Below are positions 1 through 64,000 of a stretch of DNA of 64,000 nucleotides, in pieces (the stretch's first letter is position 1; the number at the start of each line of letters is the position of its first letter). Made by a program: the position numbers and the translations under genes. Under the pieces are notes generated by a model. It worked only from the letters and a program-made list of their open reading frames with translations. It had not been told where the DNA came from and did not search any database. Source of the stretch: Brachypterus glaber (Eukaryota; Arthropoda; Insecta; Coleoptera; Kateretidae). The stretch lies in contig OY294046.1 of NCBI GenBank assembly GCA_958510825.1, forward strand, positions 3,596,001-3,660,000. Reading direction: 5' to 3'.

Positions 1-228
1 CCAAACATTTTCCACATGGCAACTTTTGGTCAAAATTTCAAGTCTCTATGTCAAAGCGTTGTTGCAATATCTTAGTGTAAAGTTGTTTTGCAAGCGACCT
101 GCGCCAATAATACGACTTTATTCACGCTAGCTTTGCCCTTTTTTGCACCGTATTTTAAAAAGTGCATGTTTAGTGTTGTTTTTTGTTGTTTTGAAGAGAT
201 TATGAAAAATAACAACTGTTATTTTTAG

Positions 229-326
229 TAATAAATGTGGTTATTTGAAGCAATTTGAAGAACTTGCTGGTCACATTTCAAAAAATCATCCCACTATTAC
301 AGTAACTGGCCATGAAGGTCGGAGAG
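229..326 (+). CDS. MIEN1/SelW-like CxxC protein, internal exon
   Basis: Penultimate exon of a small thioredoxin-fold protein of the selenoprotein W/T/H group, closest in layout to MIEN1 (migration and invasion enhancer 1). A TTTTTAG acceptor at 222-228 precedes it. The first base completes a codon; with TG from the preceding exon this would be Cys, giving the family CxxC as C-N-K-C, followed by GYLKQFEELAGHISKNHPTI. The exon ends G|GTAAG at 326/327 in phase 1 and joins 522 in frame. The exon with the start codon is not recognisable in bases 1-228 and probably lies upstream of the window. The family match is from memory; splice sites and reading frame are seen directly. Confidence 0.82.
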
Positions 327-521
327 GTAAGAAATTGTTAGTTAGGGTATTGCAAAAAAAATACTACATAATTTAGGGAAGATGAAATTGGCACAGATTT
401 AAGTATTTTTGATTTTTTACTTTTTAGAGACATAGAAGTCGGTTCATTTTTTTTTTCGAGAAGTTTGTTTTTATTTTACTATTTGTATTTCTGTAAAATT
501 TACAAATTATGTATTTTTTAG

Positions 522-688
522 CATCTTTTGAAGTTAAAGTCAATGAAGTTACAGTCCACTCGAAACTTTCCACTATGGCCTATCCCGATTTTAAGGACCT
601 TTCTCAAATAATAAATGAAGCAGAATCTGGCAACGTTGTTAGATCTCCTTGTAAGCAGCAACCAATCACCAGCTGTGCCATTTCATAA
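522..688 (+). CDS. MIEN1/SelW-like CxxC protein, last exon
   Basis: Follows a TTTTTTAG acceptor. Its first two bases complete an Ala codon started at 326. It encodes SFEVKVNEVTVHSKLSTMAY and continues through the Rdx-family beta-strand/helix segment (FEV-x-VN, HSKL, FPD-like FKD) to a TAA at 686-688. The last residues are C-A-I-S, a plausible CaaX prenylation box, as in MIEN1, whose C-terminus is prenylated and holds the protein at the membrane. The intron is 195 bp. No good AATAAA was picked out downstream; several AT-rich runs could serve. Confidence 0.85.
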
Positions 689-821
689 ACAAAAATTAAA
701 TTTTAACCTAAATTAATTTAATGTGTCCAAAAAATATAGATTTTAAATGGTTTATTAGTTTATAGATATGTTGCTCCCAGGTCAAATTTTTATTTATTAC
801 AACTCCCAGATTTTTTGTACA

Positions 822-1232
822 ATATCGTCTTGTAAATTTCAGAACGTCGTATCTCAAATACAACTTTTTACAGGAATGAGAAATAACTCTATCGCATTAT
901 CCATAGGTTGAAAATGTACTTTTTTAATATAAACTTAATACATTTAAACTTCAAAAAGTTTTATAAAATGCGCATAAGATGTCAAAAAAGCGTCGACAAA
1001 TGCAAAAAGTGCGTTCCAAAATAGTTAACTAGATCTAAGAGATACGAGGTTTAAAAATTTATTAATTTATAATCATCTAAGATTCGACGTTACTATTTTG
1101 CTCATATTGTTATTTCAAAAAAATAGCAGGTGAAACTTATTTTTTAGATGTAAATTGATAATATAAAGCGTTTAAGTCCAAAATCGAAAAAAATTGAGAT
1201 ACGACGTCCTGAAATTTAGAAGACGATATCGA
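822..1232. mobile_element. MITE with ~45 bp inverted ends
   Basis: Bases 822-867 are the imperfect reverse complement of 1187-1232; shared core motifs are ATATCGTCTT, AAATTTCAG and ACGTCGTATCTCAA. The interior is AT-rich with no coding potential. Superfamily not assignable. Confidence 0.6.
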
Positions 1233-1904
1233 TACCCCCAAGCAACAAAGCCGTAACTCCCATATTGTCATTTTTCACGACAGCTAAATTTCTAAAATAT
1301 TTTTTTTTGTTATTTAAGGGTGGGTAAATGATTGAAGTGGAAAAGGAAGTCATGTGATACATCATTTGAAAGCTTATAAAATTCTCTATTTAACTGTTTA
1401 AGTATTTATTGTTTATTTACTGTTTGTTTCTGATAATATTCAAGTTTAGAATTCCTTACTTTAGTGATTTTAAGTAAACTTTTGCTTAAAGTGGACTGTG
1501 GACAAACCTGAGTAGTACCACCATGTGTGTCTTTTTTAAAGGCATTTACCTATGAGTATAACTCAAAATGGGTCTAACTTGAGTTACATCCTTGTTGCTT
1601 GGGAGTGTCGATATGTAGAGTAACTTGTAGTTGAGTACAAGTGGTCGGATCGAGGTATTCATTTACTCGCAAAAAATAGAATTTTCAAGAAACTACTATT
1701 GAAAGCAAATAGACACTTTAATAGTATATTGTGCTTGTGTTTAATAGTATATTGTGCTTTTTTTTACCCGTCTGTAGTTTCCGGACTCCGCTTCGCGTCG
1801 TCCGTAAATTCTACAGACTCTTCTGCGCATACTTACGTTTGTCTAAGCAGTACTGCGCATCGTAACTGGTGACCGACAATTTTTTTTGCTTGAAATGGAC
1901 ATAA
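1233..1904. other. Intergenic, no gene seen
   Basis: AT-rich. The sequence AATAGTATATTGTGC occurs twice (about 1717 and 1740), followed at 1770-1832 by a hairpin whose arms are GTCTGTAG and CTACAGAC around a CGCTTCGCG centre. This resembles the palindromic end of the TTTTTC-type elements described for families A, B, C, L, T, U and V. Confidence 0.4.
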
Positions 1905-2490
1905 ATCATTATTACCACTACATCTTGTGTTCCTTATTTTAAAGAATTAAAACTTTTAACAGTTCCTTCCATTTACATTAAGGAAGTACTTATGTTTGTT
2001 TTTAAAAATAAACATTTGTTTACTTCCTTTAATATGACACATCAGTATCCTACGAGACACGCAAACAATTTTATTTTACCCCATCATAGTACAGTTGCAT
2101 ATGAGCATGGCACCTTTTATATGGGCATTAAGATTTATAATAAGCTGCCACTAACCTTTAAAATTATTGAAAATGTAAACATTTTTAAAAGAAACTTACA
2201 CAGCAATAGTCTCATCTTTTTTACAAACGCTCACTATTGCCAAATATAATAATAATAATAATAATAATAATAAACTACCTTGTCGAACAGTGTTATTATA
2301 GTATTGATCATTATCTTAGTGGAAGTCCCTAAAATGGAATAAAAAACTTTATGTTTTATTGTATTCTTAGGTTTACTTCTATTTTTTATGTTATTTATAT
2401 ACATGTGTCTTTATTTTTTTGCTCACAGACTTGTTCTACATCTTTGTAAGGTATTTTTGAACAATAAATTATTATTATTATTATTATTAA
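1905..2490 (+). mobile_element. 5'-truncated non-LTR retrotransposon (LINE) 3' end
   Basis: Contains the C-terminal coding part of a LINE reverse-transcriptase ORF (1920-2249), then a (AAT)n run at about 2248-2273, a 3' untranslated region of about 190 bp and a terminal (TTA)n run at about 2468-2489 after AACAATAAATTA. A microsatellite tail after an AATAAA-like motif is usual for CR1/Jockey-like LINEs. Only the extreme 3' end is present, the common result of aborted reverse transcription. Confidence 0.75.
1920..2249 (+). pseudogene. LINE ORF2 C-terminal fragment
   Basis: An open frame from about 1920 gives CVPYFKELKLLTVPSIYIKE, continuing to the stop at 2247-2249; an internal ATG at 1992 is not a real start. 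Motifs typical of the region after the reverse transcriptase in CR1/RTE-like LINEs are visible: YIKEVL near the start, YPTRHANNF and GIKIYNKLP in the middle, and NIFKRNL near the end. The catalytic YxDD region is absent. A remnant that no longer makes a working enzyme. Confidence 0.75.
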
Positions 2491-2539
2491 AATTTTCAAA
2501 ATACAAGGATTTGCCTATAAACTAATTAAAAGACTTCAC

Positions 2540-2990
2540 AGTGGCGTGTATTTTATTATTTTGCTAATATCTCCAGAAGTATTGGTGCTACGAAAAAAAT
2601 GGTTTTTACCTTTTTTATGGTAAATTTTATTACCTTTCTAAACATGCCAAAATTATAATTGAACGATAAAAAATAAAAAAAAAACAAAATTAACTTTTTT
2701 TGGCCCGTTTGACCCCCTTCTCCCCTATTCACATACCCCAATTTCAATCCCCGCCGAGATATTCACTACGCAAATATACCCTCCAAATTTCAAATCGCTA
2801 CGATTTGTCTTTCCCGAGTTATCGTGTTCACAGACCGACAGACAGACAGACATTTTTTTAACATGGTCTAAAAAGTCTTAAAAACTTCGAAAACGTCGAG
2901 AAATGTGAAAAATCGGAAAAAAAAAATTGAAAAAAAAATGTGTATTTCAATACTTTTAATTTTAGAATTCTAAAATATAAAAGTAAAAAA
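2540..2990. repeat. Dispersed repeat with GACAGACAGACA motif
   Basis: A (GACA)n cluster at about 2836-2852 follows CGAGTTATCGTGTTCAC, with AAAACGTCGAGAAATGTG after it. The same layout (ends in 'TTATCGTG..CACA.. GACCGACAGAC') recurs at about 24390, 43160, 49500, 53380 and, inverted, 30580 and 56230. Non-coding, high-copy in this window. Confidence 0.55.
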
Positions 2991-3163
2991 GCTTCACTTT
3001 TCCTCTAAGTGAAACATACTATTTTTTTTTCAAGCATCCTATATATATTTTTTTAAAAATTTAATTTATGCGTTTAATTTATTCAGTAATAAAGTATGTT
3101 TTTTTATTAAAATAGGAAATAAAACCCTTTCGAAATAAACTTAAACCTTCCTTAGCTCATTTT

Positions 3164-3367
3164 AATTCTTTTTCGTAGGCTGAATCGTACACTTTTCGCA
3201 ATTTCGATGGTAACTTCTCTAATGTAGCATTTACAATTTCGAAGAGATTTGTAGGTGTATAAACCATATATTTTTCTTCGATCCTTTTTAATCAATTTCA
3301 CACAAGGTTTTTGCACAGAATCTCGATAGGCCCAAATAAACAATTTCACTGTACTATAACCAGTCAT
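3164..3367 (-). CDS. Possible small gene, broken or unrecognised
   Basis: Minus-strand ATG at 3365-3367 opens MTGYSTVKLFIWAYRDSVQK. Near KKDRRKIY the same-strand alternative frame becomes more protein-like (YMVYTPTNLFEIVNATLEKL, ending YEKELK-stop at about 3163-3165). The two parts together look like one small basic protein interrupted by a frameshift in an A-rich run, or by a mis-read exon boundary. A GAATAAATT polyadenylation-like motif lies about 80 bp after the stop. I cannot name the family. It could instead be a chance reading frame. Confidence 0.3.
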
Positions 3368-3505
3368 CGGCGAATTTCCAGTGCTCGCATAGGCGCCGCG
3401 TCGATTCTATCGTTGACGCGAGGTTTTAAATATTTACATTTTTATTTTCTTCGATATATTTACATATTTATAGTTAATATGTATATTCAATATTGTTGTG
3501 TGTAA

Positions 3506-4200
3506 CAAATTAGTCGTCAAATGTTTCGATTTAGTGACCTTTATAAAAATTTCCCTCATAATTCGGCAAAATTATTCCGTAAGCCTATGTTTCTGTGTTT
3601 ATTTTTAACGTTGATGAGTCATAACTGAATTTATTCCGATTAATGACTATAACAATTAGCCGGCGTATTTCCAGTTGTAGTCCAGTCTTCAGGTCAATAA
3701 AATAGGCTTTACCAGGAAATATTTCAGGGAGTTTTGATTTTCGGTCTATTGGGCAGGGTTATTGGCCGCAAATAAAAAAAAAACAATTTTGCGACGTAGA
3801 ACTCGATTTGGAACTGTCATTTTTTTACAAAAACGGATTTTTAAAATATATCTTAAACGTTACACTATACGTTTTTAGATTTTTAATATTTTTTTCGAAA
3901 AACCAAAGTTGAACAACTTTTTTATCGTCGGTTAGGCATGCCCCTGAGAACATTTTGGATGAAAATTAAAAAAAAAAAACAGTTTTAGAATTAATAAAAT
4001 ATTTGTATTATATTTTTCGTTTAATTTTTGTTTAACCTGGCTTAGCCATGCAGTTATACTGTTTTCTAGTTTCCTACTAGGAGTCCTACGCTATTTTGCG
4101 GGTTTTCTAATCAACTCATTTTTCGTAATATAATGGTTTTCCTAACTTGGTTACGTTTTATAAGGAAAGGAGGCTTTCCCTTCACAATTTAGTTAAGTAA
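3506..4200. other. AT-rich intergenic DNA
   Basis: No open frame, clear inverted repeat or known repeat was seen, apart from the left flank of the SIAH-carrying element beginning at 4201. Confidence 0.4.
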
Positions 4201-4585
4201 CCCTGGTAGAAAAGTACATAAATCTAACTTAACATAACAATAGATTAGTGACATTTTTATGTTTAGTCTCTAACGTTATACAAAAACGTCATAAAATATA
4301 TAAATCTAACCTTAAAAACTAACGTTTGACAAAAACGTTATAAAATACATAAATCTAACTTTAGTTTCCTAACTAAATTCTAACCTTTTTCTAACCTTAT
4401 TCTAACTTTAAATATTTTTTTAATTTCCATTATTAATACGTAAGCTATAGTAGAAAATACTCATTTCAGACAGCTATGTGCCTAGGTTTGGTAATTATTT
4501 ATTTCTATAATAAATTTAAAAAAATATCCCCCAAAAGTCAAAATTATAGTAAGTCTGGCAACGCTGTATTAGAATTGAAAAAATA
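4201..4585 (+). repeat. Left terminal inverted repeat of SIAH element
   Basis: Reverse complement of 6569-6929 with scattered substitutions and small indels. It includes two copies of a unit containing ATAAATCTAAC and AACGTTA/AAAAACGT. Confidence 0.8.
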
Positions 4586-5111
4586 TTTTAAGATACTGAA
4601 TGTATAAATAAATATTAACCAACTAAATATAAAGTTTTTTTGAGAGGTAAACGTATTTATCGAAGTATAACAGCATATTAAACGAAAAATATTTAGGGCC
4701 ACCCAAAAAGATGGCTATTTTATAAATTAATGTAACGAAATTATGTTTAAAAATATTATGATTGCTAAAATATATTAAGATTCATTTATATGAATAAATT
4801 TGTTTCCAGCTGCCATTTTATGATGCAGGTAGAAATATCCTAGTTGGCCACGCCCCCTCCGAAAGTTATAAATTAAACGTATTTCTAACTTAAAAATCTA
4901 ACGTTAGATTAACGTTTGTAACTAACGTTAGATTCTAACGTTAAAAAGCGGGACATTTGCACATATTTTATAACGTACTTTTATACAGTTTTCTAACATT
5001 AGAAAAACGTTAAATTTCTATTAGGGAATTCATAAGAGTGTTGTTTTTATTAATCTTTTTGTTTTCAGTTTAAAAGTGAAACCATGTTGCAAGATTACGA
5101 AATTAAATTGA
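4586..5111. other. 5' region of the SIAH-like gene
   Basis: Contains a cluster of CTAACGTTAGATT palindromes (4895-4945). A good splice acceptor, TTTTTGTTTTCAG, at about 5057-5069 is followed by an ATG at 5084. That ATG is one base out of frame with the long downstream frame. An upstream non-coding exon could therefore lie inside the left terminal repeat. Confidence 0.4.
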
Positions 5112-6446
5112 GTGATAAAAAAAGCCCTAAAATGTTTTAACTGCCATAAATATTTATCAACATTTCCAATATTTTTAAACAACAAAAAACAATCGTTTTG
5201 TGGACGATGTACGGAAGAATCTGATGACCTCACAAGAAACGAGGCTTATGAAACAATTGCTGGTTTACACAAATTCCCTTGCTCCAATGATGCCAATGGT
5301 TGTTTGGGACGTTTATCAGTTACAGAAGTTTTGGAACACGAGAAATACTGCAAGTTTTCCTTACATCAATGCCCAACTGCAGAATGTGAATGGAAAGGGT
5401 TTAGTTCTAGTTTACATGGACATTTTGAAGAAAAACATTCTGATTATATTATTCGTAATAATCAATTCGATTTAGGCATTACGAACCAAAATAATACTAC
5501 TTATCTCCTAAAGAACGATGGTGAACTATTTGTAGTATCATGTAAAACACCTCAAAATAAAAAAATACAGTGCATAGTTACATACATAGGTTGCAATCCA
5601 GAATGCGAAAACTACATTTGGGCTATACAAAATGAGCTACAAACCGTAAAAGTATCTGAAACTCTTGATTTGATTATATCTAATGAACCACCGAGAAAAC
5701 GTTTAAAAATGGAATTGTTAAATGATATCAACACATTAAAACCGAGACCAAGTGATATAGGATTGTTGAAACAGTTGGAATGTCCAGTTTGTTTGGATTA
5801 CATGACTCCTGAAATTTATTTATGTATAACAGGACATAGCTTTTGTGGATCATGTAAACACGAATTAAATGAATGTCCTTTATGCAAAAAACCTTTTTTA
5901 AACACAAGAAACTTCATACTGGAAAAAATGACTGAATCTTTGAACTATCCATGCAAATATGAAAATTGTACTTTCGTTGGAAAATGGGAACACAAATCAA
6001 GTTGTCTCTACAGACCTTTTAACTGTTATCTTTGCTCGTGGGAAAAGCCCCTTATCTATTTTCAACAACACATCTTGGAGACACATAAACTTCAGGCTAG
6101 TAGTGGGGAAGTATCAGCCAAGATCGCTAAATTACTGCCCCAAAGCTATAATATTAAACATAATTCAAACATTTGTAGACTAAGATTCCATTATAACGAA
6201 GAAAAAAAGGAGTTTTCCTGGTCACTTGGAGTCTCGGCTGAATATGAAAAATACAAATTTGAGATAGATTTGATAGATTTATCTGGGAGTAACATGAAAT
6301 ACAAGTTTGTTAGAAAATGCTTACCTATAAGTGACACTAATGAAGATAAATATTTTAAATGGTGCACAATAAAATACGATCAAATAAATGAGTTTATAAT
6401 CGATGATACAATTCAATTCCGTTATAATGTGTTTCAAGATAAATAA
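5112..6446 (+). CDS. Tandem SIAH/Sina-type RING E3 ubiquitin ligase
   Basis: A 444-codon intronless frame with two SIAH-like modules. Module 1: a degenerate RING (C8-x2-C11, then C30-x2-C33, with the C-x3-H pair and last CPxC missing) and a SIAH zinc finger (C57, C64, C80, C87, C92, H103/H109). Module 2: a complete SIAH RING (C224-x2-C227, C238-ITG-H242, C245-x2-C248, C255-x2-C258) and zinc finger (C281, C286, H294, C298, C305, C308, H320/H325), followed by a substrate-binding-like tail to residue 444. SIAH proteins attach ubiquitin to target proteins in the cytosol or nucleus. The frame begins at a GTG directly after an in-frame TGA; the first in-frame ATG is codon 200. The natural start is probably ATG 5084, separated by a one-base shift in the seven-A run at 5117-5123. 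AATAAA overlaps the stop. Confidence 0.85.
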   Translation: MIKKALKCFNCHKYLSTFPIFLNNKKQSFCGRCTEESDDLTRNEAYETIAGLHKFPCSNDANGCLGRLSVTEVLEHEKYCKFSLHQCPTAECEWKGFSSSLHGHFEEKHSDYIIRNNQFDLGITNQNNTTYLLKNDGELFVVSCKTPQNKKIQCIVTYIGCNPECENYIWAIQNELQTVKVSETLDLIISNEPPRKRLKMELLNDINTLKPRPSDIGLLKQLECPVCLDYMTPEIYLCITGHSFCGSCKHELNECPLCKKPFLNTRNFILEKMTESLNYPCKYENCTFVGKWEHKSSCLYRPFNCYLCSWEKPLIYFQQHILETHKLQASSGEVSAKIAKLLPQSYNIKHNSNICRLRFHYNEEKKEFSWSLGVSAEYEKYKFEIDLIDLSGSNMKYKFVRKCLPISDTNEDKYFKWCTIKYDQINEFIIDDTIQFRYNVFQDK

Positions 6447-6568
6447 AGTTTGCACATAATACAAGATTAGATACCGAAAATAATATGGGCCGCGTTAAAG
6501 AGAAACCTACCAACCAACATTCCAAACCTAAGAAGATTCTTATAATAAATAGCCGGAAGGAGAGCATG

Positions 6569-6929
6569 CTTTTTTCAATTATAGTACAGCGTTGCCAGAC
6601 TTACTATAATTTTGACTTTTGGGGTATATTTTTTAAACTTATTAAAATAATAAATAATTATCAAACCTAGGCACATAGCTATCTGAACTGATTATTTTCC
6701 ACTATAGCTTACCTATTAATAATGGAAATTTAAAAAATATTTTTTGTCAAACATTAGTTTTTAAGGTAAGGTTAGATTTATATATTTTATAACGTTTTTG
6801 TCGAACGTTAGTTTTTAAGGTTAGATTTATATATTTTATAACGTTTTTGTATAACGTTTGAGACTAAACATAAAAATGTCACTAATCTAATGTTATGTTA
6901 AGTTAGATTTATGTACTTTTCTACCAGGG
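6569..6929 (-). repeat. Right terminal inverted repeat of SIAH element
   Basis: Mirror of 4201-4585; runs from the CAGCGTTGCCAGACTTAC block out to the terminal CTACCAGGG. Confidence 0.8.
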
Positions 6930-7203
6930 CAATTTGAAATAATACAACCATCTAAAATTTTATTTTTATTACTTGTTACAATTAAAACTTTCATTCTGAC
7001 ACCAATACAGAAATTCCAGTCATCCATATTAGAGTGATTACCAACCTCAACTATAAAAACTCACTTTACTTCCTAAAAATATTTATATTTGATTGTGCGT
7101 GATATCGTGTTTTCGGGTTAGTCAAATACAGCGTCGCACTGGCTGCAATTTGCCGGGAAAAAGCCCATATTTCCGAAACTAAGCATTTTTAAATACATTT
7201 TTA

Positions 7204-7868
7204 TACAGGGTGATCAATAACTGGCATGCCAAAATTTAAGAGGTGATTCTACATCTATATCAAAAAAAGTTCCTATGAAGGTTGGTCTGGAAATGAGTCC
7301 TAAGGGAGCTATGGCCCTTTAAAATTGTAATAAAAATAAGGTTTTTAATTAATAACTCTAGTACCCTTAAAGCTAGAGCGACGAGCTTTTGCCTGTATAC
7401 TAGTATTAATAAGGCCAATAAGTTAATGTTATTTTTTTTAAATTTATCCAGAGGCGTGCCTAGACGGACAAAATATGTTAGACTTAACACATTTTTACCC
7501 CAAACTTTTTTATGTGTATTTTTTTAGATTTTTTTGCAAAAAATATAGATTCCTTGAGTAAAAACACATCAAAAATATCAAATAGTAGGAGGAACCGTTT
7601 TAAAAAAAAATGCAATTAAGAGGAAGTAGCATTTTGTGCCACCAAAAACGTTACTTTTTAAAAGGCTATTACTCCTTTAATATTAAATTTAGGTGTTTTG
7701 GTGAAGAATACTTTTTTTTGCTGTTTTAAATAAAGAATCGCCCTGCAGCATTAAAATTTTATTGATGTTTTTTTTGTTCCCCATTCAATATGTCATCTTC
7801 GAAGGGCCGTAGCTCCCCTAGGGCTCATTTCCGGACCAACCTTTATAGAGTTTTTTTCATATTTTTGA
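7204..7868. mobile_element. D-family MITE, copy 1
   Basis: Starts TACAGGGTGATCAATAAC and carries the D-family ~100 bp inverted end (GGTTGGTCYGGAAATGAG near the left, CTCATTTCCGGACCAACC near 7840). The far right terminus is replaced by a W-family fragment. The CAGGGTG end next to TA suggests Tc1/mariner-type mobilisation (inference). Confidence 0.65.
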
Positions 7869-8300
7869 AATACCCCCCTCTTAACTTTTGAACGAGTGGA
7901 GATATCGACTTTAAATTTGAAACACGTAAATTAAATAACTTAAACTATCTTTTTAATTTATTTGATATTTCTAGCTATTAAAATGTGGACATGGAGAAAA
8001 GAGGTTTTTTTTTTAAATGGGGTCATTTTAAAGCTCTTATATTCGGCCCAATACTTTTATTGTTTTTTGAACATTTTTTTTGAGGGTTTAAATACGAGTT
8101 GAAAATGAAATTTTTCGTCAAAATGTCTTTAAAAAAATCAAACGATTTTTGATAAATTTTATGATGAAAAAACGTAAATTTAAACTACTTTTAAATGATA
8201 TAAATAAAAATTTATAAAAAAAATCTCAAAAAATCGCATTTTTTGGCAAAAAAAATTAAAAAATCAACTTTTCTAAAAAAATTTTTAATAGTTATTTATA
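7869..8300. mobile_element. W-family fragment
   Basis: Shares CCTCTTAACTTTTGAACGAG, GATATCGACTT and 'TTAAACTATCTTT' with the W element at 41.9-42.5 kb; here only about one arm is present. Confidence 0.55.
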
Positions 8301-9034
8301 TACAGGGTGATCCATAACTGGCATGCCAAAATTTAAAAGGTGATTCTAGATCCAAAAATATAAAAAAAGTTCCTATAAAGGTTGGTCTGGAAATGAGCCC
8401 TAAGGGATCTAGGGCCCTTTAAAATTGTAATAAAAATAAGGTTTTTAATTAATAGCTCGGGTACCGTTTAAGCTAGAGCGGCGAGCTTTTGCATGTATAC
8501 TAGTATTAATAAGGGCAATAAGTTTATGTTAATTTATTTTTTTAATTTATCCAGAGGCGTGCCCAAACGGACAAAATATATGAGGCTTAAAACATTTTTG
8601 CCCCAACTTTTCTATGTGTATGTTTTTTGGATTTGTTGTAAAAAATATAGATTTCTAGAGTAAAAATACATATAAAATATCATATAGTGTAACACTGTAG
8701 GAGCAACCGTAATAAAAAAAAATGCAATTAAGAGGAAGTAACATTTTGTGCCAACAAAAACGTTACTTTTTAAAAGGCTATTACTCCTTTAATATTAAAT
8801 TTAGGCGTTTTGGTGTATAATACTTTTTTGCTCAGTTTTAAATGAAGAATCACCCTGCAGCATTAAAATTTTATTGGTGCTTTTTTTTGTTCCCCATTCA
8901 ATACGTCATCTTCGAAGGGCCGTAGCTCCCTTAGGGCTCATTTCCGGACCAACCTTTATAGAAACTTTTTTTCATATTTTTGGATGTAGAATCACCTCTT
9001 AAATTTCGGTACGCGAGTTCTGGAACAGGCTGTA
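8301..9034. mobile_element. D-family MITE, copy 2 (complete)
   Basis: Ends TACAGGGTGATCCATAAC and GAACAGGCTGTA. Long inner inverted repeats are GGTTGGTCTGGAAATGAG / CTCATTTCCGGACCAACC. The interior matches copies at 7.2, 44.6 and 57.9 kb. Confidence 0.75.
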
Positions 9035-9592
9035 CCAAGGGACTAAACTGGCTGTTTTAGTCCCGCTGCATGAGTGTTTCCTGAGCGAAACAGAAATGCA
9101 AGGGACTATAATAGCCACGTTTAGTCCTGAGATATATATACTATTTTTTGCAAAGCCAAACATAATTTAGGTAGGTAGATAAAATTAAAAACCATGCGTC
9201 CAAAATCGGTTGTTTTATTTTCGTAATATAATCAAGATACCTGTAAATTGCGAAAAGTCAGTTTCACGGCTATCGCGATTTCAATTGTTTTTTAATATGG
9301 TTGACACAAACGTCAAAAAAATGGAAGAAGATGATAAATTTTAAGTTATGTATAAATTTTTATAACAATGTTATTTTTAAAGGTTTTCTTTGTTAAAATC
9401 AAATTGGTTTGAATCGCTAATTTATTACAAAACATCACCAAACCTAATTTTTGAACCATCAAAGCACATAGTAAGAGAATATTTTAATATTATCAAGGTT
9501 GCCGTGATTTTTATTCCCTTGGGAGAAAAACGGCAAGTTTAGTCCCGAAAATGAAAGCGTAAAATTAAGTTTTAGTCTGGTCGTGCAAAAAA
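9034..9592 (+). mobile_element. A-family palindrome-plus-TIR element, copy 1
   Basis: Palindrome at about 9034-9150: GGGACTAAACTGGCTGTTTT opposite an imperfect complement ending CGTTTAGTCC. It closes TATACTATTTTTTGC, followed by a body ending GTCTGGTCGTGCAAAAAA. Body interior matches copy 2 at 14.4-14.9 kb closely. Confidence 0.7.
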
Positions 9593-9804
9593 TTATTCAT
9601 TTACCGGGGGGAACAATTTTTAAAGTAAATGGAAAGCATTTTTTAAGTTTTATTTGGTAATCAACCTAACCCAAAATAAAGTAAATAAATTTTAAATTAA
9701 AAAAAAGTTCATTCATTTATCCAGGCGCTCTTAAAAAATACATCACAAAAATTGGATGTAACTTAATACACTTTTTTTTAATGGACATAATATTTATAAG
9801 TATA

Positions 9805-10248
9805 TACATGGTGATTCAAAAAAATTTTTAGTGTTAATTTCGACCCTTTAAAAATCCTGTTTTCATAATCTAAAAATCATTTCCAAAATAATTTTTCTCG
9901 ACGAATCTGAAAACGTAACCGAAAAAAAAAATAAGTTTCTAAAAAAAGGGTGATTCTTAAAAATATTCTTTTTCAAAAAGAAAAAATCTAAAAATATTCT
10001 AAACATTTTGTTTTTTGCATTTTTTTATAGGACGTGCGGTTTGGCTCTCACGCCCTTAAAAATATGTTTTATATATATTTTTTTTTAACCCACCCTAATG
10101 TACGCCCTGTAATATTTTGCACTTTTTAAGAGATATTTTCTGACAAAGTGTGGTCTTAAAAATTTCGGAATGTATTTTCAGATTTGGAAGTTTTTATTTT
10201 TACAGGGTCTAAATTAATACTGAGACAAGTTAATTGTATCACCCTGTA
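9805..10248. mobile_element. Possible CAGGGTG-type MITE
   Basis: The left end ACATGGTGATTC and right end GTATCACCCTGT are inverted, each next to TA. The interior is AT-rich. Weak. Confidence 0.35.
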
Positions 10249-10450
10249 TTTGTGTATGTTTTACAATTAAAATTTATCTTCACTATACAAAATTGATCCT
10301 AATAAAGGGGGGGTGGGTTACCCCGTCACGAGTCTCACTCGAAAATTTCAGAGTTACAAATTTCAGATATATCAAAAAAATGTACCAGGGCCGACAAAGG
10401 TTTCCCGTAGAGTCCTTGCTATATTTTAAAATTTTCGAAAAACGAATACG

Positions 10451-10725
10451 GTTGGGTTGGCAACATACAAAAGCCCATCTCTTGACGTTTTGCGTACAAA
10501 TGTCAATGTCGATTTAAAGTTTAATTTTTTACAAAATTTTGATTTGGGTTAGTTAGTTTTTTAAATTTTAGAGCAAAATAGAAAAAATTGTATAAAGCAC
10601 TCGTTTCATAACACATTTTTAGAGCACTAGTGCTTTAGAAAACTCGCCGCAAGCGGCTCGTTTTCTAAACTTGTACTTGTGCGCTAAAAACGTATGTTAT
10701 GAAACTAGTACTTTAATATACTATT
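10451..10725 (-). mobile_element. B-family element, copy 1 (truncated)
   Basis: Carries the GGGTTGGCAACA block, TTTAGAGCAAAATAGAAAAA and the palindrome with CTCGCCGCAAGCGGCTCG centre, ending ACTTTAATATACTATT. The distal body end and about 190 bp of interior are missing compared with copy 3. Confidence 0.7.
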
Positions 10726-10964
10726 AATGAGCTGACATTTTAACAAAAAATAGACCTTTTAATGGGTGGCCTGTGAGATTTGATACTTTAGGAACTTAAA
10801 ACTAATCTAACTATAGGAAAAATTATTTAATTGTCATAAAAATAAATAAAATAGGAATTATAGTATCTAAACCACACAGAGAAACCTGGTACATTTTTTC
10901 AATGCAAAGTGTAACATTATAATGGTATTCAAAAAACACGATTTTTTGAAAATTTTAATTCTTC

Positions 10965-11310
10965 CCTCATGTCGAAAAATACAAAAATAAGATTCCGTGC
11001 CAAATTTCAGCTTAAGAAACGAAATTTAGCATTGAAAAATTAAAATAAATAAACTTTTATATATTTTGCTTTTCCATTTTGAAACTTTTCAAAATTTCGG
11101 AAAGCCTTTTTTTTTAATCAAAAACAAGATCTGTATCGTTTTTGTCCAAAACAATAAAATAAGCACTCCATTCTAAAATTGAACAAAAATTAAGTTAGTA
11201 GTTTTTTATAAAATAGGCCTATACATATATGAATGCCAAATTTCGTTTTTTAAAGCTGAAATTTGGCACCGATTTAAATTTACGCATCTTGTATGACATG
11301 GTAAATGTGT
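10965..11310. mobile_element. MITE with GTGCCAAATTTCAGC inverted repeats
   Basis: About 10999-11035 is the reverse complement of 11229-11275, with weaker matching beyond on each side. No coding. Confidence 0.55.
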
Positions 11311-11572
11311 CCTATAAAACTTTGGAAAGTGAAAATCTATTAACACGGTCCAAACCTGAAAGTTCTTTATATCTTGGTGGCCGTGAAAGCTAAAAATCTA
11401 AAAATTATAATTTTTTTTTTCAATTTTTAGATTAAGATGATCCTAATTTTTTTTTTAGTTTGACACTTAATCTTTTTTTTGCATTCTCCACGACTTGAGG
11501 CGGGATTTAAAATTTTTAAAAATTAGCGTTTTTGATAATACGCCATGAAATATTTTTAACAAACTGTAAAAT

Positions 11573-12474
11573 AGGGGGTCCGATCAGGGGGCCGAAATGG
11601 AACAAAAATTTTATGGAACAGAGTATGGATAGCAACTATTTTGAAAAAATTCATGTTACATAGAATTTTTGACATTTTTGTCAGAAATAAATCAAATTAC
11701 AATTTATAAGAAAAAATATCTTTGTCTACAACTGCTTTAGAATGTAAGCAAATACACACACTTTTCAAACACAGAATGACTCCATTCTAGCTCTAGATAC
11801 GGTATGAATATTCCGTATCAAGTGTTAGAATGAGCACATGTAGTGCCATCTCTTGTTTATAAAAGTAAACAAAACTGTAGCAAAATTAGCAAAAATATAT
11901 ATATTTTACCATGAAATATTGAATAATTTAATGCAATTTAAAGTTTTGCGTTAAAATTACATAAAGTTTATTAGTTTTTCTTAATATCTAACCAGTTTTT
12001 TATCAATTTAGTTCAAAAATTAAAACTTTTCCATCTATTGTTAAATATTTAAGCCTGTCACAACAATCTGAAATAACCTTCAATTTTTTAATTATAACTT
12101 GTAAATATGTGCTAAAATTAAATAAAAATCTTTTTTAAGTGCTGATTTGATAAAATTATTAAATAACATTGATTGCTTTATTTAAAAATATGTGTTTTGT
12201 TGCATTTGCAATGTCGAGTCACAAAAAACATTGTTTTTAACCTTGTCCGCAGGTTAAAGCCATACAGTATTTCATATTTGCAGTCGAAGAAAAAGTATAG
12301 TCTACAACACGTATGGAATAGTCATTCCGCGCTAGGTATATTTTCTTATAAATTGTAATTTGATTAATTTATTGACAAACACGCCAAGAAAAATTGTAGC
12401 TTAATTTTTTTTTACTATCTATACTCTGTTCCATAAAATTTTAGTTCCGTTTCGGCCCACTGACCGGACCCCTA
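11573..12474. mobile_element. MITE (Q) holding a C-family insertion
   Basis: Inverted ends of about 58 bp. The left has GGGGGTCCGATCAG, GGGCCGAAATGGAAC and GGAACAGAGTATGGATAG; the right is the complement (CTATACTCTGTTCC ... TTCCGTTTCGGCCC ... GGACCCC). The C-family copy at 11719-12340 lies inside it. Confidence 0.7.
11719..12340 (-). mobile_element. C-family palindrome-plus-TIR element, copy 1
   Basis: From GTCTACAACTGCTTTAGAAT (distal end) to the palindrome start CTACAACACGTATGGAATAG. The outer half of the palindrome is lost. The apparent 61-codon frame inside is a shadow found in every copy of this repeat. Confidence 0.7.
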
Positions 12475-12700
12475 AAATCGATCGAAAAACTGACATTTTT
12501 CTTAACCTCACAATTGCGTTAATTTTGAATCTAGTTGTACCAACGAGCTGCCATTTGAGAACCCAGAAACATTCACTCTGTAGAGGTACCTATGGTGGGT
12601 GGTTCCAACTTGAACCATCCCTAAAGACTGTCAAAATATTCGCTAAAATCAATATGCAGACCATTTTTGTTTGAAGTTCCTGTATTTTTTTACGGTTGGT

Positions 12701-12778
12701 TAGAGGCCCTCGATATTTTGACCGTTCTGTCACCACAGAACTGGTGACAGAAGCGTCAAAATATACTGAGGGACTCTA
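12701..12778. repeat. Perfect-stem hairpin MITE
   Basis: About 35 bp arms: TCGATATTTTGACC and TTCTGTCACCA on one side, TGGTGACAGAAGCGTCAAAA on the other, bounded by TAGAG / CTCTA. Confidence 0.6.
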
Positions 12779-12785
12779 TGGGCGA

Positions 12786-13100
12786 AAAAAAAATTCTACT
12801 GCCCAATAAAATGCTAGCTTACATATTATCTACCGTTGTCAAGGCTTGTTTACCATAGCAACCAATAAAATAATTTATTGCTGACCGTTGCTAAGCGTTG
12901 TTTATTGACGACAGCCAATAATGAAAAAAAAATTAAGACAACTACTTTGGACTTTTTTCAACTTAAATGTCAAACTGACAGCTATCTCAAAATAATTTTT
13001 AAACTATATTTTTAACTGATATTTGAAGTTACCAGCTTTAGGTAGCAGAAAAGTATTGTATGCACCACGTGTGCTAACTGTCTTAAGTATTCTCGACTGA
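12786..13100 (-). mobile_element. L-family element, copy 1
   Basis: Body from TTCTACTGCCCAATAAAATG to AGGTAGCAGAAAA (inverted), then half of a palindrome (GTATGCACCACGTGTGCTAA ... TTCTCGACTGA). Matches the L copy at 34.07-34.46 kb in reverse. Confidence 0.65.
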
Positions 13101-14137
13101 TTTTTGAAACTATTTTTGCATTTTTTTATCATGAAACTTCAAGAAAATATGAAAAAAGCGGACGTTTAGAGCAAAGGGAGTAAAGAGGGCAAAAACTAAT
13201 ATTTTTGGTGGTTTACTGGTTTATAATTTATTGTAGTCCAAACCACGGGTCTGTAAAAATATAAACAGTATACTTTTTAAACTGTGAAATGGCCGTGGAT
13301 AAAGTATAGTATTCTACTCGCGTATAAAAGCTATTAATCATTCGGGTGATTAGGCCACTCGCCTATCGGTCGAGACCAACGAACTAACAACTCTCTAGAA
13401 TACGCATACCGTTAATATAAAGTATCGCCAACATCTCGGTTTGTTTGTAAACAAATAGTAGGTATATTCAGGCCTGAACAATAACAATTACTAGTAACTG
13501 TTATTGTTGTCTCTGTTAGAACAAAGCTGTGCGAGTAAGACAGACAAATGTATATGTTGGCTACGTTTTTTTCAGTTTTTACAAATGAAATGCCTATTCT
13601 AGAGTTATTAATTCGTTGGTCGAGACCCAAAATTCACCCTCGTTGATTAATAGCAATTATCATACACTCGTTGAATAATATACCATTTCAACATTATCTT
13701 TTTTGAAAATTCCGAATATTTTGACGTTTAGTTTCTTTAGGAATAAAAAGATTGCACTGGTTTGGTGCAATTGTTGATGATAGGGTCACTCCATCAAGCC
13801 TCGGCCGCTGGAGTGACCCTAGTTGATTAAGCTTGCCAACACCACAGAAAAAAAGTTTATAGTCAATTTCAGTGCTGCCAAAACAAACCAAAACGACTTT
13901 TTTTACATATATATCTATATACAACATGTTTACCTAACAATTGGACATGCGCCTTCGCATAAATATGCAAACTAAAAGGGGGAAATTTGAAAAATAAATT
14001 CGGTTAATCAAAAATAATTTTTATCAGAAAATTCCTTGAACACGACAGTTTTTATTTTAAATTTAGCATATCTTTATATAAATACATATTTATATAAACA
14101 TAAAAACTTTATTTTTTATAGTTTTTAATTTCTTATG
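13101..14137. other. Non-coding region with small hairpins
   Basis: No supported gene. A hairpin at about 13479-13513 (AACAATAACA / TGTTATTGTT) and another at 13786-13822 with 12 bp perfect arms AGGGTCACTCCA / TGGAGTGACCCT around GCCTCGGCCGC. Confidence 0.45.
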
Positions 14138-14322
14138 AATAGTGACATCCAGTCTAAGAGCTGGTGACCATTTTTATTTCATTATTTGCTCCCAGCTGTA
14201 TTTTATATGTCTTAAAGTACATTCAAATTAAGCTATTTGCAAATCGCCAGGTCCTAGATCGGGTTCCTTTGGGTGCTAGAAGCTCCAAAAAGGTGGTGAA
14301 ATAGGGTCCAAATATAGTTATT

Positions 14323-14884
14323 TATATACCAAGGGACTAAACTGGCTGTTTTAGTCCCGCTGCATTAGTGTTTCCTGAGCGAGGGAAACAGAAATGCAAG
14401 GGACTAAAACAGCCAAGTTTAGTCCTGAGGTATATACACTATTTTTTGCAGGACCAAACATAATTTAGGTAGGTAGATAAAATTAAAAACTACGCGTCTA
14501 AAATCGGTTGTTTTATTTTCGTAATTTAATCAAGATGCCTGTAAATTGCGAAAAGTCAGTTTCATGGCTATCGCGATTTCAATTGTTTTTTAATATGGTC
14601 GACACAAACGTCAAAAAAATGGACGAATATGATAAATTTTAAGTTATGTATAAATTGTTATAACAATGTTATTTTTAAAAGTTTTCTTTGTTAAAATCAA
14701 ATAAATTGGTTTGAATCGCTAATTTATTACAAAACACCACCAAACCTAATTTTTGAATGAGCAAAGCACATAGTAGTATAATATTTTAATATTATCAAGG
14801 TTGCCGTGATTTTTATTCCCTAGGGAGAAAAAAGGCAAGTTTAGTCCCGTAAAATTAGGTTTTAGTCTTGGTCGTGCAAAAAAT
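14323..14884 (+). mobile_element. A-family palindrome-plus-TIR element, copy 2
   Basis: Complete copy. The palindrome starts TATACCAAGGGACTAAAC and closes GTCCTGAGGTATATACACTA. The body TIR is TTTTTTGCAGGACCAA (about 14442) opposite TTGGTCGTGCAAAAAA (to 14884). Confidence 0.75.
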
Positions 14885-14888
14885 ATAT

Positions 14889-15220
14889 TTTTAACTTACC
14901 GTGTCAAACACATTAGATTTATTACATTTGGATTAGTCTATTTTCACAGTTTTACACAATTGTTCAGCTTGCCGATAGGTAAAAATACACTTTGAATAGT
15001 TTATTTGACATATGTCAATACTAAAAAGTCGAAAGAATTTTCATTTAATCAAAATGTCATTTCATAAATTCTTATTTCTTTAAAAATAAGTATCACATAT
15101 GTAAAAGGCACTTTTTAAAGACTGTTCTTACCCCCTTGGCCCCAGAATTATTGTGTTTAACTATGAAAATAGTTTAATCTGAATGTATTAAATGTAATGA
15201 CTCGGCAAGTTAAAAATAGA
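14889..15220. mobile_element. MITE with ~70 bp inverted ends
   Basis: AACTTACCGTGTCAAACACA ... GTTTTACACAATT opposite AATTATTGTGTTTAACTATG ... CTCGGCAAGTTA. Sits in the Z palindrome loop. Confidence 0.6.
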
Positions 15221-15389
15221 TTTTTTGGTAGCTCATTGCCTTAGCTTTTGGAGCTTCTAGCACCCAAAGGAACCAGATCTGGAGCCTAGCAATATAAAGA
15301 TAGCCTAATATGAATGTATTTTAAGACATATATAAAATACAGCCGGAAAAAAATAATGAAATAAAAATGGTCACCAGCTCTTCGACTAT

Positions 15390-15610
15390 AAAGTATGTCA
15401 CATCTATGGGAGAAGGGGAATCTGAAGCAATATGGTCTCACAAAACTATCGATGTGCTAATTTAAATCTTATTTTTTATACTAAAAAGACCTGATATTAA
15501 AAAAGTACAAAATAGTTTTTTTTATATAAAAATTTACGACACTTTTTGACACAAGGGGAAGGGAGGTTAAAAATGACCAAAACAGAGTGACATACTTTAT
15601 GGACGTCTCC
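15390..15610. mobile_element. G-family MITE, copy 1
   Basis: Inverted ends ATAAAGTATGTCAC (left, outer end lost) and GTGACATACTTTATGGACGT with CTCC (right). Related to the larger G element at 59.7-60.7 kb. Confidence 0.6.
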
Positions 15611-16007
15611 ATATCTAGAAGAAAATGTAATTCTTGTTTTTTTTTTCACTTGAGCATTGCCTAAATATATGTATTTGGCATAAACATGTGTGGAGTTTAA
15701 AATAAAAAAAGACCTGTCCGATAAGTTTTCCGAAAAAAAAAAATAATTTTAAATTCATAATTTTCAAAATTATATCGAATGCGCAAAATCAATTGTTTTT
15801 TTCACATAGTATAATTTTCACTCAGTTTATCTCACTTGGGCGAGAAGTTGCACTTTTCATTTTTTGTAAACTCAATATAAAATTAAATAATAAAATAAAA
15901 ACAAATTTCTGTCACTGGCTTACTCTATCGCACTTTTTAACAGAGAATACTGACTTGGGAGCCCTGTCGAAATTTTTTTAAAAATTGGAACCCATAGTGA
16001 AAAAAAC

Positions 16008-17433
16008 ACGAGAAGTTTTCTTTGAAACGGTGTCCCACACTTTAAGTTTGAAGCCTTGTAAGCTGAGATATTTACATTCAAAAATTCTGTCATACCGAGA
16101 AGCTAATCTTGAATGGGCATTAAGTTTTCGTGACTTGCCAACGCAAACCAAAAGTTAATCCTGTTAGTAGGATGTCTTGGCATTATAAAACCATTTCTGA
16201 GGTGCTTGGTTTTGGAAGATAATGGACTTTATTCCCCAAAAATGACCATGGTCGAATAGTTTTTCATTTTATACTGTTTTAGCTTACTCTATATAAATGT
16301 TGATTAGAGAATTTAAATCCATTCACAGAAATGGTCCAAAGATGTCCATTTCAGAAAATAGTATTGCTTGGTTTGGCTTTTTGCAACTTATTTTCTCAAA
16401 AAATATGCATATTAGTGTATCAATTAATGACAAATTATTATTTTTCTATTTTGCGACTCTTATAAGCTCATAATCACACGCATTTTGCGTGTTCTTTTAG
16501 GCTCATAAGAGGTCTGTACTTTTTGTTCTTTTGGGTTGGCAACAGACCTGGCCTATCGCTTGACGTTTTCCGTGCAAATGTCAATGTCGCTTTAAAGTTG
16601 AATTTTCTACAAAATTTTGTGTTTAGGTTATTTTTACCATGTTAAAATTGTGGCTTGGTTAATTGCAGTAAAAAATAGAAGAGATGACTATGAAATATAT
16701 ATAAAATATCATTTATTCTTAGAATTTTAAACATGGTGTAAACTGTAATGCCAATCCAAAACAAAAATCCCTAAATTTAAATGTAAGTTTTTTTAAATTT
16801 TAGAGCAAAAAAGAAAGAATTGTATAAAGCAGTCGTTTTATAACACGTTTTTAGCGCACTAGTACTTTAGAAAACTCGCCGCAAGCGGCTCGTTTTTTAA
16901 ACTTGTACTCGTGCGCTAAAAACGTATGTTATGAAACTAGTACTTTAATATACTTTATTGAATAATTGTTCTGACACATTATGACAGAAATTTAATACAC
17001 TGCACAACATTTTTTTTTTAGAAAATAAGCTACTAAATATATATTCTACAAATTTTCTGAATTGAGAATTGATAGACTAGTTATATGAACATATTTCAAA
17101 TTGCTGACCAAAATTTATATAGAATAATCCAAAACAGTATAAAATAAAGGTTAATTAAGCCCACTATGGTTATTTCTGTCCATTATCTTTCGAAACCGAG
17201 CACCACTAATTTTACTGTTGATGGTTTCATAATGTGTAGACCTCCTACCAACAGAATTAACTCTTGGTTTGCGTTGGCAAGTCACTTAAACTTGATGTCT
17301 ATTCAAGCTCGGCGCGCTGAGCGTGACGACTCTTTTTTATGGATGTACTTTTAAATTTTAATATCTCGGTTCGTAGGGCACCAAATTTTAAGTGATAGAC
17401 ACCGCTTTTTAAGGAAATTTTTCGTATTTTATC
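16008..17433. repeat. Diverged palindrome P with B element in loop
   Basis: Arms about 16008-16440 and 16956-17433. Matching blocks include CGGTGTCCCACACTTTAAG opposite TTAAGTGATAGACACCG, and TTGCCAACGCAAACCAA opposite TTGGTTTGCGTTGGCAA. The arms are clearly diverged, so the palindrome is old. B copy 2 occupies the loop. Confidence 0.65.
16441..16955 (-). mobile_element. B-family element, copy 2 (full)
   Basis: From TTTTTCTATTTTGCGACTCT to ACTAGTACTTTAATATAC. Palindrome centre CTCGCCGCAAGCGGCTCG in the same orientation as copy 3 once strand is allowed for. Confidence 0.75.
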
Positions 17434-17684
17434 ACTAAATGCCACCTGCCAAATAGAAATTGTTTCAAATAAGAATTCTATTTGGTTTGCACGGTTTATT
17501 TTTGTAAACTGACCGTTATATCGACGGTCTAATCCGCAAAAACTTTAACCGACACTTTAACTGCTTGATAAATCTATCCGTGCATTGAAAAACCGTCGAT
17601 ATACGTTTTATCCGATTGCTGAAAGCAAGTTTTGTTACGAGTTTTTAACAACCATCTTTTTTAATTTATAACGGATGACATGAA
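17434..17684. other. Non-coding, short hairpin
   Basis: CCAAATAGAA / TTCTATTTGG hairpin at about 17449-17493; otherwise nothing recognised. Confidence 0.4.
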
Positions 17685-18142
17685 AGGTAGCCATTTTTAA
17701 GTTGACGCGCTGAGAGCCATCTATTGATTAAAACATAAAAATATTATCTTAAAAATTTATAAAAAAATTGACTTTACATGTTCAACAGTTCCACGTTAAA
17801 ATTTAACATCACATATTAAAAAAACGTAAATATTCACAATTTACTTAAAACTTTACTATTAAAGGAATATTTTCACGAAACAACATAAAATAAATCAAGT
17901 CCTGTGCATATCTACGATAGCAAGGCTGATGTAGGAGTAAATCCGCCTAAGCTGCCACATCCGTCTCTTACAAAGAACACGCTGCGACTGACATTTAAAT
18001 GAAGTATAAAATGGTATACGTCACTCATTTTCTCATAACTCGACAAGTGCTCACCAGATGGCGCAGAACAAATATCTACCTTAATTTTAATGTAAATCAA
18101 TAGATGGCATCACGTTAGATGCAACTTAAAAATGTCTTCCTT
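17685..18142. mobile_element. MITE, ~45 bp inverted ends, downstream of Chip
   Basis: GTAGCCATTTTTAAGTTG and GAGCCATCTATTGATT opposite AATCAATAGATGGC and CAACTTAAAAATGTC. No coding. Confidence 0.6.
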
Positions 18143-18182
18143 TAATATCAACCATTATAGTTTAAAAAAAATGTTATTTTAA

Positions 18183-18460
18183 GGAGTTATATACCTTTTG
18201 GCTCGTGAAAATTAAGGGTTTTTATTGATTTTTTTCGAACGACCTACAAAATATAAAATAGTATATGTTTTGATGTGTTTGTAAAATAATTTTTATTGGA
18301 AGATTCGGAAAATTGTGGAAACCATCGGCGTTTCGGGGTAAGGGCCATGGTTTCCACAATTTTCCGAATTTTTGTAGGTCGTTTGAATAAAGTTGTGATA
18401 ACATACCTAAAAAAAATCAGTAAGTCCTTAATTTTCCAGAGCCAGTAGGTATATAACCCC
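18183..18460. mobile_element. TTAA-flanked MITE (piggyBac-type target)
   Basis: Flanked by TTAA at 18179-18182 and 18461-18464. Ends GGAGTTATATACC and GGTATATAACCCC, with GGCTC..GAAAATTAAGG opposite CCTTAATTTTCCAGAGCC. A central hairpin (TTCGGAAAATTGTGGAAACC and its complement) is perfect for about 22 bp. Lies about 90 bp past the Chip stop, so it may be in the 3' UTR. Confidence 0.7.
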
Positions 18461-18549
18461 TTAACTCGAAAACAAACTTGTTTCCACTGTACCTCAGTAT
18501 TTTTCGACAGGAAGAGATTCTACAGTTTTTTTCTTTAATTTAACTATCA

Positions 18550-18810
18550 TCACTGACTCACTGCCGGCGATTTTTTATCAGAGTCCTGGTTGGGGGGCGC
18601 GTTGCCCTGCGAGGGGCCCACCCCTGGCCCCCGGTCGCCGCCCCACGAATTGGGCCCGCCCATGGGCGAATCCGCGTGGAACCCGTGGTTGTCGTGGTCC
18701 AGGGAGTTGGCGGCGTCGTATTGGGTGTTTTCCAGTCTGGTTATCAACCTTTCGTCTTCGTCCCCGAATTCACCGCCCATTAGTGATGGTTCACCCACTA
18801 CCATCACATC
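18550..18810 (-). CDS. Chi: Chip exon 8 (LIM interaction domain, stop)
   Basis: Acceptor TAATTTTTCAG, then DVM and VVGEPSLMGGEFGDEDERLI, TRLENTQYDAANSLD: the LIM-interaction domain, nearly identical to vertebrate LDB1/2. The Gly/Pro-rich tail ends KKSPAVSQ-stop (TGA 18550-18552), equivalent to the ...QASQ end of LDB1. ATTAAA in minus orientation shortly after the stop is a possible polyadenylation signal. A MITE ends 27 nt upstream of the acceptor, inside the usual branch-point interval. Confidence 0.95.
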   Translation of the reverse strand, partial: DVMVVGEPSLMGGEFGDEDERLITRLENTQYDAANSLDHDNHGFHADSPMGGPNSWGGDRGPGVGPSQGNAPPNQDSDKKSPAVSQ

Positions 18811-18837
18811 CTGAAAAATTACAAAAAAAAATAAATA

Positions 18838-19417
18838 CAGCCTGTTCCAGAACTCGCGTACAGAAATTTATGGGTATATTAAAAACCCTCTGGAAAAATG
18901 AAAAAAATATAAAAAAAATCCATCTTCGTTTAATTCAAAAATAAGAACGCTTTAAGTGGACCAATACTGTTGCTGATTGTAAATTACCTTTAAAAGTTGA
19001 ATTTGTAGCTATGGAAGCAAACTTATTTATTGCAGGTACATATTCTGCAGGTTGACATGGTGATTAATGTAACATAAATATTTATTAATGTCAAAACAAC
19101 ACCGCCGGATGGAGCGACCCTATAAAAATAGAATATTTGATAGCCTCTGTCGGTTTTGTCAAAATATAATAACCTAAAAAGATTCTAAAGTTGAAAGTCT
19201 CAAACAATGCACGCGTCAAAATGCAACCATAGTTATTAATAAGTAGGGAAAAACTAATTTTTAGGTAATTTAACATCACCAACAGGATTGGTCAGATTAA
19301 ATAGCTTCCTTTTTAATTAGTATTGAAGATGGATTTTTTTTTGAATTTTTTTTCATATTTTCCAGAAGGTTTTTAATATACTGTCAAATTTCTGTACGCG
19401 AGTTTTGGAACAGGCTG
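18838..19417. mobile_element. E-family TA-flanked MITE in Chip intron 7
   Basis: Ends CAGCCTGTTCCAGAACTC and GAGTTTTGGAACAGGCTG, flanked by TA on both sides (18836-37, 19418-19). Inner inverted repeats continue through GCGTACAGAAATTT and TATTAAAAACCCTCTGG. Tc1/mariner-type target (inference). Confidence 0.75.
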
Positions 19418-19419
19418 TA

Positions 19420-19995
19420 TGTACCTACAAAGAAAAGGTTTTTCGAAAAAAAAAATATTTTTCACCCTGTATATAGTTCTCCGCATGAAATAAAGTCACC
19501 GACGAAAGGGGGAGGAATCATTCGCGCTCTGTTCTTTCCGTCAAGAGCCGTTATAAGGCGTGCGTGCCTACAATGGGCCTCCCACTTGCACACAGATTCC
19601 AAACATATTTCCCGTAGCCACAGAACCGTGCGTCAAACTATACCGGGTGTTACAAGACCAAGGTACGCCCCTTTTTTTCTTCATTTTAAAAGTTAGAGAT
19701 TCCAAATTTGGAATATGTTTTATTTCCATAAAACGTCAACTTTAACCATAAACAGTACCTTTATGTCACTTCCGGTTTAACCAGTGACATTTTAAATGTC
19801 AAGATTTTGCAGGCTTATTTTTATACTCAAAAAGAAAAAATACAGATATCAAGGCTTTTATCGATATTTGCATGATTTTAGGGTTTTTAGGGTTGCCTAT
19901 ACAAATTTTTACTCTAAGGGCATGACAAATGGAAAAGATTAAGTAATTTTTTTTTTGGACCACCCTACTGTTCTATTATAACACCCTTAAATTAC
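19420..19995. other. Chip intron 7, remainder
   Basis: No gene or clear repeat. Contains a moderately GC-rich stretch at 19490-19650 without a convincing reading frame. Confidence 0.4.
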
Positions 19996-20123
19996 CTGGG
20001 AGGCCAGGGAAAAATTTGGTCCGGGAGACCGTTTCTTGTTTGGAGCCGGCGTCACGTTGTTCGCCGCTCCTCCTGAGTTCGATCCTTTCCGCTTTCTTCT
20101 TTTGTTTGCCGGCCTCTGCGATT
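19996..20123 (-). CDS. Chi: Chip exon 7 (nuclear localisation region)
   Basis: Acceptor TTTTATTTCATGCTCAG; the first two bases complete Glu with the G from exon 6. Encodes SQRPANKRRKRKGSNSGGAA, then NNVTPAPNKKRSPGPNFSLASQ, ending CAG|GTAATT in phase 0. The KRRKRK cluster is the conserved nuclear localisation signal of Ldb proteins; the following Asn/Gly/Ser linker is variable in the family. Confidence 0.93.
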
Positions 20124-20358
20124 CTGAGCATGAAATAAAAAGGTTACAGTTTTCACACGGTTCCAAAATGAAATACTTTTTGATTGTACTCGTACGAGTG
20201 CTGGTATTTACATCAGGATTCTCTCATCTTTGCAATACGTTCGGAGTTACTACACGTAGCCAGAATACTTGTGACAAAAAATAACTAACAAAATAATTTC
20301 TACAAATAAAAGTTGCAATTTTTCCATATTAGATAAGTATACGTCAATGGTGTGCAAA

Positions 20359-20673
20359 AACCAAAAATCATCTTAAAAAAATGGGAAAATCTGAAATCGA
20401 CACTTGCCGTCTATGCTCAGAAGCACCAGAAACGGCCGAACACATTATGTGCTTCTGCGAAGCCATTGCTCGCAAAAGGCTACAATATCTAGAACAGGTA
20501 TACCCAAGACCTGCAGATATATCCCAAGTAGCCCCCAAAAAACTCTTAGGCTTCTTTGAAAGCCTAAAGTTTGATGTGGACTAAATTGCAAAGGGGATTC
20601 ACATTAGATCTCATTGGTCGCAGTGATTTGAAAGGCAGTACCTTGCCTCACAGCCGCACTTGTATTGTATTGT
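20359..20673 (+). mobile_element. 5'-truncated LINE with 12 bp target duplication
   Basis: ATGGTGTGCAAA occurs at 20347-20358 and again at 20674-20685, bracketing the insertion. Inside is the C-terminal coding end of a LINE ORF2, a short 3' UTR and a (TTGTA)n-like tail. Inserted in Chip intron 6, antisense to the gene. Confidence 0.8.
20360..20584 (+). pseudogene. LINE ORF2 C-terminal zinc-knuckle fragment
   Basis: Open frame reading ...KNHLKKMGKSEIDTCRLC then SEAPETAEHIMCFCEAIARK to ...SLKFDVD-stop. C-R-L-C ... H-I-x-C-x-C is the CCHC-like motif after the RNase H/RT domain in R1/Jockey-type elements. Catalytic domains are missing, so it is inactive. Confidence 0.8.
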
Positions 20674-20736
20674 ATGGTGTGCAAAGGAACTCGAAAAAAA
20701 TCCCTGATATTACTCAGTAAAAAAAAATGCTTTTAA

Positions 20737-20966
20737 GGGGTCTCTACGTAACGCAAAATTTTGCCATTTTGACCCCTTCCCCATGTAACACTGAGACTTA
20801 CCCCGCCCCCTCTATAAATAAGTAACGTTAACAGCCAAGAGCTCCCCAGCTAAAAAAAATTGTTGAAAAAATAAAATAAAAAACGTTACGTAACGCTACA
20901 TCGATCCTCCTACCCCCTTGTAACACTAAGCACTACCCCCCTCCCCATAAGGGCGTTACGTACCTT
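20737..20966. mobile_element. F-type MITE (TACGTAACGC ends)
   Basis: GGGGTCTCTACGTAACGC at the left, GGGCGTTACGTACC at the right, with C-runs and GTAACACT blocks inside, as in the F copies at 40.5-44.2 kb. Confidence 0.55.
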
Positions 20967-21110
20967 AAGTATAATCCCAAGACCATTGATTTATATATTT
21001 AATGACCTCTTTACTTATTAAAAATTATAAATTAAACAGTGTAACGCTTTCTAGTACTGTAAGTTAAATTTTGGTACATTTTCGTACAATTTGCGAATTT
21101 TTATTAGTGC

Positions 21111-21268
21111 CGCAGAGGCGGATTTATTTCATTTTATGGGGGGGGGCATCCATAAGGAAAAAAATTGCGCTTTCACCAAAAATACAATTTTGAAGATATT
21201 TCTATGCTACTATATCTCGCTGGGGGGGGGGCATGGCCCCCATGTCCCCCCCTAAATCCGCCCATGTG
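21111..21268. mobile_element. Small G/C-run MITE
   Basis: AGGCGGATTTA near the left and TAAATCCGCC near the right, with G-runs of 7-9 bases inside. Confidence 0.5.
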
Positions 21269-21346
21269 GGGGGGGGTAAATTTTATAAGTTCCCTTACTT
21301 TTTCCTGTAACTATTCCAGGCCAGTTTTTATACAGTTTTATTAGGA

Positions 21347-21510
21347 TATTTGGATACCGTTTATCGAAAAGGAACCAAGCGACATTTTTAACAAAATTTT
21401 GTTAGGCATGGGAATAGGTTCTTTAAGCTTAGTACAACCTATTCCCATGCCTAAGAAAATGTCGTTAAAAAAATGTGGCTTGGTTCCTTTTTGATAAGCG
21501 GTATCCAAGT
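21347..21510. mobile_element. Hairpin MITE, ~75 bp arms
   Basis: TTGGATACCG, GGAACCAAGC, CATTTTT and TTAGGCATGGGAATAGGTT on the left arm have complements on the right arm (AACCTATTCCCATGCCTAA ... CGGTATCCAA). Confidence 0.7.
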
Positions 21511-21637
21511 TTAGTAATTATAATTTATTTTTTTACTTAATATGGAAAAATTGCTTATAAAAAAGGACCAAACACCAAAAATTGAGTAAATAAATCGTGT
21601 ACATTGTATGTAGTATAATTAGAGGCTAAGCAGCGTA

Positions 21638-23038
21638 TACAGGGTGTCCGTTTTTCGACCTCAAGCATAAGAGATACAAGATGGGTTAAATTAGAAAAAA
21701 GTTGCGCATTTTTATGCTGATCAATAATCTGAAGAAATATTTGACCTGTTATTTTTTGTTTTTTAATTGTCGCAAATAAAAATAAAAATCCCGAGTTTCA
21801 TTTTTATTTTTTTTTTGAGCGAAAACCTACAAAGCTATACGTTTTTAACTGAAACATAGTTAGGGTACTTTTTTGCAAGGAATCTAAATCTGTTATATTT
21901 TCCATGGCCTTTTAGATGCAAGAGTTACAACACTTAACTTCGTTTTTTCTTATAGGCTCTATTTTAGATTTTTACATTTTTTAATACAGTTTTTTTTTCT
22001 GATTACGATAATGTATCACACGAGATGAATCAAGTCTTACACATTTTGAGCGAAATTAAAAAAATCATTTTTGCGTCCAAACGGAGGTTCGAAAATGTAA
22101 ATATTGTCAATGTGACATTGCCACATGCGCGCATGCGTGAGATCGGCATTTAGATCTACAATGGAGATCTCTACAACTAGAATTATAAAACAAAAGACGT
22201 CTACCCTATCTCTATCTCATTTGTGCTACACTTTCCAGCCAGCCAAATAAATACTGTATTTGTTTGGTTGGCCGGAAAGTGTGGCACTGAGCGGCACGAA
22301 CGAACATAGCTAATGTGAATCTGTAGAATAAGATAATTCTACTGAAATTTAGATGGCGCCAGTAATTTCTTTAATAAAAATAATATAGTTACAGTTTTCG
22401 TCCGGCCAAGTAAATATTGTATTTGTTCAACAAAGAACAAATACAGAATTTGTTTGGTTGGGTGGAAGTGGGAGTGTATGTATGTCTTTTTGATAATCTA
22501 AATGCCGAGCTCACGCATTGGAGTAGTGGGCAATGTCACATTGCCAATGTTTACAGTTTAAAATCTTACCTTCGTTAATGTAATTGCTTCGTTGTTTCCA
22601 AAGCACTCTGCGCAAAAATATTTTTTTAATTTCGCTCAAAAAGTAGGAGTTGACCATCTCGTGTGATACATCATCGTAATCAGAAAAAACTGTATTCAAA
22701 AATGTAAAATTCCAAAATGGTGCCCATAAGAAAAAACGGAGTCAAGTTTTGTAACTCTTGCATTTAAAAGGCCATGAAAAATATGATAGATTTAGATTCC
22801 TTGCAAAAAAGTACCTAACAATCTTTAAGTTAAATACGTCTAGCTTTGTCGATTTTCGCTCAAAAAAATAAAAACGTAACTCAGAATTTTTATTTTCTTT
22901 GCAATAATTAAAAAACAAACAATGACAGGTCAAATTTTTTTTCAGATTATTGATCACCATAAAAATGCGCAACTTTTTCTCTAATTTAACCGATCTTGTG
23001 TCTCTTATGCTTGAGGTCGAAAAACGGGCACCTTGCAT
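21638..23038. repeat. Fold-back palindrome I in Chip intron 6
   Basis: Arms about 21638-22155 and 22496-23038. The outer ends are ACAGGGTGTCCGTTTTTCGA and TCGAAAAACGGGCACCTTG, and the inner ends GATCGGCATTTAGAT and ATCTAAATGCCGAGC. The loop contains an H-family MITE (22158-22490). Confidence 0.75.
22158..22490. mobile_element. H-family MITE, copy 1
   Basis: AATGGAGATCTCTACAACTA start, AAAAGACGTCTACCC and GGTTGGCCGGAAAGTG blocks as in copies 2 and 3 at 54.7 and 55.5 kb. It lacks one arm of the central hairpin found in those copies and its right end is altered. Confidence 0.7.
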
Positions 23039-23765
23039 ATTAGCTTCACAAAAATGATTTTATGCAGTCAGTGGAATTAAAACAAAGAACTTTTACCTCA
23101 AGAAGGAACATGATGAAATCTACCGTATACCCTGTTTGAAACGTGAACCAACTACGGTGAGGGGCTGGTGGGGAGTGACTATTGTTTACACTTAGTACGC
23201 GTAAAGAGAGAGAAAGAATGTGTAAACTCACAGTCTAATGTCGTAAAATGACAGACAGGGGTATTGGATATTTTACTGTAAATTTTAAGAAACATTAGTT
23301 CTGTATGAGTTTTATATGAACTAGTAGTTTAATTTTAATAGATTTAAATATACTATATTATTAAACATAATTATAGTATACACAATAAAGTTTTTTACAT
23401 TTTTAATTTAAGTATAATGATTTGAATTCATGATAAGGTTGGAAACTACGCAACATCGCTACTAGGTAGCCTGAAAGTCGACTAGCGACATCTACATTTT
23501 ACACCACAAAGCTGTATCGCGTTTCTGTTAGTAAATAAACAAACAAAAAGATGACACCTTCATAAACATTGGTCTGAAATTACTTCTTGAGGTAAAAGTT
23601 CTTTGAATTAAAATAATAAATTCTTGTAGACTTTTTTTGGTAAGATAAAGGATATAGACTGTCAAGTTGGTGGTTGGTTCTTTGTTTGGTAACTAAAAAA
23701 ACATAATAGCTGGTATTGCAAGAATGAATAACCCTATAGTGCAGTAAAATTGGTACCTCTCTTAC
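23039..23765. other. Chip intron 6, remainder
   Basis: No repeat or gene recognised; AT-rich. Confidence 0.4.
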
Positions 23766-23889
23766 CCGGAGGGGCAACCATCCTCTGCCATTTTTGAAAT
23801 AAAGTCGTTTTAAGGCAGTCCCGCGGACTAAGGGCGTACGCTTTATGCCTCGACATTAGTTCTTGCATTGGCTCCAATATCACACATAG
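23766..23889 (-). CDS. Chi: Chip exon 6
   Basis: Acceptor ATTAATATTTTCAG, then LCVILEPMQELMSRHKAYAL and SPRDCLKTTLFQKWQRMVAPP, ending CCTCCGG|GTAAGAG in phase 1. This is the end of the conserved Ldb/Chip domain, almost residue-for-residue as in vertebrate LDB1/2. Confidence 0.95.
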
Positions 23890-23959
23890 CTGAAAATATT
23901 AATGTTACTTAAAAGAAAACAAAAACATTTAAAAAAAATAAATTTGAAAAAAAAAAATT

Positions 23960-24590
23960 TTTTTGAAAAAAACGCCTTACGTGCTGGAGTTAGAATTTTT
24001 GTATTATCAGATTCACTTTCAGCAACCTCAAGCCCCCAATAAACCAGTTTTCACAAAAACTACCCCCCACCCTGCAGGGGGTGAAATTAGAAAAATGTTA
24101 TTATCAGATTCATATTCGTCGACCCCAAAAACCCCTATATACCAATTTTGAAGAAAATATTTAAAAATATTTTTCTACCCCTCGGGGGTGGAGTTAGAAA
24201 AAATTTATTATCAGATTCAATTTCAGCAACCGCACAAACCCCTATATAGCAACAAAGTTTTCGAAAAAAAATGTATTTTTTCCCCATTTTTCCCCCTTGC
24301 CGCACCCCAATGTTCACCAAAACCAATCCCGAGCAAGAACTTTTGGTAACATACCTGTATGCCAAATTTCAATTCTACAGCTTAAAGCGTTCTTAAGTTA
24401 TCGTGCCCACAAGATTTCCCGGACCGACCGACAATTTTTTTTTGCTCGAAATTGATTTATATCGACATAAAACGTCATAAAACGCAAAAATTCACAAAAA
24501 AAAATTGAAAGTTTTTGCACGAATACAAGGCTTTCCGGAATTTTGAAAACTTTCAAAATGGGAAAGCAAAATCACTTTGAGACTTACCCT
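23960..24590 (+). repeat. K repeat: ~110 bp tandem units plus tail
   Basis: Units of about 110 bp each contain TATTATCAGATTCA, TTCAGCAACC, CAAAAACCCC and CCCCTCGGGGGTGGAGTTAG. They are followed by a unique tail ending ACCGACCGACA and GAATACAAGGCTTTCCGG. Same unit and tail at 52.6-53.6 kb; single units at 38.8 and (inverted) 59.2 kb. Confidence 0.7.
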
Positions 24591-24797
24591 CAAATAGTTT
24601 AAGGTAGAATTCGTAATGCCTTGTCTGGTGATGTTTTTCGATAATTGATCTAGCACCCCGGGGTCCTGTTGCGAGTGCATGCCCACCACAGACCGGGGTA
24701 TTAATTCCCGGTGCGTCCTAACGGCAAAATGCCACGATTTTATCCTCATCAAATCGTCAAAGGTAAATTCTAGAATTAGTCGGCCTTCTGTACACAC
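24588..24797 (-). CDS. Chi: Chip exon 5
   Basis: Acceptor TATGTTTCAG, then VCTEGRLILEFTFDDLMRIK, SWHFAVRTHRELIPRSVVGM and on to NITRQGITNSTLNYLR, ending AGG|GTAAGTC in phase 0. Core of the Ldb dimerisation domain. The reading frame continues briefly into the intron but the donor and next exon leave no doubt. Confidence 0.95.
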
Positions 24798-24845
24798 CTG
24801 AAACATAAAAGAAAACTATTATAGGGTTTTACTCCTATACCTATA

Positions 24846-25422
24846 CTCCATCCAGTTATGCAAGATAGTAAGGGACGCGGCCCGTTTTTAACCTAAGAGC
24901 GGATAAATAGCATAATTATGCATAAATCGTAGTATATCAAAAATTTAACAGATGTCGGTACTGTTTTCCTGAAAAGGGCCTATCCAAATACTCGTATAAC
25001 AAGCATAGTACATAAGAATGCGATGCCAGGATTGGCTTGATGTGTCGTCATGTATCTTGTAATGGTTGTTATGCGAGCCTCTGGATAGGCCTTAAGTTGT
25101 AATTGTAACCTAAAAATTTGACGTTTTCCTTGTGTTAAATATAATTTACGTTTGTACAATATATAGAGTATGCTAATTTAGTGTGAGTGTATGAAGAATA
25201 AACCAAAAAAGTACCATTTTCAATACCATACAAAATAACATTAGGTACAACCATTTTTTATGTAACTTTGTCTTCTTTTATTAGCTTTAACGACCGTTAA
25301 TCATTGTCACGGACAAAAAATGTCACAATATTTTATATGTTAAAAGGTACGAATTTTTAACCAATGATGTAGCTTAAAAATCGCGGGAATTTTAAACTAC
25401 TATCTTGCATAATTGGACGGAC
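24846..25422. mobile_element. TA-flanked MITE in Chip intron 4
   Basis: CCATCCAGTTATGCAAGATA opposite TATCTTGCATAATTGGACGG, each next to TA. A second hairpin MITE is nested at 24974-25093. Confidence 0.65.
24974..25093. mobile_element. Nested hairpin MITE (~120 bp)
   Basis: AAGGGCCTATCCAAATACTC and TATAACAAGCAT opposite GTTGTTATGCGAGCC and TCTGGATAGGCCTT. Confidence 0.65.
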
Positions 25423-25448
25423 TATAATAGTAAATATTATAGTCTTAC

Positions 25449-25621
25449 CTTAGTAAACAAAGGTTTACCATGATGCGTACACATGGTGCACTGATCACAG
25501 TCCAGCGTAATACTAGTGTTGTGGAAGGACTCTTTCGGATGTTTCATGTTATAATACAGTTCAGTCACTCCACCCTCGAATATACTTCGAAAGTACCGAG
25601 GTATTAACGTCCTTCCTATTG
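25449..25621 (-). CDS. Chi: Chip exon 4
   Basis: Acceptor TATATTTTTAG; the first two bases (CA) complete Thr with the A from exon 3, restoring the KRYTIGRTLIPRYF motif. Continues RSIFEGGVTELYYNMKHPKE, then FHNTSITLDCDQC and THHGKPLFTK, ending AAG|GTAAGAC in phase 0. Confidence 0.95.
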
Positions 25622-25650
25622 CTAAAAATATAAAAAATAAGATAAATAAG

Positions 25651-25836
25651 GAGTTACAGCGTGGCCTTTGAAAGGGACGGGTGTAGCCTTCTTGGCACAT
25701 TCCAGGGCAGCGAATTCGCCATCTTTTATGATGTGCCTTGTGTATTTTTGTTTTGCCATGTTCTATGATGTGCCTAGAGTATTTTTATATTAATGTATTA
25801 TGTACAAGTTAAAGTGAACCATATATTTATGGTTAT
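25651..25836. repeat. O repeat, copy 1 (186 bp)
   Basis: Begins GAGTTACAGCGTGGCC, contains CTTCTTGGCACATTCCAG, twice 'CTATGATGTGCC'-like units, and ends ATATTTATGGTTAT. Copy 2 at 63607-63792 has the same length and near-identical sequence. It lies only 30 nt upstream of the exon 4 acceptor. Confidence 0.7.
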
Positions 25837-25950
25837 AGCACCCCCTCCCCGGCTAAAAGTTCAAGAAATATAATTCCTGTTAATAATTTACTTTATTATT
25901 TGAATAAAAATAGTTAAATAGTGCTAGTAGTGAAAAAACTAATATATAAA

Positions 25951-26058
25951 CCACGGTAGAGAAGACTATTATAGCCTCGCACTCTTAAATCCCTCGCTGC
26001 TACGCAGCTCGGGATTTAATACGCTCGGCTATAAAAAATGTATTTTCTACCTTGGTAT
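25951..26058. repeat. Hairpin MITE in Chip intron 3
   Basis: ACCACGGTAGAGAAGAC ... TAAATCCC opposite GGGATTTAATACG ... TTTTCTACCTTGGT around a GCTGCTACGCAGC centre; the architecture resembles the palindromic ends of the TTTTTC-type elements. Confidence 0.55.
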
Positions 26059-26125
26059 ATAATTACTATTATTGCTCAATAAAAATATTATCAATATTTA
26101 TAATATTTAATATTATAATACTTAC

Positions 26126-26228
26126 TATATCGTTTTGGGCCATCTTCTAAGCAAAATGCTAGGGTCAGGGACGCGTCGTCTTCGAAGAATTCCGTCGCAA
26201 AAGCGTCCCACCATAGATTATCGCTATC
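26126..26228 (-). CDS. Chi: Chip exon 3
   Basis: Acceptor TTTTAAAATTCCAG, then DSDNLWWDAFATEFFEDDAS, LTLAFCLEDGPKRY and one base, ending TATA|GTAAGT in phase 1. The DNLWWDAF-TEFFEDDA motif is diagnostic of Ldb/Chip. Confidence 0.95.
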
Positions 26229-26314
26229 CTGGAATTTTAAAGTAAAAATTTGTGCATAATATAGTTAGCAAACACCATTTCTACGATCTACAACTCATAA
26301 AGCAATATATACCA

Positions 26315-26517
26315 TGCGATTATAAAGTGCCGAACAGTTTGAAAAGAAAATACTCTTCGTTTGAAGCCACGCCTCTGTTAGAGTTGTGCGCGACAAGCCC
26401 ATGTGATTGCTACGTACAACAGCTCGATGGCCAGTAAAACGCACACAGCTTTCTTGCATGTTACTCATCGCTAATGCCAGTTTTGCATTAAAAAGTGTTC
26501 GGCACTTTATAATCGCA
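26315..26517. mobile_element. MITE (TGCGATTATAAAGTGCC ends), Chip intron 2
   Basis: GCGATTATAAAGTGCCGAAC opposite GTTCGGCACTTTATAATCGC, about 200 bp apart; interior moderately GC-rich without a reliable frame. Confidence 0.7.
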
Positions 26518-26601
26518 CAGTATATATTAACAAGTCGCTGTCACTTTATTTTCGCTATATAATATATAGCCTATATTATATTTACGTAACTTGTTAGGAA
26601 T

Positions 26602-27126
26602 TAGTATATTAAAGTACTAGTTTCATAACATACGTTTTTAGCGCACGAGTACAAGTTTAGAAAACGAGCCGCTTGCGGCGAGTTTTCTAAAGTACTAGTG
26701 CGCTTAAAACGTGTTATGAAACGAGTGCTTTATACAATTTTTTCTATTTTGCTCTAAAATTTAAAAAAAGCTACATTTAAATTGATGACTGATTTAGGGA
26801 TTTTTGTTTTGGATTGGCATTACAGTTTACACCATGTTTAAAATTCTAAGAACAAATGTTATTTTGATATATTTTATAGTCATCTCTTCTCTTTTTTACT
26901 GCAATTAACCAAGCCACAATTTTAACATGGTAAAAATAACCTAAACACAAAATTTTGTAGAAAATTCAACTTTAAAGCGACATTGACATTTGCACGGAAA
27001 ACGTCAAGCGATAGGCCAGGTCTGTTGCCAACCCAAAAGAACAAAAAGTACAGACCTCTTATGGGCCTATAAGAACACGCAAAATGCGTGTGATTATGAG
27101 CTTACAAAAGTCGCAAAATAGAAAAA
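26602..27126 (+). mobile_element. B-family element, copy 3 (complete)
   Basis: Starts TTAGTATATTAAAGTACTAG. Palindrome to about 26736 with centre GAGCCGCTTGCGGCGAG. Body TIR TTTTTTCTATTTTGC (about 26738) opposite GCAAAATAGAAAAA at the end. Lies in Chip intron 2. Confidence 0.8.
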
Positions 27127-27193
27127 TAAGTATTCTAAAACTATTAATATATTAATAAGGGTAGAAAATGATACAACTTACATTTATACTAAC

Positions 27194-27290
27194 CTCCGTC
27201 CTCTGCTGTAACCTCTTATTTAATTCGTATATTCGGTAGTCAGGTTGGCTAAAGTAGGGAGTGGTGTGCCGCCTGGGCACTGGGAGAGAT
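27194..27290 (-). CDS. Chi: Chip exon 2
   Basis: Acceptor TTTTGTTGCAG; the first base completes Arg with AG from exon 1. Encodes SLPVPRRHTTPYFSQPDYRI then YELNKRLQQRTE, ending GAG|GTTAGT in phase 0. RRHTTPYFSQPDYRIYELNKRLQ is the shared N-terminal motif where all known Ldb isoforms converge (family knowledge). Confidence 0.94.
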
Positions 27291-27357
27291 CTGCAACAAA
27301 ACAAAAATATATTATACTTTTTGTTAAACCAATAACACACCTCTACAAAATAAAATA

Positions 27358-28217
27358 CAGTTGTGGCATTAAATATCGGGACAACCTCAAAAAAATTCGT
27401 GTCATTTTTATATTTTTTCCATGGATTAACATGGGATTATTTTAAAAATAAAAAACTAGGTTACTTCGTTTTGACATAACTGAATTATTTAGTTGAAGTT
27501 TACTGTCAAAAAATATTAAATTAATAAATTAATGTTTATTGATAAATATATATTCATTAAATTTTACACAAATGTTGTTATATTTAAATAATAATAAAAT
27601 TGATAATCTTTGGATCAAAATTGTACTATGTGGGTAAAGAATATGTGTTTAATATTCATTAAAAAAACACAAACCCAATTTTACTCTTCAGTACAGCTAA
27701 AAACTCACAAGGTTTAAAAATTTTCTACTGCAAATGGATTTGAGTTTAAGAGTTCATTACTGAAGAGCCGCACTGAGGTAAGCGAAAAAAAATTCCTAGT
27801 ATACGGCAACTGCACCTTGTTTTTCTCGGTTTTTCTTATATAATTACAAATTGCTTCACCATCCATTGTAGTTTTTGACCACCGATGATCCTTTTTCGGT
27901 TTGATATAAGAACCTTAGTTTTTCTCAATAAAACATTTTTTAAGAAACAGATCTATTTCTTGAACTGTTTTCACTAAAATTGAACCTCATCCACATCTCC
28001 TAATACTAAGGAAGACAGCATTTTTTCTCTTAAATTTCCACGATAAGTAAACTCATTTTAAATTAAAATAAAGGTAAAAAACACTTTTTACAAACTACTT
28101 GTATAACAGCAAAAAATAAACAAACATTTGACATATTTTGACCTTTTTTAACAAATGACACAAGACCCACTATAATCTATGAAAAATTGTTTGTCCCGAT
28201 ATTTAATGCCACCACTG
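27358..28217. mobile_element. TA-flanked 860 bp element in Chip intron 1
   Basis: CAGTTGTGGCATTAAATATC opposite GATATTTAATGCCACCACTG, each next to TA (27356-57, 28218-19). Inverted matching runs on through GGGACAA and TTTTTCATAG-like AT-rich sequence. No intact transposase frame. A smaller hairpin with TCTTCAGTACAGC / TTACTGAAGA lies inside at about 27686-27768. Confidence 0.65.
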
Positions 28218-28419
28218 TACATTTTAAGGTGCCTGGGTTCCTTCAACGGATTCTGAATCTATAGATATACCCAATGCCTGGTTACTAGTCTGATAAATAA
28301 AAGTTTTCTACTGCACATCGTTTTCGAGATAACTGATCCCAAACTTGTTAAAACAGACAAATTAATAAGAATTTTGACAGATTACACGATATGTTTCAAA
28401 ATGGGTACCTATCCTAGGG

Positions 28420-28672
28420 CTTTTGAGGTCGCTGAAACCGAATTCGATGTTAAAAATTCTAAATTAAAAATGGCGCATCCAATATTTTAAAAATTTCAAT
28501 ATTTTGCCGAAAATCAGTGATTAAGTATTTTTAAGGTCGCTGAAACCGATTCATATGTTAAAAATTCAAAATCAGAAAGACTAATCCAATATGGCGTCGA
28601 AACAGACAAGGCAATATGGCTTTCAGCGACCTCAAAAATACTTGATCACTAATTTTCGGCAAAAAATATTGA
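28420..28672. repeat. Palindrome with duplicated GGTCGCTGAAACCGA unit
   Basis: 28497-28549 is the reverse complement of 28620-28672 (ATTTTGCCGAAAATCAGTGA / TCACTAATTTTCGGCAAAAA). The GGTCGCTGAAACCGA unit also occurs directly upstream at 28428. Confidence 0.6.
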
Positions 28673-28766
28673 TATTATTATTTTACGCCAGATTTGGATT
28701 CAGAAGAAAAATTTAGTTAGGAAAAAACTTTACATTTTAGAGTGGCAGAAAAAATAAGTTAAAAAA

Positions 28767-29400
28767 ATAGTATATTCTATAACTAGTATGGAATAGACTA
28801 TTCCATACTTGTTTTAGACTATACTTTTTCTTCGACTGCAAATATGAAACAATGTATGGCTTTAAACTGCGGACAAGGTTTAAAACAATGTTTTTTGTGA
28901 CTCGACATTGTAAATGCAACAAAATACATATTTTTAAATAAAGCAATTAATGTTATTTAATAATTTTATCAAATCAGTACTTAAAAAAGATTTTTATTTA
29001 ATTTTAGCACATATATACAAATTATAATGCAAAAATTGAAGGTTATGTCAGATTGTTGTGACAGATATCAGGTTTAAATATTTAACAATAGATAGAGCAG
29101 TTTTAATTTTTTGAACTAAATTGATAAAAAACTGGTCAAATATTAAGAAAAACTAATAAACTTTATGTAATTTTAACGCAAAACTTTAAATTGTATTAAA
29201 TTATTCAATATTTCATGGTCAAATATTTTTGCTAATTTTGTAACAGTTTTCTTTACTTTTATAAACAAGAGATGGCACTACATGTGCTCATTCTAACACT
29301 TGATAAGGAATATTCATACCGTATCTAGAGCTAGAATGGATTCATTCTGTGTTTGAAAAGTGTGTGTATTTGCTTACATTCTAAAGCAGTCGTAGAAAAA
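28767..29400 (+). mobile_element. C-family element, copy 2
   Basis: ATAGTATATTCTATAACTAG start, short palindrome (TATGGAATAG / CTATTCCATA), body TIR TTTTTCTTCGACTGC opposite GCAGTCGTAGAAAAA. Complete body; palindrome centre deleted compared with copies 4 and 6. Confidence 0.78.
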
Positions 29401-29519
29401 ATCGATTTTTCATATTGTGGGGCTTTTATTGATCAGATAATAAGAAATCGAGTACTTAGTATTATCAAAGTCATTCGACATTTTTTTTTTAAATACGACT
29501 AATTTTTAAAACCGTGTAC

Positions 29520-29720
29520 AAACTTTGGCCTATGTCGGGCAGTATGCACCCTATAAATTCTGACCGAAAAGCGCGCAATTCAACAGGTCCTGAAGCGGCA
29601 GCGTCGCGACGCATTAAGTGGGTCTGGTAAAGCGCGTGGTCAGTCCCAGCCACTAGTTTTGTGCGCCCGCGTCGGCACGGGGTTACAGGCCGATAGATTG
29701 ATTGGTGTATTAATAACAGT
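29520..29720. other. GC-rich island in Chip intron 1
   Basis: A non-repeated stretch rich in CG dinucleotides (e.g. GCGGCAGCGTCGCGACGC, GCGCCCGCGTCGGCACGG) in otherwise AT-rich DNA. Could be an alternative Chip promoter or 5' exon, or an unrelated regulatory element. No frame supports coding. Confidence 0.3.
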
Positions 29721-29808
29721 ATTATACAACTGGACCTCTATGCAACGTCCTGTGGGAAAGTCGCTTTATAAATTACATGAAACGATATGCGTATCGTATA
29801 TGTATACA

Positions 29809-31541
29809 GGGTGATCACTAATTTCCAGAAGATTACACTACCCGACAATTTGAAACTTTTGAAATATACTATTTATGATATATATTGGGTCTAGAAGTGT
29901 ATTTTCCCCTGATTTCATATCCGTTTTCAGAATTTTTCTATCACGTCACAGTTTTGATATACAGGGCGTTTTATAATAAAATAAGGCATTTTTTTAAATG
30001 TCGGGAGATTTTACATTTATAAATATTTTTTTTTCAAATTTGGTACACTTGTTAAAAATTTGTGTGCTTTTCGAATATTTTAATTTTTTTTTAAATATCG
30101 ATTGTCATTTGTTTTTTATAATAAAAAGAAAAAGTTTTTTCGTTGCCAAAATTTAAAAAGATGGAATTTTTCGATGTAACTATGAAAAAAACACTCTGTA
30201 TTTATCTGGCTTCATTTCGATTTCAATTTTTTTTTGAAGGACCTTCTGGAAGCGGCGCAATATTAATTTTAAGTCCGTTATGTCAGCTATTTTAACAGCA
30301 ATTTGCATAGTTCAAGAACAATAAGTAGGCTTTGGACCAGAATTTGACATTTTAAGTCAATGTTCTATTTACTTCTTAAGATACAGTTTATTTATGTTTA
30401 AAAAGTTAAACTTATTTATTTTTATCATTTATTTGTTTATTACATCGGCACTTAGTGCTACTAAGAGTGCCGATGTATTGAAATCTTCGCCGAAAAGTTA
30501 AAATCTTTGACCACGTTTTTTTTTCACATTTCTCGACGTTTTAGACCATTCTGAGTTAAAAGCAGTAAAAAAAATTTTTGCGTCCGTCTGTCTGTCTGTC
30601 TATCTGTCTGGGTGTAAACTCTCTAACTCCATTTCTACATAAGATATCGACTTGCGGTTTTTTGCATATTGTTTCTTATCGCTGATTAGATTTTGGGGGT
30701 AAACGATTGGGGGTAAGGGGGTAAAAATAGGGTAAAACTCCTAATTTTAGCGTTTTTTGTTTATAATTAAGGCAATTATTATTGTATTTGGTTAATTTAG
30801 CACTTATATAAAAGATAATTTTAAATTGGTCAAAAAATGTTATAAACAACGTTTTCCTAAAACGCATTGTTTAAAAGATATTGGCGTTTAAAGCAGTAAA
30901 AGGTTTTTTTAGCATATTTCACATATTTATAACCCGATTTCAAAAAATTATATTTAAATAAAAGCTCTTTTTAAGTTTTTTTTTTAGCGTACAATAGTGC
31001 CGATGTTTTGACAGGGTGCTTGCAACGTTTCATCTGGTTAATTGATTGAATAATTTAACTTGACTTAAAACGTCAAATTTTTGTACAAAGCCTACTTATT
31101 GTTCTTAAAGTATGCAAAACGCTGTTAAAATATCTGACATAATTGACCTAAAATTGATATTGTGCCGCTTCCAGAAGGTCCTTCAGAAAAAAATTGAAAC
31201 CAAATTGAAGCCATATAAATACAGAGTGTTTTTTTGTTAGTTACATCGAAAAATTCCATCTTTTGAAATTTTGGCAACGAAAAAACTTTTTCTTTTTATT
31301 ATAAAAAACAAATGACAATAGATATTTATTTTTTTTTTAATATTCGAAAAGCACACAAATTTTTAACAATGTACCAAATTTGAAAAAAAAATATTCATAA
31401 ATGTGATATCTGCCGACGTTCAAAAAAATGCCTATTTTTATTATAAAACACCCTGTATATCAAAATTGTGACGTGATGGAAAAAATACTTCTAGACCCTA
31501 TATATCTCATCAATAGTATATAAATCATGTCGGGTAGTGTT
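29809..31541. repeat. Fold-back palindrome with J element in loop
   Basis: Arms about 29809-30370 and 31070-31541. Shared blocks include CAGGGCGTTTTATAATAAAA, TTTTCGTTGCCAAAATTT and CCTTCTGGAAGCGGCGCAAT with their complements. The right outermost ~30 bp is lost. J copy 1 fills the loop. Confidence 0.72.
30441..31039. mobile_element. J-family repeat, copy 1
   Basis: Starts with hairpin ACATCGGCAC..GTGCCGATGT and ends near GTGCCGATGTTTTGACAGGG, TTGCAACGTTTCATC. Contains (TCTG)n with GGGTGTAAACTCTCTAAC. Internally deleted relative to copy 2 (56.1-56.8 kb). Superfamily unknown. Confidence 0.65.
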
Positions 31542-31721
31542 ATTAACGATTTATTTATTTATTAAATATTATTGGATTATTTATTAGTAATAAATTACTT
31601 ATTAGTAAGTAATTAAGTATTAAAAGTTATAGTTCAGTCATAAATTAAACAATATTACGCTTTTTATTACTACAGAGAATATTTTGTTACATTTTCGTAC
31701 AATTTTATAGTTTTTTAAAAA

Positions 31722-32196
31722 GTTCTTCTTCTTCTTCCTTTATTTTGGCCTTTTCTCAGTGAGATAATTAGCCAGATCCCTCAATTCACCAAGAGTGGTT
31801 CTTGTCTGGCTTTGCACCATGCCCACTCCTGTTTTAAATATATAAAATTTCCAGTCTTCTGTAAGACCTTTTCTTTTTCTTTTCCTTCTTTCCTTTTCGT
31901 GTTTACTGTTGGTTGTGTTAGCTGTTGCCAAGGCAGTTTTTTCTAATTTGTAAATATATTTGCGCATGCGCTAGTATATAAAAAAATTTGTACGTATAAA
32001 AACTTCTTCACGTGTTAGTTGCTTCCAAATCAAAATTTATCAGCATTATAAATGATTAAAAAACATAAAATTCCCTTCTTACTCCAATATAATCACATGT
32101 TCGTCATTTTACTGCACATCTTCCATACAATCACTATAAAATATATAAAATCGATTCTGGGGCATATCTAAGATAGCAAATAAATAAATAAATAAC
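31722..32196 (-). mobile_element. N-family retroposon-like repeat, copy 1
   Basis: Bounded by (GAA)n (31722-31738 as TTC) after an AAAAGGCCAAAATAAAGG motif and by (TTTA)n at the other end. A 75-codon frame (KLEKTALATANTTNSKHEKE ... LTEDWKF) is conserved with copy 2 at 53.8-54.3 kb and may be a LINE or SINE-borne remnant. The (GAA)n 3' tail suggests retroposition. Confidence 0.5.
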
Positions 32197-33237
32197 TAAT
32201 ACTAAAAGACTTGATGCTAGAAAATTAAACGCGTTTAACGTATTACTAATTCCTGCCGAAAGCACATATTACTCGTTTCACGGATGAAAAGCAACTGAGT
32301 TTTAAAAAGTTATAGTGACGTCTTTCGAAAGATAAAGCTTAGGCAGAAAAAATAAATAAAACTTTCAGAAAATTTCCCTAAATAAAAAAATTCGCCAATT
32401 TTTCCTGGTTTTCCAGAAACCTTGGTGGCCTAAATTTTTCTTTTCCTACGAGCGTGCGGAAAGATCACTCTTTCCGCACGCATATGCGTGTGGAAAGAAA
32501 GCCTTTTCCGCACGCATAAATATTGTTTGATTTCTTACTTGTGTAGTGTTATTCTTGTTATATTTATTCATAATATTATAAAAATGTTCGAATTTGTTAC
32601 CTGTTAATTGATTTTCTTGTTGAATAATTATAAAAATAATATTTATTTCGATTAATTTGATAAAGTAGAAAAGTATATTTTATTTTAACCCTGCTCGTGG
32701 GAAAAGTATTGTTCCTAACGCATGCGTAAAGAGGCTTTTCCGCACAAAGTCCAAGCCCTCCACAAATTATTAGCCGAAAACACATTTTTAATATGTTTAA
32801 AAATAATAAAAAGCGTCCCCCAGATTCTGGAACCTTGAACGATCATCTGTCTTCCTTTTAAATTATTTGTATGAACCTTTTAAATTTTTGGGACACTTTG
32901 TATCTAGGAAATAGAGTTTATGTCATATAAAAAATTAGCTAGTACCATGGGTACCGTACCATTCGAGTACCGTTATCGTAGCCAGACGAATTTTTGCAGA
33001 CAAATTCATTCATTTTATTTAAATAAATGCCATTATCGTTAATGTAAGTACAGTATATTTTAAAATAAATACATCTAACGGTATACATAATAGCAAGGGG
33101 TAGGGGTACAGTGAAACTTTAAAATAAAATTTCCGGAGAGATTAAAGAATTTCCAGAAAAACATCAAAAGCAAGATTTTCTTTCAAATGCAAGGTTTGCT
33201 TGTAAGACTATTAAAAGTTCTAACTGATTTATAAATT
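32197..33237. other. Chip intron 1, low-information stretch
   Basis: No gene. A perfect hairpin GTGCGGAAAGA / TCTTTCCGCAC (32451-32476) is followed by further TTTCCGCACGCAT units at about 32488, 32505 and 32740. Confidence 0.45.
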
Positions 33238-34073
33238 AATAGTATATTATTTACCAAGTGAGAGAAGTTTAACATTTTTGACCTGCGTCAAATTGCGGGA
33301 TGAGCGCGCTAGCGCGAAGCCCGCAAGACGCGGTCTAAAATGTTAAAACTTCACTCACGTGGAAAATATAGTATTTTTTTCACTACCAGTACAATTAATT
33401 AGCTATTTATTTATTTAACTTAAATTTAATGAAAAAGCTTATAAATTTAAAAACTCACGCTGGCCGTTCGCGGCCATTAAAAAAACAAATGAATAACTTG
33501 ACATTTCTGGCAGAAATTTTCTGGTGATATGCTAAAATTATTAAGTTAGAAAGTGTTTCCGTGTTAAGTGTAATAAAATATATAAAAATGGAAAGTGAAA
33601 TGCAAAGTGATGATTCTAGTACTCCCCCAGAAATAAGGGGACAGGCGAAAACTTTGAGGGAGAATCTATTGCCTCAAAAATCAATATATGGGGGTTGTAC
33701 CTCTAGTAATCTATGATCCTTACGGTAATATATGGGTTGTATAATCTATGGTTGAATATGATGGACCAATAATTTTCACTTTTCGAAGTGTTTTTTGTAA
33801 AACATGTTTTATAGGTACTAATTTAGTTAATATTTTTTAACTTCATCAATCATGCAATAAATAAATTTGGTGCCTAAAGACACTTGTAAATAGCAATGTG
33901 ATTTAATAATTAAGTGAAACGTCAGATGCCTAAACAGCTGAATAAAAAATTCATTATTAACCATGGTGCAATTTCATTATTTTTAGAACCTCTGACGTCA
34001 TAGGTAGAGAAATAATATTTCTACCAATGAAAAGAACAGTAATAAAGATGTCCCTTTAGGCTGGTGGTGAAAA
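33238..34073 (+). mobile_element. U-family palindrome-plus-TIR element
   Basis: AATAGTATATTATTTACC start. The palindrome (AAGTTTAACATTTT / AATGTTAAAACTTC around GCGCGCTAGCGCG) runs to about 33372. Body TIR TTTTTTTCACTACCAG (33373) opposite CTGGTGGTGAAAAA (34061). Inside is a short coding start at 33590. Confidence 0.72.
33590..33716 (+). pseudogene. Possible Crypton-like recombinase N-terminus
   Basis: ATG after AAAATATATAAAA reads MESEMQSDDSSTPPEIRGQA, KTLRENLLPQKSIYG, then stop. The acidic/serine start followed by a LLPxKS motif resembles, from memory, the first residues of Crypton-type tyrosine recombinases found in many insects. Only about 40 codons remain; no catalytic residues. Confidence 0.35.
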
Positions 34074-34461
34074 ATAATATATTATGCACCTAGTATGCGA
34101 ACTAAGTCTTTAGTGTTCGAGTCTGAAGTTTTTTTGCTGAGACGGAGTCGAGGCAATCAGTCGAGAACACTTAAGACAGTTCGAATACGTGGTGCATATA
34201 CTATTTTTTCTACTACCTATAGCTAGTAACTCCAAATATGAGTTAAAAATAAAGTTTAAAAATTATTTTGACATAGCTGTCAGTTTGACAAGTAATTTGA
34301 AAAAAGTTAGTAGTTGTCTTAAATTTTTTTCATTATTGGCCGTCGTAAATGCTTAACAACGGTCAATAATAAATGAGTTCACTGATTTTATTGGTTGCCA
34401 AGGTAAACAAGCCTTGACAACGGTACATAATATATAAGCTAGCATTTAATTAGGTAGTAGA
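34073..34461 (+). mobile_element. L-family element, copy 2
   Basis: AATATATTATGCACC start. Palindrome closes GGTGCATATACTATT at about 34208. Body TIR TTTTTTCTACTACCTA opposite TAGGTAGTAGA (34451-34461). It directly abuts U on the left and C copy 3 on the right. Confidence 0.72.
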
Positions 34462-35118
34462 GCGGAAAGTTTGTCATACGAGCCGGCAGGCGAGTATGAC
34501 GGTACCGCGAGCGCGGAATGACTATTCCATACGTGTTGTAGACTATACTTTTTCTTCGACTGCAAATATGAAACACTGTGCGGACAAGGTTAAAAACAAT
34601 GTTTTTTGTGACTCGACATTGCAAATGCAACAAAACACATATATTTAAAATAAAGCAATTAATATTATTTAATAATTTTATCAAATTAGTACTTAAAAAA
34701 GATTTTTATTTAATTTTAGCACATATTTACAAATTATAATGCAAAAATTAAAGGTTATGTCAGATTGTTGTGACAGATATCAGGTTTAAATATTTAACGA
34801 TAGATGGAGCAGTTTTAATTTTTTGAACTAAATTGATAAAAGACTGGTCAAATATTAAGAAAAACTAATAAACTTTATGTAATTTTAACGCAAAACTTTA
34901 AACTGCATTAAATTATTCAATATTTCATGGTAAAATATACATATTTTTACTAATTTTGCTACAGTTTTCTTTAGTTTTATAACAAGAGATGGCACTACAT
35001 GTGCTCATTCTAACACTTGATACGGAATATTCATACCATATCTAAAGCTAGAATGGATTCATTCTGTGTTTGAAAAGTGTGTGTATTTGCTTACATTCTA
35101 AAGCAGTCGTAGAAAAAA
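34461..35118 (+). mobile_element. C-family element, copy 3
   Basis: Enters the palindrome at CGGAAAGTTTGTC (the outer arm has been lost at the join with L); body from TTTTTCTTCGACTGC to GCAGTCGTAGAAAAA. Confidence 0.75.
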
Positions 35119-35375
35119 ATAGCAATATTTTATTATGTTTCTGGTTGAGGTAACCTGTTTTTTTTTTTAGTGTAAGATTTACCGATATTTACTTTTTCGG
35201 TGTAAGTTTGCCTAAAATTAAGATAAGAGTTTGGACTATAGCTAGCTAGCAATATTTATTTATATCCCTCCCCCACTAAACGATTTAAAACTAGTTTTAA
35301 TATTTCATTTATTTTTGGAAATGCACGTGTTTTCAATACATGTGTAAGTTGTAAATCATACAGGGTGGGAAAAAA

Positions 35376-35864
35376 ATAGTATATTAAAGTACTAGTTTCA
35401 TAACATACGTTTTTAGCGCACGAGTACAAGTACTAGTGCGCTAAAAACGTGTTATGAAACGAGTGCTTTATACAATTTTTTCTATTTTGCTCTAAAATTA
35501 AAAAAAACTTACATTTAAATTGATGACTGATTTAGGGATTTTTTTTTTGGATTGGCATTACAGTTTACACCATGTTTAAATTTCTAAGAACAAATTATAT
35601 TTTGATATATTTTATAGTCATCTCTTCTCTTTTTTACTGCAATTAACCAAGCCACAATTTTAACATGGTAAAAATAACTTAAACACAATATTTTGTAGAA
35701 AATTCAACTCTAAAGCGACATTGACATTTGCACGGAAAACGTCAAGCGATATGCCAGGTCTGTTGCCAACCCAAAAGAACAAAAAGTACAGACCTGTTAT
35801 GGGCCTATAAGAATACGCAAAATGCGTGTGATTATGAGCTTATAAGAGTCGCAAAATAGAAAAT
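35376..35864 (+). mobile_element. B-family element, copy 4
   Basis: Complete body; the GC-rich palindrome centre is deleted (GCGCACGAGTACAAG joins directly to TACTAGTGCGC). Ends CGCAAAATAGAAAA directly against V. Confidence 0.77.
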
Positions 35865-36132
35865 AGTATATTACGAACCGAGTACGCGAATCTAGTTTTT
35901 AGTGCACGAGAATGTACTGAAAATGGTGCGTATACTATTTTCCCTACGACCTAACACCTAAACATCCAAAAAACGCAAAAATTGTCTAAAAATTAATTTG
36001 TGAATTTGAGGTTATGTGTTTACTCATTCTCTGACAGAAGATATGAAAAATGATCTGATTTTCACTTTCCGACCGCTGTCATGGCAACGGGTGGAAAATG
36101 AGCACTATCTACTAACTAGGTCGTATGAGAAG
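35864..36132 (+). mobile_element. V-family palindrome-plus-TIR element
   Basis: TAGTATATTACGAACCGAGT start, palindrome closing GGTGCGTATACTATT. Body TIR CCCTACGACCTAAC opposite TAGGTCGTATGAG. Short (about 270 bp). Confidence 0.6.
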
Positions 36133-36266
36133 AATTGTGGCTTGGTTCTAAAACGGTCAATGTCACTTTGTCAATAGCAGCGTTTTCACATCAACTCTGG
36201 TGTAATATTTTGAAAACGCTGCTATTACAAAATGACATTGGCCCTTTTAGGACTAAGCCACAGAAT
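36132..36266. mobile_element. Hairpin MITE, ~60 bp arms
   Basis: GTGGCTTGGTTCTAAAACGG and TCAATGTCA, AATAGCAGCGTTTTCA opposite TGAAAACGCTGCTATT, TGACATTGGCCC and TAGGACTAAGCCAC. Confidence 0.68.
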
Positions 36267-36356
36267 TATATGACATAATTCGTGAATTTTTAATAATTTT
36301 AATATTTGTTTTTTTAATTTTAAAAAAAATTATTTTATACTGCACAAATCCAAATT

Positions 36357-37333
36357 ACACAGGCCCACAAAAAAAAATTGTGTGTCTTGGATTCCAATAT
36401 GATATTCCTATGTATTTTTTCCTGCTGAAACCGAATCCGTAACCCGTTTAACCCCTACACGTCAGAATTTTGACATAACCTCAAAAAACACTCGAAAAAC
36501 TACTGAAACCGCTAAAATCATCTACTCCATACCACTTTCACCCCCTTCCTCCAAATTCGTAATTTCGTAACCCCATAATGCCCTAACCTCGGAATACCAT
36601 TACTCCATAACCTCAAAACCCCGTAACCTCATTAAGTAGAAAAATCTGGTTCGGGAAAACAGAACAATTACGTGAAATTTTCTTGTAGAACATAGTTATG
36701 AATAAGTAACTGTATAACCCTAAAATCCCATCACATCTCCTAACCCCTTCACTCTGTAACCCCATATATTATAACCTCTTAACCCCATCATCCTATTCTG
36801 TGGAGAAGTCCGGTTTTCAAAATCATAAGAGTTTTGTGAGTGAAGTCATGAATCAAGGTCTACTTCATTATTTTTTTAACCGGACTTCTCCACAGAATAG
36901 GATAACGGGATAAAGGGGATATAGTATATGGGGTTACGAAGTGAAGGTATTTTGAGGTTATGGTGTTGGGTTATAGAGTTACTTGCCTATGACTATGTTC
37001 CACAAAAAAAACTGAAGAATTTTTTCTGTTTTCCAAACTAGATTATTCTACTTAATGAGGTTACGGGGTTTTGAGGTTATGCGACTATGGTATTATGAGT
37101 TTAGGGGATTATGGAGTTCTGGGGTTATAGAATTAGCAATTTGGGGACAGGGGGGTGACAATGGTATGGCATAGATAATTTTAGCGGTTTCAGTAGTTTT
37201 TCGGGTGTTTTTTGAGGTTATGTCAAAATCCTGACGTGTAAGGTTTAAACGGATTGCCGAGTCAGTTTCAGCGGGAAAAAATACATAATATTATTGGAAT
37301 CCAAGACTCAGAATTTTTTTTGTGGGCCTGTGT
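36357..37333. repeat. Fold-back palindrome X with CCCCxTAAcCTC interior
   Basis: Ends ACACAGGCCCACAAAA and TTTTGTGGGCCTGTGT. Both arms (about 475 and 450 bp) contain strings of short units like ACCCCATAACCTC. The hinge has CCTATTCTGTGGAGAAGTCC and its complement. Confidence 0.75.
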
Positions 37334-37779
37334 TATCCATTGCATATTGTGTCCAGTTTTATTGCAATACTGTCTGCGAATTAAGTAAACCCGATCATGA
37401 CAAAATTTAGATCCCGAAAAATCTCGTTCGTAAGATCGGGATTGTCTTTTTCAATCCCGATAATCTCGGGATTAAAATTTTATACCCAGATCACGCAGTA
37501 TATGTCCCAAAAATATTTTTAGAATGCTGTTATTGACATGGCGGAATGTAAGATAAATTTAGAATTATTACTGCCGATTTGTTTACTTATATCGTATTTA
37601 TTAGCGATACAAATTTTACTTGGCAAACTATCAATACGTTTGTTTCAGCGTGAAAACCATAGACAAGGAAAGACCTCCAAAGCCGTTGCGGAAAAGTGTG
37701 ATAAATGTGCCTTGCGCATCTGCGATAAACTTGCACATGCGCACTATTATTGTTGTTTTTGACAAGTATTTTTAACCTT
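37334..37779. other. Unassigned Chip intron 1 sequence
   Basis: A hydrophobic-looking 74-codon plus-strand frame at 37538-37762 has no support; nothing else is seen. Confidence 0.35.
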
Positions 37780-38057
37780 AGTTATATAAAACAATCCCTA
37801 CTCCCATCTCACTCCCCCAAATCTTATCTCGAACATCACCTAAAATAGTTAAGCATGTTGTAGAATTCTTAGACAGTATCCGCTTCAACCCTTAGATTTA
37901 GCTTACATTCATCCATTCTTTCAAAACTTCTATTATATTATAAATTCTAAAGCCTACAAAAATTAAACCCCGGATTGTCAACGACTGAGAACCACCCAAC
38001 CCTGGCTGATATGGTTAACCACCAAGGCCAATAAAAACGGAAGAAGAAGAAGAAGAC
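37780..38057 (+). mobile_element. Probable LINE 3' UTR with (GAA)n tail
   Basis: Ends GGCTGATATGGTTAACCACC, AAGGCCAATAAAAACGG then (AAG)n. The ending resembles the N-family tail. No coding part remains. Confidence 0.45.
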
Positions 38058-38933
38058 CTTAGTTTTATGTGTCAAATAAAAATTATAAAAAATGCAACAA
38101 AAAACAACAAATATCTACGAAGAAACGTCGAAATAGTTTTTTAAAGTTATTTTATAAGAATTTTTCGAGGTGTGTTTGAATTTCGGGATTTTGTACACCT
38201 ACTTTGAGTACACCAGGGATTGACCCTTTGCTATTCATAAAGCAACAATACAGGTCATATTTAAAGTTATAAACAAATGCAGCAAAAAAAACAATTAAAA
38301 CACAGTAGAAGTCGAAAAATGAACAGAAACAAACGACGATCTGACAGTATTGACAGTATAACCAAACTAATAATTCGTCACAGTATTGGTTTGCCATATA
38401 TCTATTTTCGGACATTTTAAGATTTTTACTGGGGAATTTTTGGAGATAAGACAAATGAATACTGGTGTGTCGAATTGTTTTACGACTGACAGCATTTCAC
38501 AGCTGATAGAGATGCGTACTGCGCAAGGTCAGATATATTGCGTTACGTCATTTCGCTGCCCCGTTCTGTCACAAAATAATCTTGCGCAGGCTGGACTAAT
38601 GGTTCTCTTTCCTTCTCTATGGTGAAAACCCGAAGCTAAACTCCGACCATTTTTTTTTCTCAATAAAGATCTTTTTTTTTTATTATTATTGGACGTATTG
38701 TAATCGTGCCGTTTAGCCTTCGCCATTTTTTTTAATGATTTTTTAAAATTTTGGCCCACAAAAAATATACTGACCAGTAAAAGAGCTTTCCCATTTTTCA
38801 TCTGGACGCGTAAAATATTTTTTTTATCATCAGATTCACTTTCAGCAACCTCAAAAACCTCAACATACCAGTTTTTACGAAAACTACCCCCCCTCCCCTT
38901 AGGGGTTGAAATTAGAAAATTATTATCAGGGGT
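38058..38933. other. Intron 1 stretch with a single K unit
   Basis: 38820-38930 is one K-repeat unit (TTTCAGCAACCTCAAAAACC, CCCCTTAGGGGTTGAAATTAG). A 100-codon minus-strand frame (38454-38152) with a Cys/Phe-rich core lacks any recognisable domain and is probably chance. Confidence 0.4.
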
Positions 38934-39119
38934 AATATCATAAGTGATACTAGGTTAGGTATCGGTGGTTTTTTACATCAATTTTACGAATATTAATCCC
39001 AATGACAAGAATGCAACGACTGCTTTAGCAGTAGTTGCATTTTCCAAAAATTGGGATTAATACGATTAAAATTTGAAAAAAAGGCACCAGTAACTAACCT
39101 AGTATCACGAATTGATATT
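38934..39119. mobile_element. Hairpin MITE (186 bp)
   Basis: GTGATACTAGGTTAGGT opposite TAACCTAGTATCAC, ATTAATCCCAAT opposite ATTGGGATTAAT; the tip is TGCAACGACTGCT / AGCAGTAGTTGCA. Confidence 0.7.
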
Positions 39120-39185
39120 TAGGGAGAGAATATAATTTACATTTAATACACATACCTCTTAATTATAACGTATTAATCCACAACT

Positions 39186-39689
39186 AATAGTATATTCTAT
39201 ACTAGTTATGGAATAAATATTCCGAGCAAGCGGAAAGTTTGTCGGTCCCGCGAGCGCGGAATGACTATTCCATACGTGTTGTAGACTATAGTTTTTCTTC
39301 AACTGAAAATATGAAACACTGTATGGCTTTAAAATGCGGACAAGGTTAAAAACAATGTTTTTTGTGACTCGACATTGTAAATGCAACATAACACATTTTT
39401 TTAAAAAAATCAATTAAAGCTATTTAATAATTTTATCAAATCAGTACTTAAAAAAGAGTTTTGTTTAATTTTAGCACATATTTACAAATTATAATGCAAA
39501 AATTGAAGGTTATGTCAGATTGTTGTGACAAATATCAGGTTTAAATATTTAACGATAGATGGAGCAGTTTTAATTTTTTGAACTAAATTGATAAAAAACT
39601 GGTCAAATATTAAGAAAAACTAATAAACTTTATGTAATTTTAACGCAAAACTTTAAATTGCATTAAATTATTCAATATTTCATGGTGAA

Positions 39690-39743
<54 letters not shown>

Positions 39744-39917
39744 GCTAACCTTGCTACAGTTTTCTTTACTTTTATAAACAAGAGATGGCACTACATGTGC
39801 TCATTCTAACACTTGATACGGAATATTCATACCATATCTAGAGCTAGAATGGATTTTGTTTGTCTGTGTTTGAAAAGTGTGTGTATTTGCTTACATTCTA
39901 AAGCAGTCGTAGAAAAA
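39186..39917 (+). mobile_element. C-family element, copy 4 with (TA)n
   Basis: ATAGTATATTCTATACTAG start, palindrome with CCGCGAGCGCGG, body to GCAGTCGTAGAAAAA. A (TA)15 microsatellite at about 39699-39729 has expanded where other copies have a few AT repeats. Confidence 0.77.
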
Positions 39918-39924
39918 TTATATT

Positions 39925-40052
39925 TTATCTTCGAAGGGCCGCAGCTCCCTTAGGGCTCATTTCCGGACTAACCTCACCGGAACTTTTTTTCATATTTTTT
40001 AACGTAGAATTACCTCTTAAATTTCTCGAACTTATTTCTGAATAACCCTGTA
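39925..40052. mobile_element. D-family right-end fragment
   Basis: TCTTCGAAGGGCCGCAGCTC, GGGCTCATTTCCGGACTAAC, ending ATAACCCTGTA; just downstream of Chip exon 1. Confidence 0.6.
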
Positions 40053-40109
40053 TAATAATAATATTCAATTTTTTATGCTGTGGTAGCATCGTTTTTCAGT
40101 AAATCTCAC

Positions 40110-40180
40110 CTGAAATATGGGCTGCTGAAGGGGGAGCAGAAAAAAGGCTCGCTGTGCAAGTGTGACAGCACGTGACACAT
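40110..40180 (-). CDS. Chi: Chip exon 1 (start codon)
   Basis: ATG at 40180-40178 opens MCHVLSHLHSEPFFCSPFSS then PYF and AG, with donor TTTCAG|GTGAGA at 40110/40109 in phase 2. This exactly matches the one-base start of exon 2 (AG|A = Arg). EPFFCSPFSSPYFR aligns with the N-terminus of vertebrate LDB2 (…DPFYSSPFGPFYRR, from memory). The frame stays open upstream through a GC-rich stretch, so an earlier start is possible. The 12.8 kb intron makes this the less certain exon. Confidence 0.75.
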
Positions 40181-40265
40181 GGGGCCCGGGACTCCAGTTC
40201 GGGGGTGGTGGGATCCCGGCGATCCCACCGGAAGCGGAGCACCGTTACAAATCGTGCTGTCGTAG
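40181..40265 (-). promoter_or_regulatory. GC-rich 5' leader/promoter candidate of Chip
   Basis: Sequence such as GGGATCGCCGGGATCCC directly upstream of the exon 1 ATG contrasts sharply with the AT-rich surroundings. No TATA box at a fixed distance was identified. Confidence 0.35.
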
Positions 40266-40532
40266 ATAAAAAATACACACTGTCACTAATAAATTCGCTT
40301 GCTTGGTGGGTCAAAATCACATGAAATGTTATTTAGAACTTCCTTTAAATCTGGCACTATTTTTCAAAAATTTACGAAACAAAAAGTCTATTGTTTTTCC
40401 TTTTTTAAATTTGACCCAGTATTAAGCGAGACATTTTTAATTGAAACAAGAAAAAATTATCTAAAATGATTAATAAAAATTATTTAAATCAATTACAAAT
40501 TGTAATTGTAATTTAAAATCATTGACTACTAA

Positions 40533-40696
40533 GGGAACGTTCAAGTATTACGTAACGCTCCTAGGGTGGGGTACATTTTGGGGTGTTAAGCCCATGTTAA
40601 TGGTATAGGAAAATAGCGTTAGGGAGGGCCCTCCCTAGGGGGGGGGGGTGTCCCAAATGATAAAAATTTGCGTAACGTAATACTTGAACGTTCTCC
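40533..40696. mobile_element. F-family MITE, copy 1
   Basis: GGGAACGTTCAAGTATTACG ... GTAATACTTGAACGTTCTCC; preceded by TAA. Interior has G-runs. TAA target suggests PIF/Harbinger mobilisation (inference). Confidence 0.75.
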
Positions 40697-40860
40697 AAGT
40701 ACTAAAACGCTAATTAAAGATTTTTTTGCGTTTCTTGGATGAATTAATTTAAGATATAACTTTTTTCTTTCTTAATTATTTCTTACATAATGCTATTCTG
40801 AAAATATGTGTATTTTGTAAATATATATATTAAGTTTTCGCGTATGCGCAAAATAACTAA

Positions 40861-41000
40861 GGGAACGTTCAAGTATTACGTAACGCAAATTTTGATCAAT
40901 CTGGACCCCCCCTTTGTAACGCTATTTTCATATACCATTAACATGGGCGTAACACTCAAAAATGACCCCCCCACCCTAGGAGCGTTACGTAATACTTCCC
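40861..41000. mobile_element. F-family MITE, copy 2
   Basis: GGGAACGTTCAAGTATTACG to GCGTTACGTAATACTTCCC with TAA on both sides (40858-60, 41001-03). The right end has lost the GAACGTTC block. Confidence 0.75.
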
Positions 41001-41003
41001 TAA

Positions 41004-41890
41004 GCTGTACCATAGATCTGCCTATTTTTTTTAATAAGAATTAATAGGTTTTATCAAGGGAGGCATTGAAATCGTAAATTTTACAACATCATATCATTTT
41101 GACAAGAGATTTTAAAAGTTGGGTTAAGGTTTTGACAAAAACCGTCCAGGATAAAATACAGTAAATACTGTTTTTTTTTGTTAGTTTTTTTTATTGTACT
41201 ATTTAAATTATTCTTATAATGCTTTATAATTAGAAAAGTTATGTAAATTAAGTTGTTTTATTTTTCCGATAAATTTGAATCTAATTTTAATTTTTAGAAA
41301 AAAAAATCAAAGCGGATACTGTTTTTTTGCTTTGATATGTTTTGAATTTGACAAATAAATAACCTTACTTTAAAAGTTAATTCTCACCTGTCAAACTAAA
41401 TCAAACTATGTTGTAGAATGTACGATTTCATGCCCACCTTGAAAAAACCGATAAATGCTTTTTAAAAAAATTCGGCAGAGATTAAGGTCTATGGTTGTAC
41501 ATTAGAAAAAAAGCTTACAATAAAAAATGCTTAAACCAGGCGCAATTTAAAATGTTCTTGCAAATGGGCGTAATTAGTGGGGCGTAACCACCCAAATGAA
41601 ATAAAATTTAAAATTTTACCTCACTCCTAAATAGTTATAATTAATTTTTATATAAAAAATATACTTGTAATTAGCCCCATATTAATGAGGTGCTAATTTA
41701 TCTAGCACCCCCCCCCCCAAATTCTTAGGTAGCCCCTGGCAATATTTTCTCCTATTTTCGCCCATGTTCTTGCATTTAAAAAATGCATTCTTCAGAGCGG
41801 ATCAAAAGTCACCCCCTCCTCTTAACTTTTGAACGAGTTGACATATCAACTTCAAATTTAGAACCCTTAAATAAGACAACCCAATTGGAT
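41004..41890. other. AT-rich, one W fragment
   Basis: About 41795-41890 is a W-family arm fragment (CTTAACTTTTGAACGAGTTG); the rest shows nothing recognisable. Confidence 0.4.
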
Positions 41891-41893
41891 ATA

Positions 41894-42512
41894 CAGAGCG
41901 GTCCAAAAGTCACCTCCCCTCTTAACTTTTGAACCAGTTGAGATATCGACTTCAAATTTGGACTTTGAAATAAGACAACTTAAACTATCTTTAAGCATAT
42001 ATTTAATACTTTCAGCTCTTAAAATGTGGGCAGGGGGGCATGGGGCACATTGTTTTAAATGGAAAGGGGGGTCGTGTAATACATTATTTTAAAGCTTATA
42101 AAATTCTCCATTTAACTCCATATTTTTAAATAAAAAAAAAATTGGGTTTAAAATGGGGTTGAAAATGGTTATTAATGTCAAAATTCCTCAAAAAAAAAAA
42201 ACAAATAATTTTTAAAAAATGCCTAATTTCATCATAAAAAAATTTTAATTATACTTTTAAACTAATTTTAGTTGACATAAATAAATATTTATAAAAAAAA
42301 ACTTGAAAAATCGAATGTTTTAGTAAAACGACCCCCCTTTCCATTTAAAAAATGTCCCCCCATGCCCCCCTGCCCACAGTTTAAGAGTTGAAAATATCAA
42401 ATATATGCTAAAAGATAGTTTAAGTTGTCTTATTTAAGAGTTCTAAATTTGAAGTCGATATCTCAACTCGTTCAAAAGTTAAAAGGGGGGGGGTGACTTT
42501 TGGACCGCACTG
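41894..42512. mobile_element. W-family TA-flanked palindrome
   Basis: CAGAGCGGTCCAAAAGTCAC opposite GTGACTTTTGGACCGCACTG, TA at both borders. Arms share CTTAACTTTTGAACCAGTTG, GGGCAGGGGGGCATGG and complements. A further degenerate arm follows to about 42670. Confidence 0.72.
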
Positions 42513-42761
42513 TATGTGATATTTTCAGCTTTTAAAACGTGGACAGGGAGACATGGAGGGGATTTTTTTTAAAGATAGTATAACTTATCTTATTTGTTTT
42601 AAATTTGGAGTAGATATGTCAACTCGTTCAAAGGTTAAAAGGGAGGGAGGGGCATTTGGACCGCACTGTGTGTTCTGTATAAAATATTTTATTACTGTTA
42701 TTATTATTAAATAAGTTATTATTATTAATATACAGTCCAGATAAAAAACTGCGGTGGCGTT

Positions 42762-43010
42762 CTACGCGGTCATAATAACGTATAGATCACCGGCGTGTTG
42801 GATGCATCGTACGCACGTTACGACGTCGTCCCCATAGAGGCACGACTGCACTAAATCGAATGTCAACCGCTTCCACGTGAACCTATGCACGGAGCTGGCG
42901 CGTAGAGCTGTCGAATGATCCACGCTGCCCCCATCAGTAAAACTGCACCATCTACCAAATTTTTGTGGATGCTGCACCGTTTTAAAAATACGACGTGGCT
43001 AGTTTCACGT
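42762..43010 (-). CDS. Coding-like island, unknown
   Basis: Minus-strand frame ending FTWKRLTFDLVQSCLYGDDV, VTCVRCIQHAGDLYVIMTA-stop, with GC-rich codons unlike the surrounding repeats. A possible acceptor lies near TTTTTAAAACGGTGCAG. No family recognised. An overlapping frame on the same strand (…IIRQLYAPAPCIGSRGSG) is equally long, so the real frame is uncertain. It could be a last exon of a gene reading leftward. Confidence 0.3.
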
Positions 43011-43104
43011 CCGACGGAACATAACCTAATTCCTTGGTTTACTTTGGTTTTTTCGCCCGTTTGGGAACATTCAAGTATTACGTAACGCAATTTTGATAAT
43101 TTTT

Positions 43105-43330
43105 TTTCCCTCATAGAACTTTTTCCTGAAAAATTCAATACGATCGGATTATTGGTTCTTGAGTTATCGTGTCTACAAAAATCGTGACATCAGACGGACA
43201 GAAGGACAGACGGACATTTGAAAAAAAAAAAGTTTCTTATTTTTTCATGAAACAAATTTATATCCAAGATTTTTTTATCTAGGACGATTTTTGAAATTTT
43301 TTGAAAATTTGAAACTACCGTATATTATTC
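43105..43330. repeat. GACAGA-type dispersed repeat
   Basis: TTCTTGAGTTATCGTGTC, CAGACGGACAGAAGGACAGA; same class as at 2.8, 24.4, 49.5 and 53.4 kb. Confidence 0.5.
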
Positions 43331-43427
43331 TAGCACTGGCGCTGTGAATAATAAAATTTCAGCCCTTCTAGTATCCCGGAACATACTTTAATTATTTTTT
43401 TTATTTACGACAATGAACATAGGTTAA

Positions 43428-44206
43428 GAGGCTGTCCATATATTACGTAACGCAATTTTTCGAAAAATTGACCCCCCCCCTGTGTAACAAACTGTCACAT
43501 TTACCAACACCCCCCCTCCCCCCTGCGTAACGCGTAACAATATAAAAAATTGTATTTTTTTTTCTAACATATCTTGATACAGAATTCCGCATAATGCAAA
43601 ACGGTAAAAAGACAGTGTAAAAATGATACATATTTATTATAATAATACATATAGTACTTAATGTACTTAAACGAAAAAATCACTCAAACTTAAAAAAAAT
43701 ATTCATAATCAATATCACACAGGGAAAAAATACTAGGTACCTCTTTTTACACTAGGTACCTCTTTTTACACTAAGTGCCACATATAACACGTATATTGTT
43801 TATGCACAGGTACACAAAATAGTATACACATTGGTGTTCTGTGAGTACACATTCCGCGCGAAAATGTATCATCGCCGATGATTCATCGGCAAGATCACGC
43901 AAGAACAGGGCCGAAAGATTTTTTTTTAATATCAATGTCAACAGTTTTTTTACTGATTACAATATTATTTAAATATGCATAGTTTCGTCAATTTTTGTGT
44001 GAAAAAGGGGGATTATGGGCCACTAAATAGTAATTTATGTTCAAATAAAAATACATCTGCCAAACTTAGGAAATAAACATTAAATTTATTAAATTCCGTT
44101 ACGTAACGTTTACCTTGACTGACACCCCCCCTCCCCCCTGTCACAAACTGTAACAATTTCTCTGACCCCCCCCCCTAGGTGCGTTACGTAATATATGGAC
44201 AGCCCC
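43428..44206. mobile_element. F-type 779 bp MITE with TAA duplication
   Basis: TAA at 43425-27 and 44207-09. Ends GAGGCTGTCCATATATTACG and CGTAATATATGGACAGCCCC. Inside are direct repeats of ACTAGGTACCTCTTTTTAC (about 43732 and 43752). It interrupts the right end of the coding-like island at 44.2 kb. Confidence 0.78.
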
Positions 44207-44408
44207 TAAGCAAACAATCGCGAGTAAAAACATCGGGAAAAAGTTTGTAGATATCGTGTTTTTCCTCATAAGGGCAATACGATGGACCTGGGGGGCAAGA
44301 CGAGGTGCCGCTCCGGTCGCCGCTAACAATGTACTGGTGAGCCTCCTCCAGGAATGCGAAGATGTCGCGGTTTAACCGCGATTGATACCGGTCATTCAAC
44401 AGACGCAT
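44207..44408 (-). CDS. Coding-like exon, unknown
   Basis: ATG at 44408-44406 opens MRLLNDRYQSRLNRDIFAFL, EEAHQYIVSGDRSGTSS and continues CPPGPSYCPYEEKHDIYKLF to the border of a MITE, which supplies the next residues and the stop. An AG lies just upstream of the ATG (GTCATAG). Codon choice and composition look coding; no family recognised. It may be an exon of a truncated or rearranged gene. Confidence 0.35.
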
Positions 44409-44852
44409 TCTATGACAATTAGATCAACTACACGAAGAAAACTACATAAATGCACGGTTTGCAGTCTTTTGGCGGAAAATAAAAGGGATGATTCCACATC
44501 ACAAAACATGAAAAACCAGCATAGGAGCATAGGTCCGAAAACGAACGCTAAGAGGTCGAGAATAAGGTTTTTAATTAATAACTCTGGTACCCTTCGAGAT
44601 AGAGTGACGACGTTTTGCATGTATACTAGTATTAATAAGGGCAATTAGTTTTTGTTAATTATTTGTTTTGAATCTATCCAGACTTAACACATTTTTGCCC
44701 CAAACTTTTTTATGTGTATTTTTTTGGATTTTGAGTAAAAAATATAGATTCCTTGAGTAAAAATGTATAAATATGTGATGTCAGTGTGGGTCCCACACTG
44801 TGGGAACAACCATTATCAAAAAAATGCAATTATGAGGAGGGCTATTACTCCT

Positions 44853-45896
44853 TTTTTCTATTTTGGGACTCTTATAAGCTCATAATCACACGCATTTTGT
44901 GTTCTTATAGGCATATAAGAGGTCTCTACTTTTTTTTCTTTTGGGTTGGCAACAGACAAAAGTCTATCTCTTGACGTTTGCTGTGCAATTGTGAACGTCG
45001 GTTTAAAGTTTAATTTTCTACAAAATTTTGTGTTTAGGTTATGTTTTACCGTGTTAAAATTGTGGCTTGGTTAATTGCAGTGGAAAAGAGAAGAAATTAC
45101 TATAAAATATATCAAAATAATATTCGTTCTTAGAATTTTAAACATGGCGAAAACTGTAAAGACCACTTTACACGGAGCAATTTGTACGCAAGTTTGATGC
45201 TATGCAAGTTTGCTGCCAATTATAGCATGAGGACAATTGGACATAGATTTGCCTTTTCACGGAGCAAGTTGTACGCAAGTTTGGTGCTATATATTGCAAG
45301 GTAAACAGTGCTGCCAACCAGACAATTTTGACGTGTCTCTGCGTTTGTTGACAAAAACATAACCTAGCATTTGCTTTTTTTAAGGAAGTTTTTTAGTTAG
45401 ACAGACCGACCTATTATTAATTATAATAATTATTAACATGTGCTGTTGCTACTATATTAGTAAAATGAAATCGATTCGGTAACTTTTTTTCCAGGTACCA
45501 CGAAAATAACCATAAAACTTGCGTGAAAATCGCCGAAAAATAGAACATGTTCTAAATAATTTGATGGCACGAAAATGGCTTCAAACTTGCCTAAAGGCAT
45601 GCGCTGTGATTGAATCATTCTTGCATAGCATCAAACTTGCGCACAAATTGCTCCGTGTAAAGTGGCTTTAATGCCAACCCGAAACAAAAATCCCTAAATC
45701 AGTCATCAATTTAAATGTAAGTTTTTTAAAATTTTAGAGCAAAATAGAAAAAATTGTATAAAGCACTCGTTTCATAACACGTTTTTAGCGCACTAGTACT
45801 TTAGAAAACTCACCGCAAGTAGCTCGTTTGGACTTTCTAAACTTGTACTCGTCCGCTAAAAACGTATGTTATGAAACTAGTACTTTAATATACTAT
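44853..45896 (-). mobile_element. B-family element, copy 5, itself interrupted
   Basis: TTTTTTCTATTTTGGGACTC to ACTTTAATATACTATAAT; interrupted at 45160-45668 by a TAA-flanked MITE. Confidence 0.78.
45160..45668. mobile_element. Harbinger-like MITE (TAA duplication)
   Basis: TAA at 45157-59 and 45669-71; the empty site CTGTAATGCC is visible in B copies 2 and 3. Ends AGACCACTTTACACGGAGCA and TGCTCCGTGTAAAGTGGCTT. The GCAAGTTTGATGCTAT unit is repeated inside. Confidence 0.82.
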
Positions 45897-46055
45897 AATA
45901 TCGTCCTGCAGCATTAAAACTTTAATGGTGCATTTTTTGCTTCCCATTCAACATGTCCATCTTGGAAGGATCGTAGCTCCCTTAGGGCCTGCTTCTGGAC
46001 ATATGTTCCTTTCTTAGTTTTTCATGTTTTGTGATGTAGAATCATCCAATTTAAT

Positions 46056-46519
46056 ATATGCCATAACTTATGACTGCAAGACTGCAAACACCGTGTATAA
46101 TTTCACAAAAGAAAAGTTATAAGATTCTAGAGCACAGAATGGTGTATATTTAATATGTATAGGGGCACAATGGAGGCAGGGAGGCAAGGGGACATTTTTT
46201 CAAATGGAAAAGGGGGATGTAAAAATTTAATATTCAATCCTTTTTTTGAAAAAATATTTTTATAACAATTTTGTTTTAGTTAAAAAAAAATTGAAAATAA
46301 TGTAAAAAAATAGACTAAGGGTAAGTAATATTATTTATCCAATACATACAGATAATGAGACAATTACCAGCGTTATTTTAAATAGATACACTCAATAATA
46401 ACCCCCGCGTGGCATTACTTTATTGAGTGGATAATTATTTATTTTACCCACTCAACTGTCACTTGTCAAATTATTTTCTTGTAAATGTCATTAAAAATTT
46501 TAATAAAAATATGAATTCC
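46056..46519. other. AT-rich, no gene
   Basis: 46380-46460 has CACTCAATAATAA / TTATTGAGTGGATAAT and TTTTACCCACTCAA repeats belonging to the adjoining hairpin; nothing else. Confidence 0.4.
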
Positions 46520-46672
46520 TAAGCTATTTATTGGGTAAAACCTTGTATGGCACTCATGGGTAAACCGATATTGCCCTCTCGAAAATTAACCTGCTTGGCT
46601 GCCTCACAGGTTAATTTTCTCATGGGCAATATCTTACTTTACCCACTAGTACCATAAATAACTATTATTTTT
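46520..46672. repeat. Hairpin repeat
   Basis: ATTTATTGGGTAAAACC, ATATTGCCC, GAAAATTAACCT opposite AGGTTAATTTTC, GGGCAATAT, TTTACCC. Confidence 0.6.
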
Positions 46673-46695
46673 TAGTTGAATTTTACTGTAACCAC

Positions 46696-46833
46696 CAGAG
46701 CTGGATTCCCCGGGGCCCGGGTTCCCAAGAGGGCCCAGCAGCGAAAATTTTCTGTGTTCTGAAAGGGACAAAGCTTTTTTTTCAGAGGCGAGGGGTCCCG
46801 GAAATAAAGTTCCCCGGGCCCGGGCCGGCTCTG
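46696..46833. mobile_element. GC-rich hAT-like short element
   Basis: CAGAGCTGG ... CCGGCTCTG ends with CCCCGGGGCCCGGG opposite CCCGGGCCCGGGG. The CAGAGC terminus fits hAT elements, but no 8 bp duplication was found. Confidence 0.5.
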
Positions 46834-47534
46834 TCCAGAAAAAGTCAGAAAAAGACGCGCTTTTCCGGAAAAAGAGAAGTGACTGGGAGATATCTGAAAA
46901 AAAGAGCCCCTCACAGCCTTGAATCACCTTGTATATTCTGCCGTTCATATCCTGATCAATATATGGATATGCAAATGTTCATTATATCTACATACGAAAT
47001 TTCCAGTATTTGATTTTGGCAGAATCTATTGTTTACACGGCAAAACACTGTAGATTATTGGCTCTAGTAATGTTAAATTACACACTGATAAAACTAAACT
47101 ATAATTAATATAATAAACCAAACCAAACCATTGTTAACGTAAACCAACGCCCCCATTAAAAAATCAAACAGAAATTCGTGAGTATTTTAACTATTTTTTG
47201 CTATATATTCTAACAAAAAACCTGGATTTTCCGCACCTAATTATATTCAAGACAGTAAGTTTTAGTAATAAAACCAGAAATCAGTGCAAAAATATAGTTC
47301 ATTTTTGTGGACCTGATGCACACCGTAACCACACTCAAATTACACAACTACAAAGAAGTAATTCATACATTCAAATAGTTAAAACCAAGCGTAGTTGTAT
47401 AAAATACTATAATATAGTATTTTAGAACTATAACATAGTATTTTGTTATTATAAAACCAAAACAATGTACCTGATCTGACTTTGGACCGTGGATTTACAA
47501 TGTAAAACCTTTTATACAAAAAAGTGTATACTAC
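46834..47534. other. No gene or clear repeat
   Basis: AT-rich; a plus-strand 75-codon frame at 47198 has no recognisable content. Confidence 0.35.
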
Positions 47535-47963
47535 TAAAGTTTATTTTTTTAAGGTATAGTTATTTTAAATCTTCCCGCTTGTAAACAATCTCGAAATTAC
47601 CATAGCAACGTAAGATACGCATGCGTCGTAAGCGAAATGACTAGGCCCGATTTACACAACCGTAAAACGTTGACGTGGCATTAACGAGAACAAAACAATG
47701 GTTTATTCCTTTAAATTATTGGAATAAAAGCGATTTTATAAGCAAATTTTGTTTCTACAGGAATACAAAAGTGTTTTTAGCAACAGCTTTATCAATTCTC
47801 TTTTTTTCACATCAAAACATCATAAAAACAAAGTAAGTAAACAAAAATTATAAATTTTGGTTATGTTGACATTCAAACAAGCCACATGCTTCAGTGTAAA
47901 TCGGACTTTGTGGAGTATTTAGCGGCAAATTTAAAATAACTATACCTTAAAAAAATAAACTTT
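47535..47963. mobile_element. MITE with ~35 bp ends and nested insert
   Basis: AAAGTTTATTTTTTTAAGGT and ATAGTTATTTTAAAT opposite ATTTAAAATAACTAT and ACCTTAAAAAAATAAACTTT. Inside, 47644-47906 has inverted ends GGCCCGATTTACAC / GTGTAAATCGGAC, a probable second MITE. Confidence 0.65.
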
Positions 47964-48110
47964 ACATGTGTCATTAATATTTGGCGAACTATATTTCAGT
48001 CAATCTGTAATGTCAATAGATCATTAAAAAAGTAAAGTTATAATATAAACATACTTAGATAATCTTAAATAAATAAATTCATATTTTGCCATCAAATAAT
48101 GTTGGTACCG

Positions 48111-50135
48111 CACTATGGGACGAACCGGGCCGTAAGCCGGACATCATACTTTTCTTGAAAACGATAACTGGGATTTTGATAAAATTTGGTATGCGGCCAT
48201 TTTTATGTACAGTTGGATCCGAAAAAAAAACAAGATTGAAAATTTAGTTGCGTAAATTCAATAATTACAATACAAACAAATCTGTTGTCATGTTGACAAT
48301 ATTTGTCAAAATTACTTATAATAATTATAAAGTAATTAGAAATGCGTTAAGAAATGTTAAGAAATCTCAAAATATTAGTATATTGGAAGCAGGATGTAAG
48401 GAAGTGATTTTAGCTAGTGATATAGAGACCTTTAATTGTGGCAAGGTTATTTAGTGTTTCGGAGAGTTGTGTTAAGATCATAGAAAAAAGAATAATGGTT
48501 AAGATTGAAGAAAAAATAGATGGGGGAGGAAAGGGCGTGCAGACTCGGAAAGAAAGAAGATATCAAATGAAATACAGGATGAAAATTTACTTAATTATTT
48601 AAGAGAATACCATTTACATGCTATAAACAATACAAATTTTCCTGGGTCAAAACCATCGCCCGTCGCCGCATCGATAGTTCCAAGATTAAAAAAGTGAAAA
48701 AAAGCCCCGGAAAAACCTTTTTTTAAACAAAAATCATAATTTTCATAAATTATATGTTTAGTTAGTAGAGTTCAAATTTTTATTTTTTTATAAGATTTAC
48801 TAAATATTGTGTTTTAATTTTTGATTTAATTAAATATTCTAAATGTTTTTTCAGTTTATTATTTAATTTTATTATTTTTTTAATATTCAACATTATTCGC
48901 ATGCGTTTTCTGTAATAAACTTTGAAAAAACTGACAATTAATTGTCAAATTGATCTAACCTATTTCTTAAAATCTTACTTAAACTATAAAATAATTAGTA
49001 AAATTGACATTTTAGCATATTTAAATCTTGCGTTTTTTGTGGGTCCAACTGTACGACAAAGCATTTTAACTAGGTTTCGTTTTTGGGAAAAAATCTGGAA
49101 ATCTGGAAAATCTGGAATACTTAAAAAAAATTAAATTTATTTTTCTTTTATATGGTTAATTACCATTTAGTGTACAAAAAAGATATTTAGCTATGTATTT
49201 AATACGGTTTGGAAAAAATCTGCAAAATGTGTGTAACTTGTAAAATTATAATTTTAGCTAATAAATTTGGCTTTTTCGAGAAAAAGTAAAACATTTAGCC
49301 AAGTATTGAGTATGAAAAAATTGTCGAAAAATTTCGAAAAAAAAAATTAAAAAAAATTATTTTTTCAAAAAAAGCATTTTTTCGAAAAAAAAAATTAAAA
49401 AAAAATCGGGGGGTTATTAAAAAAAACAATAGGGATCATCCCCTGATAGAACTTGATTTTTCCTGAAAATTTTGAGTCGATCGGATTATTCGTTCTTGAG
49501 TTATCTTGTCCACAAAAAAGTGACATGGCACGGACAGACGGACGGATGAACAGACGCTTACGGGCTGTGAATAGTATAATAACGTAATTTCCCAATAAAT
49601 TTATCCACCACAAAGAATATCTGTAAAAGTCTATGTAAAAAGTAATTTTTTTTAGTTGTTTTTTAACACAAAATATTAAATTAAAGGGGTTCTGGGTCTG
49701 ATCTCTACATCATTTTTTTCCTTACTTAGTCCACTATATTGTAGTAATAACAAATGTGCGGGACTTTGCGGGACTTTAACGAAAAACATTTAAATGTCGG
49801 AAAATTAAAAAAAAATCGATAAAACAAAAAATAGGAGATGTACATAATATTTTATTTTTTTTATAATACACATTAATGTTGTTATTATTACGCAATTAAT
49901 AGGAAAAGATTATATTGTATGATAAGAAAAAAAAAAGACTACAAATTGTCGTAGGCATAATTTAGACATCTATATAAGCGCTAATTTTTCTGGCTAACCT
50001 TAATTATACATGAAAATTTTGCCTGCACTCAATGTATAATATGATAAAATATAATAAAACCAAATTTAAACCCCTATTTTTGAATTTTTGTTTTTTACCC
50101 AATGTCCAACCTATGGCCCGGTTCGTTCCATAGTG
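48111..50135. mobile_element. CACTA-ended 2 kb element, decayed
   Basis: CACTATGGGACGAACCGGGC opposite GGCCCGGTTCGTTCCATAGTG. The CACTA terminus fits CMC/EnSpm elements, but the 3 bp flanks (CCG, CGT) do not match. No transposase recognised; the interior includes a TA-flanked element and a GACAGA repeat. Confidence 0.55.
48211..49051 (+). mobile_element. TA-flanked element with decayed coding
   Basis: CAGTTGGATCCGAAAAAAA opposite TTTTTTGTGGGTCCAACTG with TA on both sides. Contains a 68-codon frame (48248-48454) and, in another frame, KISNEIQDENLLNYLREYHL followed by HAINNTNFPGSKPSP (about 48560-48700). These suggest an old gene broken by frameshifts. Tc1/mariner/pogo-type borders; product not identified. 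Confidence 0.5.
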
Positions 50136-50169
50136 CGTCGTAGCGAGTAATAAAAATTCATGATGTCCA

Positions 50170-51764
50170 CACAGGTGTCTTGAATCAAAATAAAGTTTTT
50201 TTTTCTGGCGCCAAAAACTCTCTTCACAGATTGAAAGAGGGTTGTCTGAAGAATAAAACCTGTTAATATTAAAATCCTCCCCCGAGTCCTTTTCGAGAAA
50301 ATGGGGATTAAAAAGGCTTAAATGGGCCTAAATTTAGTTTTCTAGGGATTTCATAAAAATGGCTAACTCGACGAAAAAAACTGTTCTGTTATAAAAGATA
50401 GACAAAAAAATTATCTACAAACAACTTTTTTAATGAACTCGCTAGCTCAAACCCTTACCGTTTTATAGCTCAAACAAAGTTGCATATTAAGATAGCTTAT
50501 TGTCAATCATTTTTTAAGCATGCATATTTTGGGTTTTTGTAAAAAAACTCAAAAACCACAATTCCAACAACAAAAATAGTTATTACATAAAAGATTCTTA
50601 GTTAAATTCAACACAAACCAACATTTTGTTTATCTTAATAGCTTTAATAGATCAAGAGATATATAGCTTCAAATGTTATCGTTTTAAATTTCATGTTACA
50701 ATTTTTTCCTTCATATGCAATAAATTGGTTTTTTGTAAATATCTTAAAATCGAGTAGGTAAAAGAAAAAAAATCATATGAGTGAATTGTACTATATATAG
50801 TACAATTGGGCCCTTTTATGCAAAAAGTAGCCAACATATTAAAAAAAAGAGATAATGTCGTATACTGATCTAGAAATGTCCATACTACATTCCTACCCAC
50901 AATATTTAAATATTGTGGGTTGGTTGCTTTTTGCATAACATGGCCCAATTAGGAGTTTTTTAGAATATTTTTATTACAAACAACGTTAAGAATTAACATT
51001 TTGCTACATATTAATATTATAAAAAATTATATATATATATACAAAATTATTACAATATTTTCTTACTTTCACGAGCTATAGTTTGCAAACCAAAAGAGCT
51101 AAGTAAACAAATAAAACAGCGTTTTTTAGATAATTTTCTTAACTATTTTTTCACTCATATGATTTTTTTTCTTTTACCTACTCGATTTTAAGATATTTAC
51201 AAAAAACCAATTTATTGCATATGAAGGAAAAAATTGTAACATGAAATTTAAAACGATAACATTTGAAGCTATATATCTCTTGATCTATTAAAGCTATTAA
51301 GATAAACAAAATGTTGGTTTGTGTTGAATTTAACTAAGAATCTTTTATGTAATAACTATTTTTGTTGTTGGAATTGTGGTTTTTGAGTTTTTTTACAAAA
51401 ACCCAAAATATGCATGCTTAAAAAATGATTGACAATAAGCTATCTTAATATGCAAATTTGTTTGAGCTATAAAACGGTAAGGGTTTGAGCTAGCGAGTTC
51501 ATTAAAAAAGTGTTTGTAGATAATTTTTTTGTCTATCTTTTATAACAAAACAGTTTTTTTCGTCGAGTTAGCCATTTTTATGAAATCCCTAGAAAACTAA
51601 ATTTAGGCCCATTTAAGCCTTTTTAATCCCCATTTTCTCGAAAAGGACTCGGGGGAGGATTTTAATATTAACAGGTTTTATTCTTCAGACAACCCTCTTT
51701 CAATCTGTGAAGAGAGTTTTTGGCGCCAGAAAAAAAAACTTTATTTTGATTCAAGACACCTGTG
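50170..51764. repeat. Near-perfect giant palindrome, 615 bp arms
   Basis: 50170-50784 and 51151-51764 are almost exact reverse complements (ends CACAGGTGTCTTGAATCAAA / TTTGATTCAAGACACCTGTG). The loop is 366 bp and contains a hairpin MITE. The borders share TCCA just outside (GTCCA..TCCAAC), a possible 4 bp duplication. No coding. Confidence 0.85.
50804..50950. mobile_element. Hairpin MITE in the palindrome loop
   Basis: AATTGGGCCCTTTTATGCAA and AAAGTAGCCAAC opposite GTTGGTTGCTTTTTGCAT and AACATGGCCCAATT. Confidence 0.7.
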
Positions 51765-51811
51765 TCCAACGTCCACGGCCATGGACGTTGTGCAGCGAAA
51801 CTAAAATAAAA

Positions 51812-52613
51812 TTTTCCTACGATCCTCTATGAAAATGGCATTTAGCACACTCTTTTGTCCTTTAGAAAACACCTCATATCGCACTAGTTTGATATTTTTA
51901 TATCACACTCGTGTGATATTTTTGTATGGAGGTTTGCCTTATTTTATTTAGATATTTACCTCGTAGATTCTACGAAATTTATTCACCTTGTTTTATAAAC
52001 TATTTTCCACCTTTAACCACAGCCTTTTATATCTTTTAAGTGTTTTAATCCAAATATTTCTGGTTTTCATGTCAAAAATAGAAACTATAGTTATAACGTT
52101 ACTATTTTGACCATTACTGTCTAGTCTAGACAGTCTAGATCTTATGAAAATTACTTATTTTTTTATTTAGTTAACTTACATAACATAAAAATATCAAAAT
52201 ACACAGTATTTTTCTTATGAAATGTAAAACAGTACAATTTTACTGTCTTATATGGCAGCATTACCACAGTAATCTAATTTAATAAGCAAACTCAAGTTTG
52301 CATTTATTTAGGAATAGGCAACCCATTAAACAGCTATGTATTGTATTAAATATAAAACCAAGAAAACCAAAGCTTAATGAAAATCATATTTTCTGTTTGA
52401 CATACCTACATATATAAATTTGTATGCTATTTATAATTATTTTGTGTTTTTGCATTTCTTAAAAATTAATACAAATTAGAAATTTTTAAAATAGGGCCCT
52501 TTATATTTTTTCGGGATCGTAGGAAAAATAGTGTACATAACTCGTTGGAAAGTGTATTTCATACACTCGCGTGAAATATGTCACTTTCCACACTAGTTAT
52601 GTAATATACTATT
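51812..52613 (-). mobile_element. T-family palindrome-plus-TIR element
   Basis: Body TIR ATTTTCCTACGATCC (51811) opposite GGATCGTAGGAAAAA (52514). The palindrome beyond it (TAACTCGTTGGAAAGTG / CACTTTCCACACTAGTTA around ACTCGCGTG) ends AATATACTATT at 52613. Confidence 0.72.
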
Positions 52614-52624
52614 AAAAAATACAC

Positions 52625-53590
52625 TGCCCAGTAAAGAGCTTTCCCATTTTACACCTCCGCGCGTGAAATGGAGTGGAGTTAGAATTTTTTTAATTATCAG
52701 ATTCACTTTCAGCAACCTCAAAAACCACAATGCACCAGTTTTCACGAAAACTACCCCACGCCCCTCAGGGGGTGAAGTTAGAATTTTTTTATTATCCGAT
52801 TCTCTTTCAGCAACCTTAAAAAGTCCAATATACCAATTTTCTAAAAAACTACCCCCCCCCCGCAGGGGGTAAAATTAGAAAAAAATTATTATACGATTCA
52901 GTTTTAGCGACCTCAAAAACCCCAATATATAAATTTTCAAGAAAACTATCCCCTGCTCCTCATGGGGTGGTGTAAGAATTTTTTTATTATCAGATTAACT
53001 TTCAGCAACCTAAAAAACCCCAATATACCAGTATTTACGAAAACTACCCCCCACCCCTCAGGAGGTGAAATTAGAAAAAAAAATATCAGATTCCTATTCG
53101 CCAACCCCAAAAACCCCTATATACCAATTTTGACGAAAATATTAAAAATATTTACCCCCTCACCCCCTCGGGGGTGGAGTTAGAAAAAAAATATTATCAG
53201 ATTCAATTTCAGCAACCTCAAAAACCCCTATATAGCAATTTTCAATTTTTTCTAAAAAAATGAATTTTTCCCCCCTTGCCGTACCCCAATGTTCACCAAA
53301 ACCAATCCCGAGCTAGAACTTTTGGTAACATACCCGTATGTCAAATTTAAAGTCTATAGCTTAAAGCGTTCTTAAGTTATTGTGTCCACAAAATTTTCCG
53401 GACAGACCGATCGACCGACAATTTTGTTTTTTTGCTTGAAATTGATTTATATCGACATAAAACGTCATATAACGCAAAAATACGCAAAAAAAGATTTTGA
53501 ACATTTTTGCACGAATACAAGGCTTTCCGAATTTTTGAAAATTTTCAAAATGGGAAAGCAAAACCATCTTAAACTGAGAATTTTCGAATC
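52625..53590 (+). repeat. K repeat: five to six ~110 bp tandem units plus tail
   Basis: Each unit has TTATCAGATTCACTTTCAGC or close, CAAAAACCCCAATATACC and a CCCCTCAGGGGGTGAAGTTAG-like block; the tail ends ACCGATCGACCGACA ... AATACAAGGCTTTCCG. Short frames in it are shadows. Confidence 0.72.
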
Positions 53591-53777
53591 AAAATGTGGT
53601 CTGCAAAGGCGAAATATATGATTCATATATTTCACAGTTCATTTTAACCATTTTTTTTTGTATATCTTTAATCCTCAGTTGCTTTTCTCCCGTGAACGAG
53701 GAACATGTACTTTTGGCAAGAATTATGTAATCCGTTAATCGCGTTTAATTTTTAGCATCAAGTGTTTTAGTATAGTT

Positions 53778-54265
53778 ATTTATTTATTTATTTATTTGCT
53801 ATCTTAGATATTCCCTGGATTCGATTATATATATTTTATAGTGATTGTATGGATGATGTGCAGTAAAATGACGAACATGTGATTATATTGGAGTAAGAAG
53901 GGATTTTTATGTTTTTTAATCATTTATAATGCTGATAAATTTTGATTTGGAAGCAACTAACACGTGAAGAAGTTTTTATACGTACAAAATTTTTTATATA
54001 CAAGCGCATGAGCAAATATAATTACAAATTAGAAAAAACAGCCTTGTCAACAGCTAACACAACCAACAGTAAACACGAAAAGGAAAGAAGGAAAAGAAAA
54101 AGAAAAGGTCTTACAGAAGACTGGAAATTTTCTATAATCAAAACGGGAGTGGGCATGGTGCCAAGCCAGACAAGAACCACTCACTCTTGGTGAATTGAAT
54201 AACTAAGAGGGATCTGGCTAATTATCTCACTGAGAAAAGGCCAAAAAAAGGAAGAAGAAAGGAAG
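53778..54265 (+). mobile_element. N-family retroposon-like repeat, copy 2
   Basis: (TTTA)n at 53777-53797, frame with KLEKTALSTANTTNSKHEKE and KGLTEDWKF, ending CACTGAGAAAAGGCC then (GAA)n. Close to copy 1 at 31.7-32.2 kb. Confidence 0.5.
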
Positions 54266-54266
54266 A

Positions 54267-54374
54267 ACTTTAATCCTTTATTGATTTTACAAAATTAAGT
54301 TTGTATCAAATACATTATTAATTAAGGTATTTGATACACACTTAATTTTGTAAAATCAATAAACGATTAAAGTT
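54267..54374. mobile_element. Hairpin MITE, ~48 bp arms
   Basis: ACTTTAATCCTTTATTGATT and TTACAAAATTAAG opposite CTTAATTTTGTAA and AATCAATAAACGATTAAAGT. Confidence 0.68.
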
Positions 54375-54734
54375 ATACATAAAAAAAGGGTTAAAATGAA
54401 CTGTGAAATCTTTTGATCTAAATCATTTTCTTTCAATACCATCGATCAAAAACAAATTAATGAAACAATTACTTTCAGTTGGAATTAAGTCGTCACGTTT
54501 GATCTACAGCGTCCCATCTGTAATAAAATTATGCTTATCTGTTATTAATTAATTAATAATAAATTATCTATTAACTTTAAATCACTATTTAATTTCCGCT
54601 AACAGTTTAAAATTGAATTATGGCTTTTTAAATATACCTCGATGACATTATTTATTATAAATATATACAGATTATCTATTTGTTTAGTATACACTTCATA
54701 ATTTAAACTTAATTTCTCTGCATTTGGGAAGTGT

Positions 54735-55139
54735 AATGGAGCTCTCTACAACTAGAATTATGAAACAAAAGACGTCTACCCTATCTCTATCTCATTTGTG
54801 CTACACTTTCCAGCCAACCAAATAAATACTGTATTTGTTTTTCATACAACAAATACAGTATTTATTTGGTTGGCCGGAAAGTGTAGCACTGAGCGGCACG
54901 AACGAACATAGTTAATGTGAATCTGTAGAATAAGATAATTCTACTAAAATTTAGATGGCGCCAGTAATTTCTTTATTAAAAATACACTTTTCGCACGGCC
55001 AAGTAAATATTGTATTTATTCAACAAAGAACAAATACAGAATTTGTTTGGTTGGGTGGAAGTGGGAGTGTATGTATGTCTTCTATCCCTTTTGGGTAGAA
55101 CTTTTGTCCCTGTCTAATCTAACGAGAGAAATCGCCATT
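54735..55139. mobile_element. H-family MITE, copy 2
   Basis: AATGGAGCTCTCTACAACTA to ATCGCCATT. Contains a near-perfect hairpin CCAAATAAATACTGTATTTG / CAAATACAGTATTTATTTGG at about 54820-54872. Confidence 0.72.
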
Positions 55140-55458
55140 CAGTTGAGTAAGAGGCATGCAGGCGTGTGCAAGGGATATAAATTCTACTTCAAAGTGTACA
55201 CTAAACCTATGGATTATCTGTATATTGAAAAAAATTATTTTTGAATTTTTTTTCCAAGAAATTTTCGTTTTTTTTTTAAAGATCTTAATAAAAAAAGTTT
55301 TTTGTTTTTTATTTGAAAAACTTGAAAAAAAAAATAATTTTCGTTTTTCGCAAGAAAAAAATAAAAAAAAAATAAAAGTTTGTTTTTAATTTTTTTTTAT
55401 GTATTTGGGAAAATGCAATATACTATTTACTGTGAATAATATATAATAAAATGCGTAG
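55140..55458. other. Very AT-rich spacer between H copies
   Basis: Long T and A runs; the short frames there are low-complexity. Confidence 0.5.
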
Positions 55459-55868
55459 AATGGAGCTCTCTACAACTAGAATTATGAAACAAAAGACGTC
55501 TACCCTATCTCTATCTCATTTGTGCTACTTTTTCCAGCCAAGCAAATAAATACTGTATTTGTTTTTCATACAACAAATACAGTATTTATTTGGTTGGCCG
55601 GAAAGTGTAGCACTGAGCGGCACGAACGAACATAGCTAATGTGAATCTGTAAAGATAATTCTACTAAAATTTAGATGGCGCCAGGAATTTCTTTAATAAA
55701 AATAATATATTTACACTTTTCGCCCGGCCAAGTAAATATTGTATTTGTTCAACAAAGAACAAATACAGAATTTGTTTGGTTGGGTGGAAGTGGGAGTGTA
55801 TGTATGTCTTCTATCCTTTTTGGGTAGAACTTTTGTCCCTGTCTAATCTAACGGGAAAAATCTCCATT
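55459..55868. mobile_element. H-family MITE, copy 3
   Basis: AATGGAGCTCTCTACAACTA to AAAATCTCCATT, with the same central hairpin as copy 2. Confidence 0.75.
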
Positions 55869-55911
55869 ACATATCTTCAAGGCTTGTTATACAAATACAA
55901 GGCTTGCAAAA

Positions 55912-56085
55912 ATGGACCGTTTTTCGGCCTTTAGCACAAATACAGATGGGATGTTAAAAAGGCTTGAAAACCAAATTCCCAACGAGGTTCCAACAATATT
56001 TTTTCCATCTCTGTCAAGAATTTCATCAACAACTTTAAAACAACTAACGAGGTACACACAATATTTTTGTTTGCCAAACAATTAA
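55912..56085 (+). CDS. 57-aa frame followed by poly(A), unknown
   Basis: Reads MDRFSAFSTNTDGMLKRLEN, QIPNEVPTIFFPSLSRISST, TLKQLTRYTQYFCLPNN-stop. The frame is also open upstream for at least 12 codons. The stop is followed at once by ATAAAAAAAAAA, so this may be the 3' end of a retroposed cDNA or retroelement. Family not recognised. Confidence 0.35.
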   Translation: MDRFSAFSTNTDGMLKRLENQIPNEVPTIFFPSLSRISSTTLKQLTRYTQYFCLPNN

Positions 56086-56102
56086 ATAAAAAAAAAACTA
56101 AT

Positions 56103-56798
56103 TACATCGGCACTTAGTGCTACTAAGAGTGCCGATGTATTGAAATCTTCGCCGAAAAGTCAAAATCTTTGACCACGTTCTTTTCACATTTTAGACCATT
56201 CTGAGTCGAAATCAGTAAAAAAAATTTTTGCGTCCGTCTGTCTGTCTGTCTGTCTGGGTGTAAACTCTCTAACCCCATTTCTACATGAGATATCGACTTG
56301 CGTTTTTTTGCATATTATTTCTTATCGTATTCCGAAGAGCTGATTAGATTTTGGGGGTAAACGCTGGGGATAAGGGGGTAAAAATAGGGTAAAACTCATA
56401 TTTTTAGCGTTTTTTGTTTATAATTAAGGCAGTTATTATGGTATTTGGTTAATTTAGCACTTATATAAAAGATAATTTTAAATTGGTCAAAAAATGTTAT
56501 AAACAACGTTTTCCTAAAACGCATTGTTTTCGAGATATTGGCGTTTAAAGCAGTAAAAGGTTTTTTTAGCATATCTCACATATTTATAACCCGATTTCAA
56601 AAAAATATATTTTAAATAAAAGCTCTTTTTAAGCCCTATAAAAAATGTTATATACAGTTTTTTGCTAGAATATAATGTTTTAAAGATACAGAATTTAAAA
56701 TCAAACAAAACACCTAGTTTGAAATTTGCAAACTAGATGGCTCTAGTGTACAATAGTGCCGATGTTTTGACAGGGTGCTTGCAACGTTTCATCTAGTT
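56103..56798. mobile_element. J-family repeat, copy 2 (longer)
   Basis: Same ends as copy 1 (ACATCGGCACTTAGTGCTAC ... GTGCCGATGTTTTGACAGGG). Has about 130 bp near 56630-56750 absent from copy 1. Confidence 0.65.
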
Positions 56799-57149
56799 TA
56801 ATAAGTATATTTTAAGAAATTAAAAAGCAATTAAAAAATACAAATTTTATTTACTATCCCACTCCATCTGTTACAAATACAGTCCATTGATAAAAAATGT
56901 AAGAATCACTCCCTTCTATTTGGGCATGTTATTATTAGGTCATAATATGACCTATTATGTCGTCCTTTGTCCGTGCTGACTTGTCAAAGACCTGGGGAGA
57001 GATTTGTCGGTTTTCCGTGTTGGCAACACTGGCCGGAGACCGAGAAGACGCGTGTCTCGGAAGGGAGATGAACTTGACGCTTGGGGTACACAACGTGGTG
57101 TAATAGGGTGGACCAACTATTATACAATAAAGAAAAAAATATATATTTG
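56799..57149. other. Unassigned, GC-richer block
   Basis: 56935-57115 is non-repeated and CG-richer than its surroundings (GTCATAATATGACC palindrome, CCGGAGACCGAGAAGACGCG); a promoter or short exon is possible but unsupported. Confidence 0.3.
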
Positions 57150-57825
57150 TTAATTTTGGCCTCAATGACTTTTATATCGATAAAAAATCTAAAACAGAAA
57201 ATAAAATTAAAATGTTCTTATTAGGCGCACCTATTTCTAGATGCGCTGGTAAGGTATTGCGTTTAAAATAATACTTATCTGCTATATCTTCTTTACCTAA
57301 AAAATATTATTACTTAACACCTTACCAAAGTTTAAAAATTTTGCCTAAAGAATTTTTAATAAAATTCTTGATAAATCGTTAAAATAATTTAAAAAGAACG
57401 AAAAACTGAAAAAAATTAACTTCTAACGTTTCGGGACTAACGTTTCGGGATCTAATATGATCCCGTTTTAAAAGAAAATTATTAGTTTTTGAAAGAATTT
57501 ATTTAGGCAAAATTTTTAAACTTTGGTAATAATATGTCTTAGGTCCACTTGCACCAACTTTAGATTTGGGATTATCTCGACTAAACCGAGTTTAAGTTAA
57601 AAATGCTGCGTTCTGATTGGTCAGCCGTCAATTTAATCCAAGTTTAAAGTTGAACCATAGTTGGTGCAAGTGGCTATTAGGTAAAGAAGATATAGCAGAT
57701 ACGTATTATTTTAAACGCAATACCTTACCAGCGCATCTAGAAATAGGTGCGCCTGAAAAGAACATTTTAATTTTATTTTCTGTTTTAGATTTTTTATCGA
57801 TATAAATAGTCATTGAGGCGAAATG
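57150..57825. repeat. Palindrome Y with a nested MITE
   Basis: GCCTCAATGACTTTTATATC and GGCGCACCTATTTCTAGATG opposite CATCTAGAAATAGGTGCGCC and GATATAAATAGTCATTGAGGC. The right arm is split by a TTA-flanked MITE. Confidence 0.72.
57542..57676. mobile_element. Harbinger-like 135 bp MITE (TTA duplication)
   Basis: TTA at 57539-41 and 57677-79; ends GGTCCACTTGCACCAAC and GTTGGTGCAAGTGGCTA; inner AGTTTAAGTT / AAGTTTAAAG. Confidence 0.78.
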
Positions 57826-57860
57826 GCTCAAATTAATAATACTGTAAATATATATATATA

Positions 57861-58581
57861 TACAGGGTGATCCATAACTGGCATGCCAAAATTTAAGAGG
57901 TGAAATATAAAAAGTTCCTATAAAGGTTGGTCCGGAAATGAGCCCTAAGGGATCTAGGGCCCTTTAAAATTGTAATAAAAATAAGGTTTTTAATTAATAA
58001 CTCGGGTACCGTTTAAGCTAGAGCGGCGAGCTTTTGCATGTATACTAGTATTAATAAGGGCAATAAGTTTATGTTAATTTATTTTTTTAATTTATCCAGA
58101 GGCGTGCCCAGACGGACAAAATATATGAGGCTTAAAACATTTTTGACCCAAACTTTTCTATGTGTATGTTTTTTGGATTTGTTGTAAAAAATATAGATTT
58201 CTAGAGTAAAAATACATATAAAATATCATATAGTGTAACACTGTAGGAGCAACCGTTATCAAAAAAAAATGCAATTAAGAGGAAGTAACATTTTGTGCCA
58301 CCAAAAACGTTACTTTTTAAAAGGCTATTACTCCTTTAATATTAAATTTAGGTGTTTTGGTGTATAATACTTTTTTGCTCAGTTTTAAATGAAGAATCAC
58401 CCTGCAGCATTAAAATTTTATTGGTGCTTTTTTTTGTTCCCCATTCAATACGTCATCTTCGAAGGGCCGTAGCTCCCTTAGGGCTCATTTCCGGACCAAC
58501 CTTTATAGAAACTTTTTTTCATATTTTTGGATGTAGAATCACCTCTTAAATTTCGGTACGCGAGTTCTGGAACACCCTGTA
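57861..58581. mobile_element. D-family MITE, copy 4 (complete)
   Basis: TACAGGGTGATCCATAACTG to GAACACCCTGTA; the best-preserved copy, 721 bp, with ~100 bp inverted ends. Confidence 0.8.
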
Positions 58582-59160
58582 TATACGCCTCAAATAAATT
58601 ATAGATTCTAAAATTATATAAGTTTCGTTTTTATCAAATGAAGATTATTCTTAATTTTGACAGTGGACATAAATAGAACTCACCCGGTATAACGTTAGCA
58701 GGTATATTGTTTTCTCAAAAAAAAATCAATATCTGTTTAAATTAATTTTTTTTCCGTTTTTTTTTTTATTTATTTTTTATTTAGAAAATGTTTATTTTTT
58801 GCAATAGCAATATTTTATAAAAGGTTCATTTAAATTTAGTGCCCCAGCCTAATCTAAAACATGCCCCAAAACCAGTTTCTACTATAAGCCCCTGTACCCC
58901 GCACCAGTGCTCTGAAGAGATCTTCTTCAAGCTATGTGTGCTATTTCCCTTTGTGTGTGTGAGTGCATTTCAGCAATTATAACCCTCTACTAAATGAAGG
59001 AAAAAAATGAGCACCCCCAAATAGGGGACACAACGTTCGCTAATTTTAGATCTTGAGCATCTATTCAAAGAAAGAGTTTCTGATATAATTTAACAAAAAT
59101 GGCAGAATTTTACTTTTTTACAATAAATCATATTTGACATGAAATTTTGAAGGTGATTTC
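58582..59160. other. AT-rich, no gene
   Basis: Nothing recognised apart from short T-runs and a small (TG)n at about 58950. Confidence 0.4.
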
Positions 59161-59360
59161 AGAAAAAAAAAATGTTTTCTTTGGGGTTTTTGAGGTTGCT
59201 GAAAGGTGAATCTGATAATAAAAAAATTCTAAACACCCCCTGAGGGGTGGGGGGTAGTTTTTGTGAAAATTGGTATATTGGGCTTTTTCAGGTTGCTGAA
59301 AGAGAATCTGATAAGGGAACGTTCAAGTATTAGGTAACGCAAATTTTGATCATTTTGGAC
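59161..59360 (-). repeat. K unit joined to an F-MITE end
   Basis: One inverted K unit (GGTTGCTGAAAGGTGAATCT, CCCTGAGGGGTGGGG) runs into GATAAGGGAACGTTCAAGTA (about 59310), an isolated F-family end. Confidence 0.55.
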
Positions 59361-59510
59361 TTCCAAATATTTACAAGTACTTTCAAGCACTTGCAAGTAC
59401 TATCGGGTATTTTTAAGCACTTCCAGATATTTCGGAGGTGCTCCCAAGTGCTTCCGAGCATTTTCAAGTATGTACTTCCAGTACTTCGGAAGTATATACT
59501 TTAACAAAAA
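59361..59510. repeat. Degenerate CAAGTACTT minisatellite
   Basis: About a dozen imperfect ~10-12 bp units such as CAAGTACTTTCAAGCACTT and TTCCGAGCATTTTCAAG, including inverted forms. Confidence 0.55.
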
Positions 59511-59800
59511 TGTACACCTACTTCCGAAACTCCCCGGCCACAAATTGTGGCCCACAATGTTACCACTTTACTTATTAATAAAATACAATTCAAGCAAAAC
59601 ATTTTGTTTTGTGCGAATTTAAAATAAAATTACCCGACTTTTCTAGGGTTTTTAGCAGCAAATTTTGCTTAAGGGGACTTCCATAAAGTATGTCACACCT
59701 ATGGGGGGAGGAGGTCCAGGAGTTTGTGACACTTCGTGACAGAGAAATGTGATGTCACAAAAAAATTAAAGTGCTAAACCACGATTTATTAGGATGCGGT

Positions 59801-60064
59801 ATTCTGCCCTGCTAAGTTGTCCTATCTGCAAAAATTCACTTTTTGAGATACTAAAAAGAAATGTCCTATCTAAAACCCAAATCCTATGTGTAAAATTTTC
59901 AATGTTTTCTAAATAAAATTGTACTAAATAGTATTTTTGATTTAAAATAAAGCAGAACCCAACGCCATATTTATTTAAACATGTTTTCAAAAAGTGGAAA
60001 CAAAAACAATAAAACTGGTCATATCTCAAAACATCTAGGACAACTTGTCTTAGCCGGGCAGTAA
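59801..60064. mobile_element. M-family MITE
   Basis: ATTCTGCCCTGCTAAGTTGT opposite ACAACTTGTCTTAGCCGGGCAG. A 106-codon minus frame crossing it is an artefact. A 76 bp relative lies at 63.34 kb. Confidence 0.6.
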
Positions 60065-60132
60065 TGTCCCTCTTACTTGGACGCATCCTGCCTTACGACG
60101 TTTTAGTCGTTGAGTTGAGCAACCGCATCAAT

Positions 60133-60413
60133 TTGTTTGGACTTTTTATACTGGTTAACGTCGTTTTTCGCTGCTATGGCCTAATTGACAGGACCGCCAT
60201 CTTTACGTGCCCTCCGAAGCACGGTCCTCAACAGAACTCGCATCCACCCTGAAATGTGTTTACAGTTTCACCTGCAACCCACATTACAGTTAGTCATCGT
60301 AGTTCCATCTACCGACTATTTACACTACTATACATCCATGCTCTATGTGGGGCTCGAACCCACAACCCCGGGATCCGTAATCAAACGTGCTAACCATTGC
60401 GCCACCGGGGTAG
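60133..60413 (-). mobile_element. tRNA-derived SINE with 14 bp target duplication
   Basis: GCAACCGCATCAAT at 60119-60132 and 60414-60427 brackets the insert. Reading on the minus strand, the head starts CTACCCCGGTGGCGCAATGG. Box A is TGGCGCAATGG (60404-60394) and box B GGTTCGAGCCC (60360-60350). The T-arm GTGGG-TTCGAGC-CCCAC is perfect, but the anticodon stem does not pair, so it is a tRNA-derived promoter and not a working tRNA. The tail has no poly(A). Confidence 0.85.
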
Positions 60414-60677
60414 GCAACCGCATCAATAAAAATCTTACTATGGTAAAAAAATTCTCATCCTAAAGGAGATGATATCTTCAAACTCATTTTGAGCTAAGTT
60501 TTATCTTGTAATAAAAATATTTTACATACAAAATTGATTTTTTTTTTGTATATAAAAATTTAATGTGACGTGCCGCATGGTGGAGGGGGGAGTCGGTGCC
60601 GGTGTGAAACTTTGTGACTAGGGGAGAGGGGTCAAAATTGCTAAAAAAGCGTGACATACTTTATGGACGTCTCCTAA

Positions 60678-61120
60678 GACTTCCTAAAATAAAAAAACCT
60701 TGTCCGAATGTAGAGGATCATTTTTTTGCAAACTTTTTTTTTATAAAACTGCAAAATATGATTTTGGTAATATTTATGCCACGTTTCAGGTTTATAAAGA
60801 ATTAATTTATATTTGTCACGTGAGACACGTTCTTTGAGTTTGGTCTAAATTTCAATTTTGACCAGCACTTTGTACAATACCAATAACAAAAGACACGCGA
60901 GATGATGGATAACAGGACATTTTGAACAAACTTCCATTCTCCTGCCGTAAGCAGGATCGTTGTCGTATACGATAAAAATTTAAATTCTCGAGATATAGTC
61001 CAGTCAAATAACGAAAAACTCCCATGTTAAATTGCATTAAATGTACACAGGCTGATATTTTAAAGGGTAGTAGTGGATAGTAACGGAACACTCCTGTTAG
61101 TTTTTCACCGGGTGATTTTG
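60678..61120. other. Nothing recognised
   Basis: No gene, hairpin or known repeat seen. Confidence 0.4.
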
Positions 61121-61366
61121 TTTATGTAATTTTAACGCAAAACTTTAAATTGCATTAAATTATTTAATATTTCAAGGTAAAATAAAAATAATTTTGCTAA
61201 TCTTGCTACAGTTTTCTTTACTTTTATAAACAAGAGATGGCACTACATGTGCTCATTTTAACACTTGATACGAAATATTCATACCGTATCTAGAGCTAGA
61301 ATGGATTAATTCTGTGCTTGAAAAGTGTGTGTATTTGCTTACATTCTAAAGCAGTCGTAGAAAAAG
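61121..61366 (+). mobile_element. C-family distal fragment, copy 5
   Basis: TTATGTAATTTTAACGCAAA to GCAGTCGTAGAAAAA; the palindrome and proximal body are absent. Directly followed, in mirror orientation, by copy 6. Confidence 0.72.
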
Positions 61367-61370
61367 ATAT

Positions 61371-62076
61371 TTTAGAATGTAAGCAAATACACAACTTTTC
61401 AGAGACAGAATTAATCTATTCTAGCTCTAGATACGGTATGAATATTCCGTATCAAGTGTTAGAATGAGCACATGTAGTGCCATCTCTTGTTTATAAAATT
61501 AAAGAAAACTGTAGCAAAATTAGCAAAAAAATATTTATTTTATTTTTATTGAATAATTTAATGCAATTTAAAGTTTTGCGTTAAAATTACATAAAGTTTA
61601 TTAGTTTTTCTTAATATTTGACCAGTTTTTTATCAATTTAGTTAATAAAATTAAAACTGCTCCATCTATTGTTAAATACTTAAACCTGGTATCTGTCACA
61701 ACAATCTGACATAACCTTCAATTTTTGCATTATAATTTGTAAATATGTGCTAAAATTAAATAAAAATCTTTTTTAAGTACTGATTTGATAAAATTATAAT
61801 AATTATTAAATAATATTAATTGCTTTATTTAAAAATATGTCTTTTGTTGCATTTACAATGTCGAGTCACAAAAAACATGGTTTTTAACCTTGTCCTCAGT
61901 TTAAAGCCATACAGTGTTTTATATTTGCAGTCGAAGAAAAAGTATAGTCTACAACACGTATAGAATAGTCATTCCGCACTCGCGGGACCGTCATACTCGC
62001 CTGCCGGCTCGTGTGACAAACTTTCCGCTAGCGCGGAATATCGTCTATTCCATACTAGTTATAGAATATACTATTT
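61371..62076 (-). mobile_element. C-family element, copy 6 (full palindrome)
   Basis: From TTTTAGAATGTAAGCAAATA to TAGTTATAGAATATACTATT. Keeps the complete palindrome with TCATACTCGCCTGCCGGCTC and CTAGCGCGGAAT. Confidence 0.77.
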
Positions 62077-62355
62077 TCGGAGAATTTTCTGTAAAAAAAT
62101 AAGAATACGACAAATGAGCATAAGCAGCAATACATTTCTCTAGCTGTGCATAACAAACTAACGGATTCGTAACGGTTCTGAAAAAAAAAAACGGCAAAAT
62201 AGCCTACAACATTTAATTATAATTAATACAATGACGTTTGCCATTACTTTTCCAAAATAAAACGTCATGTTTGATGATTTGGGATCACTTAACCTAATTA
62301 GGTTTATTTAATTTGACGGACAAAAAAATAGATAACACAGGCCAACAATTTTTTA

Positions 62356-62876
62356 ATAGTATATTAAAGTAATAGTTTCATAACATACGTTTTTTGCGCA
62401 CTTTAGAAAACTCGCCGCAAGCGGCTGGTTTTCTAAACTTGTACTCGTGCGCTAAAAACGTGTTATGAAACGAGTGCTTTATACAATTTTTTCTGTTTTG
62501 CTCTAAAATTTAAAAAAACTTAAATTTAAATTGATGACTGATTTAGGGATTTTTGTTTTGGATTGGCATTACAGTTTACACCATGTTTAAAATTCTAAGA
62601 ACAAATGATATTTTGATATATTTTATAGTCATCTCTTCTCTTTTTTATTGCAATTAACCAAGCCACAATTTTAACATGGTAAAAATAACCTAAACACTAA
62701 ATTTTGTAGAAAATTCAACTTTAAAGCGACATTGACATTTGCACGGAAAACGTCAAGCGATAGGCCAGGTCTGTTGCCAACCCAAAAGAACAAAAAGTAG
62801 AGACCTCTTATAAGACCTATAAGAACACGCAAAATGCGTGTAATTATGAACTTATAAGAGTCGCAAAATAGAAAAA
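62356..62876 (+). mobile_element. B-family element, copy 6 (flipped palindrome core)
   Basis: AATAGTATATTAAAG start and CGCAAAATAGAAAAA end as in copies 3 and 4. The stem-loop core reads TAGAAAACTCGCCGCAAGCG, the reverse complement of that in copy 3. Confidence 0.78.
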
Positions 62877-63047
62877 TTTTTTTTGGATCTGACAGTCGAT
62901 TTTGGGTAATTTAGTTATATTGATTTCGAATATAACTTCCGTTTTAATCCATCAGGGTTTTGAACAACCGCACAGTGAGCCAAGAAAACGAAAAACAGGT
63001 CCAAAATTCTGAATTTTCGCATACGCGTTTTTAAATTTTTGTTCATC

Positions 63048-63255
63048 CCACAGAAGAAAAAAAGGATTCATTGAACCAAGGACAAGTGTCTTTCGATATG
63101 TTCAAAGCCATATTCACTTGTTTCAAGGCTAGCATTTATTTCAACCAAAGTCAATGACCTTCAATGAAGAAATGCTAGCCTTGAAACAAGAGAATATGGT
63201 TTTAAACATATAGAAAGACACGTGTCCTTGGTTCAAAAGATCCTTTTTTTCTGTG
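63048..63255. mobile_element. Hairpin MITE, ~95 bp arms
   Basis: CACAGAAGAAAAAAAGGAT, GAACCAAGGACAAGTGTCTT and CTTGTTTCAAGGCTAGCATT have complements AATGCTAGCCTTGAAACAAG, GTGTCCTTGGTTC and TCCTTTTTTTCTGTG. Confidence 0.72.
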
Positions 63256-63300
63256 CATTAAACAAACTTTATTTGAAGGGACTACAAAAAATTAAGAAAC

Positions 63301-63415
63301 GCCACGTGTTCATGATACGTGGCGCCACGTATTCTGCCGGGCTAGGCTGAAAGGTCCTATCTACATAGGTTTAACATACACAGATATGACATTTCAGCTT
63401 AGCAAGGCAGTATTA
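63301..63415. repeat. Hairpin plus short M-family MITE
   Basis: CGCCACGT / ACGTGGCG hairpin (63301-63325), then ATTCTGCCGGGCTAGGCTGA opposite CAGCTTAGCAAGGCAGTAT (63338-63413). Confidence 0.55.
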
Positions 63416-63606
63416 TGAAAAGGGTAATAAGCTTAAATTTAAAGTTTGGCTCTGTCAAAAGGTAAAGTTTTTAGATCTCTGGAAAGCAATTCACATCTCA
63501 CATTTGTACAAATCCAAGATTTTAGTACTTTTCAATAAGCTACGATTACTTTCTGAAAAATCTCAAAAATCTTGTCGAAAATTAGCGAGATTCAGAGATT
63601 TTTGTT

Positions 63607-63792
63607 GAGTTACAGCGTGGCCTTTGAAAAGGACGGGTTTAGCCTTCTTGGCACATTCCAGTGCACCGAATTCGCCATCTTTTATGAGGTGCCTTGTGTA
63701 TTTTTGTTTTGCCATCTTCTATGATGTGCCTAGAGTATTTTTATATTAATGTATTATGTACAAGTTAAAGTGAACCATATATTTATGGTTAT
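63607..63792. repeat. O repeat, copy 2 (186 bp)
   Basis: Same 186 bp as 25651-25836 with a few substitutions; no visible target duplication at either copy. Confidence 0.7.
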
Positions 63793-64000
63793 TAATCGTG
63801 TGAACTTTTGAATTTTAAGTTAATACTAATGGGCGTTTGAAGATATTTTTTTTGTGTGTTTTTAATGATAACTTTTTATATTAGAGTGGAAATTACTACA
63901 GCAGTAATTTATCAGTGATAGTGCGCAAGTCAGGATACATATCCGATTAGTACTTGTGCACTGGAAACCTCATGATTATATAGAGAAACCCTGGTTAATT

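What the first reader, a model, noticed from the sequence alone, without database searches (positions are those of the whole stretch)
9034..62876. Seven unrelated repeats share one palindrome-plus-TIR architecture
Families A (9.0, 14.3 kb), B (10.5, 16.4, 26.6, 35.4, 44.9, 62.4), C (11.7, 28.8, 34.5, 39.2, 61.1, 61.4), L (12.8, 34.1), T (51.8), U (33.2) and V (35.9) have different bodies but the same plan. One end usually starts (A)ATAGTATATT (TATACC in A, AATATATT in L2) and forms a 70-140 bp imperfect palindrome, often with a GC-rich centre such as GCCGCTTGCGGC, CGCGAGCGCG or GCGCGCTAGCGCG. It closes with a TA-rich run ending ACTATTTTT. The body starts right there, and its two ends form a short inverted repeat: TTTTTTGCAGGACCAA/TTGGTCGTGCAAAAAA (A), TTTTCTATTTTGC/GCAAAATAGAAAA (B), TTTTTCTTCGACTGC/GCAGTCGTAGAAAAA (C), TTTTTCTACTACCTA/TAGGTAGTAGA (L), TTTTTCACTACCAG/CTGGTGGTGAAAAA (U), TTTTCCTACGATCC/GGATCGTAGGAAAA (T), CCCTACGACCT/AGGTCGTATG (V). 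Ordinary MITEs have no such one-sided palindrome. This looks like a superfamily of non-autonomous elements with a distinct transposition mechanism.
Basis: partly seen in the sequence, partly recalled or inferred. Interest (0 to 1): 0.85.

Follow-up and report, generated by a model that had tools for sequence, protein, structure and literature searches.

The report
Rolling-circle-type elements with giant hairpins
Several kinds of short repeat in what looks like an insect genome carry one large DNA hairpin at one end and most likely spread by copying a single DNA strand, like a known group of rolling-circle jumping genes, but with a bigger hairpin than I found described for that group.

Summary
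Of the 19 listed copies, 15 carry the one-sided 3' module (14 with a strong fold, module 57-144 nt; V35 folds poorly), 3 are cut off inside it (C11, C34, L12) and C61a lacks it. The hairpin lies inside the mobile unit: all 6 B copies end beyond it at the same place (B16 one base short) in different flanks. B44 has two paralogous empty sites matching its joined flanks over 20 contiguous bases (14 left, 6 right), CTCCTT|TAATAT, without target duplication. Six of the seven families share a terminal signal, ACTNG, then 15 nt ending ..AATATACTA (13 hits, 0.05 expected); A resembles it loosely. The layout (5' T-run and short repeat; its inverse internal at the other end, followed by a hairpin; T-rich targets, no duplication) is that of non-autonomous Helentron/Helitron2 elements (DINE-1/HINE), not of MITEs. 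The hairpin differs: published stems are 5-11 bp, here 23-51 interrupted pairs. A mismatch recurs at one stem position, and one copy has its inner palindrome inverted. No enzyme and no host genome could be examined, so membership is inferred. Verdict: new variant of a known kind.

The parts
14315..14883 (-). A2, full element; 3' hairpin 14315-14441
   Evidence: fold z -15.3 (on 14326-14441); diverged empty site in the other arm of the host inverted repeat
9034..9592 (-). A1, element with hairpin; last ~11 nt of the 3' end missing or diverged, 3' inner repeat degenerate
10460..10723 (+). B10, 5'-truncated B with intact 3' hairpin
16442..16953 (+). B16, full element; hairpin 16818-16953; 3' end one base short of the other B copies
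26602..27125 (-). B26, full element; hairpin 26602-26739
35377..35863 (-). B35, full element, hairpin tip deleted; hairpin 35377-35477
44854..45895 (+). B44, full element with a nested MITE at 45160-45668; hairpin 45752-45895
   Evidence: empty sites; nested MITE
62357..62875 (-). B62, full element whose inner palindrome is inverted relative to the other B copies
11721..12340 (+). C11, C copy truncated inside the hairpin (3' limit approximate), near the centre of a host palindrome
28768..29399 (-). C28, full element, shortest 3' module (57 nt)
34465..35116 (-). C34, C copy truncated inside the hairpin at its junction with L34
39188..39916 (-). C39, full element, 3' module 104 nt
   Evidence: diverged empty sites
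61121..61365 (-). C61a, 5' part of a C element only, head to head with C61b; no palindrome
61366..62073 (+). C61b, C element with altered 5' end; 3' module 61942-62073
12795..13100 (+). L12, L copy truncated inside the hairpin (3' limit approximate)
34075..34464 (-). L34, L element without its 5' T-run; 3' end sits in the 5' T-run of U33
51812..52611 (+). T51, full element; hairpin 52528-52611
33240..34073 (-). U33, full element; hairpin 33240-33375
35864..36128 (-). V35, element with weak, non-significant hairpin; 3' end sits in the 5' T-run of B35
13289..13687 (+). W, orphan ~400-nt palindrome ending in the same terminal signal; no matching 5' repeat found in the window

Best explanation
These are several families of non-autonomous rolling-circle transposons of the Helentron/Helitron2 type (HINE or DINE-1-like). 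Orientation: 5'-TTTT + short repeat - body - inverted short repeat + AAAA - large hairpin - AATATACTA-3'. Shown: the B borders, the hairpin inside the unit, no target-site duplication at the B44 empty sites, mostly T-rich targets, head-to-tail nesting in one another's 5' T-runs (two cases), and a 3' signal with 15-nt spacing shared by six families. Inferred: an autonomous relative elsewhere in the genome supplies a Rep/helicase (perhaps with endonuclease) that nicks at the 5' T-run, peels off one strand, meets the hairpin as the signal to stop, cuts after ..ACTA and joins the strand into a TT site; the two short repeats may pair to end the round. The large hairpin would be an enlarged terminator; passing through it as single-stranded DNA would explain copies cut off inside it, the shorter tips in B35, C28 and C39, and the inverted inner palindrome in B62.
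For: All 6 B copies end at the same 3' place (B16 one base short) and 5 begin at the same T-run, in different flanks. B44: joined flanks equal the paralogous sites near 8.7 and 58.3 kb over 20 contiguous nt, no duplication. A2: the 3' end predicted from the shared signal fits the empty arm to within 1 nt at the junction, while leaving the palindrome behind as host DNA leaves it (127 nt) and the far flank unmatched. Flank repeat of 0-2 bases in 11 of 12 copies tested; the exception is A2 (TATT). Base after ..ACTA is T in 11 of 13 B, C, L, T, U and V copies with this end (exceptions B16, B26). Shared signal: 13 matches with at most one mismatch, 0.05 expected, 0 of 100 shuffles reach 13; 12 are element ends, one is W; C39, A1 and A2 are not among them. 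Across 8 representatives 28 of the 36 stem positions 9-44 from the 3' end use two or more pair types, while position 16 is G and 19 is C in all 8. V abuts B, and L abuts U, in the same orientation within a T-run. Published DINE-1/HINE layout: subTIRs of 11-15 bp, 3' one internal and followed by a stem-loop, TT insertion, no target modification. In the reconstructed Helitron Helraiser the 3' hairpin is a transposition terminator, and truncations and read-through occur (passages).
Against: No Rep, helicase or endonuclease was seen: 8 of the 9 reading frames of 110 codons or more were scanned against Pfam and none matched such a family; shorter frames were not scanned, and the host genome could not be searched. 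Published 3' stems are 5-11 bp and the 3' repeat lies about 20-60 bp from the end; here it lies 57-144 bp away. A 5' hairpin like that of Helitron2 is not clear: the first 60 nt fold weakly, in B downstream of the repeat, in C with a weak stem touching its last bases. V35 has no significant hairpin. The C39 empty sites are only about 75% alike and fix the border to 2-10 nt. Around the 20 matching bases of B44 both flanks have gaps against the paralogues, 38 nt on the left and two stretches on the right. V35, L12, L34 and C11 lack a full 5' T-run.
Confidence: 0.77

Rival explanations
1. They are moved by another single-strand (HUH-type) enzyme that is not a Helentron Rep/helicase, for example a one-tyrosine Rep or one derived from a hairpin-ended single-stranded DNA virus; the large hairpin would then be an origin or telomere-like structure resolved by nicking.
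For: Hairpin far larger than in the Helentron descriptions I read; B62 carries the inner palindrome in the opposite orientation (alignment score 39.5 inverted, 21.0 direct; the three other copies compared with B26 the reverse), recalling the flip and flop forms of parvoviral ends (recalled, not tested); recurring mismatch at one stem position, 6 of 8 representatives.
Against: T-run plus internal inverted repeat plus 3' hairpin and TT target are all described for Helentrons; one inverted copy can also arise by ordinary template switching in a palindrome; no comparable palindrome at the 5' end.
Confidence: 0.14
2. Cut-and-paste MITEs (bodies with terminal inverted repeats) that happen to lie beside separate palindromic repeats.
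For: The repeats look like terminal inverted repeats, and the window is full of symmetrical palindromic repeats.
Against: Same palindrome and same junction in every B copy and in the intact C copies; empty sites lack palindrome and body together; no target duplication, while the MITE nested in B44 shows TAA.
Confidence: 0.04
3. Cut-and-paste transposons with strongly unequal ends, as in Foldback or Galileo-like elements (names recalled), whose target duplication has decayed or is hidden in T-runs.
For: One-sided large palindromes could be unequal ends; a 1-2 base duplication within T-runs cannot be excluded at every site, and A2 has TATT on both sides.
Against: The B44 empty sites leave no room for a duplication beyond T-run ambiguity; the ACTNG-15nt-ACTA signal is found only at the palindrome end.
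Confidence: 0.05

Closest known systems
DINE-1 / HINE (non-autonomous Helentrons)
   Same: Short repeat at the very 5' end, its inverse internal at the 3' end and followed by a stem-loop; TT target, no duplication, variable Ts; no coding capacity (PMC4067079, PMC2374699, PMC7492417, passages).
   Different: Published 3' stems 5-11 bp; here 23-51 interrupted pairs. No clear 5' inverted repeat next to the 5' repeat. The ACTNG-15nt-ACTA signal and the recurring stem mismatch are not in the passages read.
Helitron2 (PMC3627910, PMC5148889, passages)
   Same: Asymmetric terminal inverted repeats, 3' one just upstream of a hairpin; 5' T.
   Different: Helitron2 also has a 5' hairpin, unclear here, and a 3' repeat 20-30 bp from the end, here 57-144.
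Canonical Helitron (Helitron1)
   Same: 3' hairpin; CTAG occurs near the 3' end.
   Different: Canonical ends are TC and CTRR with A|T insertion and a 16-20 nt palindrome; here CTAG lies 15 nt inside the end and the target is TT.

Membership tests
Helentron/HINE | 11-15 bp repeat at the 5' end with inverted copy internal at the 3' end | tested here: met
   (10-16 bp, some with mismatches)
Helentron/HINE | short palindrome (5-11 bp stem) near the 3' end | tested here: not met
   a palindrome is in the right place, but its stem has 23-51 pairs; the size criterion fails
Helentron/HINE | insertion in TT or T-rich sequence without target modification | tested here: met
   B44; 11 of 12 copies; less precisely A2 and C39
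Helentron/HINE | variable number of terminal Ts | tested here: met
   4 to 7 Ts where the T-run is intact; V35, L12, L34 and C11 have fewer
Helentron/HINE | palindromic 5' repeat or adjacent 5' inverted repeat | tested here: inconclusive
   weak or displaced folds only
Helentron/HINE | autonomous partner with Rep/helicase/endonuclease and the same ends | not testable with these tools
   host genome not available:
Helitron2 | 5' terminal hairpin involving the 5' repeat | tested here: inconclusive
   not in A, B, L, T, U or V; a weak stem touches the last bases of the repeat in C
Cut-and-paste MITE | target-site duplication and symmetrical terminal inverted repeats at both borders | tested here: not met

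The most novel reading that the evidence does not exclude
A distinct lineage of rolling-circle transposons whose 3' terminator has grown into a telomere-like hairpin of 60-150 nt (possibly 400 nt in W), read by the enzyme through a fixed mismatch at the ACTNG box, and replicated through fold-back so that its inner part inverts, grows and shrinks, as in hairpin-ended single-stranded DNA viruses.
Probability: 0.15. Interest if true: 0.75.

Novelty: new variant of a known kind. Interest (0 to 1): 0.46.

Why it matters
[quoted passage not shown] A set of families sharing one terminal signal, with much enlarged hairpins, a recurring mismatch, natural truncations, shortened tips and one inversion, gives a way to ask how the 3' hairpin of Helentrons stops transposition. 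For a canonical Helitron this was tested by deleting the hairpin of Helraiser (PMC4778049, passages); I know of no such test for a Helentron (recalled, not searched).

Tried and rejected
Viral-contig scan with the B hairpin core: no match; with the generic 3' signal: 2 matches, taken as chance and not read. Host identification by the Sina-like protein: one relative at E 1e-20 or better, 30% identity. Rfam: no family at gathering scores. tRNA: none. A general scan for inverted repeats beginning with TTTT finds many more than shuffles (28 against 0.4 for exact arms), but most are symmetrical palindromic repeats, so that count alone does not support the finding. Motif-led scan for further families: besides known copies several sites had strong folds, but by eye the predicted stems do not reach the motif; W was found by the pattern search, and no 5' repeat was found for it. 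A hairpin of this size in print was looked for in searches; no listing showed one, but I read only some of the listed papers, and Repbase and most subscription papers are not in the library. In one search I set the B44 start 2 nt too far in, which added two Ts. The pattern was written from these same ends, so its count shows sharing, not independent discovery. Stem positions are aligned from the 3' end without gaps, with two C copies among the 8 rows, so the variety of pair types is no formal covariation test.
Full report
Setting. The window is AT-rich (GC 0.28-0.35) and holds one long open frame, a Sina-type E3 ligase (Sina zinc finger and RING), a LIM-binding-protein fragment, and many repeats. 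I read it as an insect genome, by inference; the species is not known.

Observation. Aligning copies shows what moves. In family B, 5 copies begin at the same T-run and all 6 end at the same place beyond the palindrome (five in ..AATATACTA, B16 one base short), in different flanks, so the palindrome is part of the unit. In C, three copies end ..AATATACTA (C28, C39, C61b); C11 and C34 stop inside the palindrome, and C61a has only the 5' part. In L, L34 is whole at the 3' end and L12 stops inside the palindrome. Of 19 listed copies 15 have the 3' module, 3 are cut within it and 1 lacks it.

Hairpin strength. For 15 modules the DNA fold was compared with 60 dinucleotide shuffles each: z from -3.9 to -15.3 in 14, +0.5 in V35. 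The folds hold 23 to 51 pairs with interruptions. Against 150 windows of equal length, done for 13 of the 15 copies, 0-9 were as stable as the module in 12 copies, 99 in V35. The 5' ends inside the element were matched by 9-144 of 150, with four of five B copies on the stable side (9-20); the 5' flanks were ordinary except T51 and U33 (5 and 4 of 150) and, weakly, B44 (12 of 150), the U33 flank being the L34 hairpin. The one-sidedness therefore holds, except that V's hairpin is weak and B has a modest second hairpin inside its 5' end.

Borders and targets. B44 lies in a repeat with paralogues near 8.7 and 58.3 kb; its joined flanks equal both empty sites over 20 contiguous bases, 14 left and 6 right of the junction, with the insertion inside a run of three Ts and no duplication. 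Beyond these 20 bases there are gaps, 38 nt on the left and two stretches on the right, before the match resumes. For A2, the shared 3' signal predicted an end 11 nt beyond the one I had set; with it, the joined flanks fit the other arm of the host inverted repeat to within one base at the junction (63 of 72 aligned bases, other small gaps nearby), and leaving the palindrome as host DNA leaves it unmatched. C39 gives a consistent but blurred picture. Of 12 copies tested, 11 show 0-2 matching flank bases and A2 shows four (TATT), in AT-rich DNA. The base following ..ACTA is T in 11 of the 13 B, C, L, T, U and V copies with this end; B16 and B26 deviate. V35 ends exactly in the T-run that opens B35, and L34 in that of U33, in the same orientation. 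As a control in the same window, a 509-bp MITE inside B44 (45160-45668) is flanked by TAA on both sides, and other B copies show its empty site.

What the families share. Bodies show only short AT-rich matches (best E 4e-5, T/U, opposite orientation); L and V are clearly alike in the 3' region. The intact ends of B, C, L, T, U and V carry ACTNG (ACTAT in B62), then 15 nt (14 in C39) ending ..AATATACTA (AATATATTA in L34). A2 has CTTG and then 15 nt ending ATAACTA, a loose likeness; A1 lacks the end. The pattern with at most one mismatch hits 13 places, 0.05 expected; twelve are element ends, the thirteenth is the end of a ~400-nt palindrome, W; C39, A1 and A2 are not hit. In the folds of 8 representatives (two from C), base 8 from the 3' end is unpaired in 8 of 8, and base 18 (T in all 8) is unpaired in 6 of 8 (paired in C28 and V35), while base 16 is G and paired in all 8 and base 19 is C in all 8 and paired in 7; at 28 of the 36 positions 9-44 two or more pair types occur. 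So the structure is kept while its sequence is not, and the exception is one box.

Dynamics of the hairpin. C28, C39 and C61b look like one palindrome with none, one or two further palindromic tiers at its tip; B35 lacks the tip. In B62 the inner palindrome is inverted between unchanged outer arms: it scores 39.5 against the reverse complement of B26 and 21.0 against B26, the three other copies compared the other way round. This is one copy of five.

Mechanism. The 5' T-run and repeat, the internal 3' repeat, the terminal hairpin, TT targets and lack of duplication are the published plan of DINE-1/HINE elements and their Helentron partners (PMC4067079: abstract, section 6 and passages; PMC2374699: passages; PMC7492417: passages), and of Helitron2 (PMC3627910, PMC5148889: passages). 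In DINE-1 the stem-loop with 7-11 nt stems is proposed as the replication terminator. In the reconstructed bat Helitron Helraiser the 3' hairpin is a transposition terminator, and truncated and read-through products occur, more often when it is deleted (PMC4778049, passages); copies cut off inside the hairpin here (C11, C34, L12) would fit such truncations. I infer the same role here. Other insect examples read in passages have short stems (9 bp in Calliphora, PMC3630058) or canonical ends (PMC4344730).

Limits. No host genome, no autonomous copy, few copies per family, folds from energy rules only. Membership in Helentrons is therefore a likely assignment, with one published criterion, hairpin size, not met and the 5' hairpin unclear.

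Noticed in passing
13289-13687: Very long (~400 nt) imperfect palindrome that ends in the same 3' signal as the elements; no matching 5' repeat found in the window.
   Followed up: partly
45160-45668: 509-bp MITE inside B44, with inverted ends and flanked by TAA on both sides; looks PIF/Harbinger-like (label recalled).
   Followed up: partly
61121-62073: Two C copies joined head to head at their 5' ends, the second with an altered 5' end, like a fold-back product.
   Followed up: partly
11609-12438: C11 sits close to the centre of a large host palindrome, which would be a hairpin loop in single-stranded form.
   Followed up: partly
21710-22964, 30068-31350, 36417-37279, 50338-51596: Large symmetrical palindromic repeats of 0.9-1.3 kb, a different kind from the elements of the finding.
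   Followed up: no
5112-6446: 444-codon frame with two Sina zinc-finger stretches and a Sina RING; only one relative at E 1e-20 or better in the protein collection.
   Followed up: partly
7200-9013 and 57858-58584: Repeat family shared by the two places (97-99% alike over stretches of 250-300 bases), with related pieces beside C39 and B44.
   Followed up: partly
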